A stretch of 47,836 nucleotides of DNA from Sulfurimonas sp. (GCA_024513425.1 JANEIH010000003.1:1-47836), one strand, 5' to 3'; positions 1 to 47,836 are shown, counted from the stretch's first letter. Notes: generated by a model from the sequence alone, not told the origin. A program made the numbers and translations.

Positions 1-1098
1 GGTTTAGTGGTTAAAATACCTTATCATTCAGATAGTGATATAGCTCTTAGCGATTTTACAAGTTCTACTTTTACTATTGATGCTAGTAAAACAAACGATA
101 ATAGTAGTGAAGCTTCTCTAGTGCTTCAATGGAGTGATGTAAATTTATCTAAAGGAGATGGTTATTTTAATGCAAAGATTGTACCTGCTAGTACTAGTGG
201 GGCTTACCACGCTAAACAATTAGGTCTAAATGCAAGTGGATATACAAGTGCTACATTTTTATATCTAACAGATGAGCATTCATCTATAGGAAAATTAAAA
301 CTTAAAGTTATACCTGGAATACCAGATAGAAACTTCAATGTATTGACAAACGACAAATATGAACATCAGTTTGTATATATGCCTATAACTACAGCCACAG
401 GAAGAATTTGGCTTAACAATAACCTAGGAGCAGAGTATGCAGATCTAAATAACCCTAATGGTAATTTTAATCCTAAACAACAAGCTACATCATCGACTGA
501 CTACAAAGCTTACGGTTCAATGTTTCAATGGGGCAGAAAAGCAGATGGGCATGAGCTAATAAGCTGGAGAAGTAGTACCGCGGGAACTCCAAAATATGGC
601 ACAACACATGCACCCTCTGGTAATCCATCTAACCCAGCCTTTATCATAGCACTCCATTATCCTAATAATTGGAGAGTGCGCCCATTGGTTTATGAGACCC
701 CAGAGGGAAAATACCCTTCGCAAGTGGTTTATGATACCCTATGGGCAAGCGAATCAAACCCAAACAATGTCTGTCCGGCAGGATACAGAGTGCCGCTAGA
801 TCCAAATGGAGCAACAGATTCTGATAACGAGTTTAGTGTAGAGGCAAACAGTTGGAGCTCAAAAGATGGTTCAGGTGCTCTATCAAGTAAACTAAGATTG
901 TCTATGGCCGGCTTCCGTTGGTTTAACGGCAGATTTTGGTATATAACGAAATATGGCACCTATTGGAACGGTAACTATTCTACAATTCATGATGTTTTAG
1001 GTGATTCGCGTATGATGTATTTCACCATGAACTCAATAAACCTGCTTGACAATACCAAACGAGCAGTCGCAATGTCTGTCCGTTGTATAAAAGACTAA
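1..1098 (+). CDS. FISUMP-domain surface protein, 3' part only
   Basis: The reading frame is open to the window edge, so the GTG at base 7 is only the first start-like codon of a 5'-truncated gene. The visible 365 codons carry the Fibrobacter succinogenes major paralogous domain (FISUMP): an aromatic segment with FQWGRKADGHELI, then NNVCPAGYRVP, and the closing phrase MSVRCIKD that ends many members. The upstream 100 residues look like a beta-rich Ig-like repeat. Such proteins are usually exported or surface-bound; the signal peptide would lie outside the window and the function is unknown. A transposase remnant follows directly. The family is more typical of Fibrobacteres and Bacteroidetes, so transfer is possible but unproven. 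Confidence 0.8.
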   Translation, partial: GLVVKIPYHSDSDIALSDFTSSTFTIDASKTNDNSSEASLVLQWSDVNLSKGDGYFNAKIVPASTSGAYHAKQLGLNASGYTSATFLYLTDEHSSIGKLKLKVIPGIPDRNFNVLTNDKYEHQFVYMPITTATGRIWLNNNLGAEYADLNNPNGNFNPKQQATSSTDYKAYGSMFQWGRKADGHELISWRSSTAGTPKYGTTHAPSGNPSNPAFIIALHYPNNWRVRPLVYETPEGKYPSQVVYDTLWASESNPNNVCPAGYRVPLDPNGATDSDNEFSVEANSWSSKDGSGALSSKLRLSMAGFRWFNGRFWYITKYGTYWNGNYSTIHDVLGDSRMMYFTMNSINLLDNTKRAVAMSVRCIKD

Positions 1099-1148
1099 TA
1101 TAAGGTGTAAACTTATTTGATTATGAAAGTAAGATTACAACCCTTTGA

Positions 1149-1271
1149 GATGCACCTATAAATTTTTCAATTATGAGAAATATTGCTATGAATGTACTAA
1201 GAAGAGAAAATTATATCAGTTTCCGCCAAGCTATCTGCGTGCTTGGCAGTAAAATTGAAAAGCCGTGTTAG
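1149..1271 (+). pseudogene. transposase C-terminal remnant (ISAs1-like)
   Basis: A 40-codon open stretch ending in TAG reads ...NFSIMRNIAMNVLRRE... and ends GSKIEKPC. The phrase LRNIAxNxLRxE is how I remember the C-termini of ISAs1-type transposases. Upstream the frame is closed by TGA at 1146, so only the tail of the gene survives. The DNA contains an inverted repeat GCCAAGC-N9-GCTTGGC (1225-1247) without a T-tract, so I do not call it a terminator. The family assignment rests on a short stretch. Confidence 0.4.
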
Positions 1272-1274
1272 CTT

Positions 1275-3233
1275 TTAGAGTGAATTAGCCGTGACTATAT
1301 TCTCTATTTTTTCAACGACTGATGGATCTTCAAGTGTTGAGATATCTTGCGTGACTGCTTCACCTTTTGCGATTGAGCGTAAAATACGACGCATAATTTT
1401 CCCAGAGCGTGTTTTTGGAAGTCCTAGAACAAAAACGATCTCATCACACAGAGCGATATTACCAATCTCTTTTTTGATAACATTGTTGATAGCTTTTACC
1501 TCTTCCGCTTCATCAACTATGCCATCATTGGATTTTAAAACAATGTAAGCAAAAATACCCTCACCTTTGATATCGTGTGGTTTACCGACTACGGCAACCT
1601 CGGCTACATTTGGATGTTTTTTAATGACAGCTTCAATCTCAGCAGTACCCATTCTATGTCCACTTACATTAATAACATCATCTGTGCGTCCTGTGATTGT
1701 GATGTAGTTATCTTCATCATAAACAGCGCCATCACCCGTAAAGTAAACCGGTTTACCATCTTTTTTTACATTGCCGAAATATGATTTTACAAAACGCTCT
1801 GCATCACCCCAAACACCGCGAATCATTGATGGCCAAGGACGCGTTATGCAGAGATAACCGGTCTCGCCTGCTTCTACTCTCTCGCCTGTTGTAGAGTTTA
1901 AGATCTCAGCCATAATTCCAGGAAGTGGGAATGTTGCACATGCAGGTTTAATTGGGGTAGCACCGGGAAGCGGTGATACTATATGTCCGCCTGTTTCAGT
2001 CTGCCAATAGGTATCTACAATAGCACATCTACTTGCACCAACTTCCTCATAGTACCATTTCCAAGCTGGTGGATCAATCGGTTCGCCAACAGTTCCAAGG
2101 ACTTTTAGACTGCTAAGATCATACTTTTTCGGCTCATCTTCACCCATTTTATGTAAAACTCTAATGGCAGTAGGTGCTGTATAGAACTGATTAATTTTAT
2201 GCTCTTCAATCATTTTCCAAGGACGCCCGGCATCTGGGTATGTCGGAACCCCTTCAAACATTACTGTTGTAGCACCCATTGCAAGTGGACCGTAAATGAT
2301 ATATGTATGCCCTGTAATCCAGCCAATATCGGCTGTACACCAGTAGGTGTCATTCTCTTTTACATCAAATACCCACTCCATAGTCATCTGTGCCCAAAGA
2401 ATATATCCCGCAGAGTTATGTTGAACACCTTTTGGTTTTCCTGTTGAACCTGATGTGTAGAGTAGGAAAAGCGGATCTTCACTATCCATCACTTCCGGCT
2501 CACAATGAACATCTTGCATCTCAATGAGTTTATTATAAGAGTAATCACGCCCTGTAACCCACTTGATATCTTCACCGTTTCTCTCGACAACAAGTATTTT
2601 TTCAACTGTTGTATCACCCTCTAATGCACTATCAACAACAGGTTTTAGCATATATGGTTTACCTTTTCTATATGCACCGTCTGCCGTAAGGACTACTTTT
2701 GCCTCTGCATCTTTGATTCTATCACGAAGTGCCTCCGCTGAAAATCCACCAAATATGATGGAGTGAATAGCACCGATTCTTGCACACGCAAGCATTGCAT
2801 ATGCAGCTTCAGGAATCATAGGCATATAGATAATAACCCTATCGCCTTTTTTTACACCAAATTCTCTCCTTAAAAGGTTTGCAAATCTGTTTACATTATA
2901 GTAGAGCTCTAAATATGTAATGATCTGTTTATCGCCTTTGTCACTCTCAAAGATAATCGCCGCTTTATTTTTACGCGTATCTAAATGACGGTCGATACAC
3001 TGCATGGCAACATTGAGTTTCCCATCTTCAAACCATTTTACAAATGGGAAATTAGAGTCATCCATTACATTTGTAAATGGTTCAATCCAATCTAGTTTTT
3101 CATTAGCGTAGTGTCCCCAAAAACCTTCATAATCCTCTGACGCCCACTCTTGAAGGTCGTTATATTCACACATATTTTTAATTCTTGCGTTTTTTGCAAA
3201 CTCTCTGTTTGGCTTATATACCGGTTTTAACAT
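1275..3233 (-). CDS. acs: acetyl-CoA synthetase (AMP-forming)
   Basis: It activates acetate to acetyl-CoA through acetyl-AMP in the cytoplasm. Visible motifs are the AMP-binding loop [15 protein letters not shown], the adenylate-forming core [10 protein letters not shown], the hinge region [15 protein letters not shown], and the C-terminal [10 protein letters not shown] whose lysine is the known acetylation control site of the family. The ORF track starts two codons earlier. The Shine-Dalgarno AGGAGA (3246-3241) lies only 1 nt from that ATG but 7 nt from the ATG at 3233, and the latter gives 652 aa, the usual Acs length. It is transcribed alone and divergently from the cyclophilin gene. A free-living, acetate-using lifestyle is implied. 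Confidence 0.96.
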
Positions 3234-3281
3234 TATCATCTCTCCTATGTTTGAAATCCCAAACTCTTTTTTATATAGGTG

Positions 3282-3314
3282 ATTATACTAAGATTTAAAA
3301 AATTTAACTATAAT
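3282..3314. promoter_or_regulatory. divergent -10 boxes for acs and cyclophilin gene
   Basis: The spacer between the divergent genes holds TATAAT on the minus strand (3287-3282), facing acs, and TATAAT on the plus strand (3309-3314), facing the cyclophilin gene. No clear -35 is seen, as is common in Campylobacterota, where upstream T-rich DNA replaces it. Confidence 0.5.
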
Positions 3315-3347
3315 TTCACAAATTTAAAAAATAAAAGGTTTTAAAAA

Positions 3348-3857
3348 ATGTTCGGAAGAAGTACACAGTTAAAAGAGTACAATGTAAGCGAAGATGAGTT
3401 GGCAAAACTCCAATATGCAAAGATCGTAACAAACAAGGATGATATCTGGATTAAGCTCTATCCGCAAGAGACACCAAATACGGTAGCAAACTTTGCTCAT
3501 CTAGCACAAAGCGGTTTTTATGACAATCTAAATTTTCACCGTGTAATCCCTGGATTTATGGCTCAAGGTGGTTGTCCACATGGAACTGGTACCGGTGGTC
3601 CGGATTGGGCGATTGCATGTGAGACAGATAAAAACAGACACAAACATGTAAAAGGTACACTTTCAATGGCTCACGCAGGTCCCAATACCGGTGGAAGCCA
3701 GTTCTTTATCTGTTTTGTTCCATGCCCTCACCTTGACGGTGTTCACACTGTTTTTGGCGGAATCGAAGAAGATGATGCAGAGAGTTTTGCCGTACTTGAT
3801 TCAATTGAGAGTCAAGATGAGATCAAAACTATTGAGATTCACGCAGCAAAAGTGTAG
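3348..3857 (+). CDS. cyclophilin-type peptidyl-prolyl isomerase
   Basis: A 169-aa protein catalysing cis-trans isomerisation of Xaa-Pro bonds. The cyclophilin core is plain: FHRVIPGFMAQGG with the catalytic Arg/Phe region, GTGTGGPDW, the segment NTGGSQFFICF, and HLDGVHTVFGGI. About 25 N-terminal residues precede the core, and there is no signal peptide, so a cytoplasmic location is expected. SD AAAAGG lies just upstream of the ATG. The TAG stop (3855-3857) is directly followed, in the same frame, by the queH reading frame, so the two genes are probably co-transcribed. Confidence 0.93.
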   Translation: MFGRSTQLKEYNVSEDELAKLQYAKIVTNKDDIWIKLYPQETPNTVANFAHLAQSGFYDNLNFHRVIPGFMAQGGCPHGTGTGGPDWAIACETDKNRHKHVKGTLSMAHAGPNTGGSQFFICFVPCPHLDGVHTVFGGIEEDDAESFAVLDSIESQDEIKTIEIHAAKV

Positions 3858-3866
3858 GGATATTTT

Positions 3867-4946
3867 ATCTTAGTCCATATCTGTTGCAGTGTTGATTCAC
3901 ATTTTTTTCTAGAGAAGCTCAAAGAGGATTTTCCTGATGAAAAGCTCACGGGCTTTTTTTATGACCCCAATATCCATCCCTATTTTGAGTATAAACTCCG
4001 ATTTTTGGATGTTGAGAGAAGTTGTAAAAAACTTGGTATTGAACTGATTGAAGGCGAATATGATTACGAATCATGGCTCAATACCGTACGCGGTCTTGAA
4101 CAAGAGCCTGAAAAAGGTGCGCGTTGCGAAGTCTGTTTTCACAAGCGTTTTTTAACAAGTGCACAAAAAGCCCTGCAGCTTGGCGAAGATAAAATTACTA
4201 CGACACTTTTGGTTTCTCCTTTAAAGTCCCAAGAACAACTCAAGCGTCTCGGCGATGATTTTTATGCAAAATATGGTGTTGCATTTATTGCTGTGGATTA
4301 TCGAAGTGGTGGCGGTACGCAAGACCAAAGCAGGGTGGCAAAAGAAGAACAACTTTATCGCCAAGATTATTGCGGTTGTATCTATGGGCTTACTATGCAG
4401 CGTGAACAACAGAATAAACTGATGGATGAGATGTTTTCACCAATTTCAGGACAAATTATGCCCGCTTCCATTGAAGAGAGACTCGCACTTTACAGCTCAC
4501 GCAACAAACTTGAAGATGAGAAAAAAGAGTATAAAATCATCAAACAGAAGTTCTTAAACTACCGACAGTTTTTTTGTAAGCTGGTTTCTGAAAAAAAACC
4601 CATTGATGCTTATGCTCTCTCCTATTCGTCACTACCAAGGAGACGCACGCAAGGGCGTATAGAATTTGTTGTAGATCATGTGCATTATATGAACCGTGAA
4701 GAGGTAAAATTTATCACACTTGCATTTTTTAACGACTTCTTTTCAACCTCTTACAAAGATATAAAAGAGCTTATCTATAATCCTCCAACTATAGATAAAG
4801 AGTTAGATTTAAGAGAGAAAATTTCCGGGTTTTCTTATGATTTAAGTCCAATTGTCGTTGTTTCAAAAATTTCCGATACCAAGCTCACACTTACACTCGA
4901 TACAAAAATCTATGAAGATACTAGAGAAAAGCTAATCGTTTTATAA
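3867..4946 (+). CDS. queH: epoxyqueuosine reductase QueH, non-AUG start
   Basis: QueH (former DUF208) reduces epoxyqueuosine to queuosine in tRNA and binds an iron-sulfur cluster through conserved cysteines. The conserved N-terminus [13 protein letters not shown], the motif GARCEVCF and YCGCIYG are all visible. The ORF track starts at TTG 4005, which would cut off the CC motif. The frame is open back to the stop of the upstream gene (3855), and the codon in the place of the expected initiator Met is ATC (3867), with AGGGA (3856-3860) 6 nt upstream. No ATG, GTG or TTG precedes the CC motif. The product would be about 359 aa, with a C-terminal extension of unknown role beyond the QueH core. A sequencing error (ATG read as ATC) is the simple alternative. 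Confidence 0.82.
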
Positions 4947-4995
4947 TAAAAGTTTTGCTAAAATATTCAAAATTATTATTATAAGGTTTTTCAAT

Positions 4996-5445
4996 ATGCT
5001 TATGGATGTTATGGATATACAAAAAATTCTTCCACACCGTTACCCTTTTTTACTAGTAGATCGCATTACGGAACTCAATCCAAAAGAGTCTATTATCGCT
5101 TATAAAAATGTCTCAATCTCTGAGCCTGTTTTTGAAGGACACTTTCCGGGTCATCCAATCTACCCGGGTGTTATGATACTTGAAGGTATGGCGCAAGCTG
5201 GCGGCGTTTTAGCTTTTAAAAGTATGGATAATGTTATAGAAGAGGAGATTCAAAATAAAGTTGTTTATTTTATGAGCATTGACAAGGCTAAGTTTCGCTC
5301 TCCTGTAAAGCCAGGTGACAAGTTAGAGTATAAAATCTCAGTTATTAAGAACAAAGGTGCTATCTGGCTCTTCAAAGGGGAGGCTTATGTTGATGGAAAA
5401 TTAACAAGTGAAGCTGAACTTAAAGCTATGATAGTGGACAAATAG
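4996..5445 (+). CDS. fabZ: 3-hydroxyacyl-ACP dehydratase FabZ
   Basis: This 149-aa protein dehydrates 3-hydroxyacyl-ACP in type II fatty acid synthesis. It shows the hotdog-fold signature [12 protein letters not shown], then [22 protein letters not shown] with the active-site His in GHFPGHP and the acidic residue in [11 protein letters not shown] (4983-4986) stands 9 nt before the chosen ATG; the ATG at 5005 would be farther away. It is followed by lpxA, the common fabZ-lpxA pairing linking fatty acid and lipid A synthesis, since both draw on hydroxyacyl-ACP. Confidence 0.95.
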
Positions 5446-5492
5446 GCAAAATTTGAGTACCAAAACTAAAACGCAACAGAAGGAAGCAGTAA

Positions 5493-6290
5493 ATGTCTAG
5501 TTGTAAGATATCTGAATTAGCTATTATTGAAGATGGTGCAGTCATTGGAGAAAATGTTACAATAGCTCCGTTTTGTTTTATCTCTAAGGATACGACGATT
5601 GGTGACAACACAACAATTGCACAAAACACATGTATCTACGGAAAGACAACGATCGGAAAAAATAACCGTATCTTCTCTCACGCAGTCCTTGGTTCCATTC
5701 CACAAGATTTGAAATATAACGGTGAAGATGTAGAGCTTATTATCGGTGATGATAATACTATTCGAGAGTTTACACTCTTTAACCCGGGAACAAAAGGCGG
5801 TGGTGGAAAAACCATCATCGGAAACCATAATCTTTTTATGGGTTATGTACACTTGGGGCATGATGTTATTATTGGTAATCACTGTATTTTGGCAAATGCA
5901 GTAACCTTAGCCGGTCATGTAGAACTTGGTGATTATGTTGTCATCGGCGGAATGACACCGATACATCAGTTTGTACACATTGGAGATTATGCGATGGTTG
6001 GCGGTGCGTCGGCACTTACACAAGATATTCCCCCATTTTGTATGGCCGAAGGTAACCGTGCAACGCTTCGTGGATTGAATCTCACAGGACTTCGCCGTAA
6101 TATTCAAAGAGAAGAGATTAACACACTTAAATCTGCTTACCGTGAGCTTTTTGAGTCTGGAAAGCCACTCAAAGATAGAGCAAGCAAACTACTAGAAAAT
6201 ACGAAAAATCATTATATAATTGATTTGTGTAATTTTGTTATTAAAACAAAACGCGGAATTCCATTTGAAAGAAAAGGATTAGAAAAATGA
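5493..6290 (+). CDS. lpxA: UDP-GlcNAc acyltransferase LpxA
   Basis: First step of lipid A synthesis: it transfers a 3-hydroxyacyl chain from ACP to UDP-GlcNAc. The 265-aa length is normal. The N-terminal two thirds are hexapeptide repeats forming a left-handed beta helix (such as IGENVTI, IGDNTTI, IGKNNRI), and [11 protein letters not shown] contains the catalytic His. The segment [10 protein letters not shown] and a helical C-terminal domain follow. SD AAGGA lies 8 nt before ATG. The stop overlaps the clpX start (ATGA), so translation is probably coupled. Confidence 0.96.
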
Positions 6291-7531
6291 TACACAGACA
6301 TTGTAACTTTTGTGATACAGGTGAGAGCGAAGAGAATCCGCTTATCGCTGGAAATGGTGTTTATATCTGTAAAAATTGTGTCTTCTCAGCTTATAAAATT
6401 ATGTTTGGTGATGAGAAAGAGTTAGTAGATCAAGATAGTGCTAAGCTCACAGAACATGTAGAAAAGCTGATGACACCTAAGGAGCTTGACAAATTTTTAG
6501 GAGATTATGTCATTGGTCAAGAGAGAGCTAGAAAGCTTATTAGTGTAGCTGTTTATAACCATTATAAAAGAATCTTTAAAATACACAATGCAGTTGATGA
6601 TGAGACAGAGATTGCAAAATCAAATGTTCTCCTCATTGGTCCGACAGGATCTGGTAAAACATTGATGGCGCAAACGATTGCACGAGTACTCAATGTTCCT
6701 ATTGCCATTGCTGATGCAACAAGTTTAACAGAAGCCGGATATGTCGGTGAAGATGTTGAAAATATCTTGACAAAGCTCATCCATGCAGCAGACGGTGATG
6801 TAGAGCGTGCACAAAAAGGTATCATTTTTCTTGATGAGACAGACAAGGTCTCACGCATGAGCGAAAACCGTTCTATTACTCGTGATGTAAGCGGTGAAGG
6901 TGTACAGCAGGCACTGCTTAAAATCATTGAAGGCTCATCTGTAAATATTTCACCAAAAGGTGGAAGAAAACATCCAAATCAGGAATTTACTACAATTGAC
7001 ACAACAAACATCCTCTTTATTTGTGGTGGAGCATTTGATGGTTTAGAAGAGATCCTCAAGCGTAAGCAGGGTGAAAATATTCTTGGTTTTGGACATGAGA
7101 AGAAGACAAAAGATGAAGCAAAACCTACTTTTGATATGGTAGAGCCTGATGATCTAGTGCGTTATGGACTTATTCCTGAGCTTGTCGGTCGTCTGCCAAT
7201 CATCGCATCTCTTGATGAAATCACAGAAGATGATATGGTATCTATTCTCACAGAGCCTAAAAACTCTCTTGTAAAACAGTATAAAAAACTTTTTGCGATT
7301 GATGATGTAGAGCTTAACTTTGAAGAAGATGCGCTTCGTGCTATTGCACAAAAAGCAATCAAGCGTAAAACTGGAGCACGCGGTCTTCGTGCAATTATGG
7401 AAGAGGGTATGATAGAGATTATGTATGAACTTCCAGAGTATGTAGGATATGAACTTCTTATTACGAAAGAGGTTATTGAAGATGGCGAAAAGCCGGTATA
7501 TATTAAAAAATCAATACAAAAAACAGCATAA
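6287..7531 (+). CDS. clpX: ClpX, ATPase subunit of ClpXP
   Basis: AAA+ unfoldase that feeds substrates to ClpP. The N-terminal zinc-binding domain has CNFC and CKNC (residues about 6-32). The AAA+ core has Walker A GPTGSGKT, the pore loop GYVGED, Walker [11 protein letters not shown], the RKH loop within GGRKHPNQ, and LGFG at the place of the ClpP-docking IGF loop. [11 protein letters not shown] contains the sensor-2 Arg. At 414 aa it is normal length. It begins inside the last codons of lpxA and is followed 10 nt later by mreB, so proteolysis, envelope and shape genes share a transcript. Confidence 0.96.
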
Positions 7532-7541
7532 GGCGGGATAG

Positions 7542-8579
7542 ATGATATTTAACAAAATAATAGGACTTTTTTCAAATGACTTATCAATTGACCTTGGTAC
7601 CGCAAATACGATTGTAATTGCCAAAGGCCGTGGTATTATAATCAATGAACCATCTGTAGTTGCAGTAAAAACAGAAAAGTATGGACAGACAAGAGTTTTG
7701 GCCGTCGGACATGAAGCAAAAGAGATGGTGGGTAAAACCCCGGGGAATATTAAAGCTATTCGCCCTATGCGTGATGGCGTCATTGCTGACTTTGATATGA
7801 CAGAGAAGATGATTCGAAAGTTTGTAGAAAAAGCACATGGAAGAAGCTCTTTAATCTCTCCTCGTATCATTATCTGTGTTCCTTACGGTCTTACGCAGGT
7901 TGAGCGTAAAGCTGTTCGAGAGTCGGCTCTTAGCGCTGGCGCACGCGAAGTATTTCTTATAGAAGAGCCGATGGCAGCAGCAATCGGTGCTGGTATAAAC
8001 ATTCGCGAACCGCAGGGAAATCTTGTTGTTGATATCGGTGGTGGTACAACAGAAATCGGTGTCGTTTCTCTTGGCGGACTTGTGGTTTCAAAGTCAATCC
8101 GTACCGCAGGTGACAAAATCGATCATGGGATTATAAATTATGTAAGAAAAAAATATAATATTCTTATAGGTGAGCGTGTTGCAGAGGAGATCAAAATCAA
8201 TATCGGCACGGCCGTAAGTCTTGATCAGAAACTCTCTATGGTTGTCAATGGACGCGATCAGGTTGAAGGACTTTTAAGCTCAATAGAACTAACTTCAGAT
8301 GATACCAAAGATGCTATGCGTGAGCCTCTTAAGGAGATCGCAGAGGCACTTTGCGATGTATTGGAGCAGATACCGCCAGATTTGGCAGGAGATATTATCA
8401 ATCACGGTATTATTTTAACAGGCGGCGGTGCACTTATTCGCCAACTTGACAAATTTTTCTCAGACATTGTAAAAGTTCCTGTTTTTGTACCTGATGAGCC
8501 ACTGCTCGCTGTTGCGCGCGGAACCGGTCGTGCGCTTGAAGAGATAGATCTCTTACAAGAACTTTTTGAGAATGAATAA
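7542..8579 (+). CDS. mreB: rod shape-determining protein MreB
   Basis: Bacterial actin homologue that organises side-wall peptidoglycan synthesis under the inner membrane. The 345-aa sequence has phosphate-1 motif DLGTANT near residue 20, phosphate-2 DIGGGTTEIGV near 165, the segment EEPMAAAIGAG, and the adenosine motif LTGGGALIRQL near 290. The SD is in AAGGCGGGATAG before ATG. The stop codon overlaps the mreC start (ATGAATAA), the usual mreBC coupling. Confidence 0.97.
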   Translation: MIFNKIIGLFSNDLSIDLGTANTIVIAKGRGIIINEPSVVAVKTEKYGQTRVLAVGHEAKEMVGKTPGNIKAIRPMRDGVIADFDMTEKMIRKFVEKAHGRSSLISPRIIICVPYGLTQVERKAVRESALSAGAREVFLIEEPMAAAIGAGINIREPQGNLVVDIGGGTTEIGVVSLGGLVVSKSIRTAGDKIDHGIINYVRKKYNILIGERVAEEIKINIGTAVSLDQKLSMVVNGRDQVEGLLSSIELTSDDTKDAMREPLKEIAEALCDVLEQIPPDLAGDIINHGIILTGGGALIRQLDKFFSDIVKVPVFVPDEPLLAVARGTGRALEEIDLLQELFENE

Positions 8580-9333
8580 AAAGTTATCTTCATACCTGCT
8601 TATCTTCTTAGCACTCTTTATGGGTGCTCTTTACTATACAAATATTATACAATCTCCTCTGCTCTCCTTTTTAAATAGTATTAAAATTTCATATCACAAC
8701 ACCATTGAGAACATTGACAAGATCATTGAAAAACACCTGTTTCAGACACAAAGAATTACAAAGCTAAAAGAAAAACTCCAAAAATATGAGAATAACCATC
8801 TTGTTATGCAACAACTTGCTTCGGAAATAGACGATATGTATAAAGAGAACGACTCTCCACTAGTTACAGATCCAAGAACAGAACTTGTACGCGCCATCTC
8901 TTATGAAAAGTTTGGAAATCTCAACCGAATTTGGCTTGATATTCCCGACTACAATGCTTCAAAAATTTACGGTCTTATTTATAAAGAGATGGTAGCAGGC
9001 ATTGTTATCTCAAAAGATACAAAAGCTCTTGCACTGCTCAACTCAGATATAAAAAGTACCTATGCCGTATATATCGGTAATGCCAAAGCACCCGGCATTG
9101 CTCACGGAAACAATGATAAAAATCTTGTTGTAAATTTTATACCCGCATGGTTTGATATAAAAGTAGGCGATGAAGTGATAACTTCCGGACTTGACAATAT
9201 CTTTTTTAAAGGTCTTAAAGTTGGATATGTTATCTCTATTTCAAAATCACAAGGCTATCAAAATGCCGTTATCAAACAGTATTACAACTCAAATGAGCCA
9301 AGTTATTTTCATATAATCAGAAATGTTCGATGA
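8572..9333 (+). CDS. mreC: rod shape-determining protein MreC
   Basis: Inner-membrane protein with a periplasmic domain that works with MreB in cell elongation. The ORF track begins at TTG 8566; the ATG at 8572, overlapping the mreB stop, gives a better N-terminus: MNKKLSSYLLIFLALF, a single membrane anchor. A predicted coiled coil (about residues 35-80) and the beta-barrel MreC domain with VGDEVITSGLDNIFFKGLKVGYV follow. About 253 aa. mreD is not adjacent. Confidence 0.9.
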   Translation: MNKKLSSYLLIFLALFMGALYYTNIIQSPLLSFLNSIKISYHNTIENIDKIIEKHLFQTQRITKLKEKLQKYENNHLVMQQLASEIDDMYKENDSPLVTDPRTELVRAISYEKFGNLNRIWLDIPDYNASKIYGLIYKEMVAGIVISKDTKALALLNSDIKSTYAVYIGNAKAPGIAHGNNDKNLVVNFIPAWFDIKVGDEVITSGLDNIFFKGLKVGYVISISKSQGYQNAVIKQYYNSNEPSYFHIIRNVR

Positions 9334-9394
9334 AATTTTCTCTGATTTATACATTTTAGTACCTATCCTCATTAAATATTAAGTGCTTCTTAGC

Positions 9395-9400
9395 TACAAT
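9395..9400 (+). promoter_or_regulatory. -10 box of carB
   Basis: TACAAT in an AT-rich 103-nt spacer between mreC and carB, about 37 nt before the carB ATG. A small palindrome TCTCTA-N7-TAGAGA lies directly downstream in the likely 5' leader. No -35 is apparent. Confidence 0.35.
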
Positions 9401-9436
9401 CTCTAAATTTTATAGAGACTATTTAAGAGGTAATAA

Positions 9437-12400
9437 ATGCCAAAACGTACCGACATTAAAACTATTTTACTTGTAGGTTCCGGTCCGATTGTAATCGGTC
9501 AGGCATGTGAATTTGACTACTCGGGAACACAAGCAGTAAAGACGCTAAAGGAGCTTGGATACCGTGTTGTTCTTATCAACTCAAATCCTGCTACAATTAT
9601 GACAGATCCTGAATTTGCAGACAGAACCTACATTGAACCAATCAAAGAAGATATTATTGAAAAAATTATCAAAGATGAAAATGTAGATGCTATTTTACCT
9701 ACAATGGGTGGGCAAACTGCACTTAATGTTGCCATGAGTATGTATGAAAAAGGAATGCTTGAGGGTGTAGAATTTCTAGGTGCAGATCCACAGGCTATTA
9801 AAAAAGGGGAAGATAGGCACCTTTTTAATGAATCGATGATTAAAATCGGTATGGATCTGCCAAAAAGTAAAAATGCATATAGCGTTGAAGAGGCTATAGA
9901 GGTAGCAAAAGAGATTGGTTTTCCGGTAATTTCTCGTGCTTCTTTTACGCTTGCCGGTGGCGGTAGTGGAGTAGCTTATAATATGGAGGAGTTTGAAAAA
10001 CTCGCCGCAGAAGGCATCAGTGCATCTCCTATTAATGAGATAGAGATAATGGAGTCTATGCTTGGTTGGAAAGAGTATGAGATGGAGGTTATCCGTGATA
10101 AAGCAGACAACTGTATCATCATATGCTCAATTGAAAACTTCGATCCTATGGGCGTTCATACAGGTGATAGTATCACCGTAGCACCTGCACTTACTTTAAC
10201 AGACAAAGAGTACCAAAGAATGCGTGATGCATCTTTTGCAATCCTGCGTGAGATTGGTGTTGATACCGGTGGCTCTAATGTTCAGTTCTCAATAGATCCA
10301 AAAACCGGTCGTATGATTGTTATTGAGATGAATCCTCGTGTATCTCGTTCATCTGCATTAGCATCCAAAGCAACCGGATACCCTATTGCAAAAGTAGCAA
10401 CTCTTCTAGCAGTTGGATTTACACTTGATGAGATAACAAATGATATTACAGGTACTCCTGCAGCATTTGAACCTGTTATTGACTATATTGTAACAAAAGT
10501 ACCGCGTTTTACATTTGAAAAATTTCCCGAAGCAGTAAGCACACTCTCTACTTCTATGAAGTCAGTCGGTGAAGTTATGGCGATCGGTCGTACTTTTAAG
10601 GAGTCCATTCAAAAAGCACTCTGTTCTTTAGAGACCGGATTGTGTGGATTTGATGAGATCGATGCGAATGATGAGTTTGTCCTTCATGAAATCCGTCGCC
10701 CTAATGCGGACAGAATTTTATATGTTGCAGAAGGTTTTAGGCGTGGTATGAGTATTGAGGAGATGTTTAATATATGCCAGATTGATCCATGGTTCTTGTA
10801 TCAGATCCAAGAATTAACAGAGAGAGAAAAAACAGTAACAGATAAAATTCTCTTTGATGCCGGTTTGATGAGAGAAGTAAAAGTTGACGGCTTCTCTGAT
10901 AAACGCATAGCGCAACTTATTAGGAAAAATTCCAGAGAGAGTGTCAGTGAAGAGCTTGTCTATGAAGCGCGTAAAAAACTAGGTGTTACTCTAGAGTACA
11001 ATGAAGTAGATACCTGTGCAGCAGAGTTTGAAGCACTCACGCCATACCTCTATTCTACTACAAATATTACAAAATTACCGATGGTTGAATCCCCACGCCA
11101 AAGTGACAAGAGAGCATACCCCTCAGGTAAAAAAGTACTTATTCTTGGTGGCGGACCAAATAGAATAGGTCAGGGAATTGAGTTTGATTACTGTTGTGTT
11201 CATGCTGCATTTGCACTTAAAGAGATGGGTATAGAGACTATTATGTATAACTGTAATCCCGAAACTGTCTCAACTGATTATGATACTTCTGATGTACTCT
11301 ATTTTGAGCCGATTGATTTTGAGCATGTGCGTGAGGTTATTGAAGCGGAAAATCCAGATGGTGTTATCGTTCATTTTGGTGGACAAACACCACTCAAACT
11401 TGCAGACGGTTTGACAAGAATCGGCGCAAAGATATCCGGAACGCCTTCAGCGGTCATTGATCTTGCAGAAGATAGAGAACAGTTTTCTGACTTTGTAAAT
11501 CGTCATAGACTCAAACAGCCCGAAAATGGTCTAGCTCGCACAAAAGAGGAGTCTTATGTAATCGCTCAAAAGCTCGGATACCCTGTACTTGTTCGTCCTT
11601 CATTTGTTCTTGGAGGGCGTGGAATGCGTATTGTTTACTCAGAAGCAGAGCTTAGAGAGTATATGGATCTTGCGATCTCTGTAAGCAATGAAGCGCCTGT
11701 GTTAATTGATAAATTCTTAGACCAGGCAATTGAGCTTGATGTGGATTGTATCTCTGATGGAGAGGATATCTACATCGGAAGTGTTATGCAACATATAGAA
11801 GAGGCTGGAATTCACTCGGGTGACTCTGCGTGTTCACTGCCTCCGGTAAATCTAAGCCAAGAGATGATAGAAAAAGTAGAACTCCAAACTAAAACGATTG
11901 CACTTGGTCTGGGCGTGCGAGGACTTATGAATGTTCAGTATGCTATCTATGAGGGTGAAATTTATCTTATAGAAGTAAATCCTCGTGCAAGCCGTACTGT
12001 ACCGTTTGTATCTAAAGCAACAGGTATGCCTTTGGCAAAAGTAGCAACACGCGTTATGATGGGAGAGAATCTTCGTGATTCTCTTGCATACTATGATAAG
12101 TATGATATTATTGAAGAGATAAACGGTCTGCTTCGTCCTCGTCTTAAAGGGCATGTTTCAGTAAAAGAGGCAGTATTTCCTTTTCATAAACTTTATGGTG
12201 CAGATTTGGTTCTTAGTCCTGAGATGAAATCAACCGGTGAAGTTATGGGAATCAGTAAAAATTTCGGTGTATCTTTTGCAAAATCACAACTGAGTGCCGG
12301 CAATAAGATCCCAACAGGTGGTACATGTTTTCTCTCTTTTGTAGATTCTGATAAACAGTACGCTGCTGAGATTGCAGCAGGAGTTGTTAAACATGGTTTT

Positions 12401-12715
12401 AAACTTGTTGCAACAAAAGGAACACAAGAGGCAATTATAGCTACGGGCATAGAGTGCCAAAGAGTACTTAAAATTTCTGAGGGTCGTCCAAATATTGAAG
12501 ATAGTATGAAAAATGATGAGATTGCAATGGCGATCAATACTTCAGATAACAACACAAGCAAAAAAGATGCTGTTGTCATTCGTCAAGAGGTGCTTAAGCG
12601 TAACATCCCATATTTTACTACACTTAGTGCTGCTCGTGCACTCATCTTGGCACTTGATGAGATGAAAGATGATAAATGGTCCAAAGCAACGGCACTTCAA
12701 GATTTTCTTGTATAA
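9437..12715 (+). CDS. carB: carbamoyl-phosphate synthase large subunit
   Basis: It makes carbamoyl phosphate from bicarbonate, ATP and glutamine-derived ammonia for arginine and pyrimidines. At 1092 aa it is full length, with two homologous ATP-grasp halves: [17 protein letters not shown] opens the first and [16 protein letters not shown] the second. Metal-binding segments [17 protein letters not shown] and [17 protein letters not shown] occur in each half. A C-terminal MGS-like allosteric domain begins near residue 950 ([13 protein letters not shown]). AAGAGG is the SD. carA is not adjacent. A hairpin terminator stands 24 nt after the stop. Confidence 0.98.
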
Positions 12716-13149
12716 AAAAGAGTATCATTCTCACGCAGACCGACACAACTGTCGGTTTTTTATCTCAAGATGCCTCTAAGTTGCGTGAAATAAAATCACG
12801 CCAATCAAATAAACCCTTTATTCAAGTATTTCAAAATTTTAAAACATTAAAAAAAGCAAATATCCGCATACCAAAAAGCAGAAAAAAGATGCTCAGACGA
12901 ACAAAAAAAACCACCTTTATAGTAAAAAACAAAGCCTTTCGGATTGCAAAATACTCTTTAGACTCTGAAGTGTTAAGAAAACTAGAGTGGAGCTATTCAA
13001 CATCGGCAAATGAGAGCGATAGAGGCTATGAGAGAAGTTTTTGTGAGCAAAAAGCTGATATAATAGTAGAAGATAAGCGGGGACTCTTTGAAGAGAGAGC
13101 CTCAAGACTTTATAAAATAAACAATACAAAAATAAAGAGGTTGCGATGA
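12676..13149 (+). CDS. small YrdC/Sua5-like protein
   Basis: The family motif TQTDTTVGF near the start, the KPFIQVF segment and the later YSTSANESD match the YrdC-domain pattern (TDTxxG ... STSAN) of threonylcarbamoyl-AMP synthases, which start the t6A modification of tRNA. At 157 aa it is shorter than TsaC, so it may be a divergent paralogue. The only standard start is ATG 12676, 40 nt inside carB; the conserved region begins about 16 codons later, at codons such as ATC/ATT. The carB terminator hairpin lies on codons of the TDTTVG motif. The stop overlaps the next gene (ATGA). Confidence 0.6.
12739..12761 (+). terminator. intrinsic terminator after carB
   Basis: A perfect 7-bp stem ACCGACA / TGTCGGT with loop CAAC, followed by six T. 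It lies 24 nt past the carB stop and inside the YrdC-like reading frame, so it would reduce transcription of the downstream genes unless read through or covered by ribosomes. Confidence 0.75.
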
Positions 13150-13592
13150 GCAAAGTTATACAGACGATACTCAGTGGAATGTTTTTTACCTTTTTTTGTG
13201 ATTTTTTTCTCTTTTTAGGAATAAAAGAGAACTATATTGACGCACATAATATTCAAATCTATTATAATATTTTATTTATAGATCATCAATCTTTTACTAT
13301 CTACTTATTTTTTACTCTCATTACCGGCTACACTGTTATGTATCATAGCAATAAACTTGCCGTAATTGTTATCGGAACACTTTTTTTGCTCTGTGTATCG
13401 ACGCTAATTCCTCCTGTTGGAGCTACTGTGGGTGAGTTGTTGTTGATGCAAAAGGGTAGTGTTTTACAAACAGATAAATTTAGCTATCGTGGAGATATAC
13501 TCTATAATGGAAGAAAAAAGATCACTTTTTATGATTATAAACTAAAAAAGGTTATAATTCTTCCAAAAAATAAACTTCAAGGCGGTTATTAG
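13146..13592 (+). CDS. hypothetical membrane protein
   Basis: A 148-aa protein I do not recognise. Hydrophobic segments lie at about residues 8-26 (FFTFFCDFFLFLGI), 50-65 (FTIYLFFTLITGY) and 70-95 (LAVIVIGTLFLLCVS), then a charged C-terminal domain of about 50 residues rich in Lys and Tyr. The start overlaps the upstream stop and the stop is 2 nt before the UPF0323 gene, so it belongs to this operon. It is likely an inner-membrane protein; no catalytic motif is seen. Confidence 0.6.
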   Translation: MSKVIQTILSGMFFTFFCDFFLFLGIKENYIDAHNIQIYYNILFIDHQSFTIYLFFTLITGYTVMYHSNKLAVIVIGTLFLLCVSTLIPPVGATVGELLLMQKGSVLQTDKFSYRGDILYNGRKKITFYDYKLKKVIILPKNKLQGGY

Positions 13593-13594
13593 TA

Positions 13595-14158
13595 ATGAAA
13601 CATATAATTTCTATTGCAAGCGGTGTAACTCTTGGCACTGCCGGTATTATGATGATGGGCACACTCACGGGATGTGAGCAGAGACAGCAAGAGGCACAAA
13701 ACAAGTTTTTGGTCATTGAGCAACTTCCAAATGGAAAATATAAAGTAGTAGAAGAGATGGCTACAGAAGGTCCAACCCGTGCAATTATCCGTGAGCGTGA
13801 TGAATTGGGCAATATTCAAGAGCGTTTTATGAGTGAAGAAGAGATGAAAGCACTTGCTGCACAGGAGTATGAAAAAGTACAAAGCGGTACAAGTGAGACC
13901 ATTCAAGATAATGGCAGTGGCGGTGCAGGAATGGGATTGGCTGGAACCATCCTTGCAGTTGCAGCGGGGAGTCTGCTTGGAAATATGATAGCAAACTCAC
14001 TTATGAACAACAAAGCCTTCTCTAGAAATACTCGAAGTGCCTACACAACTTCAGCATACAAGAAAAAAACAGCTCGTACATCTTCTAAAAAAAGTTTTTT
14101 TGGAAATTCAAAAAGATCCTCTTATAAAAAAAGCAGTAGTGGTTTTTTTGGCGGTTAA
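13595..14158 (+). CDS. UPF0323 family lipoprotein
   Basis: A 187-aa protein with a signal peptide ending in the lipobox-like LTGC (Cys about residue 27), so it should be lipidated. A soluble part with QLPNGKYKVVEE and IIRERDELGNIQERFMSEEE follows, then a Gly/Ala-rich hydrophobic stretch (GGAGMGLAGTILAVAAGSLLG) and a Ser/Lys/Phe-rich tail ending SSSGFFGG. This layout fits the UPF0323 family of Helicobacter and Campylobacter (HP0232/Cj0371 type). As there, it is followed by the GSP-synthase-like gene, here 3 nt downstream. The role is unknown; co-conservation of the pair suggests one function. Confidence 0.8.
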   Translation: MKHIISIASGVTLGTAGIMMMGTLTGCEQRQQEAQNKFLVIEQLPNGKYKVVEEMATEGPTRAIIRERDELGNIQERFMSEEEMKALAAQEYEKVQSGTSETIQDNGSGGAGMGLAGTILAVAAGSLLGNMIANSLMNNKAFSRNTRSAYTTSAYKKKTARTSSKKSFFGNSKRSSYKKSSSGFFGG

Positions 14159-14161
14159 TCT

Positions 14162-15343
14162 ATGATACAAACACTTAAAATCAAACCTATTGATGATACA
14201 ACGCTTGATGAGATAGGTTTTACATGGCATACAGACAGCGATAGCAGTAAATATGTAAGTGATGAACTCGTGGTCATCACGCAAGATGAAGCAGAAGCCT
14301 ACTACAAAGCTGCAAATACGATATATGATATGTATGTTGAAGCTGCTGAATATATCATAGAAAACAATCTCTTTTTTGAGCTTGGCATCCCTTTTAATTT
14401 GATAGATATAATAAAAAAATCATGGGAAAATGATGTTCACTGGCATATTTATGGGCGTTTTGATTTTGCAGGTGGTATTGATGGAGAGCCTATTAAACTT
14501 ATAGAGTTTAATGCAGATACACCAACAGCACTTTTTGAGACGGCACTCCTGCAATGGGCAATATTAAAACATAACAATATGGATGAAGCCAAACAGTTTA
14601 ACAATGTTTATGAGGCTATTTCTAATAATTTTAAACGGCTTATTACACTTTTTGATGATACGGAAAAGTTTAACGAACTTTACAATGGCTGGAAGATACT
14701 TTTTTCCTCTGTTGCAGGTAATGATGAAGAGGAGGCTACAGTTAGATTATTACAGCAGATGGCAAGTGATGCCGGATTTGTTACAAGATTTGAGTTTTTA
14801 GAGGATGTCAGTTTTGATGATGAAGGTATCTACAGTAAAGAGGAAAATCCTTACGAGTATTGGTTTAAGCTCTATCCTTGGGAGGATATTGCCGTTGATG
14901 AACCAGAGCTTGCTACGATACTAATAGATATAATGGAGAACCAAAAAGCCATTATTTTAAATCCAGCCTATACTCTTCTTTTTCAATCAAAAGGGATGCT
15001 AGCGATCTTATCAAAACTTTTTCCAGACTCTCCATACCTGCTAAAAACATCTTTTAAGCCTCTTAAGGGAGTAAAACAGGTTGAGAAACCCTTTTTTGGT
15101 AGAGAAGGGGCAAATACAAAAATCATAGATGTCGATGGAGGGTTACTCACTCTGACAGATGGTCCTTATGATAATTACAGCAAGGTCTATCAACAATATG
15201 TAGAGTTTCCAAGTGATAAACAAGGAAAAAAATACCAAGCAGGTGTTTTCTTTGCCTATGAAGCTTGTGGAATTGGATTTCGAAAAGGTGGAGAGATTTT
15301 AGATAATATGAGTAAATTTGTAGGGCATGTTATAGTCGATTAG
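14162..15343 (+). CDS. glutathionylspermidine synthase-like ATP-grasp ligase
   Basis: A 393-aa member of the GSP_synth family (YgiC/YjfC type, HP0233/Cj0372 in relatives). Members resemble the C-terminal ATP-grasp domain of glutathionylspermidine synthase and probably form an amide bond, but the substrate is unsettled. Visible are the N-terminal region with FDFAGGIDGEPIKLIEFNADTPT (acidic metal/ATP-binding residues), LLKTSFKPLKG, KPFFGREGANTKII and the closing YEACGIGFRKGGEILDN. It lacks the amidase half of E. coli Gss. It follows the lipoprotein gene by 3 nt and ends in a terminator hairpin that includes its stop. Confidence 0.82.
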   Translation: MIQTLKIKPIDDTTLDEIGFTWHTDSDSSKYVSDELVVITQDEAEAYYKAANTIYDMYVEAAEYIIENNLFFELGIPFNLIDIIKKSWENDVHWHIYGRFDFAGGIDGEPIKLIEFNADTPTALFETALLQWAILKHNNMDEAKQFNNVYEAISNNFKRLITLFDDTEKFNELYNGWKILFSSVAGNDEEEATVRLLQQMASDAGFVTRFEFLEDVSFDDEGIYSKEENPYEYWFKLYPWEDIAVDEPELATILIDIMENQKAIILNPAYTLLFQSKGMLAILSKLFPDSPYLLKTSFKPLKGVKQVEKPFFGREGANTKIIDVDGGLLTLTDGPYDNYSKVYQQYVEFPSDKQGKKYQAGVFFAYEACGIGFRKGGEILDNMSKFVGHVIVD

Positions 15344-15362
15344 ACTATAACATTTACTTTTT
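15327..15362. terminator. terminator between convergent genes
   Basis: A perfect 11-bp inverted repeat ATGTTATAGTC / GACTATAACAT (15327-15337 and 15343-15353) with a 5-nt loop, followed on the plus strand by TTACTTTTT. It spans the stop of the GSP-synthase-like gene and abuts the stop of the ComEA-like gene. It is convincing for the plus strand; the minus strand has no T-tract. Confidence 0.7.
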
Positions 15363-15602
15363 ACACTTTCCTGCAAGAAGATTTTTCTTATTTTTTTCAA
15401 TCAGCTTTGGACCTATACCTTTTACATGTCCTAAACTTTGTATATCTTTAAAACAGTTCCCTTTTCTGTAAGCAATGATCGCATCTGCTTTTTTACTACC
15501 AACACCATTAAGGCCCATTAACTCATCTTTAGAGGCATTGTTAATATCAACAGCACCAAATAAAAAACTCAAACCTAGAACTAAAATTGCTAAAATTTTC
15601 AT
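15354..15602 (-). CDS. ComEA-like helix-hairpin-helix protein
   Basis: An 82-aa protein with a short signal peptide (MKILAILVLGLSFLFGA) and one HhH domain: VDINNASKDELMGLNGVGSKKADAIIAYR and LGHVKGIGPKLIEKNK, the two Gly-x-Gly hairpins typical of ComEA DNA-binding domains. ComEA-type proteins bind incoming DNA in the periplasm during natural transformation. It lacks the N-terminal domain of longer ComEA proteins, as in many Gram-negatives. A candidate DNA-uptake-like word is abundant in this window. It is monocistronic or the last gene of its transcript. Confidence 0.82.
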   Translation of the reverse strand: MKILAILVLGLSFLFGAVDINNASKDELMGLNGVGSKKADAIIAYRKGNCFKDIQSLGHVKGIGPKLIEKNKKNLLAGKCKK

Positions 15603-15698
15603 TTTAACCCCTTTCTTATTAAATTCAATTGTAGTATAACCAAATAAATGTTAAAAAGAAAATTTATTGTGATTTGTTATTTTCATTTTCTGTTTTAG

Positions 15699-16856
15699 TT
15701 AACTACAACCGCACCCGCCGCTACTGCTCTGTGGTGCTGAAGATGTTCCACCTGTAGAGCAAGCCGATACACCCGGAGGTGTTGTAGGCTGAACAGCTTC
15801 ATTGTCTACCCCACCATTAGCATTAATCTCTTCAATAGTTGCCCAAATAGATTCCGCTGCTTTCATATAGCGTTTTGCAGACTCAAAGTCTGGAGCTATA
15901 AAAGTAATAGGTTTTCCTTCATCACCGCCCGTTCTGATTGACGGTTCAATTGGAATTTCGGCGATAACTTTTGTATTGAACTCTTTTGCCATAGGTTCAG
16001 AAGTTCCTTTGCCAAAGATATCATACTCTACACCGGTATCTGGCGCAATAAATCCACTCATATTCTCAACAATTCCAGCGATTGGAATGTTGAGTTTTTT
16101 GAACATATCAAGTGAGCGACGCGAGTCATCAAGAGATACCCCCTGTGGTGTTGTAACTGTGAGACCGGCTGTTACCGGAACAGATTGTGCAAGCGTAAGC
16201 TGTGCATCACCGGTTCCCGGTGGCATATCAATTACAAGCACATCTAACTCTGACCATAAGATATCACGCAGGAACTGCTCGATTGCCTTCATGATCATAG
16301 CGCCACGCCAGATTAAAGATTGTCCTTTTTCCATCAACGAACCCATAGACATTACTTCAATGCCATAAGTCTGAATAGGAAGCACTTTATTTCCATTTAC
16401 TTCTGGTTTTACATCAGCAACACCAAGCATACGAGGAATATTTGGACCATAGATATCTGCATCTAAAAGACCTACTTTTTTGCCTTGTTGCGCAAGAGCA
16501 ATAGCAATATTTACAGATGTTGTAGATTTACCGACACCACCTTTTCCAGAACTTACCATCAAAAAGTTTTTAATTTGCGGTGCAATATTTTTACCTCTTG
16601 AAGAGCTCTCTCTTGGCATTATCGGTGCTTTAATATTTAGGGTTATATTTGTTGCACCTGCATGCTTTAGCTCTTGTGTTGCTTCATCTTTAATTTGCTG
16701 TGCAACTTCTGGTGCCGATGAAGTGATATCTATTGTCAGACTCACATCGTTGCCATTGATTGCAATATCTTTTACAAAACCAAATGTTATGATATCCTTG
16801 GTAAAACCAGGATACATAACTTTTGATAATGCCGATTTTACTATTTCTTCAGTCAT
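15699..16856 (-). CDS. mrp: Mrp/NBP35-family P-loop ATPase, Fe-S carrier type
   Basis: A 385-aa protein with an N-terminal MIP18/DUF59 domain (about residues 1-85), a deviant Walker A SGKGGVGKSTTSVNIA near 105 and Walker B-like LDVLVIDMPPGTGDAQLT. These proteins deliver iron-sulfur clusters to client enzymes. Where Mrp proteins usually carry CxxC after ENMS, this one reads ENMSGFIAPDTGVEYDIFG, with no cysteine. Instead the C-terminus is a Ser/Gly-rich tail with CSTGG and a final GGCGCS. It stands upstream of the ComEA-like gene with a 96-nt gap and downstream of thiC, whose product needs an Fe-S cluster. Confidence 0.9.
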   Translation of the reverse strand: MTEEIVKSALSKVMYPGFTKDIITFGFVKDIAINGNDVSLTIDITSSAPEVAQQIKDEATQELKHAGATNITLNIKAPIMPRESSSRGKNIAPQIKNFLMVSSGKGGVGKSTTSVNIAIALAQQGKKVGLLDADIYGPNIPRMLGVADVKPEVNGNKVLPIQTYGIEVMSMGSLMEKGQSLIWRGAMIMKAIEQFLRDILWSELDVLVIDMPPGTGDAQLTLAQSVPVTAGLTVTTPQGVSLDDSRRSLDMFKKLNIPIAGIVENMSGFIAPDTGVEYDIFGKGTSEPMAKEFNTKVIAEIPIEPSIRTGGDEGKPITFIAPDFESAKRYMKAAESIWATIEEINANGGVDNEAVQPTTPPGVSACSTGGTSSAPQSSSGGCGCS

Positions 16857-16947
16857 TATTCTTTTCCTTGAAAATCATTTTTGAAACTTATCATATCCAA
16901 ATAAGACAAATATTATCTTATTTAGGATCAATTTTTTCAAAAAATGT

Positions 16948-18414
<1,467 letters not shown>

Positions 18415-18484
18415 TTATTGGCGGGCTAAAGGAACTCCCCATATAAGAAAGCTGTTTTTTAAGATTTAAAAAGCTTTTGATGTG

Positions 18485-18490
18485 TATAAT
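18485..18490 (+). promoter_or_regulatory. -10 box of the ispDF operon
   Basis: TATAAT preceded by TG, about 30 nt upstream of the ispDF start, in the 185-nt divergent spacer with thiC. The same spacer holds a GC-rich patch GGCGGGCTAAAGGAACTCCC (18420-18439), which I cannot explain, and an AT-rich imperfect hairpin at about 18446-18478. Confidence 0.45.
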
Positions 18491-18521
18491 TTCGTAACAC
18501 TTTTAATCATGAGGAGACTTT

Positions 18522-19646
18522 TTGTCTAACTTGACACTTATTTTACTTGCATCTGGAGCTTCTAGGCGCTTTGCCCAAGATGTAAAAAAACAGTGGCTTC
18601 GCATTGAACATAAGCCTTTGTGGCAATTTGTAGCAGATAATTTGAAAAAAAGTGGCTTTTTCTCTCAAATTATTATCGTAGGTTCTGCCGATGAAATAGA
18701 GTTTATGAAACTATACTCCTCATATCAGTTTGTAGCAGGTGGAGTGACAAGACAGGAGTCTCTTAAAAATTCACTCGAAATTGTTGCAAATGAATATCTC
18801 CTTGTGAGTGATATAGCACGCGCCTGCATCTCGACCAATTTATTAGAACGCATTATCTCACGCAAGGGTTTGTCTGATGTTATCGTTCCCTTTTTAAATG
18901 TAACCGATACTATTGTGTATGAGAATGAAACTATTGATAGAGACAAGGTAAAAAGAATTCAAACCCCACAACTCTCCACAACAAAAGCACTTAAAGCTGC
19001 ACTTGATACTAATGAGATATTTACAGATGAGAGTAGTGCTATAGTTGCAAACGGTGGCTCACGCGAGTTTGTTGTAGGTGAAGATGATGCCCATAAGATT
19101 ACATACCCGCAAGATTTAAAAAAAGTTTCATGTTTGAGTGCACCAAGCAGTGACATACTTAACGGAAGCGGTTTTGATGTCCATGCCTTTGATGATAAAG
19201 GTACAATGTGGCTAGGTGGTGTAAAAATAGAATCCGACTTTGGATTTAAAGCACACAGCGATGGTGATGTAGCTATTCATGCACTCATAGATGCTCTCTT
19301 AGGGGCCGCAGGAATGGGTGATATAGGAATGCTTTTTCCTGACAATGATGATGCATATAAAGGGATCGATTCAAAAGAGTTGCTCAAGAATGTTGTAGCA
19401 AAAATTTATAGTTTTGGTTTTGTTATTATCAATGCAGATATAACCATAGCAGCACAAACACCTCGTATAGGAAAGTATAAACCGCAAATGCGTAGAGTTT
19501 TAGCTGAGATCTTGGGCATCGATACATCGCGTATGAATATCAAAGCAACGACAACAGAAAAATTAGGCTTCATCGGAAGAAGCGAAGGTGTTGGTGTTAT
19601 TGCCAATGCAAATTTAAAATATTTAGATTGGAAAATGATAGGATAG
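18522..19646 (+). CDS. ispDF: bifunctional IspDF (MEP pathway)
   Basis: A fusion of 2-C-methyl-D-erythritol 4-phosphate cytidylyltransferase (IspD, residues about 1-205) and MECDP synthase (IspF, about 215-374), steps three and five of the non-mevalonate isoprenoid pathway. The IspD part has LLASGASRRF and VKRIQTPQ. The IspF part has GSGFDVHAFD, AHSDGDVAIHALIDALLGA and GDIGMLFPDND with the metal-binding residues. The start is TTG: GAGGAG (18510-18516 region) stands about 6 nt before it, and no ATG fits. IspDF fusions are usual in Campylobacterota. It heads the conserved ispDF-RR-sat-pgpA block. Confidence 0.93.
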   Translation: MSNLTLILLASGASRRFAQDVKKQWLRIEHKPLWQFVADNLKKSGFFSQIIIVGSADEIEFMKLYSSYQFVAGGVTRQESLKNSLEIVANEYLLVSDIARACISTNLLERIISRKGLSDVIVPFLNVTDTIVYENETIDRDKVKRIQTPQLSTTKALKAALDTNEIFTDESSAIVANGGSREFVVGEDDAHKITYPQDLKKVSCLSAPSSDILNGSGFDVHAFDDKGTMWLGGVKIESDFGFKAHSDGDVAIHALIDALLGAAGMGDIGMLFPDNDDAYKGIDSKELLKNVVAKIYSFGFVIINADITIAAQTPRIGKYKPQMRRVLAEILGIDTSRMNIKATTTEKLGFIGRSEGVGVIANANLKYLDWKMIG

Positions 19647-19647
19647 T

Positions 19648-20535
19648 ATGAAGATATTAATTATAGAAAATGAAGTATATTTAGCACAGAGCATCGCAAC
19701 AAAATTAGGTGAATTAGGGTATATATGTGAAATGTGCACCTCAACAAAAGATGCAATTCGTGGCATTAGTTATGATATAGTGCTTCTCTCTACAAATATA
19801 AATGGGCAAGATTTTAATCCTGTTATAGAAACATTTAAAAACTCCATCGTTATTTTGATGGTCTCATATATTTCAAATGACACAGTATCAAAACCACTAT
19901 CAGCAGGGGCAAAAGATTACATTTTAAAACCATTTATGATAGAAGAGCTTGTTCGCAAGATTGACCACTATCAAGATTATGAAAAGCTTAAAAAGAAAAA
20001 TGAGGCGTATGAGAAATATCTTGCATACACATTTGAAAATGCAAAACATGGTCAGGATTTAGAAGATATCGAACTGCCTCTCTTTGTCTCATCAAACTTT
20101 CAAAAATATGCAGATGCTTTTGTCTTTGAGTATGTACAAAAAAAGAATCTTCCACTCCATTTTGTCTCACTTGGCGACATAAAAGCATTTAATGAGATAG
20201 AATCACTACCGCAAAATTCCATAATTTACATTATCGACTATCAGATACTTAAAAAATCAGACAAGAGAATCTTTTGTGAGTTGATAGCAGATAAAAAAGC
20301 CATCATCGTCAGCAGTGATAAGATTGAAGATGTAGAGTATCCTGTTATTGAGATTAAAAGTGAAAATAATGTCTTTAGCAGAGGAGAAATCCTTCCAATT
20401 GAAGATTATGTAAAATTTATTGTACTCAATTATCAAGACAAATATCCAGATACAGAACTCTCCAGAAAATTGGGTATCAGCCGTAAAAGCCTTTGGGAAA
20501 AAAGAAAGAAATATGACATCGTCAAGAAAAAATAA
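19648..20535 (+). CDS. HP1021/Cj1608-type atypical response regulator
   Basis: A 295-aa orphan regulator. The N-terminal receiver (about 1-120) keeps LIIENEVYLAQSIATKLGELG and the AGAKDYILKPF end, but the phosphoacceptor position reads IVLLSTNI with no Asp, so it is probably not phosphorylated. A divergent middle domain and a Fis/NtrC-type helix-turn-helix at the end (TELSRKLGISRKSLWEKRKKY) follow. In Helicobacter and Campylobacter, orthologues bind oriC and many promoters and respond to redox state; this one has CEMC near residues 27-30, a possible redox pair (inference). It is 1 nt after ispDF and overlaps the next gene. Confidence 0.88.
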   Translation: MKILIIENEVYLAQSIATKLGELGYICEMCTSTKDAIRGISYDIVLLSTNINGQDFNPVIETFKNSIVILMVSYISNDTVSKPLSAGAKDYILKPFMIEELVRKIDHYQDYEKLKKKNEAYEKYLAYTFENAKHGQDLEDIELPLFVSSNFQKYADAFVFEYVQKKNLPLHFVSLGDIKAFNEIESLPQNSIIYIIDYQILKKSDKRIFCELIADKKAIIVSSDKIEDVEYPVIEIKSENNVFSRGEILPIEDYVKFIVLNYQDKYPDTELSRKLGISRKSLWEKRKKYDIVKKK

Positions 20536-21703
20536 AACGCTCTATATTGATAAAGAGGCGGCTTCAGCATTAGAGCTTGTAGATGACGGATTGTTACATC
20601 CGGTAACAAAACTAATGAATAAAGCAGAGTCCATAGAGGTTTTAAAAACTGGACTCATCAATGGAAAATCTTTCCCTTTCCCTTTTATACTCGCACCCTT
20701 TGGAAAGAAAAATGAAGAGACAATCTCTTTGCTTGAAGTGGGTGAAGAGATCATAATCATCTGCAATCAAGAGGAGTTCGCAACACTTGTTGTTGAAGAA
20801 ACTTTTAGAATAGACCCAAATGAGCGTGTAAAACATATTTATGGCACAGACGACCTCTCTCACCCCGGTGTTATGGCAACCATCAAGCGTATCGGCAGAT
20901 GGGCAGTAAGCGGTAGCTATACTATACTGAACAAAAAAGAGAATATCAACAAAAAAAACATTGCCAAAGTAAAAGAGCTCATAGGCGCTAGCCATACAAG
21001 TTCTCTTGTAATGGGTGTCAATCCTCTGCATCGTGCACATGAGCGTCTTATTCGTCAAACCTTAGAGGCTACGGATCTGCTCATTATTTTTCTCTTAAAG
21101 CCTTATGATAGTGCCAATATTGCTTTTGATATTAGAAAAGAGGCTTTGCTATATTTTATAAATAACTTTTTACCTAAAAACCGCGTGGTTGTTGTGCCAC
21201 TTGAAAACAGTTATATCTTTGCAGGCTATAATGAGATCATTATCGATGCCATTGTTGCAAAGAATTATGGTTGTGGAAGACTCACAATCGGACGAAACCA
21301 CGCAGGTCTTGGTATGTTTTATGATTGTAACTCAAATAAGTCTATTGTTGATAAAGTAACTGGAATCGATATTGAAATAACAGTAGCAAGTGAATATGTT
21401 TATTGTGATGAGTGTAAAACATTAGTCAGTAAAAATACTTGTCCTCATGGGCAACATCATCAAATCTCTTATCATGCAGATTCTATCTTAGAGTTGCTTG
21501 AGGTTGGTCTTTTGCCACCAGCTGTACTTATTCGTAAAGAGATAAGCTCCTTTTTACTCTCAAAACTCTTTCCAAACAGATTTAAAAATCTGGAAAAGTT
21601 ATACTATGACACTTTTCCCGTCAAAGGTCTTTTAGAGGAGCATACGGAAAAAGATTTCTATCTTGAGTTGATGAAGCTCTATCAAACAACTTCACTTACA
21701 TAA
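20513..21703 (+). CDS. ATP sulfurylase-like protein (Cj1609 type)
   Basis: The ORF track begins too early; ATG 20513, overlapping the regulator by 23 nt, gives a 396-aa protein. ATP sulfurylases make APS from sulfate and ATP, or the reverse in sulfur oxidation. The usual QxRNPxHxxH motif reads MGVNPLHRAHERL here, and the second motif GRxHAG reads GRNHAGLGMFYDCN. A cysteine/histidine set CDECKTLVSKNTCPHG matches the zinc site of bacterial and archaeal Sat. The N-terminal PUA-like domain (about 1-150) and the position between the HP1021-type regulator and pgpA match C. jejuni. Loss of Gln and Arg in motif one makes activity uncertain. Confidence 0.8.
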   Translation: MTSSRKNKTLYIDKEAASALELVDDGLLHPVTKLMNKAESIEVLKTGLINGKSFPFPFILAPFGKKNEETISLLEVGEEIIIICNQEEFATLVVEETFRIDPNERVKHIYGTDDLSHPGVMATIKRIGRWAVSGSYTILNKKENINKKNIAKVKELIGASHTSSLVMGVNPLHRAHERLIRQTLEATDLLIIFLLKPYDSANIAFDIRKEALLYFINNFLPKNRVVVVPLENSYIFAGYNEIIIDAIVAKNYGCGRLTIGRNHAGLGMFYDCNSNKSIVDKVTGIDIEITVASEYVYCDECKTLVSKNTCPHGQHHQISYHADSILELLEVGLLPPAVLIRKEISSFLLSKLFPNRFKNLEKLYYDTFPVKGLLEEHTEKDFYLELMKLYQTTSLT

Positions 21704-21711
21704 GGGTATAA

Positions 21712-22218
21712 ATGAACTGGTTTTTTCTTACTGTAGGCTACAGTGGTCTCTCGCCAAAAGCCCCCGGAACTATGGGAACGCTTGTTTCTCTACCGTTTGG
21801 TATGTTGATACTTATCTATTTTGATGCAACAACACTTTTCTTGGCGACTTCACTTATTTCAATTGTCGCTATTAAGATTATTAATCAGTATGAAGAAGAG
21901 TCAGGCACACATGATAATCAAAAAATCGTTATTGATGAACTAGCAGGAGTATGGTTTGCACTCTCAGTTGCACCGGCAACAACTATTGCTATAGATCAGA
22001 TTTTTGATCTGCAAAACGGGTTTTTAATTCAGTCACTACTCTCTTTTGTTATTTTTCGAGCGTATGATATTATAAAACCGTCTATCATAGGAAGAATCGA
22101 CCGTGAAGCAAAAGGCGGTATTGGTGTTATGGGTGATGATATTATCGCTGGATTTGCAGCAGGAATCTCCTCTGCTGCACTTTGGCAAGGGTGGCTCTAT
22201 CTAAAAGATCTTATCTAG
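21712..22218 (+). CDS. pgpA: phosphatidylglycerophosphatase A
   Basis: It dephosphorylates phosphatidylglycerol phosphate, the last step of phosphatidylglycerol synthesis, at the inner membrane. In 168 aa it has GLSPKAPGTMGTLVSLP at the N-terminus, IVIDELAGVWFAL with the metal-binding Asp/Glu, RAYDIIKPSIIGRID and GGIGVMGDDIIAG at the end, all typical of PgpA. Three or four hydrophobic segments are present. It ends the ispDF-regulator-sat block. Confidence 0.94.
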   Translation: MNWFFLTVGYSGLSPKAPGTMGTLVSLPFGMLILIYFDATTLFLATSLISIVAIKIINQYEEESGTHDNQKIVIDELAGVWFALSVAPATTIAIDQIFDLQNGFLIQSLLSFVIFRAYDIIKPSIIGRIDREAKGGIGVMGDDIIAGFAAGISSAALWQGWLYLKDLI

Positions 22219-22531
22219 AACACTCTATCTCTTCGTAAGCTTTCTGCGTGAGTTTATCTAACATATCGTCATATGAGGTGTAAATAGACCCTAGTTCACT
22301 TGATCGCTGTCTGAGCTAAAGACCACACTACACTCATTACGGCGTTTTACACTAAAAGCTACTAGATTTACCACTTCTAGTTCAAAAAACTCTTTGATAT
22401 GGATCAAAATCGATCTTTGAGTTTTTCAAGTCACTTTTATAAATTGATAGCATTTGTCGGGCAGATCACTTCACATCTATTGCATTGACTCTCAACGCTT
22501 AGTGATCAAACACACAGCCCCGTATTAAGTT
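22219..22531 (-). pseudogene. decayed 4Fe-4S ferredoxin-type gene
   Basis: The 316-nt gap between pgpA and the MscS gene is not empty. Read on the minus strand it gives, in order but in shifting frames, RGCVFDH, then LSVESQCNRCEVICPTNAI (a CxxCxxxCP cluster-binding motif at about 22484-22458), then KSDLKNSKIDFDPYQRVF, then FELEVVNLVAFSVKRRNECSVVFSS, then SIYTSYDDMLDKLTQKAYEEIE. At least three frameshifts and the loss of the 5' part make it non-functional. The 9-mer CTCACGCAG occurs in it (22252-22244). The original function is unknown. Confidence 0.65.
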
Positions 22532-22534
22532 TTA

Positions 22535-24367
22535 TTATGATATATCTTCAACTCTTTGGGTTTCATCATAAATAGAGAGCGAAGGAAATGCAAATTCTAA
22601 GTTGTTTCGCTCAAAAATCTCCATAATTTTATCCATAACATCCTGTTTTGTTCTAAGCCAATCTTCCCACATTACAGATTTGGAAAAACAGTACACCAAG
22701 ATATTAATACTTGAATCTGAAAATTCGTCCAAATAAACCAAAAGGATACGCTTAATACCTTCAAGATCATCTTTTGAGACTAGCTTTTCAATATGCCAAC
22801 GCCGATCGGTAACACCTTCATATTTTGTCTCTTTAGTTGCAATATCAGGGTGATTTTTTAGCATCTCTCTTATCTCTTCTATAGCTTTTTTAATACTCTT
22901 ACGCTTAGAATCATACTTCACGCCGAGCTTCATCTTGATACGACGACCAAGTTTACGCCTGTTCCAGTTTTTGATATTTTTAGAAGCAAAAGTACCATTT
23001 GGAATGGCAATGAGTGCATTATCAAATGTTCGAATTGTAGTTACACGCAGACCGATCTCTATAACCGTTCCCTCACGCCCGTCTATCTCAATCCAATCCC
23101 CTTGAGAAAAGACATCAGAGAAGAGAATAGAGAGTGTTCCAAAGAAGTTAGATATTGTATCTTTTGCAGCAAATGCAACGGCAAATCCCCCGATTCCAAG
23201 ACCAGAAAGAACCGCTGTAAGATCTACTCCTGCAAAGTAAAGAGTAAATAACAAACCTATTATAAAGATGAAAAAGTTGATAATTTTAATACCAACATTG
23301 ATAAGCTCACCTTTAATAGTTGTCTTATCTTTTTCAAACTTTTTAAGATTGAGTACTACAATGGTGTTGATAATGATATAGATAATATAGGCTATAATCA
23401 TCGTATATATGATATTAAAAAATCTCAATATAAACTCTATGCTATTGAAATCATTATAGATATATATCATCATATTGGTATTGATGACAACAATTAATAA
23501 CTTTATACTTTTACGAGTCCTTAGCAGTATATCTTCTGCATATTCATTTAAAAAATCACTTTTGAGAAGGTATTTTTCAAGTACCATATAAAAGAGATAG
23601 ACAAAAAAGATAAGTGCAAAGATAATTATCAGTTTGATAACACTAAGACCAAAAGAGTCCAGCACGCTGTCAAATATCTGTACAATATCGAGTGAATTGA
23701 TGTAGATGGCAAGTTTGATGAGATGATATTTTGAAAATATATTGAGCCTATACATCTTGTTTTTAAACTTATAAAGATGTGTAATCATATCGTTGTTGAT
23801 ACTCTGTAGTGTATAAAACTCTTTGATGTTGTTTTGCGCTGCTTGTAATACTTTTGAACTCCCTTGCAGAGCCAAAATCTTGGCATATTTATTACTATTT
23901 TTTACTACTCTGTTGAGCTGTTTTTGATTTTGTGCCGTAAGCTGATTAAGCTTACTTTCAAAAGTCTTTATATTTTTACTATCAAGTGCGATTAAAATAT
24001 TTTTAATCATATTGTTAATATCACGCATGATTAGATAGGACTTTATCTGTACTTCATCACGAATGACAGCATATGAGTTCGCCTCTCTTTTGTTAATAGA
24101 TATAATCTTTTTTAGTGAAAAAATCTTAGAACTGAAATCTTTTAGATCATTAATATAGTATGATTTATCTGCCATGAGTCTGTAGAGTGCATCTTCATAC
24201 ATATTTTCTTGTTCTTTGAGAAGCTCCGAAGCCTCCTCTTGTGAAATATTGGCATCATTCATCTTATAGAGTAGCTGGATCTGGTTGTCAATAAATTCCG
24301 AATATTTTACACTAGCATGAGCTGTCAGCGTAAAAACAATAAGAAAGAGAAAAGATATCTTTTTCAT
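22535..24367 (-). CDS. MscS-family mechanosensitive channel
   Basis: A 610-aa protein with a signal peptide (MKKISFLFLIVFTLTAHA), a long helical periplasmic N-terminal domain (about 20-220) and about five membrane segments between 230 and 400. The pore-lining MscS TM3 region is clear: LSGLGIGGFAVAFAAKDTISNFFGTLSILF. The cytoplasmic beta domain with IEIDGREGTVIEIGLRVTTIRTFDNALIAIPN follows, and a C-terminal vestibule. It releases solutes at hypo-osmotic shock. The layout is of the larger MscK-like or YnaI-like type rather than E. coli MscS. It is monocistronic. Confidence 0.92.
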   Translation of the reverse strand: MKKISFLFLIVFTLTAHASVKYSEFIDNQIQLLYKMNDANISQEEASELLKEQENMYEDALYRLMADKSYYINDLKDFSSKIFSLKKIISINKREANSYAVIRDEVQIKSYLIMRDINNMIKNILIALDSKNIKTFESKLNQLTAQNQKQLNRVVKNSNKYAKILALQGSSKVLQAAQNNIKEFYTLQSINNDMITHLYKFKNKMYRLNIFSKYHLIKLAIYINSLDIVQIFDSVLDSFGLSVIKLIIIFALIFFVYLFYMVLEKYLLKSDFLNEYAEDILLRTRKSIKLLIVVINTNMMIYIYNDFNSIEFILRFFNIIYTMIIAYIIYIIINTIVVLNLKKFEKDKTTIKGELINVGIKIINFFIFIIGLLFTLYFAGVDLTAVLSGLGIGGFAVAFAAKDTISNFFGTLSILFSDVFSQGDWIEIDGREGTVIEIGLRVTTIRTFDNALIAIPNGTFASKNIKNWNRRKLGRRIKMKLGVKYDSKRKSIKKAIEEIREMLKNHPDIATKETKYEGVTDRRWHIEKLVSKDDLEGIKRILLVYLDEFSDSSINILVYCFSKSVMWEDWLRTKQDVMDKIMEIFERNNLEFAFPSLSIYDETQRVEDIS

Positions 24368-24481
24368 CTTTTAAATACCTTTGGCTATCGTTGCATCTGC
24401 AACTTTTTATCTGTTTTTTATCACTCTATTGTACCACAACTATGCAAAAAGAACTAACCGATACTCTAGTTGTTGTTTAAA

Positions 24482-24516
24482 CTTGATTGACATAGGCTCA
24501 ACTCTTATGATATAAT
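24482..24516 (+). promoter_or_regulatory. HAIR-like operator and -10 box upstream of cbpA-hspR
   Basis: CTTGATT-N7-GCTCAAC at 24482-24502 resembles HAIR, CTTGAGT-N7-ACTCAAG, the binding site of HspR (11 of 14 positions, spacing exact). TATAAT follows at 24511-24516, so the site covers the -35 region, a position suited to repression. It implies autoregulation of cbpA-hspR by HspR. Confidence 0.65.
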
Positions 24517-24559
24517 TTCGCTAATAGAGAATTTAACAATTATTAGCAAGGATTGGAAA

Positions 24560-25414
24560 ATGGCAAAATCATTATATGAAACATTAGGAGTATCAGAAAA
24601 TACAAGTGAATCTGAGATTAAAAAAGCATATAGAAAATTAGCAAGGAAATATCATCCGGATATCTGTAAAGAAGCAGATTGTGAAGAGAAATTTAAAGAG
24701 ATCAATGCAGCGTATGAGATATTGAGCGACAAAAAGAAAAAAGAGCAGTATGATATGTATGGAGATTCTATGTTTGGAGGGCAGAATTTCCATGACTTCT
24801 CACGCAGTCAGAGCGGTAATGTTGATCTTGATGAGATACTGCGTCAAATGTTCTCTAGTGGTGGAGGCTTTGGCGGTTTTGGTGGAGCTGGAGGTTTTCA
24901 TCAAGAACCAAATCTTGATATCGAATCAAAGGTGACGATTCCATTTAATGTAGCCATTCTTGGTGGAACGCACTCAGTTTCAGTTAATGGTGAGCGTCTT
25001 GATATTAAGATCCCAATAGGTGTTAAAACAGGAGAAAAGCTCCGCGTGAGAGGAAAAGGGCATACGCAAAACGGTCGTTTCGGAGATCTGTTTTTAAAGA
25101 TAACAGTAGCGCCGTCACCAGATTATGAGCGTGAGGGAGATGATCTTGTCAAAACCATAGATATATCGCTCTATGTAGCTTTCTTTGGTGATAAAATTGC
25201 ACTACAAACACTCGACAAAGAGATAAAACTCAAAATCCCACAAAACACAAAAAATGGACAGCGTTTCCGCGTGAAAGAGATGGGTGCTGTAAATAGAAAA
25301 ACAAAACAAAGAGGCGATTTGTACTTAAAAGCAAATATTATCAATCCAAAAGTAGAAGATTTGAGCAATGATTTGGTAGAATTGATGAAAGAAAAATTAC
25401 CAAAGAGAATTTAA
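24560..25414 (+). CDS. cbpA: DnaJ-like co-chaperone CbpA
   Basis: A 284-aa J-domain protein with [29 protein letters not shown] (HPD loop intact), a Gly/Phe linker ([14 protein letters not shown], about 105-125) and two C-terminal substrate-binding domains, without the Cys-rich zinc domain of DnaJ; so CbpA rather than DnaJ. It stimulates DnaK and may bind DNA. SD AAGGA lies before ATG. hspR follows after 11 nt, the cbpA-hspR pairing known from Helicobacter. Confidence 0.93.
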
Positions 25415-25425
25415 ACAGGAGGTAA

Positions 25426-25806
25426 ATGATGCATCATTATGACGAATCGGTTTATTTAATCAGTATAGTCTCGAAGATGTTAGATATTCACCCACAAACT
25501 TTGCGTCAGTATGAGAGGGAGAATCTCATTACGCCTTCTCGTTCAAATGGACGCATACGACTCTATTCACAGCGTGACATAGATAGAATTAAACTTATTT
25601 TACGCCTTACGCGTGAGCTTGGTGTAAATCTTGCAGGTGTTGATATTATTTTACGCTTAAAAGAGAATGTAGATAAGATGGATCGTGAGATTGCCGACTT
25701 GCGTCATGAGGTAGAAATTGTGAAAAATGCTCGTTCTGTTTCTCCTGATAAAGCATTAGTGACAAAGAAAAGTATCTATGAGATGATTATTTTTGAGGGA
25801 GATTAG
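25426..25806 (+). CDS. hspR: heat-shock repressor HspR (MerR family)
   Basis: A 126-aa repressor of chaperone genes. The MerR-type helix-turn-helix and wing are clear: [36 protein letters not shown] (about 18-55), followed by a coiled coil (about 80-105). SD AGGAGG lies 3 nt before ATG 25426 and 6 nt before ATG 25429, so the true start may be one codon later. It is the likely ligand of the HAIR-like site upstream of cbpA. Its stop overlaps the convergent murA stop. Confidence 0.93.
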
Positions 25807-25818
25807 AGTCCCTCTTTT
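25795..25818 (+). terminator. terminator after hspR
   Basis: A 6-bp stem GAGGGA / TCCCTC with an 8-nt loop, then TTTT, at the meeting point of hspR and murA. The stem includes the last codons of both convergent genes. It works best for the plus strand; the minus strand lacks a T-run. Confidence 0.5.
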
Positions 25819-27071
25819 AATCTCTCAACCATAACACCCACATTTTTAAGCTTTTTCTCCAAAGAGTCATATCCACGGTCAAGATGGTAGATACGATGAA
25901 TGTTTGTTTCTCCTTGGGCAACAAGGGCTGCTAAAACAAGAGCACTTGATGCTCTGAGATCTGTTGCCATAACATCCGTTGCGCTTAAATCACATTTTCC
26001 ATTGATAGTAGCAGTATGTCCACTGAGCGAGATATCTGCTCCCATGCGTTGTAACTCACTCACATGCATAAATCTATTCTCAAAAAGACGCTCTTCTATG
26101 ATAGATACTCCATTTGCCTGCGTGGCAAGTGCCATAAACTGTGCTTGCATATCTGTTGGAAAAGCAGGGTACTCCTGTGTAACAATTTTAACAGGTTTAA
26201 TCTCTTTGTTTGGATGGATTGTAATAGTCTCTTTTGTGAGTGTAAGCTCAAACCCCATCTCTTCAAATTTTGCGATAACCGCACCAAGATGATTTGGTTC
26301 TACATCTGTAATTGTGAGTTTTGAGCCGGTAATTGCTCCTGCACAAAGATATGTTCCTGCTTCGATTCTATCTGCAATAGTACTAAACTCTTTGATATCT
26401 AAAAGCTCTCCGGCAGTTCCATGTATCTTTAGTGCTGCCGTACCGATTCCCTCAATTATCACGCCACTTGCATTGAGCACTTCACAGAGTTGAACCACTT
26501 CAGGCTCGCGTGCAACATTGATAATAGTTGTCTCACCTTCTGCAAGTGCTGCTGCCATAACAATATTGGCTGTTCCTGTCACTGTGATTTTATCAAAGAT
26601 AATTTCACAACCTTTGAGTCCTTTTGGTGCTCGTGCTTCAATATAACCTGCTTTGATTGATATCTCTGCACCCATCTGTTCAAGTGCTTTGAGATGGAGA
26701 TCGATTGGGCGTTGTCCTATGGCACAGCCTCCTGGAAGTGACACATCACAGTGTCCAAAACGCGCTAGAATTGGACCTAAAACAAGAATGGAGGCACGCA
26801 TTGTTTTTACAATGTTGTAGGTTGCTTTTGTTTCGTTTATAGAAGTAGTATCCACCACAACTCTATCATCGTAAAAATTACAAGATGCCCCAAGGTTTGC
26901 AAGAAGCTTTAGAAGTGTTCTTATATCTGCAACATTCGGTAGATTTTTAATGGCAACGCTGTTGCGAGCCAAAATTGTCATGGCAATAAGCGGTAGCGAT
27001 GCATTTTTTGCACCAGAGATTTTTATTGTTCCATTGAGGGCAGATTTGCCTTTGATTTTTAAGTAGTCCAT
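25803..27071 (-). CDS. murA: UDP-GlcNAc 1-carboxyvinyltransferase MurA
   Basis: First committed step of peptidoglycan synthesis: it transfers enolpyruvate from PEP to UDP-GlcNAc. The 422-aa sequence has [12 protein letters not shown] at the N-terminus, the catalytic loop [16 protein letters not shown] with the active-site Cys (the residue hit by fosfomycin), and [11 protein letters not shown] and [12 protein letters not shown] near the C-terminus. The Cys, not the Asp found in resistant forms, is present. It is monocistronic. Confidence 0.97.
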
Positions 27072-27159
27072 GTTTATCTTTATTTTGTTTTTCTAAAAAA
27101 ATTGTGTTATTATATCTTAAATTTGCTATACTACCGTTAATGATTAAGTAGGAAATAAG

Positions 27160-27591
27160 ATGAGTTCGGCACTTGAGCGGCTAAAAAAAATAACAAATAA
27201 GATATCTTCGTATGAGCTAGCAAGAAAAGAGAATACGGCAGAGCTTAAAGAGCTTTATAGAGAGATAGGTATCGATAAAAAAGTAGAGTATTTTGAAGAG
27301 CTTTTTGAATTTAAAGCTATTAATCTCTCAGGTGTTTCACTTCAAGAAGAGAATTTAGGTGAGATAAAAGAGGGAAAGTATCTACAGATTTTAGCAATAT
27401 CGTACGATAAGGATGCAACCATAAAGAGTAAAAATGTCTCCTTGGCATACTTTGGAAGAGTTGAGAGTGTTGATAGGGTATTAAAAGAGAGGATTGTGGA
27501 GTTTGTAATTAGATACCGTTTTGAGAAGAGTTTTATCAATATGGAGCACTATCACGCTATGTTTAAAAAATTTAAAAACAAAGATGTTTAA
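27160..27591 (+). CDS. hypothetical protein, 143 aa
   Basis: I do not recognise it. It begins with a charged helical part (SALERLKKITNKISSYELARKENTAELKELYREIG), then a mixed alpha/beta part ending with FEKSFINMEHYHAMFKKFK. There is no signal peptide, membrane segment or cysteine. It heads a tight run of five genes: the next gene overlaps its stop by 8 nt. It is likely cytosolic. Confidence 0.65.
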   Translation: MSSALERLKKITNKISSYELARKENTAELKELYREIGIDKKVEYFEELFEFKAINLSGVSLQEENLGEIKEGKYLQILAISYDKDATIKSKNVSLAYFGRVESVDRVLKERIVEFVIRYRFEKSFINMEHYHAMFKKFKNKDV

Positions 27592-28087
27592 GTTTTATTT
27601 TCTATTGTGGGTTTCATGGGTAGTTCAAGTAGTGTTGCGTAGCCTTTTTCTAGCAACATTTTTTGCACTTCTTTTGACACTCTTTATCTATATGAAACAG
27701 GGCTTCCCTTCTATAGATAAAGAGATAACGGATGCACTTTTTGATGTTTGGAAGTTTTGGTTTGCTATTGCTTTAAATGCGGCTGTTTTAATCGCACTTT
27801 TTCAAAGCGTAAAGTATCTTTTTGACCATCCTCACGCAGACTATATGCTAAAACTCAAAAATGGAGATTTGGCTAAAATACGGCGGAAATGGTTTTGGTT
27901 ACTTATTTGGCTTGTCGGGAATTTGATGGTGCTTGCAGCGCTGTTTACACATATCTTTAGCTTTTATGAGAGCCTTTTTGACTGGTTTAATATCTATATT
28001 CTATACGCTTTTATATTATTTGCAGGATATCTCTCTTTTATATTTTTAAGCAGTCGTTGCAAAAGTGTTAGGATTGTGAAGTGCTGA
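27584..28087 (+). CDS. hypothetical inner-membrane protein
   Basis: The ORF track starts 21 codons too early; ATG 27584, overlapping the upstream stop, gives a 167-aa protein. Four hydrophobic segments are visible at about residues 3-36, 58-78, 108-128 and 135-155, rich in Trp and Phe. PHADYMLKLKNGDLAKIRRKW forms a cationic inner loop. No family motif is recognised. The stop overlaps the start of the DnaQ-like gene. Confidence 0.65.
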   Translation: MFKFYFLLWVSWVVQVVLRSLFLATFFALLLTLFIYMKQGFPSIDKEITDALFDVWKFWFAIALNAAVLIALFQSVKYLFDHPHADYMLKLKNGDLAKIRRKWFWLLIWLVGNLMVLAALFTHIFSFYESLFDWFNIYILYAFILFAGYLSFIFLSSRCKSVRIVKC

Positions 28088-28767
28088 TATTTTTAGATAT
28101 TAAAACAACAGGATATGAAAAAGAGGATAAAATCTGCTCTTTAGGAGTGCTCTTCTTTGAAAACAGATCCTGCACAAGCTCTTTGTATGAGCTTATAAAT
28201 GAGGGTAAAAAGATACCCTCAAAGGCTTCGGCTTTGCATAATATCACCAATGAGATGATTCAAGGGAAACCTGCGTTGCGTGAGAGTGAGATTTATAAAT
28301 ATCTCCAGATACACAACAAAGCAGAAAACATACTAATCATGCATAACGCCGATTTTGTTCTTCCTTATCTCAAAGATGTCGGTTTAAAATGGTATGGTAA
28401 AATCATAGATACACAAAAAGTTTTAAAGCATCATATTCCAGAGTGTGAATCTTTTAGTTTGGAATTTATACGCTATGAGTTAAAACTCTACACAAAAGAA
28501 GAGCCACATAAACAATTATGTGGAATTAAAGATGCTTTTGTCGTTAAGTTGCTCTTTGACTATCTCTTAGAAGAGTTAAGTCAAGAGATGATGCAAGAGC
28601 TTAGTTTTAAAAATGTACTGCTTGAGAAGTTTCCCTTTGGAAAGTATGCCGGTAGATATATTGAAGAGATAGCTGAGATTGATAGAAGCTATCTGCTGTG
28701 GATGCTCTCTTTAGAGAGTTTGGATGATGATTTAGCGTACTCTTTGGAGTACTATTTACAAGGATAG
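28081..28767 (+). CDS. DnaQ-like exonuclease-fold protein, probably inactive
   Basis: A 228-aa protein starting at GTG within the upstream gene's last codons. The N-terminal 170 residues follow the DEDDh exonuclease pattern, but motif I reads FLDIKTTG instead of DxETTG, motif II reads HNADFVLPYL where NxxFDL is expected, and motif III reads LCGIKDAF where HRALSDA-like is expected, with His displaced. The C-terminus FGKYAGRYIEEIAEIDRSYLLWML is a DUF3820-like module found behind ExoX-type nucleases. It probably still binds nucleic acid or a partner without cutting. A real nuclease with shifted residues is the alternative. Confidence 0.75.
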   Translation: MLIFLDIKTTGYEKEDKICSLGVLFFENRSCTSSLYELINEGKKIPSKASALHNITNEMIQGKPALRESEIYKYLQIHNKAENILIMHNADFVLPYLKDVGLKWYGKIIDTQKVLKHHIPECESFSLEFIRYELKLYTKEEPHKQLCGIKDAFVVKLLFDYLLEELSQEMMQELSFKNVLLEKFPFGKYAGRYIEEIAEIDRSYLLWMLSLESLDDDLAYSLEYYLQG

Positions 28768-28769
28768 AG

Positions 28770-29162
28770 ATGAAAGTTGCCGTTGAGTGTCAATCGCCGT
28801 TATTGCAAAAATCGTTAGAGCTTTTTTTGTCAAAATATTTGAGTACTTCAAAGAAGTATGATATTATTGTTCGTGATGAAGAGTGTTTTGGAAATAGTCG
28901 CTGTTTCTACATAGGCAGTGATGCAAATGCAGATCTTGTCAAGCCATTTTCTAAGTCACAGCTTATTTTGGCTCTTGAAAAACGCTATAAAGAGCTTTAT
29001 GGAGAGGATGAAAAAGCAGAAAACAAAGCTGTAGAAGAGGAGTATTTTAAAGAGAATGCCTCTATGGACTTCTCAATCTTGGAAAGACGCATAGAGTTTT
29101 TGACGCAGGAGTATCAGGCAAATATTTTGCAGGCCGTAAAAGTATTCTATGAAAAACAATAA
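28770..29162 (+). CDS. hypothetical protein with reduced receiver-like domain
   Basis: A 130-aa protein, start 2 nt after the exonuclease-like gene. The first 75 residues resemble a shortened receiver domain: MKVAVECQSPLLQKSLELFLSKYL like beta1-alpha1, and NADLVKPFSKSQLILALEKRYKEL like the KPF loop and last helix. The acidic pocket and phosphoacceptor part are missing. An acidic linker (GEDEKAENKAVEEE) and a helical tail follow. The receiver assignment is an inference from pattern; the function is unknown. Confidence 0.55.
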   Translation: MKVAVECQSPLLQKSLELFLSKYLSTSKKYDIIVRDEECFGNSRCFYIGSDANADLVKPFSKSQLILALEKRYKELYGEDEKAENKAVEEEYFKENASMDFSILERRIEFLTQEYQANILQAVKVFYEKQ

Positions 29163-29751
29163 ACAGTTGACAAAAAAGATTATTGCCGGAAAATACAAAG
29201 GCAAAAGATTAAAACTCCCCTCTAAAATAACAACACGAAGTTCAAAAGCGATTGTTCTAGAATCATTTTTCAATACACTACAATTTGATATTGTAGATGC
29301 AGTGTTTGTTGAGGTCTTTTCAGGTTCAGGTTCGGTCGGTCTTGAAGCACTTAGCCGTGGAGCGAAGCAGATATATTTTATGGAGCGTGACAGAGATGCC
29401 CTTAAGGGGCTCAAAGAAAATATAGCACAAACCAACCCCTCCGCCTGTGAGCTCTTTGGTGGGGATAGTTTTGAGAATATCAACACTATCATAAAGAGAC
29501 TCAAAAAAGCAAAGACAAAAGCCTATTTTTACATTGACCCGCCATTTAGCATACGCGAGGGGATGGAAGATATTTATGATAAAACTATAGAGTTGATAGC
29601 ATCTCTGTCGGCTGAGAATGTTATAATGATTATCATTGAACATATGAGTGGGCTTGATATACCTCAAAAAATAGGCAGTTTTACTATCAAAAAATCAAAA
29701 AAATTTGGAAATACAACACTTACATATCTTACAGATGAAAATATGGAATAA
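29149..29751 (+). CDS. rsmD: 16S rRNA (guanine966-N2)-methyltransferase
   Basis: A 200-aa Rossmann-fold methyltransferase acting on 16S rRNA. It shows GKYKGKRLKLP at the N-terminus, the SAM-binding segment EVFSGSGSVGLEALSRGA and the catalytic YFYIDPPFS (DPPF, N6/N2 MTase type IV motif). It begins 14 nt inside the preceding gene. A sigma-54-type promoter for flgI lies on its last codons. Confidence 0.9.
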   Translation: MKNNKQLTKKIIAGKYKGKRLKLPSKITTRSSKAIVLESFFNTLQFDIVDAVFVEVFSGSGSVGLEALSRGAKQIYFMERDRDALKGLKENIAQTNPSACELFGGDSFENINTIIKRLKKAKTKAYFYIDPPFSIREGMEDIYDKTIELIASLSAENVIMIIIEHMSGLDIPQKIGSFTIKKSKKFGNTTLTYLTDENME

Positions 29752-29760
29752 ATATTGCTA
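29744..29760 (+). promoter_or_regulatory. candidate sigma-54 promoter of flgI
   Basis: TGGAAT-N5-TTGCTA matches the -24/-12 pattern TGGCAC-N5-TTGCTT with GG-N10-GC spacing exact. It lies 30 nt before the flgI ATG, at the end of rsmD. In Campylobacter and Helicobacter, rod, ring and hook genes are RpoN/FlgR dependent, and flgR is in this window. Confidence 0.6.
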
Positions 29761-29789
29761 ATTTCTTGCATAATACAAGGATTTGTTTA

Positions 29790-30815
29790 ATGAAATATTT
29801 TTTAGGTTTCTTACTGTTTTTTACATCACTTCACGCAGCGAAAATCACAGATATTTCAAACATTGTCGGTGTTCGGGATAATCAGATTATTGGTTACTCT
29901 TTGGTTGTCGGTCTGAAAAAGACAGGAGATGGCACAACCTCAAAATTTACACTCCAATCAATTTCAAATATGTTAAAAGCGATGAATATCGATATGAATC
30001 CTGTAGATATTAAATCGAAAAATGTTGCAGCGGTTGTGGTAACAGCAACGCTTAAATCTTTTGCAAGACAGGGTGATAAATTTGATGTAACGGTATCTTC
30101 CATCGGTGATGCAAAATCTTTAGAGGGTGGAACACTTTTGATGACACCGCTTAAAGGGGTAGATGGAAAGATATATGCGTTGGCACAAGGTTCGCTTAGT
30201 ATTGGCGGACTCAACCAAAGAGGTGTTGGATCGGCGACACATCCAACGACAGGCATAGTCTTTGACGGCGGTTTTGTTGAGCGTGAGATAAACATCGACC
30301 TTTTTCATCAGCAGTATGCAACACTCTCTCTTAAAGAGTCCGGTTTTGAAAATGCAGTAGCTGTGCAAAAGGCGATAAATAGATACTACAATAGAGCAGT
30401 AGCAGTGGCAATGGACTCACGCAGCATCAAGTTAAAATGCCCGAAAAATCGTTCAATGATTGAGTTTTTGGCAGAAGTGCAAAACATCAATATAGATTAT
30501 AAAGTTAAAAATAAAATCATCATCAATGAAAAAACCGGAACTATTGTTGCCGGAGTAGATATACAACTAAAACCAACTATTCTTACGCATGGGGATATCA
30601 CGATTAAGATAGTCGAAAAAGATTCGATAAAGATGGATAAAAATCTTGCAATTGATATGAATGAGAATGAAATTTATACAAAAAAAGGTGCAACTACTGT
30701 TGCCAACCTTGTGCGTTCACTTCAAAAACTAGGGGCAACACCAAAAGATATCATCTCTATTTTAGAGGCGATGAAGAGTGCAGGGAGCATCTCTGCCGAG
30801 TTGGAGGTAATATAA
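29790..30815 (+). CDS. flgI: flagellar P-ring protein FlgI
   Basis: A periplasmic ring around the flagellar rod in the peptidoglycan layer. The ORF track starts at TTG 29766; the ATG at 29790, after CAAGG, gives a clean signal peptide MKYFLGFLLFFTSLHA. The mature protein has ITDISNIVGVRDNQIIGYSLVVGLKKTGDG, LTATLKSF-like strands, and ALAQGSLSIGG. About 341 aa, normal. The stop overlaps the flgJ start. It heads flgI-flgJ-flgM-flgN-like-flgK. Confidence 0.95.
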   Translation: MKYFLGFLLFFTSLHAAKITDISNIVGVRDNQIIGYSLVVGLKKTGDGTTSKFTLQSISNMLKAMNIDMNPVDIKSKNVAAVVVTATLKSFARQGDKFDVTVSSIGDAKSLEGGTLLMTPLKGVDGKIYALAQGSLSIGGLNQRGVGSATHPTTGIVFDGGFVEREINIDLFHQQYATLSLKESGFENAVAVQKAINRYYNRAVAVAMDSRSIKLKCPKNRSMIEFLAEVQNINIDYKVKNKIIINEKTGTIVAGVDIQLKPTILTHGDITIKIVEKDSIKMDKNLAIDMNENEIYTKKGATTVANLVRSLQKLGATPKDIISILEAMKSAGSISAELEVI

Positions 30816-31123
30816 TGAACTATGGATTAAATGCTTTAAGTGCACAGGCACAATTAGTCACACAAAATAAAGGCATCCCAAAGATTGATCCTCAGGCAGA
30901 GGATGAGGCATTGCGAAAGCAGACAGATGCTTTTGAAGCGATCATCATCAAAATGCTGATGGATAATGCGATGAAAGATGAGAAAAACATTTTCTCATCT
31001 CAAAATGATCCGGGAGATAAATTATACAAATCGATCTATAGAGATGAACTCTCAAAAGCAAGTGCGGGGAGTTTTGGTTTTTCGCAGATGCTTTATGACT
31101 ACTTGAGTCAAAAAAAATTGTGA
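30815..31123 (+). CDS. flgJ: rod-binding protein FlgJ, N-terminal domain only
   Basis: A 102-aa protein equal to the rod-capping half of FlgJ: TDAFEAIIIKMLMDNAM, then DKLYKSIYRDELSKASAGSFGFSQMLYDYL. The muramidase half of enterobacterial FlgJ is absent, as usual in Campylobacterota, so a separate peptidoglycan hydrolase must open the wall. It overlaps flgI by one base. Confidence 0.85.
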   Translation: MNYGLNALSAQAQLVTQNKGIPKIDPQAEDEALRKQTDAFEAIIIKMLMDNAMKDEKNIFSSQNDPGDKLYKSIYRDELSKASAGSFGFSQMLYDYLSQKKL

Positions 31124-31129
31124 AACAGA

Positions 31130-31156
31130 TTTAGAAAATCATAATTTTGTCGATAT
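31130..31156 (+). promoter_or_regulatory. candidate sigma-28 (FliA) promoter of flgM
   Basis: TTTAGAAA-N11-GTCGATAT compares with the flagellar consensus TAAAGTTT-N11-GCCGATAA; the CGAT core and the spacing fit. It stands 42 nt before flgM. A FliA promoter here would let sigma-28 activity raise its own anti-sigma factor, FlgM. Confidence 0.55.
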
Positions 31157-31198
31157 AACAGCATAGAGAAATTTTACAAGAGGTATGAAGGATAAAAT

Positions 31199-31408
31199 AT
31201 GATTCCAAATATTAGTAATTCAGTTGCGTGCGGTACTTTTTCAAGTAGTTTGAATAAAAACAAAGAGTTAAAACAAGATATGAAGTTAACTGCATTGAAA
31301 GATGACGGCAAAAACAGCATAGAAAAACTTAAAGAGGCTATTGAATCAGGTGAATATAAAGTAAATTTATCTGTGTTATCGGAGAAGATGGCAGATGAGC
31401 TACTTTAA
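31199..31408 (+). CDS. flgM: anti-sigma-28 factor FlgM
   Basis: A 69-aa protein with an unstructured N-terminal half and a C-terminal part IEKLKEAIESGEYKVNLSVLSEKMADELL, which matches the sigma-28-binding helices of FlgM (regulators ending xIxxGxYxxDxxxxAxxLL). It holds FliA inactive until hook completion. AAGGA lies before ATG. Short genes in this position are easily missed, but the family signature is good. Confidence 0.82.
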   Translation: MIPNISNSVACGTFSSSLNKNKELKQDMKLTALKDDGKNSIEKLKEAIESGEYKVNLSVLSEKMADELL

Positions 31409-31437
31409 GTAAAATAAAATAATTATGGGGGTTTGCG

Positions 31438-31866
31438 ATGCTTTCTCATCACTTACAAAATGCTTTAGAAGAGTTAAGAGATCTTATTGAAATTACCGAA
31501 TCAGATATAGAAGATATAAAAAAAGCAGAGCACAATTCCCAATTTGAAAGACTTTCGTTAAAAGAAGAGAAACTGAAAGTTTTTGAGACAAAAAAAGCGA
31601 TGATAGATCGTGAAATTTCCAATTTGATGACATTAAATCCAGATGTAGCACTTCCAGACCTTTTAAGCTCCCCACAGCATCAACTTCTAGATGATTTAAA
31701 AGTCGAACTCTCAAAACTTCATGAGGTCAATAAAAAATATGCAAAACTTATTTTGGTTGTCAGTAATCTGTATAACAGCTTTTTAGAGAGATTGGTTCCG
31801 ACAGAGATGCAAGGATATCAAAAGGTTGCATCAAAAGACTCTACTATTATGGAAGTAAGAGTATAA
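31438..31866 (+). CDS. FlgN-like flagellar chaperone
   Basis: A 142-aa all-helical protein with heptad-like charged repeats (EELRDLIEITESDIEDIKKAE, FERLSLKEEKLKVFETKKAM). The position between flgM and flgK and the helical hairpin layout fit FlgN, the export chaperone of the hook-filament junction proteins FlgK and FlgL. Sequence alone is weak; context carries the call. GGGGG lies 5-10 nt before ATG. Confidence 0.65.
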   Translation: MLSHHLQNALEELRDLIEITESDIEDIKKAEHNSQFERLSLKEEKLKVFETKKAMIDREISNLMTLNPDVALPDLLSSPQHQLLDDLKVELSKLHEVNKKYAKLILVVSNLYNSFLERLVPTEMQGYQKVASKDSTIMEVRV

Positions 31867-31867
31867 T

Positions 31868-33751
31868 ATGGCATCAATTTTTAATGCATTAAATATCGGC
31901 TACAGTGGATTGAATGCTGCACAGGTCGGTATTAATACAACTGGGCATAACATCTCCAATGCCGAGACAAAGGGCTATACAAGAGAGCGTGTCGTTACAG
32001 CAGCCACAACACCTGTCACTATGCGACAAGGGCAGGTTGGTAACGGCACAGAGGTTCAAGATATTAAGCGTCTGTTTGATAATTTTGTATTTGACAGATA
32101 TAGCAGTATATCATCCGATAAAGAGTATAGTGATTTTGAAAAGCAGACACTAGAAGAGCTCTCAACATATTTTCCTGAGATTGATGGGGTAGGTATCAAA
32201 GCAGATTTGGCAGAATACTATAATATGTGGCAAACATTTGCAGATAACCCCGATAACGATTCCATTAAGGTCGCTCTGGCAAAACAGACAGAAACGCTCT
32301 CTGCGCATATAACACAAACGCATGAACAGGTTTTAAGTCTGCAGATGCAGATTAATGACCAACTTGCAGTAAATATTGAAGAGGTGAACTCTCTTGCAAA
32401 ACAGCTTGCTGATTTAAATATTGCTATAGATGTTGCAGAATCCGGTGGAATATATACGGCAAATGATCTGCGTGACCAGAGAAATGTAATTGAACAAAGC
32501 CTCTCAAGACTTATAGGTGCGAAAGTAAATCAAGGAGAATCAGAGTCCAATATACAGATAGATAGCAACTCAAACACAAGAGCAGGGAGCTATACTTTAA
32601 GTGTGAATGGATTTAATATTGTTGACGGCAATTCCTATCATCCTCTAAAACTAACAAAAGATGACAATAAATATGGTTTTTATAATCTCTATTATGAAAG
32701 AAGAGACGGAACGCTCATTCCATTTGAAGAGAAAGTGACAAACGGAAGAGTCGGTGTGATTTTTGATTTGCGTGGTAGATTGGTCGAAACAACAAATGGT
32801 ATGCCGACTGATGGCGTGTTGCAAAAAGTCGCAACGGATTTGTATGCATTTACGCATGGCTTGATTGAAGGTACAAACAATCTCTATGCAGAGAGTGCAA
32901 CGACAAAGATGGAGTCAAATACTTTAACTGATATTGGAGCGACAAGTTCCATTGTCTATTCACCTTTAAATGTAAATTCGGGTGCTTTTAATATTATTGT
33001 TTATGATATTGACGGCAATGAAGTGGCCTCTAGAAAAATTAATATCGACCATGCCACATCGATGTCAGGTGCGGCAGGCTCAAACTCTATAGAAGGACAG
33101 ATAGTTGCTACCGTGGATGACAATGGTGACTCCAATGCCAATAATGATATTGATGATTTTATGACATTTAATTTCCGAGCCGCAAGAAGCGGTGAATTGC
33201 GTCTAGAGTTAGGATTGGATCCACAATCTGAATCTATGGGGTACACATTTGCCATCAAAGATGAACTGCTAGACGGTAAGTTTTCATCTGGTAGTAATTT
33301 TGCAGGAGCATTGGGGCTTAGAAGATTTTTTGATGGAGACAGCACAAGCAGTATTAAACTCAATTCAGAGCTAGACGACAATCCGACAAAAATTCATGCA
33401 GGTTTCTCTTCTACAGCAGGTGATAGCAGAGTTGCACTCAATATGGTACAGCAACAGTTTGAGTCATATAAATTCCAAGTTGGTGTTGAAGAGTATGACA
33501 CTACTCCATACGGTATGTTCGATATCACCGCGACCTATATAGGTACTGCTACAAATGCAGCAATAACAAGAAATGAAACAGTGACGGCACAGTTTAACTC
33601 GACAGAGATGGAGTATTTTTCTATTTCAAAAGTAAGTATTGATGAAGAGATGACAAATCTCATAAAATATCAAACCTCTTACGGTGCAGCTGCAAAGGTT
33701 ATTACAACAGTTGACCAGATGATGCAGACACTTCTTGGAATCAGGCAGTAG
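31868..33751 (+). CDS. flgK: hook-filament junction protein FlgK
   Basis: The first junction protein between hook and filament (627 aa). The N-terminal axial motif IFNALNIGYSGLNAAQVGINTTGHNISNAETKGYTRE and the C-terminal YQTSYGAAAKVITTVDQMMQTLLGIRQ are the conserved rod/hook D0 helices. The variable middle (about 330-540) is Ser/Asn/Asp-rich and surface exposed. It starts 1 nt after the FlgN-like gene. Confidence 0.95.
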   Translation: MASIFNALNIGYSGLNAAQVGINTTGHNISNAETKGYTRERVVTAATTPVTMRQGQVGNGTEVQDIKRLFDNFVFDRYSSISSDKEYSDFEKQTLEELSTYFPEIDGVGIKADLAEYYNMWQTFADNPDNDSIKVALAKQTETLSAHITQTHEQVLSLQMQINDQLAVNIEEVNSLAKQLADLNIAIDVAESGGIYTANDLRDQRNVIEQSLSRLIGAKVNQGESESNIQIDSNSNTRAGSYTLSVNGFNIVDGNSYHPLKLTKDDNKYGFYNLYYERRDGTLIPFEEKVTNGRVGVIFDLRGRLVETTNGMPTDGVLQKVATDLYAFTHGLIEGTNNLYAESATTKMESNTLTDIGATSSIVYSPLNVNSGAFNIIVYDIDGNEVASRKINIDHATSMSGAAGSNSIEGQIVATVDDNGDSNANNDIDDFMTFNFRAARSGELRLELGLDPQSESMGYTFAIKDELLDGKFSSGSNFAGALGLRRFFDGDSTSSIKLNSELDDNPTKIHAGFSSTAGDSRVALNMVQQQFESYKFQVGVEEYDTTPYGMFDITATYIGTATNAAITRNETVTAQFNSTEMEYFSISKVSIDEEMTNLIKYQTSYGAAAKVITTVDQMMQTLLGIRQ

Positions 33752-33752
33752 A

Positions 33753-34553
33753 GTGTTCCCAAAAGTCAGTGTTGTTTTACTTTTTAGTATCTTTTTCTTC
33801 GCTTTTTTTGGCTCTTTTGTCTATACGACAAGTCCCTATATGCTTGATAGTCATGCCATTTTACTTAAACCTTCATCAATGCATCTTCTAGGTACGGACA
33901 GACTTGGGCGTGATATCTTGGCGCGTTTGATTGAGGGTGGAAAGGTATCTTTGATTATAGGTGTCGGGAGTGCATTTATAGCCTCTTTTATAGGAGTGAT
34001 TTTGGGCTCAATTGCTGGATATTATCGAGGAGTTGTTGATAAGTCATTTATCATCATAGTCGATCTGTTTTTAACTTTTCCTACTTTCTTTTTACTTTTA
34101 GCCCTTGTCTCTTATGTCAATGCTTCGACATCTGTGCTTATTATTATCATTTCAGTTACCGGATGGATGACAACAGCGCGTTTGATTCGTTCTGAGAGTT
34201 TTAAAATCACTTCGCAACCATATATTAAGATACTTAACATCGCAAAAGTTAAAAAAATCAAGATACTTTTAAAATATTATACACCGATTTTAGCTCCGAT
34301 TTTTTTTGTCAGTTTTACTTTTGGTGTCGGAGGTGCTATACTTGCAGAATCAGGTTTGAGTTTCTTGGGTTTGGGTATTGTTGCACCACAGATGAGCTGG
34401 GGTTCAATTCTTAGTGGTGGAAAAGATGTCATAGAGACTGCGTGGTGGGTAAGCCTCTTCCCGGGTCTTTTGATATTTTTAGTGACTTTTTCTTTGATAA
34501 ATATCTCAAACTACCTGCAACAGTTAACAAATCAAAAAGAGATAGGTTCTTAA
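33753..34553 (+). CDS. ABC transporter permease, OppC/DppC type
   Basis: An inner-membrane permease of a peptide/nickel-type importer. The ORF track starts at TTG 33735 inside flgK; GTG 33753, right after the flgK stop, gives a 266-aa protein starting with a hydrophobic segment. TDRLGRDILARLIEGGKVSLIIG and the cytoplasmic EAA-like loop LAESGLSFLGLGIVAPQMSWGSIL are hallmarks of the DppC subfamily, and about six membrane segments fit. The partner permease, ATPases and binding protein are not in this window. Confidence 0.88.
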   Translation: MFPKVSVVLLFSIFFFAFFGSFVYTTSPYMLDSHAILLKPSSMHLLGTDRLGRDILARLIEGGKVSLIIGVGSAFIASFIGVILGSIAGYYRGVVDKSFIIIVDLFLTFPTFFLLLALVSYVNASTSVLIIIISVTGWMTTARLIRSESFKITSQPYIKILNIAKVKKIKILLKYYTPILAPIFFVSFTFGVGGAILAESGLSFLGLGIVAPQMSWGSILSGGKDVIETAWWVSLFPGLLIFLVTFSLINISNYLQQLTNQKEIGS

Positions 34554-34563
34554 AGGAGAAGAG

Positions 34564-35598
34564 ATGCCAAAGAGGCAATTAGGTTATTTTTTTATCGTAA
34601 CAGCTAGCGTGATTATTGTTTTGGCAGGGGTAAAATTTGCCGCAAGTATTATTGTCCCTTTTTTGCTCTCACTCTTCATCGCCATCATTCTCTCCCCGTT
34701 ATATAATTTTTTTAAATCAAAAGGTATGCCAGATACTCTCTCGATTGTTATTGTTATGAGCATTTTTTTGTTTTTACTAGTTTTTATCGCAAATCTTATA
34801 GGAACATCTGTTCATAATTTTAGTGCGAATATTGATCACTATTCATCAAAACTTATTATCTATTATCAGTTTTTATCAAATTTTGCGGAAAATTTTGGCG
34901 TGGAGATACCTGTCGATGAGATAAGAACAATGTTTGATTCTAAACAGATTATGAATTTTTCCACATCTATTATTAGAGGACTTAGTGCAATGTTTACCAA
35001 TGGTTTTGTGGTAATTCTAACTGTTGTTTTTATGCTGTTGGAATCAAAACATTTTACAGACAAAATTCGCTTTGCAGATGGCAATAGAGAGACAATAGGG
35101 CATATCAATCAAATTTTTACACAGATAAAAAGTTATATGGTTATCAAAACATTGATCTCACTGTTTACCGGCTTTATTGTTTGGTTGTTTCTTGCGTTTA
35201 TCGGTATTGACTACGCTTTTTTATGGGGAGTATTGGCATTTTTATTTAACTTTATTCCAAACATCGGTTCTATCATCGCAGCAGTACCGGCAGTACTTAT
35301 TGCTTTGGTACAGCTTGGAGGTTTTAGTGCTTTGATTGTGACTGTTTTTTATGTCGTTATCAATATTATTATAGGCTCTATCTTAGAACCAAAAGTGATG
35401 GGAAAAGGGTTGGGTCTCTCAACACTAGTGGTCTTTTTATCTTTGATATTTTGGGGATGGCTTTTAGGTATGGTGGGAATGCTTCTCTCTATTCCACTTA
35501 CTATCATGGCAAAAATTATTTTTGCTGCCAATGAAAATACAAAATGGCTTGCTGTACTTCTAGGAAGTGGGAAAAATCTGGCAGTAGAGACAAAATAG
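34564..35598 (+). CDS. AI-2E family transporter (PerM/TqsA type)
   Basis: A 344-aa membrane protein with about seven to eight hydrophobic segments, the N-terminal pair SIIVPFLLSLFIAIILSPLYNFFKSKG, a soluble loop with NFSANIDHYSSKL, and the conserved FLFNFIPNIGSIIAAVPAVLIAL and SILEPKVMGKGLGLSTLVVFLSLIFWGWLLG. The family (UPF0118) includes exporters of AI-2 and Na+/H+ antiporters, so the substrate cannot be told. GGAGAAG is the SD. It ends in a hairpin terminator shared with the convergent gene. Confidence 0.88.
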   Translation: MPKRQLGYFFIVTASVIIVLAGVKFAASIIVPFLLSLFIAIILSPLYNFFKSKGMPDTLSIVIVMSIFLFLLVFIANLIGTSVHNFSANIDHYSSKLIIYYQFLSNFAENFGVEIPVDEIRTMFDSKQIMNFSTSIIRGLSAMFTNGFVVILTVVFMLLESKHFTDKIRFADGNRETIGHINQIFTQIKSYMVIKTLISLFTGFIVWLFLAFIGIDYAFLWGVLAFLFNFIPNIGSIIAAVPAVLIALVQLGGFSALIVTVFYVVINIIIGSILEPKVMGKGLGLSTLVVFLSLIFWGWLLGMVGMLLSIPLTIMAKIIFAANENTKWLAVLLGSGKNLAVETK

Positions 35599-35614
35599 CA
35601 TATCTATTTTTTTT
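35592..35614. terminator. bidirectional terminator
   Basis: A 7-bp AAAATAG / CTATTTT stem with loop CATAT, then four more T on the plus strand. It covers the stop codons of the convergent AI-2E and radical SAM genes, which are only 5 nt apart. Confidence 0.6.
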
Positions 35615-36581
35615 GTTTTCTCATACTGTTCGCAGCAGGTATTAAAAACTCCAAAGCACCTAACTTTTTGACGACAATCTCTCCCTTATTTAAGAGTCTC
35701 TCTACTCTTTGCTTGCTTGCATCATCAAAGAGCAGTACAATATCCTCTTGCGTGAGAGGACGCTTATCTAGAGTGTTGAGTATCTCCTCTTCATTGTAGC
35801 TAGCGTGATTTTCTTCTGTGTGGTGGCGTGAGGCTATGTGGATAGGTAAGGAGGTTGCAAACATATGAGAGAGGGTGTGAAGCTCTTTGTAGCTGATTCC
35901 CATTACAGGATAAGCCGGCGGTCTGTCTATTGTTCCAAGGTCTATTCTTGAGGCATTTATAGATAGGAGAATATTGTTGAGTTTTTCTACCTCTTCTCTT
36001 GTATCATTAAGCCCATGAACAAAGAGTATCTCTACAAAGAGTTTACCTCTGTACTCTTTTGAAAAAGCTTCTACTCTTTTTACAATATCTTCTATCTCAA
36101 TATCTCTATGTGGTCTATCTATCTTTTTAAAGATTTCAGGCGTTACGGCATCTAAAGAGAGCTTGACCTGATTGAGTTTTAGAAGTGATTTGTAAACTTT
36201 TTCATCGATGAGTGTTGCAGAGTTTGTCAATATAAGTGTTTGAACATCACCTTTTATTGCATCTATTGCATTGATAAGTTCATCAAGACAGGGGTAGAGT
36301 GTTGGTTCTCCATTGGCAGTGAGCGTTATAACATCTATCTTTTCATCAAGATGTTTTTGAAGTTCGTTGATAATTTCAGGGACACCTACTGTCTCTTTTT
36401 GGCTTGCAACTGTTGCAGAGGGTGCAAGCTCACAGTAGAGACAGTCAAAATTACACTGTTTGCGTGAGGGAGAGAGGTCAACTCCAAGACTCATTCCAAA
36501 ACGGCGTGAGTTTACAGGACCAAAGATTGTCTTATTTTTTTCCACTGACTCTGTGGCACTCGTTAATGAAATGTTTTGCAT
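35604..36581 (-). CDS. radical SAM protein (COG0731-like)
   Basis: A protein of up to 325 aa. [20 protein letters not shown] and the cluster motif CNFDCLYCE (CxxxCxxC) lie near the N-terminus, followed by [18 protein letters not shown] and [20 protein letters not shown], the usual pattern of this family. The C-terminal 70 residues look like a winged helix ([33 protein letters not shown]), probably for nucleic acid or a partner. The substrate is unknown. The start is uncertain: ATG 36581 is 50 nt inside hemE, whereas GTG 36545 would give a 313-aa protein starting nearer the conserved region. Confidence 0.85.
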
Positions 36582-37572
36582 TTTCTACCGAAACATCAGG
36601 AAGTATTCCGTGACCGAGATTAAAGATATGGCGTTTGCCTTGCATTGTCTCTTGGATAGCTTCCACGCACTGCGTGGTTGCCTCTTTTGAATAGAGTCGG
36701 CATGGTTCCATATTGCCCTGAAGAATATAGTTATCACCTAAACGCTCTTTGGCAAATGCAAGAGGTGTTGACCAATCTACACCAAATACATCAAAGTTAC
36801 CATAGACTTTGTCTAAAAATGCAGGAATCCCTTTGGGGAAGATGATAACGGGAATGTGAGGATACTTCTCTTTTAAATACTCCGCAATCTCTACCATGTA
36901 TTTCCATGAGAACTCATCATATTTTCCAGGCTCAATTGCCGCCGCCCATGAGTCAAATATCTGAACAACATCGATGCCGGCTTGGATCTGTTTTTCCATA
37001 TAGAGCTTAACAACATCAGTTACTTTTCTGAGTATCTTGTGTAGTAGTTCCGGGTTTGAATAGATCATTTTTTTACAGATGTTATATGTTTTTGTCCCTT
37101 GTCCTTCAATCATATATGTTGCAAGTGTCCATGGTGCACCCGTAAAGCCTATAAGTGCTTTATCATCTGCAAGGCGTTCTTTGATGAGCTTGATAGTATC
37201 ATAAACATATGTCAGCTTGCTTGCGGCTTCTTCACCACCGATAAGCCTGTTGAGATCATGTTTGTTGGTGATTGGGTCTGCAAATTTAGGGCCTTCACCT
37301 TTTACAAAAGAGAGGTTCATTCCCATTTCATCTGGAATAACCAAAATATCGCTAAACAAAATTGCCGCATCAACATCCAAGATATCAACAGGCTGGAGTG
37401 TTACTTCGCAGGCCATTTCAGGATTGTGGCAAAGATTTAAAAAGTCACCTGCTTTTGAACGCACTTCCATATACTCCGGTAGATAACGCCCGGCTTGTCT
37501 CATCATCCATACGGGAGTGTATGGTGTCTCTTTACCAAAACAGGCATCTACAAATATTTTACGAGTGGGCAT
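36532..37572 (-). CDS. hemE: uroporphyrinogen decarboxylase HemE
   Basis: It decarboxylates uroporphyrinogen III to coproporphyrinogen III in haem synthesis. At 346 aa it is normal. It has [15 protein letters not shown] at the N-terminus (substrate-binding Arg), the [14 protein letters not shown] loop, [22 protein letters not shown] and [16 protein letters not shown] at the end. It overlaps the radical SAM gene by up to 50 nt. Confidence 0.97.
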
Positions 37573-37621
37573 TTAGTACCTCTTTGTATCGAATTTTAAT
37601 TCCTATTTCCATTATTTCCCT

Positions 37622-38140
37622 TTAATGTTTATGTCCAACTTTACTTAAAAAGTATAAACCGACAGCAACAGCTGTAATTGAAAGTGCTAAATAGAGTAAC
37701 TCAAGCGGAGTATTGTAGCTAGTAAGTCCGACTTTTTTAAAAAAACCAACAATTAAAACCATTACGATTACTTTGGATATTTTGTCTTTGAGTTGATCTA
37801 ATGAATGAATAGAGAGGATTTTATTTTCTCGATCCTTATCATTGCGTGCAGTATCAATATCTGAAATAAAAAGCTCATAAAGACCAAATGAAAACAGCAA
37901 CATTACAACACCGATAAGATAGAGATCTACAGCCCCAATGATACCACCAATTACAAGCTCATGAAAATGTTCAAGATGATGATGGTTTAGATAGGCATTG
38001 AAAACAAGTTTAAGTGTTTCATAGATATCAAATGATGCTACGACGAAAAGTATTATAGCGCCAATAAGACCAAAAATAACAGCCATAAGAACTATAAAGC
38101 GTGAGCCCCAAAGTCCTTCTTCAAAGATTTTTTCTAGCAT
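37622..38140 (-). CDS. UPF0114 (YqhA) family membrane protein
   Basis: A 172-aa protein with about four membrane helices: RFIVLMAVIFGLIGAIILFVVASFDI, VIGGIIGAVDLYLIGVVMLLFSFGLYELFIS, VIVMVLIVGFFKK and LLYLALSITAVAVGLYFL. The signature VDLYLIGVVLLIFSFGLYELFIS matches YqhA. The function is unknown. A His-rich turn (NHHHLEHFHE) sits in the first loop and KVGHKH ends the chain. The gene lies 2 nt after asd. Confidence 0.88.
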   Translation of the reverse strand: MLEKIFEEGLWGSRFIVLMAVIFGLIGAIILFVVASFDIYETLKLVFNAYLNHHHLEHFHELVIGGIIGAVDLYLIGVVMLLFSFGLYELFISDIDTARNDKDRENKILSIHSLDQLKDKISKVIVMVLIVGFFKKVGLTSYNTPLELLYLALSITAVAVGLYFLSKVGHKH

Positions 38141-38141
38141 T

Positions 38142-39167
38142 TTAATTTTCCATTTCTACCCATTTCTGGGCAATTCTTACTGCATTTGTTGCAGCACCGA
38201 CTCTTAGATTGTCCGCAACGACAAACATATGGAGTATATTGTTTGCATATACATCTTCACGGATGCGTCCAACATAAGTCTCATTCTTATCGACACAATC
38301 TTTTGGCATAGGGTAGAGTGCTTGTGAGGGATTATCAACGACAATAATATTTGGTGCTTGAGATAAAATCTCACGAGCCTCATCTGCACTTACTGCAGAG
38401 TCAAAAGTCAGTGTTAGTGCCTCAGAGTGTCCTCGAAGAACCGGTACACGCACACAAGTTGCACTTAGAGCTATCTCTTTATGCATAATTTTTGTTGTCT
38501 CATTGACCATCTTCATCTCCTCTTTTGTGAAACCATTTTCTAGAAACATATCGATTTGAGGAATGACATTGAGGGCGATCTGTTGGTTAAATGCTTTAAC
38601 TTCTGCTTCATCAAGTTTAAATGCAAAGAATGCCTGCATTTGATTTACAAGCTCTTCCATAGCAGATTTTCCGGCACCGCTTGTTGCTTGATATGTTGCA
38701 ACATCAACACGCACTAGGTCATACGCATCATCAAGAGGCTTGAGTGCTTGAATCATCTGAATGGTTGAGCAGTTTGGGTTTGCAATGATTCCACTCTCAC
38801 GCCATTTAGCTATATCTTCAGGATTGACTTCCGGCACAACCAAAGGCACATCTTCTTGCATTCTAAAGTGAGAAGTGTTGTCAATAACAACTGCTCCGGC
38901 TTTTACGGCAGCGGGTGCAAATTCTGCACTGACACTTCCGCCGGCAGAGAAAATTGCAATCTCTATACCTTCTTGCTCAAAGATATCATTTGTAAGTTCA
39001 AGTATTGTTAGCTCTTTGGCGTTAAAGTCTATCTTTTTTCCAGAACTGCGTGAAGATGCCAACGGAACCAATTTGTTCAAAGGGAAATCTATCTCTTCTA
39101 AAATTCTAAGAACCTCTTCTCCGACCGCTCCATTTGCACCGACAACTGCTACATTATAGTTTTTCAA
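38142..39167 (-). CDS. asd: aspartate-semialdehyde dehydrogenase
   Basis: It reduces aspartyl phosphate to aspartate semialdehyde for lysine/DAP, threonine and methionine. The 341-aa sequence has NVAVVGANGAVGEEVLRILEE (NADP-binding), IANPNCSTIQMIQALKPL with the catalytic Cys, TYQATSGAGKSAMEEL, and RVPVLRGHSEALTL with the active-site His. It is transcribed with the UPF0114 gene after flgR with a 15-nt gap. Confidence 0.97.
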   Translation of the reverse strand: MKNYNVAVVGANGAVGEEVLRILEEIDFPLNKLVPLASSRSSGKKIDFNAKELTILELTNDIFEQEGIEIAIFSAGGSVSAEFAPAAVKAGAVVIDNTSHFRMQEDVPLVVPEVNPEDIAKWRESGIIANPNCSTIQMIQALKPLDDAYDLVRVDVATYQATSGAGKSAMEELVNQMQAFFAFKLDEAEVKAFNQQIALNVIPQIDMFLENGFTKEEMKMVNETTKIMHKEIALSATCVRVPVLRGHSEALTLTFDSAVSADEAREILSQAPNIIVVDNPSQALYPMPKDCVDKNETYVGRIREDVYANNILHMFVVADNLRVGAATNAVRIAQKWVEMEN

Positions 39168-39182
39168 TTTTCTCTCCTATAC

Positions 39183-40325
39183 TTATTTTCTGATATCTAA
39201 ATAGAGTTCATCTTTTTGAATCTCTTGATTTTCGCTTAGTATTACAGCTCGTTCAACTACAGAGATAAGCTCTCGTATATTCCCCGGCCAGTTGTAATCG
39301 AGTAGTTTGCTTTGTGCCTCTTTTGAAAAGCTTTTTTCTTTAAAGCCATATTTTTTACAATTCTCTTTGCATACAGCCTCTGCAATCTGCAATATCTCAT
39401 CGCGTCTCTCACGCAAAGGCGGAATTAAAAGCGGAATAGTATTGAGCCGATAGTACAAATCTTCTCGAAACTCACCATTTTTTATCTTCTCATGAAGATT
39501 TGCATTTGTTGCTGAGATAATACGAACATCTATCTTGATTGTTTTGGATGAGCCAAGACGCCGTATCTCTTTTTCTTGTAGTGCTCGCAGCAGTTTTGCC
39601 TGAACACCATAAGGCATCTCACCTATCTCATCTAAAAAGAGTGTCCCCCCGTGAGCTTGCTCAAATTGCCCAGCTTTAGCTTTTGCTGCATCGGTAAAGG
39701 CACCTTTTTCAAAGCCAAAAAGCTCACTCTCTATAAGATTTTCAGGTAGTGCTGCCATATTGATAGCGACAAAAGGCTTCTTTGTGCAGGATGAATTTTT
39801 ATGGATATATGAGGCAAACACCTCTTTTCCTACGCCACTCTCTCCAAGAAGCAGTATGCTTGCATCTGTCTTGCTTGCTTTTTGAGCAATAGTGAGAACC
39901 TGTTGTAGTGCTTTTGATGAACCAAGAAACTCATTTGTACTTTTATCGCTTTGCTTTTTTACACTCTTTTTTATTTTTTGGACTTTTCTCTCCCTTTGAA
40001 TTGCTGCAATAAGCGCATCAATATCAAAGGGTTTGAGCAAAAAATCTTTCACACCAAGCTGAATAGATTCTATGGCTCGCGTAAGTGTTGCATTGCCGGT
40101 CATAATAATGACTTCAAAACGCCCGTTTAGCTCTTTTACAAACTCAATACCATCCATCTTTGGCATATTGATATCTGCAATGACCAAATCAAAACTCTCA
40201 TCAAGCTTTTTGAGGGCATCTACGGCATTTTTAAATGTCACAACCTCAAACTCTTTATAATCATCCATAGCGATCTCAAGAGATTTTCTCATATTAATAT
40301 CATCTTCGACTATGGCAATTTTCAC
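39183..40325 (-). CDS. flgR: flagellar sigma-54 activator FlgR
   Basis: A 380-aa NtrC-like activator with a receiver (IADINMPKMDG with phospho-Asp near residue 52, LKPFDIDAL), then an AAA+ domain: Walker A GESGVGKE, ELFGFEKGAFTDA at the sigma-54 contact loop, Walker B GGTLFLDEIGEMP and the arginine fingers region REDLYYRLN. It ends at DELYLDIRK without a helix-turn-helix domain, the feature of H. pylori FlgR, which activates RpoN without binding upstream DNA. The loop motif is GAFTDA, not the canonical GAFTGA. It likely drives the flgI promoter here. Confidence 0.9.
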   Translation of the reverse strand: MKIAIVEDDINMRKSLEIAMDDYKEFEVVTFKNAVDALKKLDESFDLVIADINMPKMDGIEFVKELNGRFEVIIMTGNATLTRAIESIQLGVKDFLLKPFDIDALIAAIQRERKVQKIKKSVKKQSDKSTNEFLGSSKALQQVLTIAQKASKTDASILLLGESGVGKEVFASYIHKNSSCTKKPFVAINMAALPENLIESELFGFEKGAFTDAAKAKAGQFEQAHGGTLFLDEIGEMPYGVQAKLLRALQEKEIRRLGSSKTIKIDVRIISATNANLHEKIKNGEFREDLYYRLNTIPLLIPPLRERRDEILQIAEAVCKENCKKYGFKEKSFSKEAQSKLLDYNWPGNIRELISVVERAVILSENQEIQKDELYLDIRK

Positions 40326-40344
40326 AAAAAGTCCTACTACTTAG

Positions 40345-40761
40345 CTATTTTAAAGGAGCAATTCTAACAAAACTATCATTAAAATCGACTTTGAAACATT
40401 TTGAGGGTAGTGTGAGTATCGTAGATGAGTCATTTTTACCATTGAGCGTCTCTTCATAATACCTGACGCTTAGACCTATTTTATAAAGAAACTCTATAAA
40501 TTTATCTTGATTGGCAAGTAGGATTTCTTTTAAAATTTCTGATTTTTGAGACTCTAAAAGTAGAGTGTCATAGGGTCTGCCCATACACTTTTTCATCGCT
40601 TTTGAAACATAAAGTGTCTCACTGTAAAGAGTTGCATTTTTAACGGAGTATCTATAGGAGATAATGTATTCATCTGCAAAAATTACAGATGAACAGAGTA
40701 GTAGAGAGATTATTGAGGAAATTGATTGCGTGAAAGAGTAATCTCCATCTCTACTTCGCAT
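40345..40761 (-). CDS. small exported hypothetical protein
   Basis: A 138-aa protein with a signal-peptide-like stretch SSIISLLLCSSVIFA-DEY after about 14 residues, then a mature part with FIEFLYKIGLSVRYYEE and SKCFKVDFNDSFVRI. The only standard start (ATG 40761) lies 52 nt inside the LPP20-family gene and leaves an unusual charged N-terminus; a start nearer the signal peptide would need ATT or ATA. It lies between flgR and the LPP20-family gene on the same strand. No family recognised. Confidence 0.6.
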   Translation of the reverse strand: MRSRDGDYSFTQSISSIISLLLCSSVIFADEYIISYRYSVKNATLYSETLYVSKAMKKCMGRPYDTLLLESQKSEILKEILLANQDKFIEFLYKIGLSVRYYEETLNGKNDSSTILTLPSKCFKVDFNDSFVRIAPLK

Positions 40762-41216
40762 AATCCCTCTTTAAAAGTCGTTTCAATGATATTTGCATTT
40801 CTCACCATTGCTTGAACAGATGTTCTGATAGTTGAGCGTTTTACCATCATATTTTTAATGAGATCTTGACCATCTATACGAACACCTTTTACTTTTTCAG
40901 CAATAAGTCTGTAAGCATCGGCAACAGCTGCACGCTTAGCAAGTGCATAAGCTTGTGCAGGTGAAGAGGTATTTGCCGGTGCCACACCTTGACCTATAAC
41001 ATTGATAAGGAGGTTATGCCGTGTATCAAGAACATCCTCTTTTTTGGGAGAAAGTTTCTTTTTTACTTTTGATTTTGCAACAGGGTTAGTAATCTCTGTC
41101 TGCTTCACGCAGTTACTTGTTGAGCATACTATAGTTACTTGTGTTGCATCTTCTTTTTTATCGGCTGCAAATGATGTAACACTTAGAAGTGCTATTAATA
41201 CTAAAGAGTATTTCAT
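40710..41216 (-). CDS. LPP20-family exported protein
   Basis: A 168-aa protein with a signal peptide (MKYSLVLIALLSVTSFA-ADK) but no lipobox Cys, so probably soluble periplasmic rather than a lipoprotein. The LPP20 domain is visible: NVIGQGVAPANTSSPAQAYALAKRAAVADAYRLIAEKVKGVRIDGQ. The H. pylori relative Lpp20 is an outer-membrane lipoprotein. Two Cys (VCSTSNC) lie near residue 32 and could form a disulfide. The downstream exported protein and flgR suggest a link with cell envelope or motility, but this is inference. Confidence 0.8.
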   Translation of the reverse strand: MKYSLVLIALLSVTSFAADKKEDATQVTIVCSTSNCVKQTEITNPVAKSKVKKKLSPKKEDVLDTRHNLLINVIGQGVAPANTSSPAQAYALAKRAAVADAYRLIAEKVKGVRIDGQDLIKNMMVKRSTIRTSVQAMVRNANIIETTFKEGLCEVEMEITLSRNQFPQ

Positions 41217-41273
41217 TAAATATCCTTGGTCTGGAGTGTGATACTCCTTTTACTGTTGGCTTTTAAGCAACTA

Positions 41274-43751
41274 CTATTCCAACTTTGGTGTTGGCTCATC
41301 TGGTATCTCATCTTTATCTTTTTCCTCTTTTGGACAACGAGAGATACTGACAACTTCATCACCTTTTACGATATAAACACCAGATGTGTTTCTGCTTGAT
41401 TTTGAGATGGTCTGCATATCAACGCGTATCATTTTTCCAACTTTTGTGAGTGCCATCATATCCATAGTCTCATCAACCATTAAACATCCTACAATATGCT
41501 TGCCGGTCTTTGGAGTCATTTTCATAGCAATCACTCCAGAGCCACCACGGTTAATTAGTCGATACTCTCCAGCATCAGTACGCTTACCAATACCTTTTTC
41601 TGCAACGATTAGTATCTCCTGCTCATCACTTTCTATGATGTTCGCATCAACGACTTCATCACCTTCAAGCTTAAACTTAATACCTCTTACACCGCGAGTT
41701 GAACGACCTTGTTCACGTGTTTTTTCTATCTCAAACTTGATGCACTGTGCAAGTTTTGTAACAATAAAGAGATATTTGATTGACTGATCTGCTATTTTTG
41801 CAGTGATAAGTTCATCACTCTCATCTAAAACAATAGCTCTCACGCCATTACTTCTAATATTATTAAATTCACTTAAGTTTGTGCGTTTAACAACACCATT
41901 TTTCGTAAAGAAGACGAGTGACTTCTCTTCACTAAAATCAGTGGTAGGAATAATAGACTGAATCTTTTCATCAGCTACAAGGTTGATGAGATTGACAACT
42001 GCTTTGCCTTTTGCAGTTCTGCTTCCTTCTGGAATCTTGTAAACTTTTAACCAGTGAAGCTGTCCACGGTCTGTTACAAAGAGGAGGGTATCATGCGTAT
42101 TGCATGTAAAGAAACTCTCTATAAAGTCATCTTCGTAAGTAGTAACAGCAGTTTTTCCTTTGCCGCCACGCTTTTGTTTCTCATATGATGCAAGTGGCAC
42201 GCGTTTAATATAGCCACGGTGTGTAATCGTTACAACCATAGGCTCATTTGGAATTAAGTCTTCGATATCAATATCATCATAATCATCTTCGATATCTGTT
42301 CTTCTTGGAGTAGTGTAGGTTTCAAGTATCTCATCAAACTCTTCACCGATAATTCCATGAAGTACCTCTTCGCTTTTGAGGATTGATTCAAGATATTTAA
42401 TAAGCTCCATTAATTCTGTAAGTTCATTTTCGATTTTTTCTATCTCTAAACCGGTCAGGCGTCCAAGTCTCATAGCAACAATGCTTGTTGCTTGAATTTT
42501 GGAAAAGTCAAATTCACTTACAAGATTCTCTCTTGCATCATCTTCATTTGTTGAAGCTTTGATAATGCGGATAACATCATCAATGATGTCAATCGCTTTT
42601 TTGAGACCCTCTAAAATGTGAGCGCGTGCTTTTGCTTTTTCAAGGTCAAAAATCGTACGACGAATAATAATAGTTTTACGGTGGTTGATAAAATGTTTTA
42701 AGATATCAATCAGACCAAAGATTCTCGGCTCTCGATTTAATATAGATAGCATAATAATACCAAAAGTGACTTGCATAGCAGTCTGTTTGAAGAGGTTGTT
42801 TAGAACTATTTCACTTATTGCATCACGCTTAAGTTCAATAACTACACGCATACCGTCACGGTCTGATTCATCACGAATTTCACTTACACCTTCGATGAGT
42901 TTATCTTTAACAAGGTTTGCTACATTCTCAATTAAACGAGCTTTATTTACCTGATAAGGAAGTTCATCAATAACAATAACCTCTTTTTTTACTTTTTGTT
43001 CTATGTGTGTTTTTGCACGAACTTTGATACGCCCACGACCTGTCTCATACGCGTCTATAATCCCTTTTTTACCAAAGATGATACCACCTGTCGGAAAATC
43101 CGGTGCCTTAATATGTTCCATCAAATCTGCCAAAGAGGCTTCATGGTTAGCAAGAAGTACTTTAAGACCATTTACAATCTCGGTAGGATTATGTGGGGGG
43201 ATATTTGTTGCCATACCAACAGCAATACCGCTTGAGCCATTGATAAGAAGATTTGGTACGCGCGTCGGCATAACATCTGGCTCTTTGGTTGTAGCATCAT
43301 AGTTGTCAATCATATTGACGGTATTTTTCTCTAAGTCTTTTAAAAGTTCACTAGCATACTTTGTCATGCGTGCTTCTGTATAACGCATAGCGGCTGCAGA
43401 ATCGCCGTCAACTGAACCGAAGTTTCCCTGTCCGTCAACAAGCTCCATTCTCATAGAGAAATCCTGTGCCATACGAACAAGTGCATCATAAACTGCAGTG
43501 TCACCATGTGGGTGGTATTGACCAATAACATCACCAACTATACGCGCTGATTTTTTATACTTTGCACCATGAGAGAGATTGAGTTTGTCCATAGCATAAA
43601 GAATGCGTCTATGAACAGGTTTAAGTCCATCTCTAACATCAGGTAAGGCGCGCCCAACAATAACACTCATTGAGTAGTCAAGGTAAGAGTTCTGAAGAGT
43701 CTCTTCTATGTTAATAGTCTGTATATCGTCGTTATTTAGTAAATTGCTCAT
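41274..43751 (-). CDS. gyrA: DNA gyrase subunit A
   Basis: It cuts and rejoins DNA to introduce negative supercoils, with GyrB. At 825 aa it is full length. The quinolone-resistance region reads [22 protein letters not shown], with Thr at the Ser83 position and Asp at the Asp87 position of E. coli, as in susceptible Campylobacter. The active-site Tyr is in [10 protein letters not shown]. The C-terminal beta-pinwheel has the GyrA box [10 protein letters not shown]. It ends with an acidic tail. A TATAAT box on the minus strand (43843-43838) fits its promoter. Confidence 0.98.
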
Positions 43752-43862
43752 TAAAACACCCTAGTATTTAAAAATAAAATTTATGCATAATATCTTATTA
43801 ACCCTTAAGAAAATGTTTAAATAGATATTTTGAGAAAATTATACATAATAGTTATAAATATA

Positions 43863-44395
43863 GGGCACCTCTAAAAATCCAACCTAATCGAGATAAAACC
43901 AAAGATTAGATAAAATAAAGAAAAAAGAGAGCAAAAAGATGGCAGGCTTTACGCAAATCATTATACTCCAAAAATATTACAATCTCTCAGATGAACAGAC
44001 AGAGTTTCAAATAAAAGATAGACTCTCTTTTATGCAGTTCTTAGGATTGCAGATAGGAGACGATGTTCCTGATGAAAAGACAATCTGGCTTTTTAAAGAA
44101 CAACTCAAAGAGAAAAAACTTTGGAATTTGTAAAAAAAGATGACAAGGGTAAACGCAGTAAATTATCTCAAAAAGATACAGATGCAAGATGGATGACTAA
44201 AAATAATGAGAGACACTACGGCTACAAGAATCATGTAAATGTTGATGCCCATACTAAAATCATTACAAAGTTCAGTTTTTACCTCCAAAAACAGTAAAAA
44301 TTGAGATAATTTTTCTAACAAAAAAAGTTGGGAAAGTTAAAAAAAATGAAATGAGTACTTTTAGGCTACTTTTTTAGTGGTTTTTAGAGGTGCCC
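43863..44395 (+). mobile_element. IS5-like insertion remnant, 533 bp
   Basis: Terminal inverted repeats are visible: GGGCACCTCTAAAAA at the left (43863-43877) and TTTTTAGAGGTGCCC at the right (44381-44395), 15 bp perfect. Both are flanked by TATA/TATA, so TA or TATA was duplicated on insertion (or belongs to the repeat). The inside holds two decayed transposase pieces in different frames with most of the gene deleted. It cannot transpose alone but could be mobilised by a complete copy elsewhere. It lies between gyrA and amt, in intergenic DNA. Confidence 0.82.
43939..44297 (+). pseudogene. IS5-family transposase fragments
   Basis: The 64-codon ORF (MAGFTQIIILQKYYNLSDEQTEFQIKDR..., LGLQIGDDVPDEKTIWLFKEQL) is the N-terminal region of IS5-type transposases. 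It stops at 44133. From 44130 another frame reads KDTDARWMTKNNERHYGYKNHVNVD, the region of the second catalytic Asp, and ends at 44297. The segment between the two, with the first catalytic Asp, and everything after the second Asp are missing. Non-functional. Confidence 0.8.
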
Positions 44396-44501
44396 TATAG
44401 TAATAAATAGAAGATGCCTAAAAATTAAGCAAAATAATAATAATTTATGTAAATTTCTGTGTCATACTTTGTTTTGAAAAATATAAAATAAAAGGATTCA
44501 C

Positions 44502-45806
44502 ATGAAGAAATGGTTAATAGCACTCCTGCTTGCTTTACCAACATTTGTATTTGCTGAAGATACATTAGATACAGGAGATACTGCGTGGATGATGATCTCT
44601 ACCGCATTGGTATTACTTATGACACCAGCTGGACTTGCACTTTTTTATGCAGGTATGACAAGAAGTAAAAATGTTCTCAACACTTATGCTATGGTTTTTG
44701 GAGCATTTGTAATTGCATTTGTCGTATGGATCGTTGCAGGTTACTCAATCGCATTTGGTACAGCTGAATCTGCTGCTGTTCAAAACATTATTGGCGGGTT
44801 TGGTAATGTTATGTTAGATGGTATTAAATGGACAGACTTAAGTGGAACATATCCTACTTATGTATTTGTTGCATTTCAAGGTACATTTGCTGCTATTACT
44901 GTTGCTATTGCATCTGGATCCGTTATTGAGCGTATTAAATTTTCTACATGGTTGGTTTTTGTAGCTATCTGGGGAGTTGTGGTATATGCTCCTGTTGCTC
45001 ACATGGTATGGGGAGGCGATGGTGCGCTTCTTTTTGATGCAGGTGCTTTAGATTTCGCTGGCGGTACCGTTGTCCATATGAATGGTGGTTTAGCCGGTTT
45101 AGTGCTTGCAATTCTTGTCGGGAAGCGTGCTAGTTATCCAAAATCTGCAATGAAGCCAGCTACTGTTCTCTTGACTGCACTTGGTGCGGCTCTTTTATGG
45201 TTTGGATGGTATGGATTTAATGCAGGATCTGCATTTGGCGCAAATGCAATCGCCGGCGTAGCTCTTCTTACTACCACCATTGCTACTGCTGCTGCGGCTA
45301 TTACTTGGATGCTTGCTGAGTGGTTTGTTTATAAAAAACCAACTCTTTTAGGAATTGCTACCGGTGCAGTTTCTGGTCTTGTTGCCATTACTCCTGCTGC
45401 TGGTTTTGTGAGTGTTGGTGGTGCATTTATTGTTGGTATCGTTGGAACGCTTTTTGCATTCTGGGGTGTTACGGTACTTAAAAAGAAGCTTGGTTATGAT
45501 GACTCTCTTGATGCATTCGGTGTTCACTTCTTAGCTGGTCTTTTCGGTGCACTTGCAACCGGTCTTTTGGCACTAAAAGATAATGATTTGCTATGGGATG
45601 GTCCACTTAAAGAGTCTGGTGATAGAATGGGACAATTTATGGTTCAAGTTGAATCAGTTGTAATAGTTGGACTTTTCACACTTGTCGGCACAGTCGTAGT
45701 TTATTATATTGCAACAGCACTTACAGGCGGAAGCCGTGTTGATGAAGATAGTGAATCTATGGGGCTTGATGAATCGGTTCACGGTGAAAAATATATAAAT
45801 AATTAA
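44502..45806 (+). CDS. amt: ammonium transporter, first copy
   Basis: A 434-aa Amt/Mep/Rh channel with an N-terminal signal peptide (MKKWLIALLLALPTFVFA) and about 11 membrane helices. DTAWMMISTALVLLMTPAGLALFYAGMTRSKNVL, DFAGGTVVHMNGGLAGL with the pore His and GVHFLAGLFGALATGLLA with the second pore His are all typical. The C-terminal tail DEDSESMGLDESVHGEKY resembles AmtB tails that bind GlnK. The glnK gene follows 84 nt later. AAAAGG is the SD. It imports ammonium when nitrogen is scarce. Confidence 0.95.
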   Translation: MKKWLIALLLALPTFVFAEDTLDTGDTAWMMISTALVLLMTPAGLALFYAGMTRSKNVLNTYAMVFGAFVIAFVVWIVAGYSIAFGTAESAAVQNIIGGFGNVMLDGIKWTDLSGTYPTYVFVAFQGTFAAITVAIASGSVIERIKFSTWLVFVAIWGVVVYAPVAHMVWGGDGALLFDAGALDFAGGTVVHMNGGLAGLVLAILVGKRASYPKSAMKPATVLLTALGAALLWFGWYGFNAGSAFGANAIAGVALLTTTIATAAAAITWMLAEWFVYKKPTLLGIATGAVSGLVAITPAAGFVSVGGAFIVGIVGTLFAFWGVTVLKKKLGYDDSLDAFGVHFLAGLFGALATGLLALKDNDLLWDGPLKESGDRMGQFMVQVESVVIVGLFTLVGTVVVYYIATALTGGSRVDEDSESMGLDESVHGEKYINN

Positions 45807-45826
45807 TCTCTTTTGAGGTTAGCCTA

Positions 45827-45855
45827 TTGATTTTGTAATCAAATATGGTTACAAT
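45827..45855 (+). promoter_or_regulatory. palindrome and -10 box before glnK
   Basis: TTGATT-TTGT-AATCAA (45827-45842), a 6-4-6 perfect inverted repeat, lies 7 nt before a TACAAT -10 (45850-45855), in the -35 region, where a regulator could act. It resembles but does not match an FNR/CRP half-site pair, as the spacing is 6 between TTGAT and ATCAA. It could also be a weak hairpin after amt. Confidence 0.35.
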
Positions 45856-45866
45856 TTAGATAATAA

Positions 45867-46229
<363 letters not shown>

Positions 46230-46247
46230 TTTCATTCTTTCACATTT

Positions 46248-46277
46248 GCATATGCATTTTGCATATGCGCTTTCTTT
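46248..46277 (+). terminator. hairpin after glnK
   Basis: A perfect 9-bp stem GCATATGCA / TGCATATGC with a 3-nt loop TTT, followed by GCTTTCTTT. It lies 18 nt after the glnK stop. The T-tract is interrupted, so termination is likely but not certain; the next gene has its own TATAAT (46301-46306). Confidence 0.6.
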
Positions 46278-46351
46278 AAACCCCAATTTTATTTTTAACA
46301 TATAATTATTTTGATAAACTCAGATTTTAAGTTCAATTTAAAAGGTTTATA

Positions 46352-47527
46352 ATGTCTGAAGCTGATTTTAAATACATTATCGATACATTTTTTGCTTTAT
46401 TTGCAATGGTGCTTATTATTTTTATGGTTCCTGGTTTTGCTATGCTTGAAGCTGGTCTTGTTAGAACAAAAAATGTATCTTCCGTATTAACTGTTAATAC
46501 TATGATATATGCTGTTGCATCAATGGCGTTTTTGCTTGTTGGGTATTCACTTGCATTTGGCTCATGGGAGAACTCATCTATGAGTATCTGGGCTGCATTT
46601 TTATTTCAAATGGCATTTGTCGGCAAAACGATTAATATTATGAGTGGAGGAGTGAGTGAGCGTGTCAAGATTATTCCATTGATGATTTTTACTGCTGTTA
46701 TGGGTGCTGTACTCTATCCTCTTGTAGTAAATATCTCTTGGGGTGCAGATATGATTTCTGGAACATTTCTTGATATTGATATGTATGACCTAGCAGGGTC
46801 AACTGTTATTCACTCAACAGGCGGTTGGGCTCTTTTAGCTGCAATTTTAATCATGGGAGCACGCAAGGGGCGGTATAGAGATGGAAAGATAAAAGTAGTT
46901 CCTGCATCTAATATTCCACTTGTGGTGCTTGGTGCATTTTTGCTTTGGATAGGCTGGTTTGGATTTAACGGTGGAAGTGTCGGCTCAATCTCTAGCGTTG
47001 AGAATGCTAATGCTGTGGCAAAAACCATAATGAATACAAATACGGCAGGACTTGCAGGTGCCATCATAGCTGCTGTTATTATGTATGCAAGATATAAATT
47101 GCTTGATATTACGATGATACTCAATGGTGCACTTGGCGGACTTGTTGCAATTACAGCAGGACCGGATTTATATGATATATATACGCCGATACTCATTGGT
47201 GCAATTGGTGGAGCATTGGTTGTATTTGCTATTCCTCTGTTTGATAAACTTAAGCTTGATGATCCTGTTGGAGCCCTTTCTGTACATCTTGTTAATGGTA
47301 TCTGGGGGACTTTGGCTGTAGGAATTTTTGTTGAAGATATCTCCATTATGGCACAACTCAAAGGAGTAGTCGTTGTTGGTGTTTTTGCTTTTGTGAGTTC
47401 TTATATTGTTATTTTTATCATTAACAAAATCGCACCTTTTAGAGCTGATGATGATGCTCAAGTTGAAGGACTTGATGTAAATGAAGTGGGTGTTGAGGCT
47501 TATCCTGAGTTTAAGCGTGCAATTTAA
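46352..47527 (+). CDS. amt: ammonium transporter, second copy
   Basis: A 391-aa Amt protein, clearly different from the first copy: no signal peptide, starting MSEADFKYIIDTFFALFAMVLIIFMVPGFAMLEAGLVRTKNV. Pore features are DLAGSTVIHSTGGWALLAA (first His) and SVHLVNGIWGTLAVGIF (second His). About 11 membrane helices. The cytoplasmic tail is short and ends GVEAYPEFKRAI. Two diverged channels around one P-II gene may give different affinity or use. AAAGG lies before the ATG. Confidence 0.94.
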   Translation: MSEADFKYIIDTFFALFAMVLIIFMVPGFAMLEAGLVRTKNVSSVLTVNTMIYAVASMAFLLVGYSLAFGSWENSSMSIWAAFLFQMAFVGKTINIMSGGVSERVKIIPLMIFTAVMGAVLYPLVVNISWGADMISGTFLDIDMYDLAGSTVIHSTGGWALLAAILIMGARKGRYRDGKIKVVPASNIPLVVLGAFLLWIGWFGFNGGSVGSISSVENANAVAKTIMNTNTAGLAGAIIAAVIMYARYKLLDITMILNGALGGLVAITAGPDLYDIYTPILIGAIGGALVVFAIPLFDKLKLDDPVGALSVHLVNGIWGTLAVGIFVEDISIMAQLKGVVVVGVFAFVSSYIVIFIINKIAPFRADDDAQVEGLDVNEVGVEAYPEFKRAI

Positions 47528-47563
47528 CACTAATGTAGCAGAGATTTCAATACTGTTTGCCTT

Positions 47564-47836
47564 ATGATAAAACATTTAAAAGCTCTGCTTTTCTCGCTTT
47601 TAATCCACTCTCTGCTCTTAGGAAAGATTTTTTTTATATATAGTGAACTATCATCATTTATGGGGGATAAAAAAGAAAAAAGAGTTTGTATCAAGTTAGG
47701 CTCTATTGAGAGTGCTAAAACACAGATACAAGAGAAGAAAAAAGAAGTAAAGAAAGTAAAGAAAGTAAAGAAAGTAAAGAAAGTAAAGAAAGTAAAGAAA
47801 GTAAAGAAAGTAAAGAAAGTAAAGAAAGTAAAGAAA
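47564..47836 (+). CDS. TonB-like energy transducer, 5' part only
   Basis: It begins with MIKHLKALLFSLLIHSLLLG, a short cytoplasmic part and one membrane anchor with the Ser/His pair typical of TonB and TolA proteins (SLLIHS), then a charged spacer (FMGDKKEKR, KTQIQEKKK) that runs into a pure Lys/Val repeat, VKKVKKVKK..., in place of the usual Pro/Lys spacer. The gene runs off the window end, so the C-terminal domain is not seen. TonB transmits proton-motive force to outer-membrane receptors. The call rests on the N-terminus only. Confidence 0.6.
   Translation, partial: MIKHLKALLFSLLIHSLLLGKIFFIYSELSSFMGDKKEKRVCIKLGSIESAKTQIQEKKKEVKKVKKVKKVKKVKKVKKVKKVKKVKKVKK
47747..47836 (+). repeat. tandem 9-nt repeat, at least 10 copies
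   Basis: GTAAAGAAA repeated ten times without a mismatch up to the last base of the window, in frame with the TonB-like gene (Val-Lys-Lys). It is a low-complexity tract where slippage would change length in steps of three codons without shifting frame. The window may end here because assemblies break at such repeats. Confidence 0.95.

Follow-up and report, generated by a model that had tools for sequence, protein, structure and literature searches.

An over-represented octamer in a Sulfurimonas contig

The DNA analyzed here (the window, 47,836 nucleotides at its full length) is contig C55 of G000, a 1.35 Mb Sulfurimonas assembly. Its genes include those for a cyclophilin-type peptidylprolyl isomerase, lpxA, clpX, mreB, carB, ispDF and flgI, and the closest clpX matches outside G000 were from Sulfurimonas MAGs (83-84% identity), which places G000 in this genus of the Campylobacterota. 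Toward the contig end, a tandem amt-glnK-amt arrangement, with a P-II regulator gene between two ammonium transporter genes, lies at 44502-47527. An array at 47741-47836, in which the 9-mer AAAGAAAGT is repeated about 11 times, runs off the contig end, and CTTTCTTTAC words are enriched in the window because of this array.

The octamer CTCACGCA occurs 17 times in the window, on both strands (10 plus, 7 minus). The initial annotation had given this total, together with 8 copies of the 9-mer CTCACGCAG and 30 of TCACGCA, and a recount matched all three numbers exactly. Its list of sites was right in 16 of the 17 coordinates, and the last site starts at 39408 and not at 39418. The sites are as follows, some of them with the following base in parentheses.

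3670..3677, plus strand, CTCACGCA(G): in the cyclophilin-type peptidylprolyl isomerase gene (ORF 3348-3857)
4496..4503, plus strand, CTCACGCA(A): in a QueH-like gene (ORF 4005-4946)
5677..5684, plus strand, CTCACGCA(G): in lpxA (ORF 5493-6290)
6850..6857, plus strand, CTCACGCA: in clpX (ORF 6287-7531)
8317..8324, minus strand, CTCACGCA: antisense in mreB (ORF 7542-8579)
10245..10252, minus strand, CTCACGCA(G): antisense in carB (ORF 9437-12715)
11328..11335, minus strand, CTCACGCA: antisense in carB (ORF 9437-12715)
12730..12737, plus strand, CTCACGCA(G): in a Sua5/YrdC-like gene (ORF 12676-13149)
18857..18864, plus strand, CTCACGCA(A): in ispDF (ORF 18522-19646)
22245..22252, minus strand, CTCACGCA(G): the sole intergenic site of the window
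24799..24806, plus strand, CTCACGCA(G): in a DnaJ-family gene (ORF 24560-25414)
27831..27838, plus strand, CTCACGCA(G): in an ORF that matched no Pfam family (27521-28087)
28277..28284, minus strand, CTCACGCA(A): antisense in an exonuclease-domain gene (ORF 28081-28767)
30416..30423, plus strand, CTCACGCA(G): in flgI (ORF 29766-30815)
35749..35756, minus strand, CTCACGCA(A): in a radical SAM gene (ORF 35604-36581)
36461..36468, minus strand, CTCACGCA(A): in the same radical SAM gene (ORF 35604-36581)
39408..39415, plus strand, CTCACGCA(A): antisense in a sigma-54 response-regulator gene (ORF 39183-40325)

The over-representation relative to base composition, as first claimed, is real: dinucleotide-preserving shuffles of the window gave a mean of 0.76 copies and a maximum of 3, compared with the 17 observed.

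The word is enriched genome-wide and restricted to one clade

The whole-genome count proposed as a check on the window showed 621 copies of CTCACGCA in G000 (312 forward, 309 reverse), while the reversed word, used as a control, had 22 (12 + 10). A window-local artefact was thus ruled out, and an artefact of assembly or binning is unlikely because a closed genome, G071, holds 962 copies. These two genomes mark the range of copies per enriched genome. Based on 276 kb of G000, the full preferred motif is [CGT]CTCACGCA[AG], that is, BCTCACGCAR; de novo motif search retrieved the same motif in four relatives, and so in five genomes in all. One-base neighbours of CTCACGCA exceeded the background, taken from relatives without the word, only for changes at the word ends, and central changes were at background. 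A depletion of near matches seen against a Markov model was gone once these relatives were used for comparison.

Among 135 Sulfurimonas genomes, seven (including G000) had 340-592 copies of CTCACGCA per Mb, with a genus median of 12. The same seven also had the highest GyrA bit scores against G000 (92-96% identity). One further genome, G126, was partly enriched (99 copies, 62 per Mb), and its GyrA falls among those of the seven (94% identity over a partial match). This clade member with few words (comEC locus L201) could represent a loss in progress, an early stage or a variant word. When the survey was widened to the class (397 genomes from about 68 genera), comparable enrichment was detected nowhere else, the highest remaining count being 283 in G310 against 111 for the control.

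The word was also conserved at aligned positions. In pairwise alignments of clade members (77% identity), in which a pair may count in both directions, 62% of the words (64 of 104) faced the same word in the other genome, compared with 10% (26 of 254) for permuted words with identical composition.

Codon use, strand and spacing

The initial annotation held that codon use does not explain the word, and shuffling of synonymous codons within each gene agreed: 126 copies were observed in G000 coding sequence and 10.2 ± 3.1 were expected, and in G071, 164 were observed and 13.4 ± 3.7 expected. A codon, dipeptide or mutational bias that yields the word could draw on Leu-Thr-Gln, which is frequent in sense frame 0. 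Codon use is nevertheless not the cause, because the shuffles give about 10 copies and not 126, and codon or dipeptide bias is refuted on this ground. In addition, several frames are used on both strands, the antisense frames without the word being those that create a stop (TGA) or the rare Cys-Val, and the reversed word is at background. We therefore give this explanation almost no credence. In G000, the density of the word was 0.52 per kb in genes and 0.17 per kb in intergenic regions.

To evaluate strand and ori-ter bias, 19 evenly spaced 20-kb stretches of the closed genome G071 were sampled, in which the GC skew flips sign near 0.9-1.0 Mb. Of 172 sites, 69 (40%) were on the leading strand and 103 on the lagging strand (P = 0.012). 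The bias is mild and opposite to the direction expected for Chi. There was no strong polarity, and a ter-directed polarity of the KOPS type is rejected, as the mixed orientation in the window had suggested. The second replicon of G071 (49.8 kb) is plasmid-like, with DnaB-like and endonuclease I genes, and the 20 kb sampled from it contained no CTCACGCA, with 9 expected. The spacing of the word was close to random, with close pairs near expectation. Inverted pairs were not in excess in the spacing analysis, and a role as terminator was rejected on this basis.

Other words occur in sister branches

Searching stretches from other members of the genus de novo, and then counting over whole genomes, revealed three further words, all of which exceeded synonymous-codon shuffles in coding DNA. 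The word AAACGCAG had 2331 copies in G139, 1822 in G016 and 1698 in G086, and surpassed 60 per Mb in 29 genomes, G071 apart. TGATGCAR reached 2094 copies in G001 and 1930 in G018, with 190-734 elsewhere. The palindrome TACATGTA had up to 848 copies and surpassed 60 per Mb in 25 genomes; its 600-850 copies in G011, G031, G006, G060, G062, G073 and G076 were mostly intragenic. About half of the genus had none of the four words, and no clear fifth dialect was found in ten such genomes (18-42 kb of coding DNA each).

The four words are nearly mutually exclusive. At these thresholds, two word classes occurred together in only one genome (G071), with 8.5 expected if they were independent (P = 0.0001), a value that is only indicative because the genomes are related. 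In G071, AAACGCAG is strand-skewed (111 forward, 30 reverse), unlike in other genomes, perhaps reflecting a repeat array, and no cluster of it was found in the sampled stretches. Another word, ATGACTTCG, was strongly enriched in stretches of G009 (12 copies vs 0.12 expected; L129 on C2, also L128) and not in their coding sequence, and is probably a local repeat.

When aligned at their 3' ends, the words read CTC-ACGCA-R, (N)AA-ACGCA-G, (N)TG-ATGCA-R and TAC-ATGTA-R, and all fit NNN-AYGYA(R), a shared core that is a post hoc pattern. The base following TACATGTA was R in 77% of cases in the genomes with this word. TACATGTA is the least certain member of the set and may be something else, because it is palindromic, its counts are graded, and a ComEC tree places it in two distinct parts of Sulfurimonas. 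This tree (29 genomes) grouped four of the five AAACGCAG genomes, and also the three genomes of one branch in which TACATGTA was strongest. Should TACATGTA prove to be no uptake word, a separate explanation would be required for it.

Competence genes and candidate receptors

Of the likely uptake machinery, ComEC was detected in 78 of 79 good Sulfurimonas genomes and a PilT-family ATPase in all 79. Since both are nearly universal, their presence cannot explain which genomes carry a word, and competence genes were uninformative as a discriminator, occurring with or without an enriched word. Two comEC matches, both in word-rich genomes (G071:C1:254710-255462 and G013:C74:7242-7985), have one in-frame TGA each, from recent decay or sequencing error. 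A ComEA-like gene had been placed near the sites, but a Pfam scan of window ORFs, chiefly those at least 100 aa long, detected none. The ComP_DUS minor pilin (PF16732) was over the cut-off in none of the 135 genus genomes, and a ComP homologue was consequently set aside as the receptor. Likewise, a strict pattern for the pilin signature had no match in the sampled stretches, which covered roughly one-fifth of G000 and G071.

Discussion

Three roles had been suggested for the word: a DNA uptake sequence, a Chi-like site and the binding site of a chromosome-organising protein. Among these, an uptake sequence fits best because the words are clade-restricted and replace one another from branch to branch, and are conserved at aligned positions, independent of frame and without strong polarity; the absence of CTCACGCA from the sampled part of the plasmid-like replicon also belongs to this pattern. 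An organising site is unlikely given 340-590 copies per Mb that are evenly spread without polarity. By analogy with the known systems, BCTCACGCAR is probably a self tag resembling DNA uptake sequences, and would belong to a new dialect family in Campylobacterota with a putative receptor.

The resemblance is closest to the DNA uptake sequences (DUS) of Neisseriaceae, where eight dialects share a common CTG core and track phylogeny (PMC3630211). As in that family (PMC3630211), copies are dispersed and number in the hundreds or thousands, related genomes carry several words with a common short core, the word tracks phylogeny, and some related genomes are without any word. Unlike the DUS, the core here is AYGYAR and not CTG, the phylum is Campylobacterota, and no ComP_DUS receptor was over the cut-off; moreover, the Sulfurimonas word is depleted between genes and shows no excess of inverted pairs. 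The uptake signal sequence (USS) of H. influenzae has about 1300 copies, and USS pairs often form terminators (PMC5217627). The Sulfurimonas word is similar to the USS of Haemophilus and other Pasteurellaceae as a dispersed 9-mer of similar density on both strands with clade variants, and differs in sequence and in that its pairs form no terminators. The lower intergenic density and the lack of an excess of inverted pairs, unlike in Neisseria and Haemophilus, count against an uptake sequence, as do the occurrence of ComEC and PilT with or without an enriched word, the lack of a ComP_DUS match over the cut-off and the share of the genus, about half, with none of the four words. Among the open-access papers searched, none reports an uptake sequence in Sulfurimonas or Campylobacterota; CTCACGCA is also absent from them as a term, which is not proof of novelty.

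The main rival is a Chi-like site, read by an AddAB- or RecBCD-type nuclease that steers recombinational repair and protects the core chromosome, with a word that drifted between lineages. Like Chi, CTCACGCA is an over-represented, short, non-palindromic word (a 7-9-mer) that lies mostly in coding DNA of the core chromosome, and both its retention at aligned positions and its absence from the sampled part of the plasmid-like replicon would suit such a role. Chi, however, acts with polarity and is usually leading-strand biased, whereas the Sulfurimonas word has no leading-strand excess, only 40% of the sites in closed G071 (69/172) being on that strand. In sister clades within the genus the word also gives way to others, one of them a palindrome that could not be polar, and such replacement is not known for Chi. 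These points make a Chi-like site unlikely.

We also find it improbable that the word is HIP1-like or a nucleoid-protein site, recognised by a protein that binds or modifies DNA and under selection for spacing or structure, not for uptake. Cyanobacterial HIP1, a GC-rich palindromic octamer, provides a precedent as a very abundant, dispersed word without a known role, and the Sulfurimonas word is similarly dispersed on both strands with roughly random spacing. The main word is not palindromic, unlike HIP1; known organising sites are far fewer and polar or regional, and such a site offers no cause for the switching of dialects. Restriction-modification, in which the word would be a methylation site enriched through selfish or protective methylation, could account for clade-specific words through the gain and loss of methyltransferases, and yet genomes normally avoid restriction sites, whereas the enrichment here is twenty-fold or higher, so that this reading is very improbable.

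If the words are uptake sequences, a surface DNA receptor on a competence pilus or pseudopilus may bind the word in double-stranded DNA, and the receptor would not be a recognisable minor pilin of the ComP_DUS family. Word-bearing DNA would be preferentially imported, by PilT retraction and through the ComEC channel, and then recombined. With uptake biased in this way, alleles with the word would repeatedly beat those without it, leading to the 340-590 copies per Mb. The specificity of the receptor may have shifted from one lineage to another. Three dialects at a minimum, and probably four, would have arisen in this way, all with AYGYA(R) as their 3' core and each with its own preceding bases (CTC, AA, TG and TAC). 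The wider proposal goes further, and we hold its chances to be about even: that Sulfurimonas harbors at least four radiating uptake dialects, which are recognised by a receptor with no relation to ComP, that self-DNA recognition originated independently in Campylobacterota, and that each dialect bars gene exchange with sister lineages.

How bacteria recognise their own DNA during uptake is known mainly from work on Neisseriaceae and Pasteurellaceae. If true, the Sulfurimonas words would add a further independent case in another phylum, in which the origin, the switching and the barrier effect of dialects would be testable in many genomes of one genus, and a new class of DNA receptor should be traceable through the genes whose distribution follows the dialect. 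The word can also be used as a sequence tag to assign metagenome contigs to a lineage.
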